NCBI RefSeq assembly: GCF_000003815.2 | Contig: NC_049987.1 | Coordinates: forward strand, 5,864,784 to 5,928,783 | Direction of reading: 5' to 3' | Source: Branchiostoma floridae | Taxonomy: Eukaryota; Chordata; Leptocardii; Amphioxiformes; Branchiostomatidae | Length of the DNA stretch: 64,000 bases | Shown: positions 1-64,000 of the stretch, piece by piece | Position numbering within the stretch: position 1 is the stretch's first letter | How the letters are laid out: the number at the start of each line of letters is the position of its first letter | The notes under the pieces: model-generated | What the model saw: only the letters and a program-made list of their open reading frames with translations | Told to the model about the DNA's origin: nothing | Databases searched by the model: none | Program-made: the position numbers and the translations under genes

Positions 1-79
1 CGTATGGAATTGAATTTGCAGGATATTGTCATGACAGATCAGGGTATCTACGAAGTTTCAGTGTACCTCGCATTTCCCT

Positions 80-250
80 AGCCTCCGTTGCAGACTTTGA
101 GTAGGGCTTGTTTGTATGGTAGGAGAGGGGGCCTGATTAGCGAATTCGACGTTGGCTAGGTTCTCTTATGCCAGGAAAGGGAAGTTTACCGAGGAAAGGA
201 GTGTGCCGTGGAAAGGACTTTGCCACGTCTTCGAGTATGCTTTCAGATTA
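80..250 (+). repeat. Interspersed repeat shared with 42090-42245
   Basis: The stretch from the CCTCCGTTGCAGAC block through GTTGGCTAGGTTCTCT and the following GGAAAGGGA-type pieces recurs as reverse complement at 42090-42245. Two dispersed copies in opposite orientation point to a transposable element fragment. No coding capacity is visible. Confidence 0.5.
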
Positions 251-607
251 AGTGACCACCACCCCTCCCCCTGCAGTCAGAATGGGTAGTCCCCGATGAC
301 GTCATATGAGGAAGTAACTGCAAGGTGTTTTCTTCTCAACTTGTCTCCTTCGAGCTATGTTAAAAAAAAATGAAGTAAAAGGAACATATACCAAGGAATA
401 AACCGTGAGGGTGACCGAAAGAAAATGAATCGTTTCATGAAATCGACAGCACTCGCTTCTTATATTGATTCCCATGCAGCCCCTGTGAGTAACAGGCTGG
501 AAATGTGCTTGCCCACAGGGATATAGAACTCGATTTGAGGACGAATCTTGAAAAGGAAAGGGAAGAAGTTAAACAGTGTAGTCAAGCACCTCCAAACTGA
601 CCCTTTT

Positions 608-690
608 GGCGTAACAGATAGCGCGCTGGGTTTGTGAGCTGGCGGCCAGGGTTTGACGCTGGTTCGAATCCCGGGAGCAAGGAGACTGTT
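608..690 (+). repeat. tRNA-derived SINE head
   Basis: A perfect B-box-like GGTTCGAATCC lies at 661-671, preceded about 50 bases upstream by an A-box-like TGGCGTAACAG. The segment lacks a foldable acceptor stem, so it is a SINE promoter remnant rather than a tRNA gene. Confidence 0.5.
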
Positions 691-703
691 TTTACTTCCT
701 CCC

Positions 704-798
704 CAAGCAGAGGTTGGTGGGGGAAATCGTGACCTTTTCCTCATATGCCGTATTTTTTTCGGACCAGCCTCACGATTTTCCCACCAACCTCTGCTTTG
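704..798. repeat. Fold-back MITE, about 95 bp
   Basis: Arms at about 704-733 and 769-798 are near-perfect inverted copies with the core AAGCAGAGGTTGGTGGG, separated by about 35 bases. This is the structure of a short miniature inverted-repeat element. Confidence 0.6.
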
Positions 799-3547
799 AG
801 GGTCGTGTGTACTTGCTTCTTAGAATTTAAAACACGACCACCATAGTTTGTCAGTACAGTGCAAACACTCAATTATTCTGTAGATTGTCTAGATTGCCTG
901 AGATGACACCCCCTTCACACACACACAAACACACACATGCATACACATACACACACGCACAAACAATACGTACACGCTTCGTAATCTCCAACAAACAGAT
1001 CTTCACCGAGTTAAATAGTAACTGTTCGATCGATATCTATCAATCCCACACACAATTACACCGTACTTCCCTCTCCCTATAATCTACACTTGTAACAAAA
1101 CAAACTCTTTCTTAAAATCCCCATCGTGTGCGTTCTCTCTGACTCTGACTCATTCCCGTCGCTTTCTCGCTCACCGCTGCCCTCTTATCTTCCATTCTCT
1201 CTCACCTCCAGTTCTCTCAGACATAATGAATATCTGTCCTACTTACCTGAAAAGAGAGTCTCAAGAAACTGAAGATATAGACCTTCTAAACACTGTGCTT
1301 TAAGAAGGCCGTTGAGCTATAAATATCTCGGGGAATCCCCCATGACCTCAGGGGACTTTCAGATTACGCCATAGAGCGACCTACGTAGTTTCGGATTGCG
1401 TTACTCATTCCATCCGCCAAGGGGCGCTGCTTTAATACATATTTATGGTTGACACAGCTACTTTGTAATAGCCTCAAACATTTTTTTCTTCAAAAGTTTG
1501 TACAATCCACAGCTTTTTAGCTATGGAAATATGATTTGGATGAACGAATACAGCTACAAACTTAAATTCACACGAAATGATATCTACATTTCGTTTTGGT
1601 TGTCGGTACTTTTTGCAAAAGCCGTTTACCCCTATGTAACACATTGGTATGGTCCGACAAGCATGGTGACGTTCGTTCAGAGAAAGCCGCCTCAGAAAAC
1701 CCCGGCTATTTTAAACATCATGAAGAATGGTAATAGACACTACACGACTTAAAGAAATCCCCACTTATACACAGTATCCCTACATGCTATCTATACTATC
1801 TGTGGTTCGTTTAGCTATGCACGCCTTATATGGGCGAGTTAGCTGATTTCATTCAATTGATTCACCACAGCATCACAAGTATCTCAAGTGTAAGCCAAGG
1901 CAATAAGAGACGTTGACTTTTTTCCATACCTCAAATGACACATAAATATTCACGCACGTAAACACACTCTGAAAAAATAATAGCACGTGCATTCACAAAC
2001 GCACACTTCTCTACGTTAGTGCATTAGGATATAAATGTGTGTGGGTGGTTGATTACGATAGTTTCGATCGCTTGTATACATATGCAGTACCAAAGTAGCT
2101 GTATGAGGGCGCTTGGGGGCTATGGGGATTTCTATTCTTAAGGGCCACGGGGTGACTGGCTTCGACGCAGTGAGAATCATAGTAGGGTGCACTAGAGAAA
2201 TACAAAAGTCGATACGTTTGAGCTTAGGTACAAACTTCAATATGTTTCTAAATACCTGTCTCGGCTTCTCACGCCCTCTTTGACAAAGCGCTGTGCGCAG
2301 TCAGCTCCCCCCCCCCCCCGAGGCAGTTGCGTAAGGAGACCCATTTATAAACGTCATGAAAACCATTCAAAATCCAAATCATACAGTCTCAAAGCCAACA
2401 TATTCCTACACCACACAGCATAATTTACATTTTTACAACACAATTCTGGCCGTACTTCGTTCTACCCGCGGATAAATACTGTCCTCTGTTACCTTATGGT
2501 GCTATCACCTATGACCTACAATACGCCACAAAAAAGAATCAAACCCCTCGTAAAACCATTATAAAATTTGTGTTCACCTTTTCTTTCACAGTGCTGGAAG
2601 TTGCATGGAGACCATAGAATAATTAGCAATACGTTTATGTATGTACTTTTAACAGTTTATAATTTGTTACATGTAGGTTTAGGGCTAGCTCTTTCTTTGA
2701 TAATGCCCTTTTACTGCGTTTGATCAATGGAGCGGCCACTCTAGCTCGGGGGTTCCCCACGGTCACAGGACGTGATAAGAACCTGCGTCATCGTTTAAAC
2801 TAACTGCGTACCTGTGACAAACGAGCCGTGCGTTTTACTTTTGTCCGATACGAAAGTGATCGTGACCGCCACGAAGATACTCGAAGAAGCCTAGGTAAGC
2901 ATACCTGTCACTTATCAGCATTATGTTGGCGTTTTGCGTGATTGATCGAAGGTGTCTTGACGAGGAACAGAGCAGAGGGTGTGGCAACGCCAGGTGTAAG
3001 GCATAAACTTTTCTGGCGCGCTGTCGCCCAACAGAATGAAATGCTTGTCAATGGTTGTGTTCTGGTTCATCTTTGCCACGTTGATATGTGTGTGGAGTAT
3101 TTTTTTTTCTTTCGGAACAATTGTCATGTGTGTTATGAACTACGCTTTTCCTTCTGACGTAGGTCACTTGATATTGCCACTTAGTTAAACTCCTAGTCTG
3201 ATCTTTTGTACAAGATGCAACGAAAATACTTTAAAGAACGTGATTCTGAAGAAAATTCAAAAGTCAGAAAGCAGGACGCTATGTCAATTGCCCAATAAAA
3301 AACAACAGGGTAATGTCTTTTATACTTCTATACACAACTCGACAACAGGCGCTACATAAACAGGCAGATATGGTTACAGACAAATATACGTAAGGTGTTT
3401 AGAACAATACGGTCCTGCACGACAAGGGATATCGATGTCATGGCTCTCTCTATGTGTAAATTTACCCACCGGTACACAAGTACTTTGAGTTTGCTAGTTG
3501 ATGGTACAAATGTGCATACTAAGTATTCCTTTTTTTCAACTTCGTAG

Positions 3548-3845
3548 ATTTGAGACATCGACAGTCATGGCACAGGGAGGAGACAGCGTGTCTCTCCGCA
3601 GACAGCGTTGGGAAAAGATGAGCATGGAAGACATGCAAGCAGAGTGAGAGTCACTGTACAACAAGGTGCAGTGTTTGGAGATCGACAATAAAGATTTGAT
3701 GGAAAAGTATGAAGCCATACTGCAAAGCAGGGAGAACGTGATTGAAGCTAAATACAAGGTCATGGAAGAGAAGGACAGAGCTGAAGACGAACACAAGAGG
3801 GCAACAGCGCAGAGAGAAGTGGCATTCGCTTGTAACTTGCTCTGA
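3548..3845 (+). pseudogene. Coiled-coil gene relic, related to the 4699-5595 gene
   Basis: From ATG at 3567 the frame reads 26 codons, meets TGA at 3645-3647, then stays open for 65 more codons to TGA at 3843. The second part (VQCLEIDNKDLMEKYEAILQ) aligns with residues 48-70 and onward of the minus-strand neighbour (MQCLTEDNERLEGEKKALVD), and both continue as E/K-rich coiled coil. A pyrimidine-rich tract ending TTCGTAG at 3547 looks like a splice acceptor. The in-frame stop suggests a duplicated, degraded copy, although a sequencing error or readthrough cannot be excluded. Confidence 0.6.
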
Positions 3846-4698
3846 ACTGTAGGACTGACACTGTGGTGTATTGTTGAAATAGTGCTGAACATTGGAGTTC
3901 TTAAGCTTTCATCGAAAGTTGTTTTTATGACTTAAGTCCGACTGAGGAGAAAAGACACACGGTGTCATACTTCAACAAATGTTTACACTGTTGCTGTGTC
4001 CGTTCCCACAAACCACAACAATTTTTTATACATGCACCAAACACACTGCAGCATGAATTGCTATCAGTTTCGAAGTGCTGTCTGGCGAATCACAAGAGCG
4101 GATAACAATGCGATGTCACACCTTACATATCTACATAGACAGAAAACGCTGAAGAGGCATCCCAAACCGTGAACCATTAGTGCTGACATTGTAAATAACA
4201 ACAACGAAGTCATGAAATTGACCGACATTGTCTTTAATACACAATTTCAAACTGTGCTTTACGTAACCGTTTATGTAGCTCAAAGTATAATGACCATATG
4301 ATATTTGCCTTTGGTAGACTTGATTTGTGTCCTTCGCTTGTTGAGTGATTGTTTTGATTGAAAAATAAAGCAAATGGCATTGAAGCCATGATCTTGTGTC
4401 GTCCTGTGGTATCATAGAATTTACATTCATCTCATTACTCATCTTGTCACATCGCAATAACATTCAAGTCTACCTTGAAATGTTACACCTACTATAAAAC
4501 AGAGATGACAACAAATGATATGATGCAATACTAGTCATTAAAATAACTAAAACATGATGCACCAGCTTAATATCCAACAATTTCTAACATAATAAAACAA
4601 AATGACAAAAGGTACTAGGGATGATGTATACTATTATGATTTACTCTACTACTGTTATTCAGTGATCTTGAAAATATTAAGTTCATGTACACATGGCT

Positions 4699-5595
4699 TT
4701 ATATGCTTGTTTGCATTGTGATGTATTCATTGCTTGGACGCATGTGAACTGCCTGGGAAACCTCATAAACACTTTTGATATTATCAAGTGAGCCGCCCTG
4801 AGTATCAACCGCCCCGATGTGAACCATGTTGTTGTTCCCCTGCACTTTGACACTCTTATTCTTTCCCATGAAACGCCTGATTACATTCTTTTTGCCGCTC
4901 TTCCTGGGTGGAGCATCTCTCGGCGAAGGAAGCGGTGGGGGGTTTTGCATTTCTACCGGCACTTCTGGTTCGTCTTGTTCTTCTATGCTCTCGTAGAACT
5001 CCTCGCTATCATCGCTAGAAGACTCAGTCGGGATTTTGTCTCCCGCGCCCAAGGCACCACACCTTTCGTATGGAGTCTCTTTGGTTGCCTTTAGGTTCTT
5101 GCGGAATTCGTCCAATTCCAGCTCGGCCTTTTCCAGTCTCTCCTTGGTGATCTTCAGGAATTCTTCCTGCTGCTCATACATCTTCTTCATGAACTCAGCC
5201 TCAGATGTCGCGCGCTTTCCTTTTTCTTCGTGCCGTATCATCGTCTTCTCCATCTCGCATTGGGCCCGGTACAGTTCTTGCTTTTCCTTCTTTAGGGATT
5301 GGTTTTCTTCCGTCATCTTTTCCTTCTCAGCAACGGCCTTATCTCTTTCTTTAGCGATCTTCTCCTTTTCCTCGATGATGCTGGCGCGGCTGTCGACCAG
5401 AGCCTTCTTCTCGCCTTCAAGACGCTCGTTATCTTCCGTTAGGCACTGCATCTTGCTGAGGAGCGACGATAGATTTGCAAGAAGATCTTCTTTCGAGCTG
5501 AACCTCATCTGCGATTGGAATGTAGCTAGCTCTTGGGTTGTCTTGGTCCTCAATCCGTCTGAGCATTGTTTCGGATACTTCCATATTTCATCCAT
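4699..5595 (-). CDS. Coiled-coil protein with RHIM-like C-terminal motif
   Basis: The frame encodes 298 residues. Residues about 35-170 are an E/K-rich heptad-type coiled coil. Residues 191-212 are acidic and serine-rich, 218-230 are proline-rich (PPPLPSP), and 231-250 are basic. Residues 249-261 read VKVQGNNNMVHIG, which resembles the RHIM/cryptic-RHIM functional-amyloid signature, though the Q-to-G spacing is one residue shorter than the classical core. A strong acceptor (pyrimidine tract then GCAG) lies 10 bases upstream of the ATG at 5606-5613, so the start is in a second exon after a 5' UTR intron. I do not recognise a named family. The architecture fits an oligomerising adaptor, which is inference. 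Confidence 0.75.
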   Translation of the reverse strand: MDEIWKYPKQCSDGLRTKTTQELATFQSQMRFSSKEDLLANLSSLLSKMQCLTEDNERLEGEKKALVDSRASIIEEKEKIAKERDKAVAEKEKMTEENQSLKKEKQELYRAQCEMEKTMIRHEEKGKRATSEAEFMKKMYEQQEEFLKITKERLEKAELELDEFRKNLKATKETPYERCGALGAGDKIPTESSSDDSEEFYESIEEQDEPEVPVEMQNPPPLPSPRDAPPRKSGKKNVIRRFMGKNKSVKVQGNNNMVHIGAVDTQGGSLDNIKSVYEVSQAVHMRPSNEYITMQTSI

Positions 5596-5613
5596 CTTGG
5601 TGTTACTGCACAG

Positions 5614-7492
5614 AAAGAAGGAAATCGAAGGTTTTTTTACCTGTAATTTACCTGCAATTATCCTGAAATTGGGTGCTCGTCCCTATCCAAATCGTACGAT
5701 GACAGAGTTTACAACCGGGGCTTAAAACATGGCGTTGTTTGCTTTGTGCGATATGCCAACCATCGTGGTTACACAATGACATATGTGCGGTTGTCAATAG
5801 TCCTCATATCAACAGTTATCAACTTCAAGTGCCTTGACTATCTTCACTGACAGTATGGTTCCGATGTTGTTGAAGCAATCTCACAATGCTATCGTGCTAG
5901 GGAAAATGTTGCGCCATTTATCAAATTCAGCAAATTACCTGACGCGTTGTTGTGTCAACATCACCCTGTGTTAGCGACTAACTGTTAATTATTAACTCCC
6001 GACACCGCCCCAAAACGCCCACAAGGAAGCTTTACTCAAAGAATGAGAAAAAAATGCGTGTTGGCAAGTTTATAATGGCTTTGGTGTGAAGAGGCTTGGC
6101 AAATATCAAAGTGGCGTTGGAGTAACATCAGTTACACTTTGCCATTGCGTAACATGCATGTATATAGCCACGGGCCGAATACAAGTCTGCGTAGTTATGG
6201 AAATGTTTGCTCACACAAATCAATACTACCTACCTACTACCTACACTCCTTTTTTTCGCAATTTCTAATCACCAGACAAGTGGTGACGAGAATCATACTA
6301 CTTGTACAAGTAACAGAAGCCTTGTGTACTATTGAAAGATGTAAACATGTACTTTTAACGCCAACTACTTTAGCTCGCGGCATTAGATTTCTTGGTCAAT
6401 ACTAAGTCAACAAAGAAATGTCAAATACAAGCTAAGCCATGTAAACTAACATACAGATTGAATCATGAACAAGTTTAAATCTCTCGTAAAGCTAACAACT
6501 CACCCAAACTGTGGCAATGACGTTAAGTAGCTCTTTCCAGAACAATGAAAAGTGGTGGGTGTGGTATGGCTTGGAAAAAAAACAGAACTGCATGTAACTT
6601 GGCACCCGGGGGTTCCCCTACTTAACTAATTAAACAACACATGACCGGTAGCTGGCGTGACGATGCCGATCGCCATCAACAAGAGCAGTGTAAGGGTACC
6701 TCAAGTTCTCTCTCCGCGCTACCGCACGGCTATACTGACTGTTGTTTTCGCTTACCAAATGTGAGCTGCAAGCTCTTTATTCATGGTAAAATGTGGTAAT
6801 TCTGTCACGAGAACTTAAGACAATGAAAACAGCAAAATAATAGTTTATGCAAAAGTGAAAGTGCAGGATCCCCTACTGACTGTATTTGCCTCACGTCACC
6901 CTTACAGTACAATCAAATGATCCGTTACATGCACTTTTCGAAAGAATCGCCAGGAGCATGGAAGGACGCCCAATGTCTAGCATTCCTATGGTATGCGTTT
7001 AAATGCAGAATGACTTCGTTATCAAAACGTTTTCTCATACATGTAGTATTCTCAGATTAATTTAGGATGTAGTTGAGCATATACAGTTAGTTCACATATT
7101 TCATTACCAACTCGAATGTCACGGTTATTTCACACACAAAAAAGTCTCCTAGGTCCAATTCGGCACTTTTCTGGTATACCGAAAGCAGCTGGGGATGGTA
7201 TATCCTAAATTTTAGCGAGACACCCCAGACATTCATGCATGCTTCATTTAGCACTGTACCTAAATGTAAAGCCTAGGTTAGTTGCGCACCAAGCGACTTT
7301 CCGACAAACCGCAAGGGCCCTACATCGCCAAAGATCGCTAGATTTTATGATACACAGCCAGTATATTCTATGGTAGGAAGAAGTCCTGAGTTAAAATCTA
7401 TGTACAATAAGGCACGTGAACAATTATCGGCACGTTTAGAATACTGACAAACGGAACCGAAATCTTCTTATCTTGCACCCCGGGTATCCAAT
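5614..7492. other. Intergenic stretch, no feature recognised
   Basis: Only short open frames without motifs are present on both strands. The 5' exon or exons of the 4699-5595 gene should lie within or beyond this stretch, but I cannot point to one. The part next to 7492 would contain the 3' UTR of the first channel gene. Confidence 0.4.
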
Positions 7493-8937
7493 CTAAAGCG
7501 ACGTCTCTCTCTGTTCTATCTTCTCGGTGTTCTCCGGAGTATCTTCCGGTTCCGGTTTGAGGTCGTTGATCGCCCGGTACGGATTGGTCATCTCGTACAC
7601 GTACATGGCGTTGAACTTGTCCACGAAGATCGGCATCAGCATCGCCATGATCAGAATCCCAAAGAAGAAGGAGAACACTGCCACAAGTTTCCCGGCACCC
7701 CCCTGTGGGTACGTGTCTCCGTATCCTACCGTCGTCATGGTGATGATAGCCCACCAAAAGGAATCCGGGATGCTGGTAAAGAACGTTTCCGGAACGTACT
7801 CCTCGGTGACGTAGATTCCTGTGGCGAAGGTGACGACACCGATCATGAGGAACAGGAACAGCGAACCTAGGGCGTGTCGACTCTCGTACACTGTTACCGC
7901 TAGGAGTCGCATGGCCTTCACGTGACGGGACAGTTTGAGGATCCGCAGGACCCTCACGAGTCGCAGGATCCGTAACACGACCAGAGAGAGCGCCGCCCTC
8001 TCACGAGACGTCGCAAACACGATCAGCACCAGGGTGACGAAGAAAGGAAGGATGGCTGCGAAGTCAATGATGTTTAGCAGTTTCTTTGCGAAGGCCGCCT
8101 TGCTTGGACAGGCATAGAAACGCATTGCTAACTCGAGAGTAAACCAGACGACACATGCGGTTTCTACACAGAAGAACGGGTTCTGAAAGGCACTCTGTAG
8201 CTGGCTGATCGTTTCTTCCAGACTCTTCGAGGCTGTTGTGTTTGTCGGTGGCTCGGTGGAGTTTGTCAGCATGTCGCTGATGTTTAGCAGGTCGGCGTCA
8301 GTCGTTCTGAACTGCGGTAACGTCTCAACGCAGGTCTCTGCCACGGAGATCAGAATGAAGAGAAACGACAAAACGGCAACGATCCTCGCGCCGGCAGAGC
8401 TCTCTGGCTGTTCGAAGAGATCCCATATGATCCGCTTGATCCTGTTTTGCGGCTCGAGCTCTTCATCGGGCACGTAGCAACCCTCATTTTTCAAAAGGTC
8501 TTTGATGACGCTGTCTCCCATGTCGAAATACTTCAACTCCATGACAAAGATTTCTACAGGCACATTCCGCGGGCGCTTCATGATCCCGGTCTGGTAGTAA
8601 AAAAGGATTCCTTCGAAGCTCGGGCGATGTCGGTCGAAGAAGTATTCGTCATAATCCTTGCAGTAGAATTTCTTACGCCTTGAGGCGTCGCCAAGAAGGG
8701 TGTCCGGATATCTGCTCAGGATATTCTCGTGCGTGAAGAAGTGCATGCCGCTCACGTTCATTCTGATTACGTGGTTCTCGATAGTTTTTGTGTTGCCGCC
8801 ATTTTGTGCTTGGCCTTTTGTTTGAACTTGACCTTTCACCTTCTTTTCAAGAGACGATCTGCGTTGCCATGGGAGCGATTGTTCTCCATCCTTTGCTGCC
8901 TCAGTCGATCCTTTGTTGTGCTTCTTTGACGTATCAT
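7493..8937 (-). CDS. Kv gene 1, exon 2 (T1 to C-terminus)
   Basis: The acceptor TTGCATTCTTTCTGACAG sits immediately upstream of 8937 on the minus strand. The exon starts in phase 1 and ends at the stop codon 7493-7495, after the PDZ-ligand tail ETSL. Confidence 0.88.
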
Positions 8938-9812
8938 CTGTCAGAAAGAATGCAAGGAGTAATTTTTTATCAGGATGAAGTTGTTTAAAGGTATCACCTA
9001 GTTCATTCAGCGGTGTCAGTAAATATTTACCAAATTCCAAATTACACTCAACAAACGGAACATGTCCTCAACAGTCGAGGTTGGTATGTTGCTTGACAGT
9101 TGTACAGAATAGATGAGAGGAAACTCAGCATATTTATGTTGCATCTGACGCTAACTTTAATAGTATTTCGTCCGTTGACCAATATTGACCGTTGCATAAT
9201 AATCGCGGAATCCATACTTTTTTGTATGAACTTTTTGCGCCTTAACACATCAATAAATATCAAGTCATCATCATGCATAGATGTGTTTCTAAATGAATGT
9301 TTGTCGGAAGTTTACTAAGTTGATTTTACAGAAGCTGTGGGAGGAATAAGTTGACTTTGCAAACACACGATCGGCCTCCTCCCTGCCCTCACCCCTCAAT
9401 ATGTAGGTTTTAGACTAATTCGGAGAATGATGATTCAATTTGAAAGGGTATTGCCACACGCGGAAACAGACTTCTAAATCTTCAGAAGGCAAGGGTTCCC
9501 TATGGGATATGATATATCCTGATTATGTAGTGAGATAAATGAGATAAAAAGTTTTGGAACTGTTCAGAACCAAGTTTCCTGTTCTTATTCCAGTACATTA
9601 CTTATTCTTATTCCAATAGAAGTCTTTGTTAAACAAACGTTAAAGTGCCAAAGTAGAGCCAGCGAATAATTTCAAGAGGGCGTTTTGTGGTCTACACAAC
9701 TCTTTGATAAACACTCACCCTCCGTGACGCGCACATTCCGCTGGACGTCGTGCACGTATGGCGCAGGAAGCGACAGCTGTGCATCAGTGCCGTCTCTTGT
9801 GTAGGCTGCCAT
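7493..9812 (-). CDS. Kv1-like voltage-gated K+ channel, gene 1 (two exons)
   Basis: Exons 9812-9719 and 8937-7493 join in phase 1 (GAG G / AT GAT) to give 512 codons plus stop. In order the protein has a short N-tail, a T1 tetramerisation domain (about 88-187, with YPDTLLGD and FFDRHRPSFE), S1-S3, an S4 with five charges (RILRLVRVLRILK), a pore with TMTTVGYGD (filter about 434-439), S6, and a C-tail ending ETSL. T1 lacks the Kv2-4 zinc-binding pattern, as in Shaker/Kv1. Three N-glycosylation sequons lie in the S1-S2 loop. S6 reads MLMPIF where Kv1 has LPVPVI, so the first proline of PVP is lost. The uninterrupted frame running to 9040 reads into intron upstream of a strong acceptor at 8938. 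Confidence 0.88.
9719..9812 (-). CDS. Kv gene 1, hidden first coding exon
   Basis: ATG at 9812 opens 31 codons (starting MAAYTRDGTDAQLSLPAPYV) and ends GAG G followed by the consensus donor GTGAGT. The leftover base gives exactly the phase needed by the acceptor at 8938. It replaces the improbable N-terminus encoded upstream of that acceptor. Confidence 0.7.
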
Positions 9813-10020
9813 CGCGTCGGAATACACACAGTGGGCCCGGGATAGCGCAAACTTTACGTGAGGCGAATCATGCGGGTCTGTATAGGCCGCGCTAATTTCG
9901 TACGCTGGTTCTTGCTTTGAAAAGAAAACGAACGATATTGGTTCGGCCGATTATGCCAAAGAAACAAAAGATGTATTCCGACTACCCGGCCTATCCTAGC
10001 AAATCTGCCTATATTTTCTT

Positions 10021-10066
10021 TTTTGGGGGTGGGGTGGGGTGGTAGGTAGGGGGGTGGGAGTGGATC
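10021..10066 (+). promoter_or_regulatory. G-rich tract upstream of Kv gene 1
   Basis: At least four runs of four or more G occur within about 45 bases, roughly 210-250 bases upstream of the Kv gene 1 start codon. The pattern can form a G-quadruplex. A promoter role is inference. Confidence 0.35.
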
Positions 10067-11089
10067 GACCGCTCACAAGGGACATAAAACTTTCGATTTT
10101 GCAGAACAAGAACTTACAGACTTCATCATGTCTTTCATGTCTTTTTGGTTTGTCTTTCACAGTCTATTACTTAATTGTTAATACTTTGCACAGCTGACGG
10201 AAGAATTCGTGGTAGTTTTACTTCTGTATTTATATTATATCAATAGCATTTATTAGATTGTCCGATATCTTAAAAAAAAACATAATGGGAGATAATCAGG
10301 ATGCTACCTATTATCCCTTTTTTTCAGGACGTCTTACGATAACGGAAACACATCATTAATTTTCGAAGGCCGTATATTGTAACACACAGATACGCACACA
10401 CAGCTTTCATCGTTTTTACTTTGAATGACCTAGGACCAATGAGTTGAATTGTTGTGCCTTTATTTGCATTGAGTTGAATACCGTGGCGGCTAGAAAAGAT
10501 TGAATACCGTATCGTGTCAACCCTCCGCGACTTGACTCCTTTCAGTCCTTTTGGAACAGTAGGTACAATACATGGAGGAACAAGAGAGGGTTGATTGAAA
10601 ATATAAACTCCCTTTTGCCACCTTTTTCTTCGAATGTCGTCCAAAATTCCTGCGCATACACAATACAAGAATTCTTCGGACCCATACTTAACATTATGCT
10701 CATTAACTTCAATTTAGTTTAAAACAACAACAATATGTTATATCTGTTACATTCACAAATACTCAGCTGACATACCTTCTTATTCACTTACTGCAATGGT
10801 CAACATTGCTATATACATATAAGTTAATACTAGTGATATCAGTGGGCAAACCAAACATTTGAAATACAACAATCTGCAGCTAGGAGTGAAGTCGTAAAGG
10901 TCATCTAAGAAGTGTTCACACAAGTGCATACATTAAAAGTCCGTTTGAGTTTCTTATGTACATTTTTCTGGGTTTAGAGGCAGAGCGCGTCCGAAAAAAG
11001 TCCCCAGAAACTGTTCCTAAAACAAAGATATGTCAATTTGAACTTGTACATTCTTGTACGTACATCTTCAATGCGTACCAAAAGACGGA
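10067..11089. other. Spacer between Kv genes 1 and 2
   Basis: No exon recognised. The 114-codon minus-strand frame at 10324-10668 has no motif, and its sequence is low in coding character. Confidence 0.4.
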
Positions 11090-11488
11090 CTAGACCAAAG
11101 TCTCTCGCCGTCTTAACTTTCGTCTTTTCGGTAGTTTTTCTTTCTGCGTGAGCTCGAGTACTTCCCCGTACGGATTAACAATCTCTGACATATACAATGC
11201 ACCGAACCTGTCCACAAACGTCGGGATCAAAATCGCCATTATCAGTATTCCATAGACGGCGCAGACGACAGCGACGATTTTCCCGCCAAGACTGATGACG
11301 TCCGTTTCACCGTACCCGACCGTCGTCATGGTGATGACGGACTTCCAGAAGGAGTGGGGCACGCTGGGAAATGCCGCGTCAGGGTGCCGTTGTTCCGTGA
11401 TGTAGAGACCGGTAGCTGACGTCACGATGCCGATCGCCATCACCAAGAGCAGGGTGAGCAAAGCGTAGCGACTGTCGTACACCGTGAT
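11090..11488 (-). CDS. Kv gene 2, last exon (S5, pore, S6, tail)
   Basis: The acceptor CCACGCAG ends at 11489, and the stop is at 11090-11092. It encodes ITVYDSRYAL through the pore and the basic tail KRRKLRRRETLV. Confidence 0.85.
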   Translation of the reverse strand: MTVYDSRYALLTLLLVMAIGIVTSATGLYITEQRHPDAAFPSVPHSFWKSVITMTTVGYGETDVISLGGKIVAVVCAVYGILIMAILIPTFVDRFGALYMSEIVNPYGEVLELTQKEKLPKRRKLRRRETLV

Positions 11489-13574
11489 CTGCGTGGATAA
11501 CGCAATTTTCATATCCGTGAATCAGGTTGGTAAATCATCTGATATCTAAAATACTTTATTAGGCCACAGCAAGTAAATTTTATGGATGACATCCTCTGCA
11601 GATTGCAAAAATGGTGCGATAGGGCGAAAAAAAAACAAGATGGGTGAAAAAAAACCAAGATTTTCAAAAATAGGCACTATAAAGTTGTGATGACTGTTGT
11701 AAAAAGAATCAAAGGGACAAAACATGGTATTCATTCCTGTATTCAAGACATGCACTGTTGTGGCAAAAGTGACACTAGTGTGGTAGACTGACATCACAAA
11801 CAACAAAGTTGGTAACCACACTCATAGCTTCCATATTGGTGTCACTTTTACAACTATCCAATAAGTTTCATTTCTACAACTAGTCTCGGGTACCTTGCGA
11901 ATGTCGCTTCTATAAGTACAACTATTAGGCTACAACACAAAACATTTGCTCATTTTGGTACTTTATCGTCATGTTGACCATCCCTGCAGAAGAAATTTTT
12001 TTTTCTCTCTGAAATCAGGCGAAAATTAATGCACGCGCTGATGTCATCGATAAGATTTACTTGCTGTGGCCTTATACACGATACACACATTTTGTTTAGC
12101 CTGAGTACCATCCTCCGTAGTGACCGCTGGGTCACTATTATGGCTTGCCAACCACGGAAGTAGTGAGCCAGTGGTCACTACGGAGGAGTACTGAATTGAC
12201 TGATATGATTTTAATACATGCCTATTCGCAAATACGTTTGTTACACCTAAAAAATGAGAAGCTCAGCATTTACTGTGATTCAAAAACTGAAATATAGCTA
12301 TCATACCCAGAGAAGCCTTATGGCCTTGACGTGACGGGTGAGTTGAAGGATTCGCAGAACTCGCACCAGCCGAAGGATCCGCAAGGCGCCGAGAGAGAGT
12401 GCGGCCTGCTCCTCAGACGTTTCCGTCAGAATCAAGACGACGGTGACGAAATAAGGCAAGATGGCCACGAAGTCGATCACGTTGAGGGCGTTCCTCGAGA
12501 ACTCCGCTTTGCTGGGGCACGCGTAGAAGCGAAGTCCAAGTTCAGCGACGAACCAGATGACGCAAACAGTCTCGATGCAGAGAAAAGGGTTCTGCGAGGC
12601 GACGTCTTGCCGGCTGATGATGTTGCCAGATGTTACATTTGCCAATCCCTCGGTGGCGTTAACCTGGGTATCACTGTTGCTTTGGTGCGAATGGTGTGAC
12701 TTGTGAAACTGAGGCAGCGTTTCTACACAGGAAGTTGTAACGGACAGGAGAATGAAGAGAGAAGACACGGTGGTGATGACTTTTGCCCAAGTGGAAGTCC
12801 CTGGCCGCTCGAAGAGGTCCCAGATGACACGCTTGATTCTGGTCTGCGGCAACTTCTCCTTCTTTGGCACAAAATACCCCTCCTGGAATAAATGAGTAGA
12901 TGAATTCATGAATTTTTATCTATTTCCTTAGTACACTATATCAAATCTGTTTACTGTCATAACCAACGTTTTGCCATTGGGAAAGACAAAGTGTACACGA
13001 CCTTCCTCACTTCAACTGTGTGTAAAAATGGGCATCTGACTTTGGTCGGGGAAGCAAAAAAAAGACTTTACCTTCTGTCTGTACTATGTATGTGGCACTG
13101 TATGTGGTATGTTAATTAAAATAAGTTACAAACTTGAGTGCAGTGCCACATTGCCCTCGTCTGTCCCAAAGAAATTAAAAAAAAAACATTACTTAGCATA
13201 AAGAAGACGAAATGCTCGATAAAACATAAACCCATTGGGCACCTTAATCAACAGCTGTGTGATGACGTTTTCTCCCATGTCGAAGAAATGCAGCTCCATG
13301 ACGAACACGTCCAGTGGCACGTCTTCTGGCCGCTTCAGCACACCCGTCTGGTAGTAGATCAGGATTCCCTCGAAACTCGGGCGGTGTCGGTCGAAGAAAT
13401 ACTCGTCGAGATCCTTGCAGTAGAATTTCTTACGTCTTCTTATATCTCCGAGTAGGGTGTCCGGATATCTGCAGAGAACGCTCTCGCGTGTGCTGAAGTG
13501 CATACCGCTCACGTTCATCCTGATCACGTGATTCTCGCGAGGTTCCGCGTTGTTTCCATCCTCTACTCGGATGC
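11090..13574 (-). CDS. Kv1-like voltage-gated K+ channel, gene 2 (at least three exons, 5' end open)
   Basis: Exons 13574-13243 (T1), 12882-12307 (S1-S4) and 11488-11090 (S5-pore-S6-tail) join in phase 0 at LLIK/EGYF and RLLW/ITVY, matching gene 1 residue for residue. S4 reads RILRLVRVLRILQLTRH, with the usual final Lys replaced by Gln. The pore reads TMTTVGYGET, with Glu for the near-invariant Asp, and S6 has ILIPTF instead of LPVPVI. The C-terminus is ETLV, a PDZ ligand. The first listed exon begins in phase 1, like gene 1, so a 5' exon is missing. A candidate lies at 14287-14371. The long frame running upstream to 13845 is intron readthrough. Confidence 0.85.
12110..12191. mobile_element. 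Palindromic MITE, about 82 bp
   Basis: Arms CTCCGTAGTGACC...TCACTA and TAGTGA...GGTCACTACGGAG form a long near-perfect hairpin within the intron of Kv gene 2. Confidence 0.65.
12307..12882 (-). CDS. Kv gene 2, middle exon (S1-S4)
   Basis: Bounded by acceptor CTCATTTATTCCAG and donor GTATGA, with 192 complete codons. It includes S1, a glycosylatable S1-S2 loop (NATEGLANVT), S2, S3 and S4. Confidence 0.88.
13243..13574 (-). CDS. Kv gene 2, T1-domain exon
   Basis: Acceptor GAGTTTCTGTAG and donor AAG/GTGCCC. It encodes ENHVIRMNVSGMHF and FFDRHRPSFEG, nearly identical to gene 1 T1. It starts in phase 1. Confidence 0.85.
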
Positions 13575-14286
13575 CTACAGAAACTCGGCATGTTAGTATT
13601 CTATCCCTCTTCGATAATTTGTTTGTTTGGTTATTAGACTGTGGTTTAGCACATGTTTTCAATGTCCCCATTGTTTCCTTGCCACATGCCTTCAACGCTT
13701 CAGCTAATAGACAAAAATGGCATTGTTTTACCTTTTCATCTCCTGAATGATCATAAAAAAGAACCACATGCCATCCTGTAAGCAATAATTTTGGAATGTT
13801 TGTATTGTTGGACGGTACAAAAGATTTGAAAACTTTTGTATGCACACTGCAGTGTTTATATCTTAAGATTCATTCTTTAGCATAGCGTGGTTCCTACTTG
13901 TTCATACCTGTCAATACATCTTGTATAAACAGTTTACTTAGAGCATTGTAGAAAATGCGATGCAACATTTCTTATTGTGATCCTAAAATCGGTTTCATAA
14001 AGCGGTATTCCTTAAATTCAGGTCTTTTGTCGACAATTACCAGAATATAGAAACGTATTACTAAGCTTACATAATAATATGTAACCAAAATTTTGAACAA
14101 AATGATTATAGATTCCTTCAGTAAAATTTGATTTTGTGAGTATAAGGTTCAAAGAATCGTATAACACACTCCATGCTTATCATAAAAAAATCTATAGGAC
14201 CAGGTACGCTGTGCAACCATGCCATGGTTCTTAAAGATTGCGACTGCTACACGTATCTACCCCTTGTTATAAGAACTTTGACTTAC

Positions 14287-14371
14287 TCTTGTTGGTGTGC
14301 ACGAGAACCCGGACGTTCGGCGTACGCGATGTTCTGGATGCTCGGCGGTGTCCTCGTCTCCTGTACAGGCT
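14287..14371 (-). CDS. Candidate upstream exon of Kv gene 2
   Basis: A perfect donor GTAAGT at 14286-14281 follows a frame ending NVRVLVHTNK in phase 1, which is compatible with the T1 exon. NVRV also ends the hidden exon of gene 1. An acceptor-like GATTTCAG precedes it. No in-frame ATG lies within the segment, so a further 5' exon would be needed. Weak evidence. Confidence 0.3.
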
Positions 14372-14640
14372 GCTGAAATCTCCATTGTTTTACCAGTATC
14401 ACAACCTTTCCACACCACACCAGCTTAATAATATGTATCTGTATAGCTGATGTAACCGCCCTTCTGTGTAACATTCCAGCTCATTCAAGCGTCGTTTGAA
14501 GATACCTAGCGAGAATGCCCCTATATGTTGACAGTTCCATCCCCACGCTAATAGTCGACGTGCTGATGTTCTAACAGGTACCCACGGAGTAGTTGAGCAA
14601 GAAACAACAGGTTGGTGGTTTTTAGTCCTGGTGACGTTAA

Positions 14641-14790
14641 CCCAGGAAAAGGCCGGGAAGGCCGGCAGCAACATACATAGACATGCTCAGGAAAGACACA
14701 GGCCTGGAAGTTGACAACCTACAACGAACAATAATTGACAGGGACGCATGGTCTGCCATCACAAGTCGAGACCGGATGGACTTGACTTAA
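14641..14790 (+). mobile_element. Non-LTR retrotransposon ORF2 C-terminal fragment
   Basis: Fifty codons to TAA at 14788 read PRKRPGRPAATYIDMLRKDT, then GLEVDNLQ and a DRDAW motif. This is the typical extreme C-terminus of LINE endonuclease/reverse-transcriptase proteins (GRP..TYID.L..DTG....DRD.W). The upstream frame is closed by TAA at 14638, so it is a dead 5'-truncated or frameshifted copy. Confidence 0.75.
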
Positions 14791-15429
14791 GCAAGCAAGA
14801 GCAACCAGACAAGACGTGAGTCCACACTCTGATTCCTGAGATGCTAGCTTTTCCTAAGAAGTTAAGTTTGTTTAGACCTCCTTGCTTCCCCGCAGGTGAA
14901 ACACAGATAGACCTAGAGGCACACTTGTTGGGTTGTCGTGACTCGAATGTTTGTCTTCCCACGTATCATCAGGGACATATTCTCTCATACTTTCTATTGT
15001 GTTGAAGTTAGGCGCGGAAATTGAGTACAATGGTGGTGTAGCACGACGTATCATCAACACATTAGATTAAATGTATTTCTTTACAGAGTAGAATTCAAAC
15101 ATTCGGGTTATTTTAAAGCTCTATGGTTCCTGTGTATTGATACGCATGCTATGCCTCACCTCTTGGTATCTAACGGTTGAATTATCACAAACAGGTTGTG
15201 TGCTGTTTTTGACCTTTATTTTAGACAAAGCAAGCAAGCTGTAAAAATAGTACTATTGGATGCCATTCAGGACTTACAGAATTACATATATAGATATACA
15301 ATGTGCTTCTTTCCTCTATTACAACGTCTCTTGTAAAGCATTGGTTATAATGGCTTATACATTTATGCATGGAAGGGTATGGAAGAAAATATAGCGCTAC
15401 AAGCACTTCCTCTGCATTATCTATGCTTG

Positions 15430-15605
15430 CTGTTGCGCCCCGAACCATGCTTTGTCCCGAACCGTGCCTAGGCGCGGTTCAGGGCAGCCCCCGTGTGTCC
15501 AGAACCGTGCCTGGGGCGAAAGCACGTTTTGGGACACGCGGGGACGGCCCCGAACCGTGCCCTGAATAGGCAAGGAACGGGGCAGGCACAGTTTGGGGCA
15601 CGACA
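15430..15605. mobile_element. GC-rich inverted-repeat MITE
   Basis: Imperfect terminal inverted repeats begin with GTTGCGCCCCGAACC-type sequence at the left and end with GTTTGGGGCACGAC at the right. Repeated CCGAACCGTGCC blocks lie inside. It lies just downstream of the Kv gene 3 stop codon, so it may be in its 3' UTR. Confidence 0.6.
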
Positions 15606-15687
15606 CTTGCCCAACTAAACAGCACAAGTAACTCTATGGAACCCGTCATGTATGTGAATGACGTAGCATGACACAGTAATACTATTT

Positions 15688-17067
15688 TTACACTAAAGTG
15701 GTTTCCTGCGTAGAAGAGGTTTTCCTCTTAGTCTTCAGCGGAGCAACGAATCTTCTCCAAGCGTACTTCGGTACTTTCTCTGTTTCGTCTTGTGTCTTTA
15801 TGAAATCGTCCGACAACACGTTTCGTTGTCTAGTGTATAGTCTGTTGAAGTTGGCGACGATGCCCGGCACGGGGACCAACAAGAACATGATCCCGGACAG
15901 AACGCACACGCCACCGGCCAGTTTACCCAGGGGGCTCCGCGGATGCTCGTCGCCATAGCCAACCGTCGTCATGGTGATGACCGCCCACCAGAACGTGGCG
16001 GGAACGCTGTCAAAGTCCGTGTTCTGAGTCTCCAGGTCAGCGAAGTAGACAAACGTTCCGAAAAGCACCATGGATCCGAAGAGGGATAGAAATAGGAGCC
16101 CTATACTGCCGGCGCTGAGTATGAGCGTTCGGCCGAGGATTCGCAGCGCCGTCATGTGGCGGGAAAGCTTGAGGATCCTGGAGACCCGGATCAACCGGAG
16201 AACGCGCATGAACACAGCCGCACTGCGCGAGCCTTGCACGTTTCCCAGGAGGAATATAAGAGTCAGGAAGTATGGCACGATGGCGATCATGTCTATGATG
16301 TTCATGATGTCTTTGATAAAGGCTATTCTATCTGGAGAGGCGTAGAAACGAATGAAAAGTTCGAAACAGAACCAGACTATACAGGCGGTCTCGACCTGGT
16401 AGAAAGTGCTCCCGTACGCCATCTTGAGTCGCGATGACCTTGTAGCGTTCTGAGGGAAATCAAAGATTTTGTCCTCTTGGTATTGCGGTATCGTTTCCGC
16501 ACACGAAGAAGCTATGGAAATGATTATGGCACAGACAGACAAAATGGCGACTATCCGAGCCCACACGGACGTTTCCGGATATTCGAACAACAGCCATATT
16601 GTCCTCTTCGGCTCTGCTTCGGGAAGTTTCGGACAGCTTTCCGACTTTTGCCGATAGCCCTCTTTGTCTAGGACCATATTGATGGCTTGATTATCAATAC
16701 CGAAAAACTTCAACTCTGCAAAGAATATGTCCACAGGTACGATTGGAGGGCGCACGAGTTTTCCAGTTTGATAAAAGTTGAAGATTGCCTCAAAACTTGG
16801 TCGGTGACGATCGAAGAAGTAGTCGTCGGTATCTGGGCAGTAGAACTCCTTCCGGCGGGTCACATCACCCAGAAGTGTTTCCGGGTAACGGTGTAGGACC
16901 CGCTCTCTTGCTAGGAACTTGAGCCCGCTGATGTTGATCTTGATTAGCTTGCTTAGTTCACATCTTTGGCGAGTTGGGCTGCATTCTGTCATCAGTGACG
17001 TCCTGTCCGACACTGTTGACCCGATGCCCTCGTCGAGCGCATGTAGCTCGAACGAACACTCAGCCAT
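15688..17067 (-). CDS. Kv1-like voltage-gated K+ channel, gene 3 (single exon)
   Basis: The 459-residue frame is complete within one exon. T1 covers about 41-138 (KINISGLKF, YPETLLGD, FFDRHRPSFE). S1 is at about 168-190, S2 223-243, S3 253-275. S4 carries RVLRLIRVSRILK near 288-300. The filter TTVGYGD lies at 367-373. S6 carries the canonical PVP gate at 399-401. The tail is basic and ends TTLV, a PDZ ligand. It retains all motifs expected of a conducting channel, unlike its two neighbours. A sequon lies at Asn207. The start is the first Met before T1; no acceptor is seen close upstream. Confidence 0.92.
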   Translation of the reverse strand: MAECSFELHALDEGIGSTVSDRTSLMTECSPTRQRCELSKLIKINISGLKFLARERVLHRYPETLLGDVTRRKEFYCPDTDDYFFDRHRPSFEAIFNFYQTGKLVRPPIVPVDIFFAELKFFGIDNQAINMVLDKEGYRQKSESCPKLPEAEPKRTIWLLFEYPETSVWARIVAILSVCAIIISIASSCAETIPQYQEDKIFDFPQNATRSSRLKMAYGSTFYQVETACIVWFCFELFIRFYASPDRIAFIKDIMNIIDMIAIVPYFLTLIFLLGNVQGSRSAAVFMRVLRLIRVSRILKLSRHMTALRILGRTLILSAGSIGLLFLSLFGSMVLFGTFVYFADLETQNTDFDSVPATFWWAVITMTTVGYGDEHPRSPLGKLAGGVCVLSGIMFLLVPVPGIVANFNRLYTRQRNVLSDDFIKTQDETEKVPKYAWRRFVAPLKTKRKTSSTQETTLV

Positions 17068-19980
17068 TGCACTCTGTTCCGTTTTTAAGTGCTCTATCTG
17101 GAAGCCCCCTTTTGAAATAGTTCGTTTTAGAGGTGAATCTGCCAGTGAATTTTTGTAACTTTGGTGGTGGTTGTTCTGTTATCCATTCTTGGTTATGTGT
17201 TTGATGTAGATTTTCCTTCTTTCCTTCAGGTGGAGAACATTCTCACGCTGGAAATGAGAACAAAACTCATGTTAAATAAAGGCACAAACAAACAAAAAAC
17301 AAACAAATATTTAGTTTCCAGGCAAACGTCAGGAAGAAAGGTTGTTACTTTTTCTGGCACACCTGTTTGGAGAAATAGGGCAGAAAAAAAGTAATTCCTC
17401 TCAAATCAAACATCTGCTTGGAGATTATCAAATAAAAACGTCATCAATGTTTTCTCCCCCATACCCTAGCTTCCATTGTCAGTTTACTGGTCGCTCTTTT
17501 TTTTTTAAAGTTTACAATGTGGTATTTCCGCTGTGCATCAAGTCCAATTGAACCACATTTTCTATAGTCATCCGGTCGTAAACCGGTACAATCAGAAATG
17601 ATATACAATCAGAAAACATGATAAGCCAAACAAAGGCCCCGACAAAAGGCCGTCGGCTGTCCACACATGTTGACATGCCTATAAAGTATGTTCTCATGCA
17701 TGCTGTGTGTGTCACGATTTCATGTCACGACGCCAAGTCGGGTTTGTAGATCATTGGCGCATGACATCCCACACAGGTTTCTTTCAACAGTGCGGCCTGC
17801 CTTGTGCAGTAAAAGACCACATCTCAATCAGACGAGGATGTTTTAAGCGACCAAATTGATCTGTATAATCTACAGCTTTACAAATTGAGGAAGGTCAATG
17901 ACGGAAAATTATGACTTGAAATACATCAAGAAGAAGACAAGATATTTAGGATAGTTTAATTGTTACCGCCTTAGTGGAAAAGAGAAATAACCCATACAGG
18001 TAAAAGCGACATGGTGGGTTGTGTGAAGCCCTTTGTATTACCGCCCTTTCAACTCTCACTACGTGTTTCGAGGATTTCCTTTCAGCTCCGGTGACGCGTG
18101 ATGTTTTCTTTCCACTGACCATGTCTACTACAAGCACATGCCGTGGATATTTACAGCGTATGTCGTAATCCCAAACTCTTTTAACAACCACTTTCAAACA
18201 ATCTATAAACCCCACAACCCACCATGTTGAAAACGTTAATTACATGTGATTACTGCAGACACACGAAAACATGCACGTAATTGTGTCTAAGTCTAAAAAC
18301 ATTAAATACAAAATGCAAATATAGAAAAAAAGGCCTATAGCTATATGCTACTTCTGCCCCCCCCCCTCCATGTTTTAGCATCAGCCATATGATATGCTTA
18401 TGTCATGTCCAGACTACATATCTTCGTATTTAGGCCAATACATTTGTAATGCTCTAAAAAAAGAGAGAATCTACTGTACAGTAACAGACCAACTTGACTT
18501 GAATATTACACTATGTCAATACGCCATTTATGTTCACATTTCTATACTATATAATATGCAGTTATAGAACTTAGACGAGTATCATTGTATTAATTGACTT
18601 GTTACTGTTGCCTTACAATTTTACCATGTATGAATGTTGTGCAATAAAGTTCATTAATTCATTCATTCATTCATTCATACAACAAAGTTTCTCGTATATC
18701 ATGCAAATACCATCATCTAGGGTGAAACTACCATTTATGCCACAATATCGAAGATCTCTGATGTATGTCAGATGTAAAGTTGGTGTTTCATTATTTTCAA
18801 GATACTGAAAATACAACCACCTCCCATCCGTCGTACCGGATATCTCTCACAGTTTCCTGGTAAGCGTGCTTCTATATATCGTCAGGATGACAATAGGCCT
18901 CTAGTAGTTCCCCCGTCACCCGGTATTAGCTATAGCTTAAACAAACACTTTGGAATGTACCAGCAAATCCATAGGGGTTGTTTCTTAACCCCCTGTCTCG
19001 TGTTGTTTTCTTTAGGATGAAGCTAATTTGAGCGAATCTTGAATCTGTAGTTTTTGTCAAACATGACTCATCTATCCCATCCCTTAGTAAGACCCTTGTC
19101 ACCTTAATCGTACGATAGGCTTACGACAGCACATTTTGTTTACATTTGTGAGTGATTGTGGAAATGTTAGACAAAATTAGACTTTCTTGTGACGGGGAAT
19201 GTTGTCGTCGATCCTTCTGACGGTCTGTCATACTCATATAACATTGCCAAAAATTTTCAAAAAGTGCAGGACAATAATGGACTGACGATGGTGACAGTGC
19301 CATAACATTGAATGGTGGCGTACATGGGAGTGTGTTACTAAAAAAGTGACATCGGCTCTGGGGGGTAAAAAAACTTGACCTTCTCTACCGAACCAATGCA
19401 CAGGCGAATTCCACATCCTCCTACGATACCTGCCTCTTTACACACTCAACATGGCGGTGCACCTGCTGATGTTAAGTTTCAAAACAAAAAAAATAAAACA
19501 AAGATGTATTCAACTAACTTGAAGTTGGTTTGTATCCCTAATTTGATCTTACCACCGTTGAGAATTGTAAAACGGTGCTCCATACTTAAGTATGTACATG
19601 TTTGTATTTAACGACATATTAGCTCCCTCCTACAGGGACCAGTGCATTCAAGCATTTAAATCCCTGCGGTCCGTCGTTACTCGGCCATTACAGCTTAACT
19701 TTTTGTCTGTTTACTTATCATTGTTATCTCTGTTTTTTCAGAACGACTTCCTTCCTGTCCCTAGCGCTCCAGTTGTTTTGCTGCCTACCTACAAAATAAC
19801 AGTCCCCAAATGTGTTCTGCATAAAACTTATGCACAATGTTGTCTTACAGCATCCTTCTCTGTATCTAGAATATGCCATAGTTTTTTTTTAATGCCATGG
19901 GGGCAGTCTGTTGTTAATCCGTTGTGTCTAGGGCACGGTGTTGAAAGAGTCCATCGGTACATCCCTTTCCTTTCACCGCA
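17068..19980. other. Intergenic stretch upstream of the Kv array
   Basis: No exon recognised. The only clear feature is the LINE-type 3' tail at 18600-18680. The plus-strand frame at 19592-19984 has no motif and partly overlaps the tail of the SINE that follows. Confidence 0.4.
18600..18680 (+). repeat. Retrotransposon 3' tail with (ATTC)n
   Basis: A sequence ending TGTGCAATAAAGTTCATT runs directly into five ATTC repeats. This resembles the 3' UTR end of CR1/L2-type LINEs and dependent SINEs. Confidence 0.5.
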
Positions 19981-19984
19981 CTGA

Positions 19985-20145
19985 ACCTCGCAACCTTATG
20001 TAAGATGCCCGTTTAACAACTGGGTGCACTGCGGAAAGTAAGTGCTTTTCCCAAGGACACAACATTAAGCTAGGAATGCCAGGATTCGAACCCGTGACCT
20101 CTTGGTTGCGTGCCCGCTAACCTAGCCACTTGGCCACTCTACGCC
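19985..20145 (-). repeat. tRNA-derived SINE
   Basis: On the minus strand the element starts GGCGTAGAGTGGCCAAGTGG (A box region), has the B box GGGTTCGAATCC about 50 bases later, then a GTCCTTGGGAAAAGCACTTA body. The arrangement is a standard tRNA-head SINE. Confidence 0.75.
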
Positions 20146-20682
20146 GTTAACTATGAAGGTATACAAAATCCTTTTGAGAGTTCTTCTGCAGACGATTCGA
20201 ACTTTTATGTCATTTATGTTTTGAACACATAAGGGAACGCACAGGTGTGCGACCTAGCTTGTCACCTGTCCAATCTCTTCATGCAACTTGTAATCTCAAG
20301 TGTCACGTGTAAAACGACGCTTTGTCCTTACAAAGAAGTCGTTGAAATGTGAACATGGCGTTTGACGGATGAGAAAATAAACGTCGGCACACAACATATA
20401 ACCTACCGATAAATACACACTACATACGCAGCGGATTAGGAAACAGTTTATATAGTATCCTATGAAACATTAGTCATATTCCGTCCTTACTAATCTAGTA
20501 TGATACAAGCATATCAAACATGTAGAAGAACAAATGTGAGCAAACCCACCTGAGCTTTACCTTTACGTTTCCGCTATGGCTGTCAGGTTGTAGGGAGTAG
20601 ACTTCCACCACACTCCCGAATCCGCAAAGGTCTTGTCTGTGACTTACTTAAAGACAGAAGCAAACGCGTTTGGTAACGTCTT

Positions 20683-21141
20683 TCAAACCGCGTAGTCACA
20701 GTTATGCAGGTGAAATGGTTGAAGTGGATCAAACAGACCAGACGAGACCGTGTTTTGGTGGGCCACCTGGCCACCGGACTCGCCTAATTTGCAAGGCAAA
20801 TTTCTCGGCACGGCCCGCTTGAGCGTGCGAATTTCGTCACGCAACAGCCGCGACTCTACAGAACCCGCGTGGTCACCTGGAACCGGCGATACGGATGGAG
20901 GAAAGGTACGGTTCCCAGGTGTGCTGTTGTTTCTACCTGTCCTCCAGGTAACAAAGGGTCTAGTTTTAAGAGCATAAGACGAGTAAATCCGTGGTTGATA
21001 GTCTCCCGTTGGGACCAAACCGGTTGGGCTACTTTTTTCTTGTATGCACAGTACATTACTGCGGACGTGGGGCTTATTAACGCCCTTCTTGAGCGTTGAT
21101 CCTATAGTGACTGTTTCTGTTGACTTAGCCACACACGTCAC
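20683..21141 (-). CDS. Unassigned open reading frame
   Basis: About 150 codons are open to TGA at 20683. The start is GTG-type, so this is either an exon or chance. The first part (WNVTCVAKSTETVTIGSTLK) is reminiscent of an Ig/HYR-like strand. The rest (GDHAGSVESRLLRDEIRTLK) is not recognised. No family can be named, and no clear donor or acceptor pair was identified. Confidence 0.25.
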   Translation of the reverse strand: MTCVAKSTETVTIGSTLKKGVNKPHVRSNVLCIQEKSSPTGLVPTGDYQPRIYSSYALKTRPFVTWRTGRNNSTPGNRTFPPSVSPVPGDHAGSVESRLLRDEIRTLKRAVPRNLPCKLGESGGQVAHQNTVSSGLFDPLQPFHLHNCDYAV

Positions 21142-21469
21142 ATTCCAGGGCTTAGTAGAAGCCGTGACCTGAATCTTCCATGTTTAGATCCTGTTCTTGC
21201 CTCTCGTTTTAAACATGTGTGACCTCATACCTGAGTACTTTGACACAGGAAGGATTATGGACAGAATGAGTGATGCTAGAGATCTGGAAACCGTTTCTTT
21301 GTCGTATGCAAGCCTGACCCCATGTAGGTGAATGGTTGACAAATGTTTATTCAAGTGTTCATTAATGATGCACACGCTGTATTGTCATTTTCATTGTTAA
21401 ATGTCCTTGCTAAAATGTCACTGAGGATAACGACAGACGTACGCGTGCTTTATCGTTGATTTTGTTCGA

Positions 21470-22340
21470 GTTCAACAAGTGAGGATGGATCATATGTTCT
21501 CACATGATTGTGCAATTACTCAGCTGTAGCTGTTAGCGGAGACAAAATGAGAAACGTATCTGGGATTTCAGAAGGATGAAAATGACGTAAGACCACAGTC
21601 TCGAACGGAATATAAAGCGACGGGATTTATTGTCGCATGGCAACAGAATTCTGACAGGAGTGTTTCGAAGTTTGGCCCTATTGTTTATCGGCCAGCCCCT
21701 CTTGCAAAGAGAAAGAGATATTGGACATATTGTTGTACAAGACGGGAAGTCACTCGACGGGATGCCCACCAGGATGCTCAGAAGAGTGCTAAATGTCTTC
21801 TGGAAGGACCGAGTGAGGAAATCCGTACTGTACCGTGACCTCCCTAGACTTTCTCATAAGATCAGGAAACAGAGGATGGCGCTGGTGGGACACTGTGTCC
21901 GACATACAGAACTAGTTGCTGATCCTCTGGGAGGCGACAGAAGGAAAGAGAAGAAGCGTACTACCTTCATCAACAGCCTTAAAAGGGACACCCAAATCAG
22001 CAACATCACCACAGCAGAGCTTCGCTCCCTCATGGAGGACAAGGCTGAGTGGAGAAGAGGAATCCATTGTGACACGTGATGGGTCAAGGTTGTTGTAATA
22101 AGGGGAGTGATACAAATTACTGATCCAAACACAACCAAACGAGTAATCGTGCACATTAATCACAAATCAAATATCAGAAATGATTTTAATAGCGTCTCTC
22201 AGGTAACTTCCGAACTTGAAATGAAAACATGAACCACACTTGGAAGGACTTTGACAGAATTGGAGCCTATTTCCATTACTATCGTTAAAAGGTTTATATG
22301 GTTGTACCCAGTCGTTACTATGTTAAAATCATTGAATTTG
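21470..22340. repeat. Segment duplicated at 29060-29990
   Basis: Blocks such as GAGAAACGTATCTG, CAACAGAATTCTGACAGGAG and TTCCGAACTTGAAATG occur in the same order at 29060-29600. It forms the 3' flank of genes A and B, supporting a segmental duplication. A LINE fragment interrupts only this copy. Confidence 0.65.
21738..22089 (+). mobile_element. LINE fragment (RT C-terminus) with target-site duplication
   Basis: The plus-strand frame to TGA at 22077 encodes LDGMPTRMLRRVLNVFWKDR and RLSHKIRKQRMALVGHCVRH, then INSLKRDTQ and TTAELRSLMEDKAEWR. This is typical of the thumb/C-terminal part of non-LTR retrotransposon polymerases. The segment where GRRPTYID normally sits is shortened. It is flanked by TTGTTGTA at 21730-21737 and 22090-22097. 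The paralogous site at 29488-29495 has the sequence once with no insert. Confidence 0.75.
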
Positions 22341-22644
22341 TGAATCTCTAGCTGTAGAATGCTATACGGAAGTTCCTGTACAAGTAGTACCTTGTCAATA
22401 AAGTTCCCCTACGTGTCGTGTTATAATATCACATACAACTCAGCTCACAAAACTGTTAAATACGATATTGGCCTAATACAACTTTGCAGAAACATACAGT
22501 TGCATTCTTTCTTACACATCCAGCTAGCATCCGAGATAGGACAAAAAATCTGTCAAGTGTCTCTCTCCACTTGACGTAGTTTGATTATCTTCTTAATGCA
22601 TTTATGGTTGTTAACAAGTTGTTCTCGTGAACCTTATTTGCTTC

Positions 22645-22756
22645 TTATCTCTCCAAGGAGTCGTCACAAGGCACAGTTGTCTCGTGATTGCTGTGACAAG
22701 ACCCATCCTGGTCACTGTAAGCAGCTGCAATCGCAAGTTTGTTCTTCTTCTTCAAA
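22645..22756 (-). CDS. Gene A cytoplasmic-tail exon (truncated)
   Basis: It follows acceptor ATGCGCAG and encodes FKKKK-like stop-transfer residues, then LAIAAAYSDQDGSCHSNHET and PCDDSLER, then TAA. In copies B and C this codon is TTA. The ancestral stop is still visible at 22585-22587. Confidence 0.7.
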
Positions 22757-25700
22757 CTGCGCATACGATCAAAGGATACAGAAGGTCAATACACTCACAA
22801 ATAAAATGAGACTATGCAATGTCGTTGGTTGGACTCACACGCAAATTCAAAGTATGAGTATGACAATTAAATATAACGCAAAAAATATCAAATGAGTATT
22901 GGCGCACTCGATATCCCATGACCTGACAGAAAAATTCGTCAGCACAGAAATTTAACTGATGTATACCCAGCGACATGCGTTGTATGTTTTTACATTATGG
23001 ATCACAGGTTGTCAAAATATCTCTTTCTACCACAAATGGCTTGCTTAATTGTAAGTAGCTTCTAGATATCATCAAAAGTAAAAACATCGGTTTGCTTGGT
23101 AATGTTTACACAGCAACATATAAGTACGAAGGGCGTGCCAATAGCCATGATGGCACTTGTAAAAATGATAATAATTCATTTGCACATTGCTATCTATTTC
23201 TAACAATCGGCTAAAAGTGATCTCCCAATGGCCAAAATATTTGCATCATTTGAACGTTACACCTACGTATGGTCGACGTCAAAATCAAAACTTACTGGAT
23301 GATGACAGCAATGGCCACCACAGCAACAGTCACCCCAGCAGCAGCCGATACAAAAGGAACTACAGGGAACGTTGACTCATGTGGCCTGTCTACACCAGGG
23401 TTGGTTGTGCTTGAAGAGGGTGACTGGGCATTGCCATGATAATGTTGTGCAGGGGGTTGTGTGGTTTGGCGGGGAGAAGTATGCAATTTTGTGGATATTG
23501 GAGTTAAAGCACTGGAAAGAGATTCAGTTATGATAACTTGAAGGGAAGGGGTAGTCACAACATTTGGAGAAGTTTCAAAGGTAGTAATGGTAGTGGTTTT
23601 AGATAGAGCTTTGGTGGTTTCCAAAGCTGTATCGAAGCGGGTGCTCTTATCGACCGTAGACTGTGTGGACATCTTTGTTGATAATATTGTCGGCACTAGC
23701 GTTGTAGTCACTGGAAACAGAAATATATCAACAATTTAGAACGCTCATACAATCATAGGCAGATGAATAAGTAGTATCTTTCGTTTAAACAGAGTAAGAT
23801 GAACCCCAGAATAGCTTTTTCCATTATAAAATAGACGCAGATGATACTTGCCTGCTCCGTTAGTTTCTCCAACTATCATGCCATTCTCTGTGCAGTTGCT
23901 CTCTCTATCTTCTTCATAAGAGCAGTTCCCACAGGAGACTGTGATTTCACAATCGTCGTCAGACATGCCGTGGCACAGTTGATGCCCGTTTCTTGTGCCT
24001 GATAATGTTCGCTTCACTTCTCGGTGAAAATCCAAGTCATCGGAATCACAGGACATGTTAAAAGTGAACCGCTGCTTATGTCTCCCCCTGTCTGCAGTTG
24101 GCATTACATTGCATTGCAGTAAGAAAAAAAATACCAATACATAAGCACTGATTGTGACAGACGATATATACAGTATTTACAGGTTGATTGTTCTGGGGAA
24201 ATTCTCCTTAGGCTAGTTCCTTTATAATTTCGTGTGTGTATGTGTGTGTGTTGATGTCGCCAGATCAGCAACGAGATCATCGCATGAGGGTAAGTATAGA
24301 TAGTAGATGCACGAACTTAATACTAATCTAATCATATTAAATGAATGGTTTTGAACGTCAACTCACTTTGACATATGATATCGTCAACTCCCGCGCCTGT
24401 CCATGTTGATGAAGGATTCGTCATGTCACATTCGAATATGTTCCGTCTCTTGTGAACTTTGTCCTCTCTACAGAAGAGAATGCACCTCTGCACTAGATTA
24501 TCCTCGTGGCAGACAAAGGCTCCATGTGTCGGCGGTTTAAGGGGCGGACAAACTGAAATAGAACAAGACAAAGACTTAGGGTTTACGATGATATTTCATT
24601 TCCCTGTACTTCTACCATGTAGCTCAATTTCAGTTTTTGAGATAAATTACTTTACGTGTGGTGTACGCTGGGCAAGTCGTAGCTTATGGTTATTTGGACA
24701 TGATTCGCTGAGTGTAAATTGAACCATGATTGACTGAATATGTAGTATCTTACCATTCTTTTTGCAGTGAAATGTGATGTTATAACTGGCTGAAGAAGTT
24801 CCAGCTATGTCCGTCGCGTAGCAGGTGATATGTGCTGTCTCACCAATGGCGATACGGTCCAGGTGGGTTTGCCTACATATGACATCCTTGATGCCCACAT
24901 TGTCGCCAAAACATGATGAAATCCTGCTTTTAGAGTAGTAGTCATAGAGATTCACGTCACGACACTCCTCTCCGTATAGATTTTGACTGAGATCCGGACA
25001 GTTTAGTATGTGTGGCTCTGTGTTGTCTGGACCAAAATCGTTCGGGGAAAAAAACAGAAATGATACTCAATTATTGTACAATTATCCAAAGTCTGTAAAT
25101 TACGATGATCTCATTAAAGTTGACAACAATACTGAATCTTGCTTATTTTTCTTTTATATCATATTGTCGTGTTAATTTACTGAACTTATTCTACTTTGTA
25201 AACGCAGCCGGAGATGATGACATTTCAAATGAAGAATGTTGTGAAGGTATACAAAATTTAGTATTTTCTCTATAACGTAGTAATGCAGGACATCTTGTAT
25301 CTACAATCCTTCTTCAGTCTTTATGTCGTCACAGTGAGAAAAAACGTACTCACAAGTGCAATAAACGGGTGATAATGATTGAAGTACCTTTGATGAGCAC
25401 ACTGACGTCACAGGTATCATTACAAGCAATGAACCGAGTGACGTGGTACAGGTACAGTCCCGCTTCCAGGGTCTTGCTTGGACTGACTTCATACTTCATA
25501 ATTGGGTACGTAACATTTGGTGACATGATGTTGTCCACTATCGGCGTCATCTCACTGAGTTGAGCGTCAACAGCCTTGACGTAGTTACTGAAGTCAACCA
25601 GGATGTAGTTCTCGTCTTTAGGTAAGGACATATGGATAGATGTGCTCGGGCAACTTACAAAACTGCATGATCTTGCTTCTGTGGGAAGAATAAGGAACAG

Positions 25701-28430
25701 CCTAAAACTTGCTGCAGCATAGGCTTTGTATTATTCAATCAGAACTATTGTAATATTAGAGCTTAGCATTGCTTTAAGTATTTGTATTACAAAAGAAATA
25801 CCATTCAGTTTATCATTCACATGGCTTAAACTTATGGTTTGCATGTTAACTGTAATAAAAACACCAAACCTATGTCAACAATCATACTAAGTCTAGTAGT
25901 TGACGGTACCAACTTTAATTTAGTATAGAGAGACATTTTTAATTGAAATGTACTGTTTTTTATACGACATATTTCTGCCTGTGTTGCCTACCGTGGCAGA
26001 CGATTCCATTGATGGGATGTAAACCATCGTTAGAGCAACACTTATACGATCCTTCTGTGTTGATGCAGTACTCGTCCTCACGATCACATGAGTCTGAGAG
26101 ATACCAGCACTCGTCCACATCTGCACCGGTACATACAATAAAAACGCTGAAGGCATAGGGATAGAAAAGCTTACTCAAATGACACATGTATGCTTATGCT
26201 TGGTTTATCAATATCTGTGATTACCTCCATGCAATATTAAGAGGGGTTTAAATTTTCACTGGCGTTTGTGTGAGTGTGTCTGTGTATGTGTCAACAAGAT
26301 AACTCAAGAACGACTAAACGGTTTATTTTCATACTGGGTGTGTTGATGAGGTGTGACGAACACTGCATATAATTAGATTTTGGGTCCCCTTCACTTCGTT
26401 CTGTAGGAGAACGTTCGGTTTTTATATCTCCTGTTTTGAATAAGCTATGGACTAACTATGGAGTGGTAGATAGATCTTGAGATCGGGAAGAAGTCTGGGC
26501 TTCCTAGCGGCTAGGTTTTTTTTTCTAAATATTCCAAATAAGAATAACGGGTTTCATGATTTCTGGTATGGAGGTATCCAGACCAAAATGTATAAAATGG
26601 AATGCAGGTCATGCAAATTGGGGAACATTTGCATGAAATATACAAAAGCTCTAAATATTTCATGGAGGTATGAGCTCGCCGAACTCTAGTTTATATTACG
26701 TTTCAAGGTGACAAAGAAACAACGTTAACAATGGGCATAAAACGATGAGAAAATATATGTTCTAATGATTCATGAAGATATTGTTTATCCACTGATTTTT
26801 TTTCTACATCTGGCATGACGTCAAACAAGAGACAAAGACTTATTCATCCATAACAGTATAATTGCAGTCTGCAAACCTTCGCACGGTCAAGAACACGTAA
26901 CTAACGAGTATTATAGACCAGGTACGTCATATTTTCAAAATTCTGGGGTATATGCTTGATCACAGTTCGGAATCAGGTAACGTTGAGGGGAACACCTATG
27001 TAATCCACATAAAAATGGCCTGATCACGGATTATGTCCATATTTTGTAATCTAAAACATGCAGGAAACATTACCTTCTTCACATTGATGGCCTTCCCATC
27101 CTTTATCACATTCACAGTTGTTCGTATTGACACACAAGCCGTGTTCACATGGGAGGTAACAGTCCGCTGCAGGAATGAAAAGATTTCCAATCAGTAACTT
27201 TCAATGAAATATTTGCTTATAGATTGGTAATCTCCATCGCTCACTCACCCAATACAAAGTATTGGAATGAGGTTTTTACCCGGCTTGAAGAGAGCCACAC
27301 TCAACTCTTTGTATAGTAACACTACACAAATATTGCAGGTACACTTACCACTTACCATGTAATTTAGTAGTCCTTTGGTGATTTTTAGAAGTCATATCTA
27401 TTTTCATTAATTAATCCTAATATAAAGTAACCTGACATGTATATATATATACATGTACACTGCTGTCGTCATAATCAAGTCGTCCACGTTTTGAGAAAAA
27501 TAATAGTGTCTAACCCTGACAGGTGTCGTTGATCCTGTTCCAACCGACGCAGCACTTGTAGTCAATAAAGTACTCCGTGGCGTAGGCAATCATCAAACTC
27601 CGGGGGTTTCTAACAACAAGTAAAATTGTGACGTAAGTACTATGAACAAGCAATCATTTGGGAGATATCAATCTGAGGCGAACATGCTCAGTACACGCCA
27701 TTAAATCGTCACATAGAGCGTATGAAATGAAAAAAAGGTAAAACAACGGATGAATGGTATGTTATGATTGAAGTGATTATACCAGGGGTAATTTTGCAAT
27801 AAACAGTACTCAACTATTCACAAGGGCATACGCAAATCTGGCGGGGAGTATCATTAGTTAAATGTGAATATTCTTATAAGATTAGAAACTAGTATCACCA
27901 GTCATGTTACATTTCTCATATAAATAGGTAAAGTTCAGCACAAAGGTATGACCCTGTATGGAATTATGACATAGCTGTCACAACCATACCTATGACACTA
28001 ATGTAAAATGCGCCTAATGTTTCACACCTGGCCTTTTTAATCCCAAAGACGTCCAACATCCTCAGGTAGTCCCAGAGCCCGGATGAAGGTTCCCGTTTCC
28101 TCCTGTTCTCGATGGTGTACATCACGGTTCGGGACGCCTGGCGTGTGCACACAGCTCCATCGGGCCTGCGTAGATTATGAGACCATACGGTACAATGAAT
28201 AATATGGACTATATATTTGTGATTTGAGAGGGCCCAGTAAATTTTTTTAAGCTAACGATGATGTTGAACTATATTTTGAGTCAGATATATACTATAATAT
28301 TACCACGGGGAAACATACATTCCGTCACAAGTATGAACGATGACGAATGTACTCACCCACGAAGCAGGGCCGGTGCAATAGTGGCGAACCCTGAAAACAG
28401 TAAGTATCCCAACAACGTCAGGTGGTTCAT
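22645..28430 (-). CDS. Gene A: EMI-EGF-HYR-sushi-mucin transmembrane protein
   Basis: Eleven exons were read by splice phase and total 2046 bases, 682 codons including stop. In order they encode a signal peptide (28430-28357), EMI domain (28165-28028 and 27609-27515), EGF (27166-27074), calcium-binding EGF (26120-25992), HYR-like module (25678-25388), HYR (25026-24754), sushi (24552-24367), cysteine module (24091-23852), Ser/Thr-rich stalk plus transmembrane helix (23710-23296) and cytoplasmic tail (22756-22645). The tail meets TAA at 22645, where genes B and C have a Leu codon and continue about 20 more residues. A cell-surface receptor or adhesion role is inferred from architecture only. 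Homology to genes B and C runs through every core exon. Confidence 0.82.
23296..23710 (-). CDS. Gene A stalk and transmembrane exon
   Basis: It encodes a Thr/Ser/Pro-rich segment, a conserved juxtamembrane YHG...QSPSS..TNPGV block, and a Val/Ala-rich helix ending AVII before donor GTAAGT. The stalk is about 138 codons, much shorter than in C. Confidence 0.82.
23852..24091 (-). CDS. Gene A cysteine-module exon
   Basis: It encodes RFTFNMSCDSDDLDFHREVK and CEITVSCGNC. It lacks the extra DACSQD segment and one further Cys found in C. The donor is AG/GCAAGT, a GC-AG intron, where C has GTAAGT. Confidence 0.72.
24367..24552 (-). CDS. Gene A sushi (CCP) exon
   Basis: It encodes CPPLKPPTHGAFVC, then C..FC, C and W..., with a closing Cys. 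The spacing is that of a CCP module, 62 residues long, phase 1 to 1. Confidence 0.82.
24754..25026 (-). CDS. Gene A HYR exon
   Basis: It encodes PHILNCPDLSQ ... ITCYATDIAGTSSASYNITF. The NCP opening and TC.A.D.AG...C/Y.ITF close are hallmarks of HYR domains. Confidence 0.8.
25388..25678 (-). CDS. Gene A HYR-like exon
   Basis: A 97-residue beta-rich module with CSFVSCPSTSIHMSLPKDEN at the start and ACNDTCDVSVLIKG at the end. It is probably a divergent HYR/Ig-type fold. Phase 1 to 1. Confidence 0.78.
25992..26120 (-). CDS. Gene A calcium-binding EGF exon
   Basis: DVDEC opens the module and CINTEGSYKCC follows, fitting the cbEGF consensus (D.DEC ... C.N..GS(Y/F).C). Phase 1 to 1. Confidence 0.8.
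27074..27166 (-). CDS. Gene A EGF exon
   Basis: Encodes ADCYLPCEHGLCVNTNNCEC and DKGWEGHQCE, a six-cysteine EGF module of 31 residues. Acceptor CATTCCTGCAG; the exon is homologous to 46989-47081. Confidence 0.82.
27515..27609 (-). CDS. Gene A EMI exon 2
   Basis: Encodes SLMIAYATEYFIDYKCCVGW and NRINDTCQ, the CC.GW end typical of EMI domains. Enters in phase 2 and leaves in phase 1. Confidence 0.8.
28028..28165 (-). CDS. Gene A EMI exon 1
   Basis: Encodes GPDGAVCTRQASRTVMYTIE then a basic NRRKRE and GLWDYLRMLDVFG. Acceptor CTACGCAG, donor GTGTGA. Confidence 0.72.
28357..28430 (-). CDS. Gene A signal-peptide exon
   Basis: ATG at 28430 encodes MNHLTLLGYLLFSGFATIAP, a clear hydrophobic signal peptide, and ends LLRG before donor GTGAGT in phase 2. 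Matches the start exon of gene B in sequence and phase. Confidence 0.82.
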
Positions 28431-29010
28431 TTTAAGTCCGCTTTACAGGGACTGCGTGCTAGATCAAAAATTGAACCGTGCAAGACGTTGCCTTACATCT
28501 CACTGTGCTCTACAGGGAATTCCCAGGCAAACAATGCTGTTTATTTCAACCATATCAGGTACTAGTATCTGATTCTGTGACGGTCATCAGTCTTTTGGGG
28601 TTTCAGACAAAACAAACACCGTTTGTTTTCTTGACGGTAAACATCTGTTCAACGTCATTGTTGACAGCTTAGCTCAAAGGTTCCGAGTACAAGTAAAACA
28701 CCAAATAGCCCTACATTCGTATGAGAGTTTCAGTGTTTTCTGTTGCTATTCCCATTTATTAGTTTTTTTCGGCTATGTCCAAGTGGTTGCGCCTAGTGCC
28801 ATACTGTAATCGCTGCGTGGGACCTAGAGCAGCTCTTTGGGTTGATCAAGTTACTTGCTATAGAACTGCTGTGTATACTGTGTTAACAATTGGGTTGGTG
28901 ACTTTATGTCATGGGACAAAGAAAACAATCCCACCCGCCTTTCAATTCAAGTCCGTTGAATGGTTTTAAATTTCTTCAAGACTGTTATTCACCCGAAGGG
29001 AGCCTGCCAT
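28431..29010 (-). promoter_or_regulatory. Upstream region of gene A, duplicated in front of gene B
   Basis: The block around 28557-28610 (CTTTTGGGGTTTCAGACA) and the segment at 28770-28970 recur in the same order at 50660-51130 upstream of gene B. This indicates that the promoter was copied with the gene. Confidence 0.45.
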
Positions 29011-29614
29011 CATGGCTACTCGTCAGAGGAAATAAGTACCTAACTTGCTGTATTTTTTTTAAACAAGTGAGGATCCTTCTCATGTGATCGTGTGACTACT
29101 CAGCTTTAGCTGTTAGCTGAGACAAAAGGGAGAAACGTATCTGCAATTTCAGAAGGATGAAAATGACGAAAAGAGCACAAAGTTCTCGTTGAAGATATCG
29201 GTCACGTATGAATATAGCTACTACAGTATTCTTCAGTGACGTTTTTGCAAAGGCATAGAGACATACCACCAAATTTTCGATGTCTTGCAACACATCTTGT
29301 TCACAGAGGGACCTAGTCTCGCGAGAGAGCATGAGATTATGCCTCGAACGGAATAAACTAAACCGAAGGGAGTGTCGCATGACAACAGAATTCTGACAGG
29401 AGTGTTTGAAGTTTGGTCCTACTATTTGATATCGGTCAGCCCCTCTTTCAAAAAGAAAAGAGATGTTGAAAGAATTATCTTGAAGTCTTGTTGTAATAAG
29501 GATAAGAGGGATGCAAACTACCGAGCCAACCAAATAATCACTTATCACAAATTAAATGTCAGAAATTATTTAATAGCTTCTCTCCAGTTAGTTCCGAACT
29601 TGAAATGATCGGAC

Positions 29615-29855
29615 CCTCATCTCCAAGCAGATCTTGCGGTGGCANNNNNNNNNNNNNNNNNNNNNNNNNNNNNNNNNNNNNNNNNNNNNNNNNNNNNNNN
29701 NNNNNNNNNNNNNNNNNNNNNNNNNNNNNNNNNNNNNNNNNNNNACTGTAACGTCACTTCCTTCGTCTTACGCACTGAGAAAAATTTTAATTTTATTATT
29801 TATACACGTTATGATACTATTTTATGCCACCGCAGATCTGCTTGGAGATTAATCG
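29615..29855. mobile_element. MITE spanning an assembly gap
   Basis: CTCCAAGCAGATCTTGCGGT at the left is the inverted copy of ACCGCAGATCTGCTTGGAG at the right. 100 N lie inside (29645-29744). Confidence 0.65.
29645..29744. other. Assembly gap (100 N)
   Basis: Run of N. Any open frames drawn across it are meaningless. Confidence 0.99.
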
Positions 29856-30975
29856 GACCCTACTTTCAAGGGCTTTGACAGAATTGGAGCCTATTTTCAC
29901 TATCGTCGAATACGTTTGTATGCTTGTACCCTGTCATCATTACTATGTTGAAATCATGTTGAAATTTGTGAGTCTCTAGCTGTATACGTAGAATTCATAC
30001 GGAAGTTCCTGTACAAGTAGCTTGTCAATAAATTTGTCTACGTGATGTATTACAATATTATATATATAACTCAGCTCACCAAACATTCAAATACGATAAG
30101 ATTGTGAATTAATGGCAGTACTAAATACAAAACCAAATATGCAAACTGATGATGTTGCAACCTGTAACATCAGAGTTATAGATGGTTTTACAAAATTCAT
30201 CTTGATATAAGGGATGTTGATTATACATATTGACATTTCGTTGATGTTCCATCGCTAGGATACGAGGACATAGCCAAATAAACGTAGCTAGAAAATACTC
30301 CATACTTTGTTAAAATAAATAACCCATACGTAGTAGCTTTTTCAGGCCATTATTTCCCAAAGCAATGTTGATAAGCTGATTGATCTAAACAAGTGCGTAT
30401 TATCTATTCTTATCAATACTATTACATGTACAATACAACTTTGCTGAAACATGTACAGCTGTATTCTCTCTTACAAAGCTAGCGTCTAAGATAGGGCGAA
30501 AAAAAACAAGATGGCTAAAAAAATAAGATGGCTAAATTTTCAAAATAGACACCATAAACATAGTAACAAACATTTGAGTGACAAAATATGGCATTACAAC
30601 TAACAAGTCATTCATTCCTGTATTCAAAACGTGCACCAGTGTAGTAATGGTAGGCTGGTATCACTAACCATGTTGGCAACTACACTGACGGCTTCCATAT
30701 TGGTGCCACTTTTATTTACATCTATCCAACACGATTCACTCCTGCAACTACAGTCATAGCTAACGCCCAAGTGTCAATTCTACAAGTACCATCATTAGGC
30801 TGTAATTCGCCCATTTTAATATTTTCTCGTCATGTTGACCATCCCCGAAGAGGAATATTTTCTGAAAGGAATGGCGAAAAGCAATGAGGGTGTTGATGTC
30901 ATCCATAAATTGACCTGCTGTGTTTGAAATTCCTCGAATGATAGTCAGTGTCTCTCTCCACTTGGCGTCGTTTTA

Positions 30976-31150
30976 TTATCTTCTTAATGCATTAATGGTT
31001 GTTATCCAGTTATTCTCGTGAACCTTATTTGCTTCTAATCTCTCCAAGGAGTCGTCACAAAACACAGCTGTCTCGTGACTGCGTTGACGAGAAGCATCTT
31101 GGTCAGTGTAAACAGCTGCAATAGCAAGTTGCTTCTTCTTCTTCTTGAAA
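30976..31150 (-). CDS. Gene B cytoplasmic-tail exon
   Basis: Acceptor ATGCACAG. It encodes FKKKKKQLAIAAVYTDQDAS through KVHENNWITTINALRR and stops at 30976. Intact compared with gene A. Confidence 0.78.
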
Positions 31151-34100
31151 CTGTGCATACGATCAAAAAATACAGTAGGTCAATACATTCACAATCAAAA
31201 TCTGATACTATGAAATGTCATTGGCTAGACCCAAACGTACGTTTAAAGTATGAGTATGAAAATTAGATATGATTCAGAAAATATTAAGAGTATTGGTGCT
31301 CTCGATATCCCATGACCTGACACAGAAACATTCGTCAGCACAGAAACATTCGTCAGAATTTTATCTGATTTATACCCAGTGACATGCGCTATATGTATTT
31401 ACATTAGTTGTCAGAACATGACATTCTACAACTTTAAATGGCTTGCTCTTAAGTAACGTCTAGATTAACGTCAAAAGTAATGGGCAAAATATTGGTTAAC
31501 TTTGCAATATTTTCACAGCCACAGAAGTACAATAGGCGTGGTGTTGCTAATAGCAATGATGTGACACTTCTAATAATAATAATAATTCATTTGCACATTG
31601 CTATTTATTTCAGCTAAATGTGATCCTCCAATGGCAAAAATGTTTGCACGTTATACCTACGTATGGTCGACGTCAAAATCAAAACTTACCAGATGATAAC
31701 AGCAATGGCCACCACAGCAACAGTCACCCCAGCAACAGCCGATACAACAGGAACTACAGGGAACGTTGAGTCATCATGTGACCTGCTCACACCAGGGTTG
31801 GTTGTGATTGAAGACGGTGACTGGGTAGTGCCATGGTAATTATACATAGCAGGAGGCGGGGTGGCTTGACGGGGAGAAGTGTACATATTTGTGGATGTTG
31901 AGGTTGAAACACTCGACGGAGCTTCAGATGCCGTAATGACGCCAGGTGGAAGTTCAGTCTTCGTTGTAATAGATGAAGTTTTAGGTGAGCTTAAGACTGT
32001 TGCGAACGTAGCTGTTGTTTTTGCAGTGTTTGTATGGGGGTATGTGGCAGTTTTGGTTGCAGTGTTTGTATGGGGGTATGTGGCAGTTTTGGTTGCAGTG
32101 TTTGTATGGGGGTATGTGGCAGTTTTGGTTGCAGTGTTTGTATGGGGGTATGTGGCAGTTTTGGTTGCAGTGTTTGTATGAGGGTATGTGGCAGTTTTGG
32201 TTGCAGTGTTTGTATGAGGGTATGTGGCAGTTTTGGTTGCAGTGTTTGTATGGGGGTATGTGGCAGTTTTGGTTGCAGTGTTTGTATGGGGGTATGTGGC
32301 AGTTTTGGTTGCAGTGTTTGTATGGGGGTATGTGGCAGTTTTGGTTGCAGTGTTTGTATGGGGGTATGTGGAAGTTGTCTTTGCAGTGGTGTGAGGGTCA
32401 GGGGAGGTCGTAGTGGTTGATGTAGTTGTGGTGGTGACTTGTGGCTTAGGAAGAAGGGGTGAGGTTGGAAGAAGTCTTAGATGCGTGGTTTTGGTGCTTC
32501 TGGTATGAGTAGCTGTTGTTGTGGTGGGTGTGAATAGAGAAATGGATCTAATTAATGTGGATAAAGCGGCGTTGGTTGTAGTGGTTGAATGATTTAACTA
32601 GTAGCTGTGTATATTGGAGCCTTTGGTGAGGTTGAGTTTGTTTGGAGTGAAGCAACAGTGATACTTGTTGGCGCTGTGACTGAAGTTACAGTACTACTAG
32701 TGTTGAAAGAAGGTCCAAGGGCATTGGAGGTGGTGATTTCGGTGGGCTCCCTGTTGCTTGTACTAGCACTGGTGGCCTGTCCGGGTNNNNNNNNNNNNNN
32801 NNNNNNNNNNNNNNNNNNNNNNNNNNNNNNNNNNNNNNNNNNNNNNNNNNNNNNNNNNNNNNNNNNNNNNNNNNNNNNNNNNNNNNNNNNNNNNNNNNNN
32901 NNNNNNNNNNNNNNNNNNNNNNNNNNNNNNNNNNNNNNNNNNNNNNNNNNNNNNNNNNNNNNNNNNNNNNNNNNNNNNNNNNNNNNNNNNNNNNNNNNNN
33001 NNNNNNNNNNNNNNNNNNNNNNNNNNNNNNNNNNNNNNNNNNNNNNNNNNNNNNNNNNNNNNNNNNNNNNNNNNNNNNNNNNNNNNNNNNNNNNNNNNNN
33101 NNNNNNNNNNNNNNNNNNNNNNNNNNNNNNNNNNNNNNNNNNNNNNNNNNNNNNNNNNNNNNNNNNNNNNNNNNNNNNNNNNNNNNNNNNNNNNNNNNNN
33201 NNNNNNNNNNNNNNNNNNNNNNNNNNNNNNNNNNNNNNNNNNNNNNNNNNNNNNNNNNNNNNNNNNNNNNNNNNNNNNNNNNNNNNNNNNNNNNNNNNNN
33301 NNNNNNNNNNNNNNNNNNNNNNNNNNNNNNNNNNNNNNNNNNNNNNNNNNNNNNNNNNNNNNNNNNNNNNNNNNNNNNNNNNNNNNNNNNNNNNNNNNNN
33401 NNNNNNNNNNNNNNNNNNNNNNNNNNNNNNNNNNNNNNNNNNNNNNNNNNNNNNNNNNNNNNNNNNNNNNNNNNNNNNNNNNNNNNNNNNNNNNNNNNNN
33501 NNNNNNNNNNNNNNNNNNNNNNNNNNNNNNNNNNNNNNNNNNNNNNNNNNNNNNNNNNNNNNNNNNNNNNNNNNNNNNNNNNNNNNNNNNNNNNNNNNNN
33601 NNNNNNNNNNNNNNNNNNNNNNNNNNNNNNNNNNNNNNNNNNNNNNNNNNNNNNNNNNNNNNNNNNNNNNNNNNNNNNNNNNNNNNNNNNNNNNNNNNNN
33701 NNNNNNNNNNNNNNNNNNNNNNNNNNNNNNNNNNNNNNNNNNNNNNNNNNNNNATGAATGAATGAATGAGTGAGTGAAAGAATGGTCTATTGCTAAACAA
33801 TCGTATCGATGACAATGTATGGCAGTTGTAAAGTTTCAGTTATTAAAAAAAAACATTATTAACTCACCTCTGCAGCTGACATGATCCACATTTACACCAG
33901 TCCATCTCGGAGAAGGGCTGTTCGGGTCACATCTGAAGATGTCTTCAATGCGCCTTGTATGAAACTTCCCTTCCGTGCAGATGAGAGCACATCGGTGTTC
34001 TTGCTGGTTTTCGTGACAGACAAACGCTCCAAACCCCGGTGGCTTCAGCGGTGGACAATCTATATTATATTATATTATATTATATTATATTATATTATAT

Positions 34101-37100
34101 TATATTATATTATATTATATTATATTATATTATATTATATTATATTATATTATATTATATTATATTATATTATATTATGGGAAAATACATCTTAACTGAT
34201 ATAAAATGTTGATATACGTTACTAGCTATAGCGTTAAATTTTTCATGTTTAGTTGACACATATATACAATCAGGTAGGTAGAAATTCCCCAACTGAATAC
34301 GAAGAAATTTAAACCTTTATTGAATACAGTAAATAAAATGGTACAAATACTGATCGTGCTCGAAGCATAGGGAAGAGGCCTTTGCCTTGGGTGTTCATAG
34401 TGACTCTCGAACTTAAAAATGCACCAAATTACCTTGCATTTGGCAGTAGAATGTGATGTCACAATCAGCTGAAGGATTGCCAACAATGTCCTTCGCTTGA
34501 CACGTGACAGACGCTGTTTCACCAGGCGCGATAGTGTTGACTGTAGGCTGCTTACAGTGGACAGCCTTGATCCCAACATTGTCCCGAAACCACGATGCCA
34601 TCTCACTGGTGCTGTAGTAGTCAGACACATTCACATCACGGCAACTGTCTCCTTGGAGGTGATGTTCAAATGATGGACAGTTCAGTAGCTGTGGCGCTGA
34701 CTTGTCTGGATTGAATTCGATGGGAAATAACGAAAAAGAAGTTCGCTCTTTGGAACATTCTACAAGATATTGGAACGTTAGCTCCATAGCCTTTCCATTT
34801 CTTGAGTTGAAAAGTCACTATCTCTATAGGTTATTTAGTAACTACTTACAAGTTATATGGTTTGATTCGATTAAGCCCCAAATACAGCTATTTAATGATA
34901 TTGGTGAAAAATGAATATAACATCCAGTACTAAAAATTGATAAAAGTAATAGTACAGATGTGTGAGAGCCTTGAAATCTTGAAAAACAGTCGAAGATGTA
35001 TAAGGTTATATAGGTGGAAAAAAAATAAACATTATAAGATGTTATTCAATACACGCATTTAGTTGACGTACCTTTGACAATCACACTAAACTCACAGGTG
35101 TCGCTACAAGCCTTAAATTTTGCTGGGGGAAACAGGTATTCTCCAGCTGACGACGGCTTCCTGTCTGGATTGACTTGGTACTTTGTGACTGGGTATGTGA
35201 CTTCAGAAGTAACGTCCACCAATGGCGTCGTCTCGTTCAAGGTATTATCGAATGCGAAGATGTAGACTCTGAAGTCAACTTCAACATAGTTCTGGTGTTC
35301 GGGTAACGTCAACTCGATGCGTGGTCTTGGGCAACACGCGAAACTACAAGGTCGTATCTCTGCGTAATGAAAGAAGCACTTTCTGAACATCCTTGTCAAT
35401 AACCAAGATTTAGTTGAGTAGAATGTAATCATTTTGACTTCTCTAAACCAGTGGATATACCGTGCTCCATATGATATCTGTTACACAAACCTATCGGTTA
35501 TTTCAAATCTGAAAAACTGTCAAATATAAATATATTTGCTGAGTAACCCAATGCAAATATATGGCACTGGAGTACCTGGTCTTCGTAGAAATATGTGATA
35601 TAGTCTATACAAGGCCTATTGGCGGACAAGAAAAAGTAGTAAAATTGGCCAAAATATGGGGAATATTTTATCAGAGGTGTAAAGGTGCACTCTCACCGGA
35701 CGTGGAGCATGCTTGCATTTTCTCCGATTTTTATAATTCAGATATTGCGTAATACGTAAAAGTATGGCATAGAAGACGACAAAATACACAGCAAGTAAGA
35801 GTATCTTTTCGAACACCGCAATGCCGCAAGCGTGCCCCACGTCCGGTGAGAGTGTGCCTTTACTATGCCGGTGTCACAGCGTTCTCGCCCCCCCGGGGGC
35901 GAAATCACTAGCGATGTCACCCCCCCACCCCACCCCCCCACCCCCCGAGGCGAAATCACTAGCGATATCGCCCTCCCCGGCTAGTGATCTCGCCCCCCCC
36001 CCCCCAATACAAAACAGGGTTACATAAAACTTTAGAAGTTGATTGGTATAAATCACAAAGTGAAGTTTCAGAATTATATAAGTACACGAGTTTGATACAT
36101 AACTCCATCCATAGTATTAATATTAACGTAATTACATAGAAATAAGATAGTTGAACTTGTTTCCGACAAGGAGGGTTGGGTCCCTCGTATTCCAATTATT
36201 GCATATACCTGAGTCTCGACATAAGATGCATTGAATTGTATTCACCTGTCCTCAAGCAACCTATATATCTCCAAAATGAAGTCTCTACTATGAATTGACC
36301 ACAAAAGAACTATGTAATGTCTTTATTGATTATGCAAATAAGGTATTCATTAGAATAATGCACATTTTTGTGTATGCACCTGGCCAAGGGGTATCTTCAC
36401 CTCCAATATGACTGTTTTTTCTAGTATTTAGAAACTGGTGCATTTATCCGTGTTTCTTAAGACTGTTACTTTACCAGTGTTTTGTAGCGTTTCGCAACAG
36501 GTATATCAACTTGCGCGTAGATAGTGTTTATAATGAGAAACTATTATTCACTTGTGCTTTTGTAAGTGCTTTGGAAATGTTTTCTGCACAAGAAAGAAAA
36601 AACCCTGACGAATTTAAGACATATAGCTGACGTATTCCGTACCTTATACGGTGTTGATTTATACGTTCACAATAGTATTGTTTTTTATGCCATCTCAGCA
36701 ATGTCAGCTGCAAAAAAATGTCTTTTCAATGTAGTGTTTGCACCGAACAAGGTATGACATCTTACGGTAATAAGGTGCGCCATATAGGTACCAGCCAGGT
36801 AACACACCGACTATGTTACTCCCAGGTGCAGTAAAGTACCAGGTAGCGCACCTAATATGTAGTACCAGCTGCTCTTGCGACCTCTCCGAGAAGTACTAGT
36901 AATGTTCTTGGGGGGGGGGGGCGAGATCGCTGGGGGGGGGGCGAGATCGCTGTGACACCGGCCGTCGCAACACAGTGACGGATAGTTTCTTCGGACAATA
37001 TAATGTTTACTTTTTATCAACAAGTTATGGAGTCTAGTAGAGACATTATGCAATACCTAAACATCCAGTTCCGCTGGCGAGGCCATCTCCTATGTACCCA

Positions 37101-38440
37101 GCGTGACAGGTGCAATTCGCATCCAGAGCCGGAGCAGGATTGTCCACGCAGGTGGCCTGGGCGTCACATGGGTTGTTCGAACAAGCATTGATGTCTAGGA
37201 AATGTGATGAAAAAGCACTAATTAGAAGAATTCTTCTGAAAATTGAATGGCAGAGGCCTTTGTAGTAGTTACATAACAGCAACAGCAATACCAGCAGTAA
37301 TAATCGTAGTAAAAGTAGCATCAAAGTAGGTTTGTAAATGATTTATGCAATGGTTTATGCAACACTAAGTTTATACTAAGTTGAAGAACGAAAAATGATA
37401 CCTGAGCATCCAGACCCATTAACGAGCCCATCCCCTGTATATCCAGCGTTACAGGTGCAAGTTGCATCCAGGGCTGGAGCGGGGTTGTCCAAACAGGTGG
37501 CCTGGGCGTCACATGGGTTTTCCTTACATGCATCGATGTCTAAAGGTTGTGATTTGAAGCAAGACCATTCAAATACTGATAGTTAGACTTATCAAAAATG
37601 GAAGTTCCGCTGCAGCAAGCCGCTAGGGGGCCGTTGTCGAACTTGACCTTCGTTTTCCCGACCCCTACCCACCTACCAAATATCATCAGGATCCATCCAA
37701 GACTTCTCGAGTTATACGAGGGGTGATCAATAAGTCCTCGGCCTCACCCAGAAATAATGAGCACAACTCAGATTTCGAAGCATAGTTGTCTAGTATAAAG
37801 TCTTATATGAATGTGGAAAAGACTAAACTTTACGTAACCAACACCAAGTTAAATTGGGACTTACCCCAAATTTTCGGCCGACTCCGTCAGCCTTGTTCAC
37901 GGAATGGACCCGTCTGCTGTTACAGTAGCTTCCGGACGTGACGTCAGGGACACACGACTGCAGCAGAGGGTCGTAGATGCCAGATAACCTGTGTCGCCCC
38001 CCGACATTCTTATATGAATGTGTACCTAAATTCAAATTAGTGTGATCATTACTTTTCAGACGACATGCAGTAGCAGTAGGTAAGGGCGAAGGAAAAAACG
38101 TGGATAATTGAGCTGCGACCTAAGGTGTGCGCGTCAACTTGCGCTGCTGAAAGTTAGACACCCACTTCTTTCTGCTTGAAATAGGAAGAGAATCATGTTA
38201 ATGACAAAGAATTTACGGCATGGGGAACTCAAACAAACCTGTCTGATCACAATTCACCCTTTTTTTCTCGCCACTTACCTTCTAATTAAAGATAAACGAA
38301 TGCCTGGAAAGTAGTGACTGTAATGATTTGAAATTTGGCGGGTATTGATAAAAGTCTTCATACTATAAAGTTGTGCCTCGAAATCAGAGTTGTGCTTATT
38401 ATTTCTGGGTAAGGCCGAGAACTTAGCACCTCTCGTACTG

Positions 38441-38478
<38 letters not shown>

Positions 38479-41400
38479 AACACACATACATGCATACACA
38501 CACGCTAAAAACAAAATCGTCTGGCAAAGGTAATAATAATACAAATAGCAACTTGTTCAAAAAGAATACTTTAGTGAGTGTATTTACCTCTTCTTAGTTG
38601 TTCAAATCCTCTTATATGTCTTACACTTTAGGTAGGTTCATACGAGTGTGACTCACCTGTACAGTAGGTGTCATTTTTGCTACCAATATCTTCCGTCCAT
38701 GTTCCATTTGGGCACGCCTTACAGTACAGCTGGTTTTGTAGGTCTTGGTATGAGCCAAGAGGGCAGTCCACACATGTGTTGTTTTGTTCATCGAAGTAGA
38801 AGCCCGATGGACACCCGACTGAAATAGAGAATATGCATAATAGTTTAGTTTAAAAGAAGGTACACTTGTAACATGGTATGGGATTACTGAGGATTACTGA
38901 GGATGGTACTGCTAGGTGATTCTCCACAGATATTTAATTGGCTAGCAAGATAGAAAGAATTGTGCATGAATGGGAAAAGGGATTATAAAACAGGCCTAAA
39001 CACAACTCCTTAATTAGAACGCCATATGAAACTAGCATTATTGAAAATATGTAATTGTAAAAACACTATCAACATGTATTTGCTGCCTAATTCATGGACC
39101 CTATGTCATGTTTGATTTTTAGTAGTTTTATCAACACTGATCTGCTACTTCCTGCATCTAACCTTTGGTGCTATATTCTACTACTTTTGACCCAACCAAT
39201 CCGTGCTTAATGCCAATAGTGAAAGTGCAGACACAACCTATCGCCACAAACACCAAGTGACTACGAAACCTCCGCACCACAACTTACCGCATCTCTTTGT
39301 GTCATTGTTCCACGCCATTCCGGCTGGACAAGTCAACACCACCTCGCTTGCTTGTAGGGAATTAGGAATAGCTTCCAATGTTTTTCCGTCCACTTCTAGG
39401 TGCAGTTCTCCCGAATCCGTTGCATTTCTAAGACTCTCGAGCACGCTTTCCATTGTGGCAAGTGAGGATTCTAATGACTCAGAAGCTGTCTGGTTGTCAG
39501 TTGTGTTCTCAGCAGCAACGGTGAGTGTAAAGTCAATGCGTACTTCATCGGCTGTCTGCCGTACCATCCTTGACAGAGATGGCCAAAGTGAACGCTTTGA
39601 ACGTGTTCCACAAGTCACCTACAAATTCAAATCAAACAGGAATTGAACCGGCACTTTTTGTAGCAATGATACTTTTTGTAGCAATGATACTGTAATGACA
39701 GTGCCATTTCTATTCAACAGAAATTGCTTTATACATTCTATGATATTAAAAGTTTGTGTATGATATTAAAATAGCAATGTTATTGTGAATGTTTCAGATA
39801 CAAACTACTAGTTAAGATTTAGTTTTAAAAGCAGCAACCATCACACATGTTGGTAAGCGATTTAAGTTGTGTACTGAATCAAAGAGCGCGTCAAGTTTTC
39901 TTGCAATGTCGATTGCCGCCAGAGATGAACATTTCGTAACAATTTTTGTACTAAGATCATATTCACAGTATACGAAAATAAGCCAAGTCAGAGAGATTAG
40001 TTAGTTTGAAGTGTTCTAAACCATTACTTTACATATACTTACGAAAACTTGTTTAATGCTGCATCCTCCACTGTCTCTGTCTCTTATCAGCGCAAGTCTA
40101 CAAACTACAGAGAATCGATTGGTGATCTCATTGATAAAGCTGATCTTGATTTGCTGCTGTACAGCAGGGTCACTGCAGTTCCCATTGTAGTAAAAGTAGA
40201 TGTAGCCTTGCCTATCTGCTGTGGGCGGTGATGTTTCTGTAATGTGCATACCTCATGTTTAGTACCATAGTAATTTCATCATGTTGGAGAATCACTACTT
40301 CACTAGAAAACAAGGTACAGAACGAAGGCATAACATTCGGTGACCGTCTGTCACCTTCCTCAAAGCAATTCTAACTTGTACGATTCACACTGCAGCTAAA
40401 GTGTGGCATGCATAACAGTTCTCTACGTTTGGGACCAAATTGTTATCAACGACACCTAGCTGCAGTGCGGAATAGTACCAGCCAGCATTGCCCTAAGGAA
40501 GGTGAGAGACGGCCACCTGAACGTCGGCTGTGGTGTTGGTTGTGAATAGATACGAAATATATGAAAGATACAAAAATAAGTTGCCTTATTCGTGTCTCTT
40601 TTATTCTATATCACATGGCTCTGTTCTTGATAATCATATAAAGTTCTATGTTTTCTTTCTGTATTAATCAACATTCTTTTACGACACAAGCTGTATCAAG
40701 CTGTATATATGCCTTTTCTTTTGGGTAATGACCACAACCCTTTGACCAAGCAAAAAGAGATTGGTAGTGCAATTACCATCAACAAAATCAATTCTTGATC
40801 GAGTTTTAACATGACTAAAATATAGAATTATGAATCAATGTATTTACCACTGCAGTCTGGTATTGGCACCCTCGCTGCGGGGGCAGGTCTACCACTGCCT
40901 GCCAACCATATCCAAATCCCGTCTAGACTGCAGTAGTACGTAGACGGCGTGTAACCCAATGGAAAGTCATCGTTTCCCTCACAGTTTGGATTACAATATG
41001 TGCCAAAGAACCACCAGCCACACACAAGCGCGCCATTGGCTGGCACATTGAGTAATGGACAGTCAAGAGCTGAAATAGGGGTATCAATGCAGGTCATATT
41101 AAAACAGGCTTGTATTCTAACAACTTAATAGTTAATTTTCATTCACATTCTACACATCCCACGAGAAGACAATATGGATTACAAATTCGTCAGTTAACAA
41201 CCGAAGAAGTGTTTTATCCTGTTAACGTGGTTAACGTGTTCGCTTAACTACAGAAAATGGCCTGGCTTTTAGGTTTGTAGAATGAAACATTATGGAGTAA
41301 CGTGTTTAAATATCGTTAACATTACCTGCCAAAGACTGTTCCAAAGTTTTAAAGAAGAACTAGAAAGAAGAACTAGAAAGGTGTGCAAAATTAGCGATTT

Positions 41401-44400
41401 TCACACTTTTCCTTATGCAATACGGACTGTTCCCAAAATTTGAATTTGAAGAAAATCATGACATCGTGCCATTTAAAGGCTTATTCTTGAGGTTGGAATT
41501 TGTATCTTGGAATTGAAAAGATTGAAAAGGGAATTTGAGAATGTTGCCATCTTTTACTGTATGAAAGAAAAGACTAGTTCTATTCTCTTAAAGCCGAAAA
41601 TTGTTTTGAAAGTTGTGTTGTCCCAACGAAAGCAGTTCAGCTATTCAGGTTGGATCCAACTGAAACTACACTTTTATGTTATCGCGAAGTGAAATTTTAA
41701 ATCTAGACCCACGTGCCACTGAAACACTTTTTCCTGCTTTTCCAGGGGCAAATTGTACTGACAGACTACACTAAGTTTAATGGCATTTCTATTAAAAATA
41801 CACATAGTGTTAGCTTAAGTTATTGAGAGCGACGCCCCAACATATTTTCACCATTTCGAGCGCCGAAGGCACGAGTCGTTGCAACGTAGGTTCTCATTTT
41901 CAGGGGCAAATTTTGTCGGTAGCTTGGTTTGATTAAATTGCCATTAATTAAAAAAAAACAAGGGTTTCAGCTTGTCTCGGATGGGGCAAAGACTCGCTAT
42001 TACGGCAAACTCCCTTCCTCGGCAAACTTGATTAATTTGCCATTAATGAAAAAAAAACAAGGGTTTCAGCTTGTCTCGGATGGGGCAAAGACTCGCTATT
42101 ACGGCAAACTCCCTTCCTCGGCAAACTCCCTTTCCCGGCACAAGAGAACCTAGCCAACGTTAAAAATCGCGAAGCAACCCCCCCCCCCCCAAAAAAAAAA
42201 TTAAAACCAGCCCCGTTCGAAGACTGCAACGGAGGCTAACAAGAACACATATTTTAAAGGCAGCGGCGAAGACTGGTCGACCATGGATGTAACACTTGCA
42301 GAGATTCCACAGTAAGAACAAGATGAGTTATAATTAAAAAAAAAACACCCTTACTTTGCAATACTACTATCCTAACCTGATGAAGCAAAAAATCCTACCT
42401 CTACATTTACGCCCGTCTACACGACGATAGTTAGGCCTGCAGCTACAGTACCGACCGCCTGGCACGTTGGTGCAAAAGTGTTCGCATCCAACGTTTTTAT
42501 ATTTCAGCCATACATAGTATGGTGAAATATATTGTATTCGTAATTATATTTCAGCCATACATAGTATGGTGAAATATATTGTATTCGTAATGTTTCTTCT
42601 TTCTTTCTTCTTCTTCTTCTTCTTTCTCCTGTCAAATCTTCAAAGTGATTCATATCCGCCGTTCCTGGACCGAATGACCTGAAATTTGGCACAGGGGTAG
42701 AATGGACCAATACCTTGATGCTTTTTTCTCAGTTTTTTTCATATCTGCCTCTAAAATGATTTTATTGAGATTTTTTGGTCAATTTTAGACCAAAACTGTA
42801 TATTTTGGCCCCTGTACCCTGGTATTACAACCAAATGAGCTGAAATTTGACAGAGATGTGCCTTGATAATGCCCCCATATAAATTCGATAACACTTTTGG
42901 TGTACAGTACAACAAAATGCTTATTTTTGCGATTTTTCGACCAATTTTTGACCAAAAAAGGACACTTTTGGCCCCTGTACCCTGGTATTACAACCAAATG
43001 AGCTGAAATTTGACAGAGATGTGCCTTGATAATGCCCCCATATAAATTCAATAACACTTTTGGTGTACAGTACAACAAAATGCTTATTTTTGCGATTTTT
43101 TGACCAATTTTTTACCAAAAAAGGACACTTTTGGCTCCTGTACCTTGGTATTGCAACCGAATGAGCTGAAATTTGACACAGATGTGCCTTGATAATCCCT
43201 TCATATAAATTCAATAACACTTTTCGTGTACAGTGCAACAAAATGCTTTTTTTTGCGATTTTTGGCCAATTTTCTACCAAAAAAGGACACTTTTGGCTCC
43301 TGTACCCTGGTATTACAATTAAATGACCTGAAAGTTGGTATAGATAGGCATTAGATACTTGGTAACAAGATTCAAGTAAAATTTTTGACATAAACAACTT
43401 AAATATGATTAATTTTGGCACTTTTCTGAGGGGAAATTTGTTTTCTTTTGGCCTCCTGACGTGACCTTCCGTGACCCCGCACAGAGCCACACCTGTGCGC
43501 GTCAGCCGGAGAGTTAATTGAATCAAAGACCTAGCCAATCAGCGAAGAGGAGGCCAAAGGCTAATTAATATTCATAAGCGGGGCCTCATGATCCCGTATA
43601 TAGCAGTGTTCCCGCCAGAGGGAGCGAAGCCCGCCTAAGGCTCTCGCATTTAACTATTCAGAAGGCTTTATATTGTATCAGTTCTTAGGGGCATATCTAT
43701 GATAATGGCAGCAGTCACTTAACTTCTCTTCAGGAGTTTAGCGTAACACTATTTCAGGTCAAACCGGCAAAGGCAACTAAAAACAAACTTTAACGTTACT
43801 GAGTTCAACAGTACTAAGTCTTATAACTTGTTATCCGAAGTTGAAACGCTAGCGATGGTATTTTCGCTGCGCTGTTAGCTCCGTGCGACTGTTGTTGACG
43901 GTCTTATAACGGTATATTTTGCACCCCTGTACCCTGGTATGAGTAACATTTGGTATAGATAGGCATAAGATAGTTGGTAAAATGATCCAAGTGAAATTTT
44001 TGGCATAAAGTACTGTAAAAGGCTTAATTACAGCACTTTTTTGGGGGGGAAATTGGTTTTCTTTCGTTCTCCATGCCATGACCTTTCGGACGTTCACCCC
44101 ACAGAGCCGACATCTGCACCTGCGTCTAGCCGGCAGGAAGAGTTAATTCAATTAATGGTTCAGCCAATCAGCGAAGAGGAAAGCGAAGGCTAATTAATAT
44201 TCATAAGCGGGGCCACACAATACGTTAACTTGAAGACTCAGGCCGTACAGACTTCTCGCCAGGATTTTTTCAAAGCGTTGGACAGGGGTCCGGGGGCCGC
44301 CGAATGTCCCTGGCGGGGTCCAGGGGCAGGGCCACTGTGGGGGGGACCCAGGTGGGCGAAGCCCCCCCGGAAGCTCTTGCATTTTAGACTATTGAGAAGG

Positions 44401-47400
44401 CTTCTTTTATCAGTTTTTTTAGGGCCATATCTACGATAATCGTAGCAGTCACTTACTTCTCTTCAGCAGTTTGACTTTAAAATATTTCGGGTCAAAGCTT
44501 CAAAGACAACTAAAACCTCATAAACAACAAACTTTACTTAGCTCAACAGTATACAAAAATATTGTACGGGTTGCCATCCTTAGTTGAAGCGCTTATTTGT
44601 AGCGCTAGTATCTTCGCTGCGCCGTTAGCCGCCGTGCGACTTTTGTTGACGGTCTGATATCCCTACGTCGCCGCCTCGCTGATATTCCCACGGACATGTT
44701 TCAAGAAAAATACCCAGCAAAAAACGCTGTTCTGCGTCAAATTCTATTCTATAAAACATGTGGGACTCAGTGTTACAGTCTAAATATTTTGTAGAAGCAC
44801 CGCTGTAGGAAAGAAGGTCCAAGCAATGTAAAACATCACGTAGCATGAAGTTCGCTGTCAACTGGCACACAGCACATGACTGTTTGAAACTCTAAGTCTA
44901 ATCAACAGCCGTGTTTGATTGATAGCCGGCGGTCCTTTGATGAAGTCGGCGAAAGGTGCGTTAGTTAGAAAATCTGCGTTTAGTTTTGATACGTAATCAT
45001 AAGTTAGACAGTGGCGAGAATGATTATTTTCTCATCAATATTTCTCTTCAGAATTATTTGAACTTAATTGTACATCTAAACAATTGGCTTACCTGTGCAA
45101 TGTTTATATGATTAATGATCAGTGTACTGAAATCATGTGTAACGTATGGCTCCTAGTCAATAGATCAGCATTTTCTCTATAGTGACCACCTGTCTATAGT
45201 GGCCACATTTCCTAGTGCTGTTGTTTTTTGACATAAACTTTGAACATTTAAATTGTAAGTAACTTTAAACTGCCAGAGTTTCAGCCCAACAAAACACTCT
45301 CAGCGCCAGGGTATGAACAGACTGACCAGACAGACGAAAATAAATCCTCGAACAAGGTTCAATCGTATCTTCCGGGTCTGGCAGGAAGTTGTTAAACTAA
45401 AATAAGAATAGGCTCGATGGCTGATTGCATACAAAGTAAAACAATTTAACAGTTTTACAGCTTGAAGAAAACAAACGCTCCTACAGTACCTGCACCTGCT
45501 TGATAATTATTAAATCGTATGCCCTACTTGAATAAAAAAAGTTCACTGCAATAATAAATGTACCCACATCACAAGGAGCTTATACTTTTTTAAACTTACA
45601 CCTAGTTATCGTACTGAAAATTGTTAATGACATTACATGAAGTCATTCAACAATTTTCAGTCATGATGAAAATTTTCTGAATGGAAGGTGTGATTATTGT
45701 CATTTTCTGAAAAATAGAAGCAAGCTCTGTTTTTACCTGGAATCAATTCACAATACCAGTCCACTTTGGGGGATAATGTACTGTTAAGAGGATGTTCCAT
45801 TTTTGCGCAGGGGTGTTTTGGAACAGTCCAATGTTGCGTGGGAAGGGGTATGGCTGAAATATGCTGTATTTGCTCTTAAGCAAATGTCGGCCTTTCTAGT
45901 TTGTGACGCATTCGTTGATATCTGCACATGAAAGACAATGCGCGATGTCAAAATCATATTACCATCACAACATTCAGCTATTTCTTTCTACGTTACAAGT
46001 TGCTAGTGGCTAGGATTCTGTTACTTGCCGATTTCCATCTCTTTCCCATCGGCTGCATTTCTGTGTGTTGTTTTGTTAGGCTACATATATCTGCCCGTCC
46101 AGGAAATAAATTAAAAAAAAACGCATGATTGTCTAAAGACAGCGGCGACGACCGAACGACCATGAATGCAACACTTGCCTAAGCAATAAGCTGGCACAAT
46201 AACAATCAGTTCTTCTGAACAAAGTTTAACTGAAATTTCCAACACAAGTAGTTGGACTTACCTACTAGATTTTCGACTAATCAAATACAGTCCTTCTTTG
46301 TCAAGGAAGAGACAATTCTCTGCTTCTGTGGCTGAATTCATGTAAGTCCCACTTCTTCTGTTGAAAATCAGAATGAATTCTAACACTACAGATAAACTTT
46401 CAAGTTAAGATTCAGTTTTTACCTGTGCAGTTGTGTTCGTCGGCAGCTAAGCTGTACCATGCGTCACAGGTGCAAAAGTACGACCCGTGCGTGTTGTGGC
46501 AGTTCTGCGCACAGCCGCTGTCGCCCCTAGCACACTCGTCAATGTCAGGGATTTCTGCAGAAAAAATGATGAGATGTTGAACTTTTTGGTGAAGTCAAGT
46601 CAGGCACGGCATCACTTGCACATAATATGTCTCATGAGAGTGGCGGCGATTTATAAGGAAGAAGACAAACGTTGAAAATCACCGCCACTTCATGCCCACA
46701 GGACCTAAATCCTATATATGCTTGGAGTTCACAACAACAGTGAAAGACGATCATCCCCAAAGGCCGACAATGTTTGAATTTACACATTAATTTCGATATC
46801 TTGCATGATGTTAAACAAGAGGCATACGCGCCACTGATAGGTTGTTTGCAAACCTTTGACGACAAGGCAGCAACACGTAAGTAACAAACATTATGGACCA
46901 GGTACGTGACTCTTTTAGGTAAAAACTGACGAAAGGCGCATTGGCCATATAGCTTGACCACAGATCATGAACAAAACATTATAATTACCGTGTTCACACT
47001 GCGCGCCTTCCCATCCATCATCACATTCACAGACGTTCGTTTCGACGCACAAGCCGTGGTGACATGGGAAGTGACAGTCCGCTACAGAAAACATGGGAAG
47101 TAACTGTCCACTACAGAAAACATGGGAAGTAACTGTTGGCGATACAAAACTTGGGAAGTTACTCTCCGCGCTACAGAAAACATGCATGGGAAGTAACTGT
47201 CCGCTACAGGAAACACGGGAAGTAACTGTCCGCTACAGAACATGGGAAATAACTGTCGGCTACAGAAAACATGGGAAGTAACTGTCGGCTACAGAAAACA
47301 TAGTAAGTGACTGTCCGCTACAGAAAACATGGGAAGTAACTGTCCGCTACAGAAAACATGGGAAGTAACTGTCCGCTACAGAAAACATGGGAAGTAACTG

Positions 47401-50400
47401 TCCGCTACAGAAAACATGGGAAGTAACTGTCCGCTACAGAAAACATGGGAAGTAACTGTCCGCTACAGAAAACATGGGAAGTGACTGTACGCTACAGAAA
47501 ACATGGGAAGTAACTGTACGCTACAGAAAACATGGAAAGTAACTGTCCGCTACAGAAAACATGGGAAGTAACATGCATTGGCATAATACCGGCCGTAAGA
47601 CGTATACCGGCCGATAAAAAATAATGGAATTTAAAGAGATCTACACATGCAACAATAGTTATTTCTGAGGTATGCACACTTCAGACATCTAGGTGTCCAA
47701 TACATCATTTACAAAGCATCGATAACAATGCAATCGAAGACAACAAGGCCAAAAGTTTTCAGTTCATTTTCGGGGCAGACGAGCTCGTCGTGGGACAAAC
47801 ACACTGTCACATTCATAGCCAGATTTGTAGATAATAATCACATGTGCTCATGGCACAAGACGAGCATGATTCAACAGCAATCTTGAATTTCTTTTGGTGA
47901 CCTACAACTCATGTAAAAGTGTGAAGAACCGTTGCATTATCGCCCGGATCTACGGCTGAATGGGTCAAATTGAACGTACGCCGCCATTTTCCCGCCATTT
48001 TTAATGTTACGCCAGCAGTAAAGTCAAAGTTTACGTCATAGCGGTTGTGACGGACCAAAATTAAATGAAAATTCTTGTCAGTATACGCCCATTTTCTCAT
48101 GACTTTTTGTATGCTCATGCAGGTTTTTGTTTTGTTTAACTATACTAACAGGAAAGGAAGGAACAACAGAGGATGTATAAAGGTACATAGCGGCAGTTAA
48201 TTGTGCCGTGTTTCGTTCGGCCGGTATTATTGCACCCCCTTCCAACCACGCGCCCGTACGCGTTCTCCGTGCAATTCCGCGGTGTGTTCCAATTACGATA
48301 TTATGTTTTTAGCAGGACAAGAGAGACAAAATAATATACACAGAAGAAGTGACAAAGGTAAGCTGTAACAGCAACATGTAACTGGAGAAAATGATGCGTT
48401 GATCATTTGCCAAATTAGCATTGCTTGAGAAATTGCAGTAAACCAACCGGTATTATGCCAATGGATGTTATATTTTGAAGTCTTCCTAACCACACACACA
48501 CACACAGTTCAATTTACCTAAGTAAATTACCTAACAGGGTTTCAAGGGGTCCCCCACAACACTTAATTAACATGAATTCAGAAGATTCCCGAAAATCAAG
48601 GAAGGCAATTACACAAAGTTAGGTTGACAAATTTCCCTATCAATTACAGGACACCCTCAAGTAAGGCAATGCTGTGAAATATCCTTCCACATACACAATT
48701 TTGTCATCTTGCTTTTTTGCCAATCTGAAATATAGGGAAATATAGAGAAAACGATGCGTTGATCATTTGCCAAATTAGCATTGCTTGAGAAATTGCAGTA
48801 AACCGGCCGGTATTATGCCAATGGATGTTAACTGTCCGCTACAGAAAACATGGGAAGTAACTGTCCGCTACAGAAAACATGGGAAGTAACTGTCCGCTAC
48901 AGAAAACATGGGAAGTGACTGTACGCTACAGAAAACATGGGAAGTATCTGTACGCTACATAAACATGGGAAGAAACTGTCCGCTACGGAAAACATGGGAA
49001 GTGACTGTCCGCTACAGAAAACATGGGAAGTAACTGTCGGCTACAGAAAATATGGGAAGTAACTGTCCGCTACAGAAAACATGGGAAGTAACTGTCCGCT
49101 ACAGAAAACATGGGAAGTAACTGTCCGCTACAGAAAACATGGGAAGTGACTGTACGCTACAGAAAACATGGGAAGTATCTGTACGCTACATAAACATGGA
49201 AAGAAACTGTCCGCTACGGAAAACATGGGAAGTGACTGTCCGCTACAGAAAACATGGGAAGTAACTGTCCGCTACAGAAAACATGGGAAGTAACTGTCGG
49301 CTACAGAAAATATGGGAAGTAACTGTCCGCTACAGAAAACATGGGAAGTAACTGTACGCTACAGAAAACATGGGAAGTAACTGTCCGCTACAGAAAACAT
49401 GGGAAGTAACTGTCCGCTACAGAAAACATGGGAAGTAACTGTACGCTACAGAAAACATGGGAAGTAACTGGTCCACTAAAATAAATGAGACAGACAACAT
49501 TCATACCAAATAGTTATAAAAAATTGCAATTTTGATTATTCCAGTATGTCCAATATTTTTTAATTTGCTTTCCGACAGACAGTGCCACCTACAATTAATA
49601 GATAGAAGTTAAAAGCAGTCCCATAGATTTTTGAGGCTGTTAAGACACTTATTAGAATGCGAAGCCTTTCACCACCTTTTACCTCCCCAACCTAAGTCAG
49701 GTACCCATTCGTGGCGTGAGAGAAGTCTTCAGGGCACAAGATAGGTGACATGGCAGGGTCGAATACTTTGTCGATACGCCACAAAAACCTACCGTCAAAT
49801 ATTTGAAAGAGGCTACTTTACACACCTGCAAGATATGAAGCACTTTTTAAATCAAATATAAGTATTGTCAATGTCTTTGCAAGTGGATAATACATAAGAT
49901 ACTTAATACACACAGCGGTTGAAAGCTGTAACTCATGACAGTTACATAGCTGAGTTCTTACCTTGACAAGTATCGTTGATCCTGTTCCACCCGACGCAGC
50001 ACTCGTAGTCAGTGAAGTATTCAGTGGCGTAGACAGTCACAAAACTCCGGAAGGTTCTAACCAACAAATCAGATTGTAAGACACATGATGTTGGTGCCAA
50101 CGACAAGATACTCGGTAGAAACCACTTGAAGAGCCATTTCTCATATTGGTACTTACACAACGGGAAGGCAAACAATGGATGATGGTTCCCGTTCCCTCCT
50201 GTTCTCTCTGGTGTACATCACCTGTCGGGACGCATGGCGTGTGCAAACGGATCCATCTGGCCTGTGTAGATTGTGAGACGAAAATGATATGGACTACATG
50301 TATATATCTGTGACTGGAGAGGGCCCAGTAAGTGGGGCAAATTTTCCAAGCTAACGATGATGTTGAGCTATATTTTGGGTCAGATCCTGTCAAGAATATT

Positions 50401-50530
50401 ACCACGAGGAAACATACATTCCATCACAGGTATCAACAATGACGAAGTGTACTTACCCACGAAGTTGGACCGATACAATAGAGACGAACCCTGAAACCAG
50501 TACGTATGATAACAACGTGAGTTGGTTCAT
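30976..50530 (-). CDS. Gene B: long EMI-EGF-sushi-HYR-mucin transmembrane protein
   Basis: Exons read from the 5' end encode signal peptide (50530-50457), EMI (50261-50157, 50056-49962), EGF (47081-46989), cbEGF (46554-46423), a truncated EGF (to 42399), sushi (41069-40848), two polydom-like exons (40236-40043, 39618-39288), GCC2/GCC3-like (38818-38657), an unknown exon (38025-37865), two EGFs (37539-37402, 37194-37057), HYR-like (35359-35072), HYR (34705-34433), sushi (34059-33868), stalk/TM (gap edge to 31690) and tail (31150-30976). The 5' and 3' ends match gene A. The middle cassette is extra. Problems are a frameshift in the stalk near 32595, a truncated EGF exon, a phase break after 37865 and the 967-base gap. 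It may be a decaying gene, an assembly-damaged gene, or two genes merged. Confidence 0.65.
31690..32786 (-). CDS. Gene B stalk and transmembrane exon (frameshifted, 5' part in gap)
   Basis: A Thr/Ser/Pro-rich frame ends with the conserved juxtamembrane block, a Val/Ala-rich helix and donor GTAAGT. It contains ten 36-base repeats (32023-32382). Above 32600 the Ser/Thr-rich frame is a different one and hits TAA at 32594-32596. Below, the frame matches gene C (IRSIS...TTTTATHTRSTK against FISPS...TTTTVTRTQSTK). Confidence 0.68.
32023..32382 (-). repeat. 36-bp coding minisatellite, ten units
   Basis: Ten head-to-tail units of 36 bases encode the 12-residue repeat TATYPHTNTATK on the minus strand. 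Most unit differences are synonymous (CCC/CCT Pro). It is a mucin-type O-glycosylation substrate by composition. Confidence 0.9.
32787..33753. other. Assembly gap (967 N)
   Basis: Run of N lying between the stalk and the sushi exon of gene B. The cysteine-module exon expected here by comparison with genes A and C is probably hidden in it. The sequence resumes with an (ATGA)n run. Confidence 0.99.
33868..34059 (-). CDS. Gene B membrane-proximal sushi exon
   Basis: Encodes CPPLKPPGFGAFVC ... RCALIC ... RCDPNSPSPRW ... VSC, a CCP module. Its acceptor AG (34060-34061) is the last part of a TATAT microsatellite. Donor GTGAGT. Confidence 0.82.
34061..34178. repeat. (TATAT)n microsatellite at a splice acceptor
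   Basis: About 118 bases of a 5-base TATAT/ATATT unit. On the minus strand it reads ATATAATATAG and ends exactly at the sushi exon, replacing the usual pyrimidine tract. Confidence 0.95.
34433..34705 (-). CDS. Gene B HYR exon
   Basis: PQLLNCPSFEHHLQGDSCRD ... SVTCQAKDIVGNPSADCDIT. Same length (273 bases) and phase as in genes A and C. Confidence 0.82.
35072..35359 (-). CDS. Gene B HYR-like exon
   Basis: CSFACCPRPRIELTLPEHQN ... ACSDTCEFSVIVKG. Homologous to 25388-25678 and 57041-57331. Confidence 0.82.
35674..35861. mobile_element. MITE with 35-bp terminal inverted repeats
   Basis: Left AAGGTGCACTCTCACCGGAC and right GTCCGGTGAGAGTGTGCCTT are inverted copies, flanked by TA on both sides. 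A related terminus is seen at 63924-64000. Confidence 0.7.
35869..36963. mobile_element. Element with C/G-rich inverted ends, about 1.1 kb
   Basis: GCCGGTGTCACAGCG plus a C-run at the left is mirrored by a G-run plus CGCTGTGACACCGGC at the right. Subterminal GGCGAAATCACTAGCGAT is repeated near the left end. It lies in a gene B intron, without coding capacity. Confidence 0.55.
37057..37194 (-). CDS. Gene B EGF exon (duplicate 2)
   Basis: DINACSNNPCDAQATCVDNP ... CTCHAGYIGDG. 138 bases, phase 1 to 1. Close tandem duplicate of 37402-37539. Confidence 0.82.
37402..37539 (-). CDS. Gene B EGF exon (duplicate 1)
   Basis: DIDACKENPCDAQATCLDNP ... CTCNAGYTGDG. Same length and phase as the exon 345 bases downstream, so a recent exon duplication. 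Confidence 0.82.
37705..37760 (+). mobile_element. Mariner-like terminus
   Basis: ACGAGGGGTGATCAATAAGT resembles Tc1/mariner terminal repeats. Only one end was recognised. Confidence 0.3.
37865..38025 (-). CDS. Gene B exon of unknown module
   Basis: The frame is open between acceptor AATTTAG and donor GTAAGT and reads SGIYDPLLQSCVPD and GSYCNSRRVHSVNKADG. No family recognised. It enters in phase 1 as required but leaves in phase 0, while the next EGF exon needs phase 1. This implies a missing exon or an indel (a six-G run lies inside). Confidence 0.4.
38444..38475. repeat. (CA)n microsatellite
   Basis: Simple CA repeat. The apparent transmembrane-like frame on the minus strand here is an artefact of CV-type codons. 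Confidence 0.9.
38657..38818 (-). CDS. Gene B GCC2/GCC3 (ephrin-receptor-like) exon
   Basis: CPSGFYFDEQNNTCVDCPLG and CPNGTWTEDIGS with regular Cys spacing. This is the cysteine-rich module found in polydom/SVEP1-type and related proteins. Phase 1 to 1. Confidence 0.75.
39288..39618 (-). CDS. Gene B exon preceding the GCC module
   Basis: VTCGTRSKRS, then IDFTLTVAAENTTDNQTASE and a LTCPAGMAW...C end. It enters in phase 0 and leaves in phase 1. It resembles the linker preceding GCC2/GCC3 in polydom-type proteins (inference from memory of the layout). Confidence 0.65.
40043..40236 (-). CDS. Gene B exon after the outer sushi module
   Basis: IYFYYNGNCSDPAVQQQIKI and NRFSVVCRLALIRDRDSGGC. Enters in phase 1, leaves in phase 0 at GTAAGT, and joins the next exon cleanly. 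Confidence 0.65.
40848..41069 (-). CDS. Gene B outer sushi exon
   Basis: ALDCPLLNVPANGALVCGWW ... YCSLDGIW ... PDCS. CCP pattern, 74 codons, phase 1 to 1. Confidence 0.78.
41929..42140. repeat. Two tandem copies of a ~104-bp unit
   Basis: The GGTTTCAGCTTGTCTCGGAT and CGCTATTACGGCAAACTCCC blocks are repeated almost exactly. They continue into the repeat shared with 80-250 (inverted). Confidence 0.85.
42399..42508 (-). pseudogene. Gene B EGF exon truncated by an inserted repeat
   Basis: GCEHFCTNVPGGRYCSCRPN, then YRRVDGRKCR, is the second two-thirds of a cbEGF module ending at a good donor GTAGGA in phase 1. The first two cysteines and the acceptor are missing. Upstream is TE sequence with no AG dinucleotide for over 60 bases. 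Confidence 0.6.
42505..44670. mobile_element. Composite repeat element with internal tandem units
   Basis: It starts with a duplicated 43-bp hairpin-forming unit (TTTCAGCCATACATAGTATG). Four roughly 161-bp tandem units with a GTACCCTGGTATTACAA core follow at 42790-43330. Two diverged copies of a 600-bp block follow (about 43320-43915 and 43925-44665), each with CCAATCAGCGAAGAGGA and TTAATATTCATAAGCGGGGC. No transposase seen. The 205-codon frame on the minus strand is the tandem repeat read through. Confidence 0.6.
44671..46260. other. Gene B intron, no exon recognised
   Basis: AT-rich sequence. A near-perfect hairpin lies at 45614-45660 (CTGAAAATTGTTAATGAC arms). No splice-bounded coding segment was found. 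Confidence 0.4.
46262..46331 (-). CDS. Possible small exon of gene B
   Basis: Open frame ATEAENCLFLDKEGLYLISR before a perfect donor GTAAGT, with an acceptor-like GAATTCAG in the right phase. No domain match. Could be chance. Confidence 0.25.
46423..46554 (-). CDS. Gene B calcium-binding EGF exon
   Basis: DIDECARGDSGCAQNCHNTH and GSYFCTC. A textbook cbEGF. Acceptor TTTCTGCAG, phase 1 to 1. Confidence 0.82.
46989..47081 (-). CDS. Gene B EGF exon
   Basis: ADCHFPCHHGLCVETNVCEC and DDGWEGAQCE. 93 bases, as in gene A. Its acceptor CATGTTTTCTGTAG is the template of the minisatellite immediately upstream. Confidence 0.82.
47084..47575. repeat. 29-bp minisatellite, proximal block
   Basis: About 17 units of 29 bases. 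Read on the minus strand each is TTTTCTGTAGCGGACAGTTA plus CTTCCCATG. This equals the splice acceptor and first bases of the adjoining EGF exon. Confidence 0.95.
47567..48837. mobile_element. TIR element inserted in the minisatellite
   Basis: Left end AACATGCATTGGCATAATAC plus CGGCC is mirrored by the right end GGCCGGTATTATGCCAATGG plus ATGTT. An internal 80-base segment (48389-48472) repeats the right end (48752-48831). No transposase was recognised, so it is likely non-autonomous. Confidence 0.6.
48832..49470. repeat. 29-bp minisatellite, distal block
   Basis: About 22 further units of the same 29-base repeat, including a higher-order duplication (about 48850-49010 against 49100-49260). 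One variant lacks a base in the TACATAAACAT units. Confidence 0.93.
49962..50056 (-). CDS. Gene B EMI exon 2
   Basis: SFVTVYATEYFTDYECCVGW and NRINDTCQ. 95 bases, same phases as gene A. Confidence 0.82.
50157..50261 (-). CDS. Gene B EMI exon 1
   Basis: GPDGSVCTRHASRQVMYTRE, then basic residues and IVCLPVV. 33 bases shorter than in gene A, but the phase is kept. Confidence 0.75.
50457..50530 (-). CDS. Gene B signal-peptide exon
   Basis: MNQLTLLSYVLVSGFVSIVS followed by VQLRG and donor GTAAGT. A hydrophobic secretion signal, 74 bases as in gene A. Confidence 0.82.
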
Positions 50531-51130
50531 TTTCAGTCCACTGCTTTACAGTTAGACTTCAGAGGCACTGCCTGTTAGAGCAAAACTAGCCACGCAAGAC
50601 GTTCCACATCTCGCGGTGCTGTACTTGGGATTCCCAGGCAAACGATGCTGTTTATTTCAACCCTATCAGGTACTAGTACCTGATTCAGGTGACGGCCAGT
50701 CTTTTGGGGTTTCAGACACCTCTGGTGCAACAAAAGGCCTAATTTAAAGTCAACAACCCTCGCTAAACGATATCTAGCAATTATTGTTGACAGTATAGCA
50801 CAAAGGTTCTGAGTACAAGTTAGAACACCAAACTCGTACGTAGTCCCCCATTCGTATGAGAGGCAATGTTTTCTGTTGCCGTTAACATGTACATCGTTTT
50901 AGTCTTTAGGCGATGTCCAAGTGGTATGCGTAGCACCTAGCTAGAACCTGCTGTTCTCGCTGTGGGACCGAGAGTAGGTCTTTAGGTTGATCAAGTTACT
51001 TGCTATAGCAATGTTGTGTACTTTGTGAACAATCAGGGCGGTGACTTTATGACATGAGCCAAAGACAACAATCCCAATCGCCGTTGAATGCGAGTCCGTT
51101 GAATGGTGTAAGATTTCTTCACGGCTGTTA
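50531..51130 (-). promoter_or_regulatory. Upstream region of gene B (copy of gene A upstream region)
   Basis: Shares ordered blocks with 28431-29010, including CTTTTGGGGTTTCAGACA and a tRNA-like GATGTCCAAGTGGT. No TATA box could be assigned with confidence. Confidence 0.45.
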
Positions 51131-51675
51131 TTCCCCGGAGAGCGACCATCGTGGCTAAAGGAATCCAAGCAAAACATTTTATTAACATACTCATCAGAAG
51201 TCTCTAATTTGCTGTATATTTGCGTACACAGCCGGATAGTCAATACAAAGACGATGTAATCGAGCCTCAACTCCCCAAGGGCATTACTGCCTGGTCTACA
51301 AGGTATCGCTGCTGTAGTGGGTAGGTGGTGATTCCGAACGTGAGTTTATACCTCCCCTCATCACAGTCACTGACCAGACGTATACAATCGCCTTGATCCA
51401 AGAGTGTATCTGTTATCCTATCTGTTTGTCACCTTGGCCACAGTTATTATCCACTTTTTAAAATGCAACAGCGACACCTAGCTGAAGTGCGAAGTAGAAC
51501 CAGATAGTATTACCAGCAAAATTACTCTCTGCTTGTTTACAAGCACGTTGATATAATGGTTTACCAGCACAAGGAATATAACCTCCTTGACCAGCATAAC
51601 GAGACTACATATTCTGGGAATTTTTGTAACATTTCTGAGGGGCGACAAATCTCACAATGTTCTCTTTCTAGTGTA

Positions 51676-52174
51676 ATGCCTTACGATATCACCCCTGACA
51701 ATTCAGCCACAGAAAACGTGTATTAGGGGCACCTTACTTGAATATTAATGAGCTTGCCTGATTTGTCGCGGGCCAATCAGCGGCCGGATTGCAAGTTTCG
51801 AACAAAAATAGTGTACGGCGCGGCGTGCACAAAGATCTGTTTATCTTTGCGTGATGATAATGTTTTTTTCATATGCTAGGTCGGTATACGGTGATGCTAG
51901 CTGTGGTTACCCTATACCCACAGAACCGACAAATGTTAAATTTGGTACCTGATAAAGACGTCTGGACGCTGAAAGAACCGTGAAACGTTATGCCGGTGCT
52001 GTTATCTTGCTCTTGAATATTAATGAGTCGCCTTATGTGGTGCCTTAAGACAACAAAAAGGCATTTTCGAAATTCTCTGATGGGCTGACAGATAGTTAGA
52101 AGCCACGCCCCTAATACTAGTACTCGTTTTCTGTGGCTGAATTGTCAGGGGTGATTATGATATCATAAGGCATT
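51676..52174. mobile_element. MITE with ~60-bp terminal inverted repeats
   Basis: Left TGCCTTACGATATCACCCCT and GACAATTCAGCCACAGAAAA are mirrored at the right end (TTTTCTGTGGCTGAATTGTC...). About 0.5 kb, no coding capacity. Confidence 0.75.
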
Positions 52175-52941
52175 GCGGCGATAGTCAACCCTGAGTGGGA
52201 GGGCGGTGTGCATGCCTTTCCGGATATTTGTGGTCATTATAACGACTGAATAAATGAAATGATATTTAGTATGTGTCTAGGTCTTAGGAAGTATTCTTGA
52301 TACTGCAGCGGAACGCCTGATATTGGATCTTTTATCATTGTTCAATGGTCCAGTATTATGGGAGATAATGCATTTTTTATTATAGAACTGAGACAGTCTG
52401 CTTTGCAATAAACAAACTTTAACAGGGCGCTATCAAAAGACTCCTTGCTACTGAAACGTGATTGTACATCAGTCGTCATTTTCCATTGGAGTACTACCGG
52501 TATACCAGCTCCCTATCTTCCACTCCTCTACATAATTCACCACACGATATTCAGCAAATCATTGTAGATAAAACTGTTTATTTTTCTTACACTTGGATCG
52601 ACCTTTCGATGAAATCCAAACAGGCACAAAAGTACAAAGGACTTGTATTCTCTTTAACCACACTGCTAAGGCTAGGTTGACTTTCACCCACATTCTTGGC
52701 TGGGATTGCATCAAACACTAGTTGGAACTCATCACTATTTACAGTTCTGCGGTCGCCACGAGTAGATGTATACGAGGTTCAAATCAGATAATGTTCAGAG
52801 GGGCAATGAACTGACTCCTCAGTGATCCGAACACAGTGAAAACAGTAAGACATGGTCGCTTTAGAAGTGACATGATTATCACATCCTAATTACTAGAATT
52901 CCTCGAAAGATCAGTGTCTCTCTCCACTTGACGTGGCTTGA

Positions 52942-53113
52942 CTATCTTCTTAATGCAGTCATAGTTGTTAACAAGTTGTTCTCGTGAACTTTCTTTGCTT
53001 CTAAACTCTCCAAGGGGTCATCACAAGGCACGGCTGTCTCGTGACTGTGGTGACAAGAGCCATCTTGGTCACTGTAAGCAGCTGCAGTGACAAGTTGCTT
53101 CTTCTTCTTGAAA
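52942..53113 (-). CDS. Gene C cytoplasmic-tail exon
   Basis: FKKKKQLVTAAAYSDQDGSC, then HHSHETAVPCDDPLESLEAK and a KVHENN...ALRR end. Intact relative of the truncated gene A tail. No ITIM or ITAM is visible. Confidence 0.78.
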
Positions 53114-56100
53114 CTGCGCATGCGATGTTAAGGACGACAATCAATCATAATGCAGAAGAAAGGCAAATAAGTATGTGTACACACAATATTCCATGACCTG
53201 ACAGAAAAATCCGTCAGCATAGAAACATTTGTCAGAAATTTATCTGAATTATACCCAGCGACATGCGACATCAGCTAAAAGTGATCCTCCGATGGCAAAA
53301 ATATTTGCATCAGTTGAACGTTATGGCTACACGTATGGTCGATGTTAAAAATCAAAACTTACCAGATGACGACAGCGATAGCCACCACAGCAACAGTTAC
53401 TACGGCAACAGCCGATATAACAGGAACTACAGGGAACGTTGAGTCGTCCTGTGACCTGCTCACGCCAGGGTTGGTTGTGGTTGAAGAGGGTGACTGGGAC
53501 GTGCCATGGTAATTATGCATAGCAGAAGATGAGGTGGTATGCAATTGTGTGGATGTTGGAGTTGAAGAACTCGTTGGAGATTCAGATGTCGTCATGACAC
53601 CAGGTGGAAGTTTAGTCTTCGTTGTAATGATCGAAGGTTTAGCTGAGATTGAGCCTGTTTCAAAATCAGCAGTTATGGTTTGATAGAAAGAGATGTCTGA
53701 AGTGGTTGGTGTTGGCATAGTAGTGACTCTTTGTTTTGTAGGAAAAGATGCGGTTAGGAAAAGTGGTACATCTTTGATTTTGGTGCTTTGAGTACGGGTT
53801 ACAGTTGTGGTGGTAGCTGTAGATGGAGAAATGAATCTAGTTCCAGCCGTCATAGTGGGTATAGGTTTGGGCGAGGTGTTGGTGACTGAAAGTTTGGACA
53901 AGGTCGAGGATTTTGGGTGTATATCTAGTATATCTGTGGTTGTGAAACATTCAGGGGAAGAAGCTGATGCGGTGAACGGTGTGGAGGGCGGAGGGAAAGA
54001 TATGTGTTGTGTACCAGTACTTGTGACGGTTTGAGCGGAATGCGGTCGTTTGGTAGGTGGTGTTATTGCTGTAGTTTTAGTAATGCTGATGGCTGATGGT
54101 GTATAAACATCATTAGTAGCAGGTCCCTCAGTTGTACTTGAACTTAACACGTTCTGAACAGTTGTAGGCAATGTTGTCGTCATGAGTTGAAATGTGGTAG
54201 CAGATTGAAGGGAAGGGGTAGCCTCTACGTTTCTAAAAGTGAAGGGAGTTTCAGAGGTAGTAATGGCAGTGATTTTAGGTAAAGATATTGTGGTTTTCAA
54301 AGCTGTATAGAGACGGGTGCTCTGCTCAACAGTAGACTGCGTGGCCATCTTTGTTGTCGGCACAAGGGTTGTAGTCACTGTAAGCGGAAATATATCAACA
54401 ATTTAGAACGATAATACAATTATATGAATGTGATATCTTTCGTTTAAATAGATTAAGACGAAATCTAGGAATAACTCTCTCCTCCATTATAAAATGACGA
54501 AGATGATACTTACCTGCCCCACAGGTGTCTCCAACTATAACGTCAATCTCTGTGCAGTTGTTGTGAGAAGACACGGTTTCTTGATCTTGACTACATGCAT
54601 CGCTCTCTCTATCCCCTTTATTGGAGCAGTTCCCACAGAAGACTGTGATTTCACAATCGTCGCCGGACAAGCCGGGGCACAGTTGATGCCGGTTTCTTGT
54701 TCCTGATAATGTTCGCTTCACCTCTCGGTGAAAATCCATGTTATCGGGATCACAGGACACGTTGAAAGTGAACCGATACTTATGTCTCCCCCTGCCTGTA
54801 ATTGACATTACATGACACTGCAGTAAGAAAACGAAATAAGAATGTGTAATGTTTGTGTGTCTGTGTAGTGTATGTGTACGTGTGTTTGAGTAGTGTATGT
54901 TTGTGTGTGTTTGTGTGTGTTCATGTGTGTATGTGTGCATGCGTTCGTGTGTGTGTGTTTTTGTACAATACCATAATGATGTTAATTCATGAAGTTCACA
55001 GTCCTGATTGAATACGTCATCGCCTTATCAGCAACGAGATCACCACGTGGTTGTAACTATAGATAGTAGATAGACGAAATATATTAAATACTAATGTAAT
55101 TATGATAACTGAATGGTTTTGAAGAACAACTCACTTCGACATATGATATCGTCGACTCCCGCGCCTGTCCATGTTGATGAAGGATTGGTCATGTCACATT
55201 CGAATATGTTCCGTCTCTTGTGGAATTTGCCTTCCTTACAGAAGAGAGCGCACCTCTGCACTAGATTATCCTCGTGGCAGACAAAGGCTCCATATGTCGG
55301 CGGTTTAAGGGGCGGACAAACTGAAATAGAATGGGACAAAGACTTTGAGGTTACGATAATGTTTAATTTCATTGTACTGCTAAATTCCACTTCATGAGAG
55401 GAGTGGAGCTGTGTGGTGTGCGCTGCATGGCCAAATCGTAACTGTCTTGTCTTAGCTCATGGTTAATTGTACAGGCTTGGCTATGTGTAAGCTGAAGCAT
55501 GATTGATTGAATATGTAGCATCTTACCATTCTTCTTGCAGTAGAATGTGATGTTATAACTGGCTGAAGAAGTTCCAGCTATGTCCGTCGTGTAGCACGTA
55601 ATGTGAGCTGATTCACCAATGGCAATGCGGTCCAGGTGGGTTTGCCTACATATGACATCCTTGATCCCCACATTGTCGCCGAAACATGATGCAATCCTGC
55701 TTTCGGAGTAGTAGTCATAGAGATTCACGTCACGACACTTCTCCCCGTACAGATTTTGACTGAGTTTCGGACAGTTTAGTATTTGTGGCTCTGTGTTGTC
55801 TGGACCAAAATTGTTCGGGGAAGAAAACAGAAATAATCATTAGTTTGCAATCATTCTCGATCCTTAGGTTACCGTTATGATGTTAAACACGGCGGTCGGT
55901 TGCTAGGGTATTCTTTCCCGTTGCTATGCGCGTTCGACAGAATATCGGGTTACTGGAGGCCTACTTTTGGCTACCCGTAAAATATTTGGAAATAAACAAA
56001 TCGTTTTGACAAGGAAAATGTTTTCAAAATAATATTAAATTAGCAATTTTACATACATTGAATGTTGTCGTTTGAATTTAGATAGCTGTTTTGTTTCGAT

Positions 56101-59100
56101 GTTACTAAAAAAGATGATCATTTTCTGTTTTCAGGTAGGCCTTTAATTTGACCAAACTCTTGATAAGATAGGCCGCATGTATCATCGAAAATTCTCGTTT
56201 TTTGTATTTTTCGTCATCTATGAGGAAAATAAAACTTTCTGTTTTTGGGATTTTTTAATTTTTAATTTTAAGCAAAGTTATAGTCGAAAATATGCGTAAA
56301 TATGGCATTTTTCGCACTTAATTACGAATAATTCAAAATCGAAGGCATTTTCTAAAAATCCCAAAAACAGAAATCTCGGGAAAATCATGGCGGTCATTTT
56401 GAGCCGTCAACGAGTTAATTTGGACTCTTCCTGGTCGCGATCTTAAACGAAGTTTGTAAGCATGTCATGCCGCACGGATAGCGGGAGGGTGTAATTGATA
56501 CCGGTGTAAACACTTACAATATTCAAGGTCACCAACACAAACGTCAGTAGCTTCGTTAAATATCACAGGTCCCAAACAAAGTGATAGCATGGATGTACTG
56601 TCAAGAAAATTGTTTATATTTGTGAAAAACTATCTTTTTTGGCTGATTCAAGGTAGTTTGGGAAAAAAAGGCCAGAGAGTAGTGTTTACCGGCAACGACC
56701 GCAGATGACCCCAAATAGAACACGGGTTCGGTTCGAATTACGTCAGATGGAATATCGTGGAACAAGGTTCCAATTCGGCTAGACATGGGAGGTTTTGAGC
56801 CCCTGAGCCCGTATTTGACCACCGTGAAACTAGACAACGATAATGAGTCTTGCTGACGTAGTTTAATTACGTGAACTTTCTTATTTGTAAACGGATATGA
56901 GAACATTTGCAATAAATAATGTTGTGGCGGTATACAAAGATTAGTATTCTCTCTATAACATTACAATGACTTTTAAGTTAATGACAATATGCAACGTTAA
57001 CAAAAGAGCGACAATAACCAAACTTAAATACTAATCTTACCTTTGATGACAACACTGACGTCACATGTATTATCACAGGCAATAAAGCGAACGACGGGGT
57101 ACAAGTACTGTTCCGCTTCCAGGGTATTGCTTGGAGTGACGCGATATTTCATAATTGGGTACGTAACATTCGGTGACATTGTAGTGTCCACTATCGGCGT
57201 CATCACGCTGAGTTGAGCATCAACAGCGATGACGTAGATACTGAAGTCAACCAGGATGAAATTATCGTCTTTAGGTAAGGACATATGGATAGATGTGCTT
57301 GGGCAACGTAGAAAACTGCATGGCTTTGCGTCTGTGGTAAGAAAAATGTACAATCTCAAGCTTGATGCAGATAGAAACTGTATCATTCAATCAAAACTAT
57401 TATAATATATATAAATATATATAGTTATCACATAGCCAGGAACGTGGACCAATCAGAAGGTTGTGACGCCACAACACATAGATTCCGTCCAGCCCAGTGT
57501 TAAAAAAATCAACACCGGTGTTGATTGTTTTTAACACCTGACCAATCAGACGGAGGGATACACAGGAAAGTAACCAATCAGAATAGCACAGAGCATGGAG
57601 GAAAGATCGGACCCCGCAACACGATGGTAAAATTTGGCCCCAAAATTTCCAGACTTCTATTTGGGGATTTAGAACACGAATCATGTTCCATCTGACGTAA
57701 TCGAACAGAACGCTGACGAGATCGAACAGAACGGACGTTCTATTAGGCCCCGTTCATGATACAAAAAATGAAACGGTTCTATCGGTTAGGCCTGGAAATC
57801 CGACAGCAAACGACAGGAAACGGTTTGCATTTTGCGTTCACGATGCAAACTTGCAAACCGTTTCAGTTCCTTGAAAATGCAAGGTAATGCGACCTCTGAC
57901 CCCTGAGGTTGTTGTGATCTTGCCCAAACTTGTACTTCTGTGTCAGATTATTGGTCTTTGATCGAAATTGAACCAATGTCTTACTGAATTGGAAGCTGGG
58001 TTCTGTTATGACCTTGGAAATGCCTCTGAAAACATTGTGGTCCCGATATATGCCATTCTATGACATTTCCACTGGATCTCCTGACACATTCCCCTTACGA
58101 TATCAGGAATGCTAGCTCCTCAGTCGACCAAGAGGCGGCCCGATTATAGAAACGAATCGTACGATTGAAAACGCGGCCGAAACACCCGAATGACAGGTTA
58201 AAATTGTACTTTTGCCCCGTGGCGCCACCAAATATGAACGCACATGCCCGGATGTAAAACGGATCGCGCCGCTTTTGCGTTCATGATACAAATTCGCAAT
58301 TCCGGATAAGGAAGAAACCGTTTCAATACTACCTCGCGAGGTGGTTCCGAACAAACCGTTTCCTATCGCTTCAGATCCGTTTCGGACCGTCCATGATGAC
58401 AAAACTTATCCGTTTCAGCTGGCCTAACCGATAGTAACCGATAGAACCGTTTCATTTTTTGTATCATGAACGGGGCCTTAGAGGTCACCCGCGGTCATCC
58501 GCAGGTTGTTACAGTAAACACGCAGAAAGAAGTTTTCCTGGGTGCCGTGCGTCAGAAGAAAAACTAACATTTTCGCAAATATAAAACGTTATCTGGCAAG
58601 TTTAGTTTTGCTGCCGCCAAGTTAGAATATGTGACATGTAACAAAGCTGTTGGCGTCATTATTGGTGACATTGAATATCACAACACTTGTTTACGGCGGT
58701 ATCAATTACTCCATGCCCCTATCAATGTTACTCGACATACGGCCAAACATGGTATTTAAATCGCTTACAAAACGCGTGCAAATCAACTCTTTGAGGACTT
58801 CAATTGTCGACAACTAATATCTCCAGGTTTGTGTCTTAGGGATTTTTGGAATATGGAGGCAATTTTGAATTACGAGTCTTTGAGTGTGAAAAACATGATT
58901 TTTCGACCTTATCTTGGCTGTAAAAATAGTTCTAAGTACAAGTTCAAAAATCCCTAAGACAGAAAGTTTGATCTTACAATCATTACTCATATGATATAAA
59001 ATATTTGGATTTTCAGTCAAATTTAGGACGGATTTAAATATGGTATTTGTTTTTTTTAGCACCAAACACCCTTTCTAAATCAACCAACTAGGCAGAAAAC

Positions 59101-61111
59101 ATTGAAACAAAACTGTGCAGCACACGTACACGGTAAGATTTGACGTGTACACACTGCCAATTTTTAAATTGCCAATTAATGAATACAGTACAGTAAAAGT
59201 TTGAAAAGGTTTGACATGCCAAGACTGCAATATTTTCTGTTGAAATTTTGGTTTCAACATGTAATCTGTAATCTCCTTACAAAGTTATGTACCAAAGAAC
59301 AAATGTGAATTTTCAGAACTTCGACAAAGGAATTCACTCAGGAGTTTGCAAGTTTGGGTAGGCTATATGATAATAACGTTAATGACCCGCCTGTTCCTCG
59401 TTGTATACACGAGGAACAGGCGGGTCATTAACGTATACATGTATATTGTGTGATAACGCCTGGTCCTTTGCTAAAACCACCGAAAAAACACCGAGTGAGC
59501 GAAGAATCCCAAATATAGTTTTTTTTTTTTTAATTTTACATTGCCGATGACAAAAGTTACGAGGGAAACGAAACAACTTTCATTATCACATAGGTACAGC
59601 CTAATCAGGTGCCAAAATACATAATGATCCACCGAGCCGCTAGTAAGATACAGCTGCAAAAACAACCCCAAACTCGGACAGTTTCAAAACCTCCCGTCAG
59701 GAGGTGATCCTCCTTTCCCTGAGGTAACAAAATGTTAATACATCACAGTGTACATACCGACGCAGGTTGCATGGACCGACGGGACGAACCGCCATTGGCT
59801 TCCGTCCCTCAGCTGCCACACTGGCCTGGTCTGGTCCGGTGTCATGGCACAGTCGTTGACGGATAAATCGTAGCCGTAGCCGTAAAAGTTTCCCCAGACC
59901 CGCCACTGTTTGTAGTAATCGTAGAAGAAGAGAAAGTCTTGGCTGTCCCTGTCGCTAACATAGACAGGCCTGCCGTCCCTGGTCTGGTTTGTCCTGGTGT
60001 AGGTTGTCATGCGGGAAGGTTGGTAGGTGGCGTCACCTTCCAGACTGACCCTCGTACAATCTGTAGTGTTGCTTACCGGTTGTGGAACTACAGCACCAGC
60101 TGGGACGTCATCTGAAACAAACAAGGAATAAAATGTAGAACAATAGAGCAGTCAAAGGTAGCTAATACTCAAGGTTACAAAATGTGGTCAAACAAGAGGG
60201 CAACCAGGATTTAAAGGGGAAATGAAACCTTTCGGTTAGATGTAACGTTATTGCAAATTGGATTAACTTAAGCATTAAACTTTTCGACGATTATTTGTCT
60301 ATATTATAATAGCTCATGAAATGATGCAAATTGGACATGTGGCGACGGCACTGCGTAATGGTGGGGTGTTTGGCAGAGGTCCTGGGTTCGAATCTCCTGA
60401 CATGTGCCGTTCACAATTATTTGTGCTCTTGGAATGGTAGTTTATACGTCTATCTTCACTTCGCTCAGGTGAAAATAATTACCCAGCTTCGGCAAGGGAC
60501 ATCCATCGGATAGGACGTTAAATGGAAGTCCTGTGTTGGAGGAAAGTCACATTTAATACCTAAATGAACCCACCACAATTACCACAATGAGCAGGGCTCC
60601 TTTCCGTTGTGATTAGAATTTTTAGATCAAATAAATCTGCCCGGATATGCAGTTTGTACTCTTCAATACAAACCTGTTGTGTTATGCCCAGATGCCGCTT
60701 TCCGGGTATGCAATACAAACAAAAATGTCCCTTATGTAATAAAAATATCAAATGTAGGGAATGTAACGTTTTATATGTAACGCCAAATATAGTGTTAGTT
60801 CTACGAACCAGAGCAGGCGATTTTTGCATCCGTGTTTTCTCTCCGCCGTCCGTCCCACAGAAAGAAGGTCCCGTTGATCTCGTCCGCGTAGAGATGGGAG
60901 TCATCGACTTTGATACTTTGGTACCACCTGCCCCCAACCTGCGGCCCTACACACCACTCCAGGATGCTGCCACACTTGTAATACAGGAAGTCGCAGGTGG
61001 CGTTGCTGTAGTACACGGGACGGCCCTCGCGGGTGTCTCCCGTCATGGTGTAGGACGTCATCATGGCGACATTAACGGTGGTGGAGGCGTATAAGACAAC
61101 CATTGGACAAC
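52942..61111 (-). CDS. Gene C: GRPVY-HYR-sushi-mucin transmembrane protein (5' end open)
   Basis: Eight exons read by splice phase encode GRPVY modules 1 (61111-60809) and 2 (60111-59758), HYR-like (57331-57041), HYR (55799-55527), sushi (55320-55135), cysteine module (54795-54514), stalk plus transmembrane helix (54377-53363) and cytoplasmic tail (53113-52942). All junctions are in phase 1 except stalk/tail, in phase 2. With one base from the missing 5' exon the total is 959 codons. The core matches genes A and B, while the outer part is different. No frame damage was seen in the exons read. A possible signal-peptide relic lies near 61850. Function is not known; the architecture is that of a cell-surface recognition or adhesion protein. 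Confidence 0.78.
53363..54377 (-). CDS. Gene C stalk and transmembrane exon
   Basis: About 338 codons, extremely Thr/Ser/Pro-rich, without tandem repeats. It ends with a juxtamembrane YHGTSQSPSSTTTNPGVSRS block and a Val/Ala-rich helix. Donor GTAAGT in phase 2. Confidence 0.88.
54514..54795 (-). CDS. Gene C cysteine-module exon
   Basis: RHKYRFTFNVSCDPDNMDFH, CEITVFCGNC, DACSQDQ and GDTCGAG. Has two more cysteines than gene A. Family not recognised. Donor GTAAGT. Confidence 0.75.
55135..55320 (-). CDS. Gene C sushi exon
   Basis: CPPLKPPTYGAFVCHEDNLV ... FECDMTNPSSTWTGAGVDDI. Almost identical to gene A, 186 bases. Confidence 0.85.
55527..55799 (-). CDS. Gene C HYR exon
   Basis: ITCYTTDIAGTSSASYNITF and a DVICRQTHLDRIAIGE middle. 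273 bases, nearly identical to gene A. Confidence 0.85.
56330..56790. repeat. Left arm of a large inverted repeat
   Basis: Blocks such as GTAATTGATACC..TAAAC, ATATTCAA.GTCACCAA and ACGTCAGATGGAA recur in inverted order at 57640-58960. The arms flank the HYR-like exon of gene C. Confidence 0.6.
57041..57331 (-). CDS. Gene C HYR-like exon
   Basis: CSFLRCPSTSIHMSLPKDDN ... ACDNTCDVSVVIKG. 291 bases as in gene A, phase 1 to 1. Confidence 0.85.
57498..57537. repeat. 40-bp near-perfect palindrome
   Basis: The central AATCAACACCGGTGTTGATT is a perfect 20-base palindrome, extended by A-run and T-run flanks with GTGTTAAAA/TTTTAACAC. Confidence 0.85.
57640..58960. repeat. Right arm of the large inverted repeat, with nested element
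   Basis: Inverted counterpart of 56330-56790, interrupted by the element at 57746-58477. A short inverted pair (TGTCTTAGGGATTTTTG) lies near 58832 and 58948. Confidence 0.55.
57746..58477. mobile_element. PIF/Harbinger-type MITE, 732 bp, TTA target duplication
   Basis: The ends GGCCCCGTTCATGATACAAA and TTTGTATCATGAACGGGGCC are perfect inverted copies, continuing into ~50-base TIRs. TTA flanks both ends. A 3-bp TTA duplication and GG..CC termini are typical of PIF/Harbinger. No transposase frame. Confidence 0.85.
59376..59434. repeat. Perfect 26-bp inverted repeat with 7-base loop
   Basis: Arms ACGTTAATGACCCGCCTGTT plus CCTCGT and their exact complement flank TGTATAC. It lies in a gene C intron. 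It could be a snap-back duplication or a small-RNA hairpin; no evidence decides. Confidence 0.95.
59758..60111 (-). CDS. Gene C GRPVY module 2 exon
   Basis: MTTYTRTNQTRDGRPVYVSD, FLFFYDYYKQWRVWGNFYG and DGSQWRFVPS..ATC. 118 codons, phase 1 to 1. It shares order and core with module 1. Family not named here. Confidence 0.78.
60330..60550 (+). repeat. tRNA-derived SINE
   Basis: B box GGGTTCGAATCTC near 60384 with an A-box-like start at 60340, then a body ending GGACGTTAAATGGAAGTCCT. It lies in the intron between the two GRPVY exons. Confidence 0.65.
60809..61111 (-). CDS. Gene C GRPVY module 1 exon
   Basis: MMTSYTMTGDTREGRPVYYS, CDFLYYKCGSILEWCVGPQV and GTFFLWDGRR..TDAKIAC. 101 codons, phase 1 to 1. 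The donor GTTCGT is weak. Confidence 0.75.
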
Positions 61112-61829
61112 CTGACAGAGACAAATAGAGATATAGATTTGTGAATGGAAGCGAAATGGGTGCTGACACAGATTGATAATTGATGTTCGTGGAAAATGCT
61201 GTTTGCGGATTTATGTGTTGTATATAGCACAACTTAATACCTCGTGATCGGATCTTTATGACACAGCCGGTACTTCCTTAATCACTATGGTCGTTATCAA
61301 TAATACTACAACAATAGTCTAGAAATGTCCTGTTCTGGACATGCAGTAGCATGCCTTTTTCAGGGAATATCTTTCGGGCACAAGACGAAGTAAAGATTAA
61401 ATCTCCTTTAATCCGGTCAGATATCAACTCCTATCTTGAGCCATATGGAAATTACTTGATTTCCACGACCTAATAATGATATCAAACTTTGTGGCTGGGT
61501 TTTACATTGACTATATAAGGTCCTTATACACCGGAAAAGCTAGAATAATCTATTGGGCCCTTCATAGACGTTGATATGATGCTTTTTGTCTTTTGTAGGA
61601 AGGTAGCATCATTACCGCTTGAAGTTTGCACAACTCTTAATCTATAACATTTGCAGGACCCACGGCCCACCACGAACAATGATAAAATGTTAGTTTTGAG
61701 TAAGAACATTCCGGCGACATACCTTGCTGACAAAATAAGAGCAGCTATCATTTGACACCACACCATCAATAAGGTAACGTGTGTACTAAAAGTACAGAAC
61801 TGCCACCAGTATCAAAAACGACAGATTGT

Positions 61830-61925
61830 ACTCCCCCCGGAGCTGGGACAAGACCACAGACGCGAACCCTACAGTCAATAGATACACCCCCAACGCCCGC
61901 TTGTTTTTTTTTGGTCCACCCTTCC
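61830..61925 (-). pseudogene. Possible relic of a signal-peptide exon
   Basis: The frame LGVYLLTVGFASVVLSQLRG resembles the end of the gene B signal peptide (LSYVLVSGFVSIVSVQLRG). No ATG sits at the homologous position, an A-run is there instead, and the donor after LRG is lost (GGGGGGAGTAC). Confidence 0.35.
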
Positions 61926-62184
61926 ACCCGTGGAGCTCCTTACCTGATTTTTCGTTTGGCAGTGTGACCATGGCACTACGACGTACATGGAAGCACACGA
62001 CGTAAGGTACTCGACGGTGAAAAACTGGGGGTTTCCAGACGGGTTTACCATGTACTCACTCAGCCATATCAGATATCTCTTCAAAATAGCTGTCAATCAT
62101 AGATTGTTTTTCCAGTGGCGACCTTCTTTTTCATCATGACCTTTCCTTTGAATGGAGCGCCGCTTCAAAAGTTGTTTTTTTACA

Positions 62185-62428
62185 CCTCCTTTCAACTAGG
62201 ACGGCGCTCTCGCCGCGCTCTCTCTGCGACCTAAAATTTGACAGATCGCTCAACGAATTCTATGGGAAAGATAGAAACCAATCGTTTTACACTTAGTGTG
62301 TTTTGTTGTCTTCTCAGTCACACGTTTACGTTTTGTATGATATACCCAGTGTGAGATCAAATATTACAGATATCCTATTTAGGTCGCAGTGAGAGCGCAG
62401 CGCGATCGCCGTCAAGTGGAAAGGGGGC
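62185..62428. mobile_element. MITE with ~50-bp TIRs, copy 1
   Basis: Left CTCCTTTCAACTAGGACGGC and GCTCTCTCTGCGACCTAAA are mirrored at the right by TTTAGGTCGCAGTGAGAGCG and GTGGAAAGGGGG. About 244 bases. Confidence 0.8.
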
Positions 62429-63205
62429 TAGATGCTGTAATCGTGTAAACGTGGTCATCACGCATGTAAAGTACAAAAAGTATAGTTCAGAGACTTAGTT
62501 TATGCCTACAAATAGGGATCTGTTAGATGTTGAAAAGTACCTTTTTTTCTTTGTATAAAACGGACCTTGTGACACAATTAAGTGGAGTTCATCGATATTA
62601 CCATGTAAGGGACCTCTAGTTCGACGTTTCTTTTACTACTTTGCCGTATATACCACTGCTCTCAATATCCTTATATGCCAACAAGTGATTTGTTACTTTT
62701 AACCTTTCCTGTGTTTTTTTTGTAGTCTAGAGACGTACGGTTCTTGATTTTTTGTTTTATAAAACAAAAACTGCAGCAAATATGGTGGTATCTCACGCCA
62801 TCTTGGGCACCAGTGCCTCACTGCGGGGTTCGAAATATTACTGAACGAATTTCAGAGATAAAGCATTTTGTGAATTTTGTTGTCTTGTAAGTCATTGTAT
62901 AACAGAATAGTGCCGCAGTACGTGAACGAACCCCACAGTTCTGCACCGATGGCCCTAGTGCAGTGAGATACCACCTTTTAAGAGACAAGGCGGGCACCTG
63001 TGCCTCCACACGCCACATCATCACCTGGCGGATTGTAAGTGTACTACAGCGAGTGTATTATTACAAGCAACACCATCTCGCTGACAGGTAATCTTACCAC
63101 CGGGGTATAAATAAACTAAACGCTCCTGACGTCACATGTGTTGTTTCACTTGACGTGATGTTTTCTTTGTGCCAGCCAATCAGCGACCACTTCTTCTAAT
63201 ACGCA
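62429..63205. other. Spacer between two MITEs
   Basis: No exon or repeat recognised. The short minus-strand frame at 62818-63024 has no motif. Confidence 0.4.
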
Positions 63206-63437
63206 CTCCCTTTCCGATAGTACGGTGCTCTCGCCGCTTGCTCTCTGTGACATAAAATTTGACAGATCCCGCAAGGAATTGTATACAAAAAACACGGCTT
63301 TGTGTGTTTTACTGTCTTTTCAGTCGCACGTTTATACTTTGTATGATTTAAACAGTTTGTAATAGAAGGTTACACACTTCCGTTTTATGTCGCAGTGAGA
63401 GCACAGCGTGATCATCGTCTATAGTGGAAAGGGGGCC
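63206..63437. mobile_element. MITE with ~50-bp TIRs, copy 2
   Basis: Same family as 62185-62428. Both ends and the internal TTTTCAGTC.CACGTTTA..TTTGTATGAT segment align. Confidence 0.8.
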
Positions 63438-63923
63438 TTATGCAGGGAAGTTTAAACATAACCCCCGCAGAGAAATATTAAGTTGCATATATTGCTAAGA
63501 TTAGTTGTTCATTGGCGTGGCAATTAAAATATCAACCTGTTTGAAAAAAAATTCGTCAGCATCTTTTATTCGTACAAGAAACATATCATAGGTCTGATCG
63601 TTTTAACCGAACGATAGCACATTTTATTCAAAAGTGTAGTCGTTGTGTACTGGTTCCAACACATTTGAAGTGAACCCTAGGTAAAACGCATACGTTGTTA
63701 ACATGAGCTAGACTCATTCTACTTGATTAATGTTTAAGGTCGACATCAGGTGAAGATCAAGGAAGTAACTGTCTATTAAAAGATCCAGGGGGATGCAGAC
63801 TTGTGATTAGATCTTCTTTCTGTTGTTCTTAAGTCCTGAAAAACATTGCCATTCGTAAGCTCTATTCAGACGTAAGATACATTCACCGACACGCCTTAGC
63901 TTGGGTCACCGTTAGCAGAGGGC

Positions 63924-64000
63924 ACTAAAGGCCCCCTCTCACTTGACGTGCGGCACGCTTGCGGCATTGCTGCGTTCGTTCACTGTGGTACTGTTTTGTT
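63924..64000. mobile_element. MITE terminus cut by the window edge
   Basis: AAAGGCCCCCTCTCACTTGA followed by CGTGCGGCACGCTTGCGG resembles the terminus of the 35674-35861 element. The other end is outside the window. Confidence 0.45.

Follow-up and report, generated by a model that had tools for sequence, protein, structure and literature searches.

Rapid and frequent shuffling of phase 1-1 exons has been described in lancelets, where it produces new domain combinations (Huang et al. 2014, PMC4284660). In Botryllus, uncle fester retains the 3' exons of fester while its amino-terminal half is without homology (PMC12065747). Here we describe three neighbouring lancelet genes, A, B and C, located within a window of 64,000 nucleotides (C9:5864784-5928783 of an assembly of 513 Mb in 431 contigs); exon coordinates below are positions in this window. 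We conclude, with a probability of roughly two in three, that the three genes belong to a small family which evolved as exon mosaics and whose products are type I single-pass membrane proteins.

Exons were placed using open reading frames, splice signals and mutual alignment and were then joined into spliced models. A, B and C are all encoded on the minus strand, no spliced model contains an internal stop, and most exons are of phase 1-1. The model of gene A begins with a signal-like sequence, ends in a stop codon and comprises 11 exons encoding 681 aa:

28357..28430, minus strand: exon 1, signal-peptide-like, out phase 2
28028..28165, minus strand: EMI-like exon 1 (2-2); end and donor position match neighbouring gene J
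27515..27609, minus strand: EMI-like exon 2 (2-1)
27074..27166, minus strand: EGF exon (1-1)
25992..26120, minus strand: cbEGF exon (1-1); EGF_CA over cut-off, 65% aa identity to the first cbEGF of J
25388..25678, minus strand: HYR-like exon (1-1), C type
24754..25026, minus strand: HYR exon (1-1); nucleotide identity 92% with C, 67% with B
24367..24552, minus strand: sushi-like exon (1-1)
23852..24091, minus strand: membrane-proximal (stalk) exon; GC donor
23296..23710, minus strand: mucin-like and transmembrane exon (1-2)
22645..22756, minus strand: cytoplasmic tail exon; early stop

Judged by open frame and hydrophobicity, A carries a signal peptide, an ectodomain, one transmembrane (TM) segment and a tail in a single frame, as in a type I single-pass protein. 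Its stalk donor reads CAG/GCAAGT, that of C CAG/GTAAGT, and its tail stops about 20 residues earlier than those of B and C.

The model of gene B comprises 14 exons, all GT-AG, encoding 812 aa from the signal peptide to the core sushi-like exon, where it meets a 967-N gap (32787-33753) covering the position of the stalk exon:

50457..50530, minus strand: exon 1, signal-peptide-like
49962..50261, minus strand: EMI-like exons (50261-50157, 50056-49962)
46989..47081, minus strand: EGF exon
46423..46554, minus strand: cbEGF exon; EGF_CA over cut-off, 88% aa identity to the second cbEGF of J
40848..41069, minus strand: inserted sushi-like exon; spliced model, without Pfam match
39288..40236, minus strand: unnamed linker domain in two exons (40236-40043, 1-0; 39618-39288, 0-1)
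38657..38818, minus strand: GCC (Ephrin_rec_like) exon, by Pfam
37057..37539, minus strand: two EGF exons of the insert (37539-37402, 37194-37057), by Pfam
35072..35359, minus strand: HYR-like exon, D/E type
34433..34705, minus strand: HYR exon; 91% nucleotide identity to D, flanking introns unalignable
33868..34059, minus strand: core sushi-like exon
31690..32597, minus strand: mucin-like and transmembrane reading frame; exon start not placed, 967-N gap upstream
30976..31150, minus strand: cytoplasmic tail exon

A further candidate exon of B at 45853-45737 was dropped, the sushi pattern being absent in any single frame. Several repeats lie in the gene: a 36-bp minisatellite of 10.2 copies (32021-32388) codes for 12-residue repeats in the mucin-like exon, two 29-bp arrays (47062-47572 and 48829-49478) adjoin the EGF exon, the first starting at 47062 only a few bases from its acceptor, and a TATAT repeat of 23.6 copies (34061-34178) directly 5' of the core sushi-like exon leaves a poor acceptor tract. 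Within the large intron, 42537-45923 has copies on contig C167 (L037/L042) at 93.6-97% identity, split by extra sequence. We considered whether C167 is simply an allele of B; the match at 93.6-97% is limited to 42.5-45.9 kb of the B intron, and none of the head or insert exons of B was found in the 30 kb of C167 examined. A mobile segment therefore fits better than an allele, and the copied stretch is perhaps a mobile element.

The model of gene C comprises eight open exons, from the first GRPVY module (GR1) to the tail stop:

59758..61111, minus strand: GRPVY modules (1-1), GR1 61111-60809 and GR2 60111-59758; grafted block about 61184-59553
57041..57331, minus strand: HYR-like exon
55527..55799, minus strand: HYR exon
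55135..55320, minus strand: sushi-like exon
54514..54795, minus strand: stalk exon
53363..54377, minus strand: mucin-like and transmembrane exon (1-2)
52942..53113, minus strand: cytoplasmic tail exon
61834..61905, minus strand: fragment similar to the A/B signal exon, 5' of the GRPVY modules, lacking a GT donor

Elsewhere in the window, minus-strand open frames at 7496-9067, 11093-13869 and 15691-17178 resemble voltage-gated potassium channels by eye (TMTTVGYGD motifs), and a long minus-strand open frame at 4702-5682 has a coiled-coil-like composition.

A preliminary description of this DNA had proposed that A, B and C form a tandem cluster in which different heads precede a shared set of core exons of equal order, phase and, in most cases, length. 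The cluster with different heads is supported, and the spliced models agree in exon order and splice phase. The HYR-like (291, 288 and 291 bp in A, B and C), HYR (273 bp in each) and core sushi-like exons (186, 192 and 186 bp) are all of phase 1-1, and the TM exon leaves in phase 2 to meet a tail exon entering in phase 2, directly in A and C and via the same donor in B. Near-equality of length holds for the HYR-like, HYR and sushi-like exons but not for the stalk exon (240 bp in A, 282 in C) or the mucin/TM exon (415 bp in A, 1015 in C), and the core set is common to the three genes for the most part, except that the place of the B stalk exon is hidden by the 967-N gap. The whole-genome search for core exons that had been suggested was carried out in one genome. 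With the C core as query it returned at least 22 matches at six or more loci, 22/22 in the same order, an arrangement beyond chance:

A, B and C: inside the window
Locus D: C9:5929952-5931502, just right of the window, on the opposite strand to A-C and head-to-head with C; 3' end beyond a 100-N gap
Locus E: on C15
Locus F: at the start of C167

The HYR-like exon of D (L031:4952-5239) is interrupted by a TAA stop. A query of the TM segment and tail gave 10 matches in the genome, seven in A, B, C and F and three weak ones elsewhere; the tail of E was located by eye.

The domain names given at the outset stood in part. EGF, cbEGF and GCC were confirmed by Pfam: EGF_CA (PF07645; cut-off 27) scored 33.0 bits in A and 33.6 bits in B, and B additionally exceeded the cut-offs for EGF, EGF_3 and Ephrin_rec_like/GCC2_GCC3 (PF07699; 51.1 bits in the insert, cut-off 23.1); the GCC portion of the insert also matched thyroglobulin (E 9e-7). 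HYR, sushi, EMI and GRPVY, in contrast, were without Pfam support. HYR (PF02494) matched none of the family exons and none of the 50 genome matches listed fell on C9. Against a profile of eight genomic HYRs, 4/11 exons (HYR-like of A and B, HYR of D and E) scored above all 500 shuffles, F tied with the best shuffle, and the HYR exons of A and C scored among the shuffles; profile-profile probabilities to HYR were 25% for the HYR and 18% for the HYR-like exons. Sushi (PF00084) gave no match for the core sushi-like exons of B, C, E and F or for the B insert, the sushi-like Cys-Trp spacing being seen by eye only. EMI (PF07546) matched neither the A nor the B head; of the 10 places in the genome that it matched with E no higher than 0.1, none was on C9, and neighbouring gene G stayed below the cut-off at E 0.091. 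The GRPVY modules had no relevant Pfam match, and no credible relative with a solved structure was found by sequence for the core or GR2. The labels HYR, sushi and EMI are accordingly best read as resemblances.

The two ends of gene A are B-like, and its middle, from the HYR-like to the stalk exon, is C-like. A and B are 81-86% identical in the signal-peptide, EMI-like and EGF exons; their first introns agree at 82% and the 600 bp upstream at 76%. In the core, their identity is 61-67% in exons and 46-47% in introns. A and C are 86-94% identical in the HYR-like, HYR, sushi and stalk exons and 67-85% in introns; in the HYR-sushi intron the values are 77% for A-C and 47% for A-B. Synonymous divergence (dS) between A and B is 0.34 in the head (88 codons), 1.53 in the core (239 codons) and 0.094 in TM segment and tail (61 codons); between A and C it is 0.23 in the core (293 codons) and 0.27 in TM segment and tail. 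In a sliding profile of A, 29100-28051 aligned to B only, 25800-23551 best to C, and 23400-21451 to B, with C joining over the TM and tail stretch. The junctions of A lie at approximately 26.9-25.8 kb and 23.55-23.4 kb. Three-way site counts were AB 30, AC 229 and BC 32 in the core, and AB 53, AC 26 and BC 29 in the TM end, TM-tail intron and tail (chi-square p 7e-24 for the difference). Split by pieces, the 3' part showed an A-B preference in the intron (p 0.0008) and none in the TM end (p 0.14) or tail (p 0.21). The TM end and tail are 84-90% identical in all pairs, and the TM-tail intron 84% in A-B and 69% in A-C. A clade of A and B was rejected by the AU test for HYR (p 5e-40) and HYR-like exons (p 1e-46); a grouping of A, B and C was not rejected for HYR (p 0.075), and in the HYR-like tree the three lie on one side of a branch (82/85). 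The sushi-like exon of B is about equidistant from the other five loci (57-63% aa).

That the assembly created A as a chimera, by fusing B-like and C-like genes or haplotypes that were themselves left unassembled, is very unlikely. Two N gaps do lie within the window, and PMC2632668 describes swapped alleles and misassembled sequence at amphioxus VCBP genes in a previous assembly. However, both gaps lie outside A, the A model is open across both junctions, and its segments are 8-25% divergent from B and C, too much for copies of the same sequence. A mosaic history of the family is, from these comparisons, very probable.

The idea of a constant core with exchanged heads is therefore not supported in that form: the core itself comes in two types, one in A and C and one in B, D and E, while that of F stands apart, and in A a C-type middle lies between B-like ends. 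The best-kept parts are the TM segment and tail rather than the core. The movement of phase-compatible exons between genes, as opposed to a fixed core, is borne out by the histories of the individual segments; shared blocks, discordant histories and phase 1 joins, as in lancelet 1-1 exon-shuffled genes, all occur here. Exchange also reaches single exons. Windows of the HYR exon are 80-100% identical between B and D, identity drops at the exon edges, and introns are mostly below 60%; dS is 0.135 for HYR, 0.48 for HYR-like and 1.4 for sushi. The HYR exons of B and D thus share recent history, a pattern that would fit short conversion tracts confined to exons. As a mechanism, tandem duplication would have produced neighbouring copies, between which non-allelic gene conversion or unequal crossing-over would have exchanged segments; exchange would have shrunk to exon islands once introns diverged, and phase-compatible heads would have been grafted onto the core.

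Relatives of the heads were found beyond the cluster. Gene J (C9:5969270-5982832) contains EMI-like exons 1 and 2, an EGF exon and two cbEGF exons, of which A and B each seem to have kept a different one; relative to J, head exchange is directly seen in this difference. Weak HYR-like matches near J (C9:5971678 and 5978086) overlap a dispersed repeat that also occurs at 37.6 kb of the window and were discarded. In a survey in which 150 of 1361 candidates were scored, triads of EMI-like 2, EGF and cbEGF exons were found in this order in G, at C9 5957.8k and 5962.7k, and on C5, C7, C10 and C167 (twice); among the places listed, a triad stands directly 5' of a core only in A and B.

In C, head exchange can be seen directly, as a GRPVY graft whose relatives lie at other places in the genome. 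Together with its introns and 3' flank, the block is 76-86% identical in pieces to three loci (L057-L059) on C7 and at C9 23.4 Mb. With a limit of E 0.01, a search with GR2 returned 52 matches; besides C itself, 15 were at least 68% identical (C1, C4, C7, C9, C14, C164 and C217), 14/15 with a weaker GR1-like match up to about 3 kb upstream. By eye, L057 and L058 have heptad-like repeats and a hydrophobic segment 5' of GR1. The sequence after GR2 in L059 resembles Chitin_bind_1, although at E 0.0013 it stays below the cut-off. These modules could instead be a transposed gene fragment lying beside C, with C starting elsewhere or dying, a reading that we hold possible though somewhat doubtful. 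It would account for the match extending through introns and 3' flank, and for the neighbours of GR2 in L057 and L058, which by eye resemble a different protein type. A search up to the window edge found no first exon with a signal peptide for C, and dN/dS of C GR2 against L057-L059 is 0.75-1.08, so that constraint is not demonstrated. Yet GR1 and GR2 are open and of phase 1-1, and their donors join the core in frame.

Most dN/dS values are below 1, typically 0.15-0.7, and concatenated pairs of the core give 0.2-0.37. The exceptions are short exons: the EGF exon in A-B (1.19) and B-J (1.81) and GR2 in C-L057 (1.08); for the A-B TM segment and tail the ratio is 0.109/0.094, about 1.2. Diversifying selection is thus not demonstrated, and neither, with six loci found and these ratios, is the proposed diversifying surface-recognition family. 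The same figures would suit ordinary extracellular-matrix or adhesion paralogues, among which gene conversion only homogenises neighbours and exchange is without adaptive significance; matrix proteins, moreover, commonly contain EGF, GCC and sushi-like modules. We regard this as a real but lesser possibility: here exchange yields new head-core pairings rather than uniformity, and the GRPVY head is a graft. The short tail and GC donor of A, the stop in D and the lack of a found first exon in C mean that some copies may be decaying. That most copies are pseudogenes, their mosaic reflecting neutral decay, would also agree with the ratio of about 1.2 in the A-B TM segment and tail; it is nevertheless unlikely, the 681 aa of A and 812 aa of B being open and the core ratios low.

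For the mosaic membrane proteins that we prefer, the products are most likely surface receptors or adhesion proteins presenting different heads on one TM/tail module. A receptor or recognition role is an appreciable possibility that falls just short of even: the sequence shows the architecture, the exchange and the conserved tail residues, from which we infer expression, binding and signalling. In the tails of A, B, C, E and F, the residues K, K, A, Y, Q, H, V and D are invariant, and Y-x-x-Q is present in 5/5 tails found. Y-x-x-Q is one of the forms at which STAT3 docks in vertebrates, which for these tails is a lead at most; no classical signalling motif was identified. With lower confidence, the different heads would feed one TM/tail module via this conserved tyrosine. 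A bolder scheme, germline cassette exchange with a shared TM/YxxQ anchor, core conversion confined to exons and heads drawn from distant families (EMI-EGF neighbours and GRPVY genes), strikes us as distinctly improbable; if true, it would provide populations with a haplotype-varying repertoire for recognition of self or microbes.

Our literature search, which covered few subscription papers, found nothing on the A-C family. Matrix proteins of the SVEP1/polydom type combine HYR, sushi, GCC and EGF modules; A, B and C differ in being membrane-anchored and in having HYR and sushi modules too divergent for Pfam. Fester and uncle fester resemble the family in a kept anchor with a replaced head, a sushi domain and gene-content variation, but fester has Ig and sushi domains, three TM domains and a tested role in allorecognition (PMC12065747); A-C show no Pfam match to Ig or sushi and, by eye, a single hydrophobic segment, their one TM segment, and so stand outside the fester family. 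The VCBP genes of amphioxus, also a lancelet family, likewise lie in clusters and exchange segments, and gene conversion has been proposed for them, but their products consist of V-type Ig and chitin-binding domains, neither of which Pfam found in A, B or C (PMC2632668). Amphioxus FrLRR is a lancelet surface receptor of proposed exon-shuffling origin, but with folate-receptor and LRR domains and tested in phagocytosis (PMC10199209); the Hydractinia Alr genes offer a looser parallel (PMC11067881). With the exon-shuffled genes of lancelets the cluster shares 1-1 shuffling. Heavy shuffling of this kind is already published, and the A-C cluster is a clear example of a known process. Most known lancelet examples are endpoints; at this locus one can still trace the donors, the grafts and the exons that were exchanged, and introns mark the limits of exchange. 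If expressed, the cluster would make it possible to test directly whether functional surface receptors with a common tail arise by shuffling. While the published survey is genome-wide (PMC4284660), in the A-C family head, core and anchor each have a history of their own.
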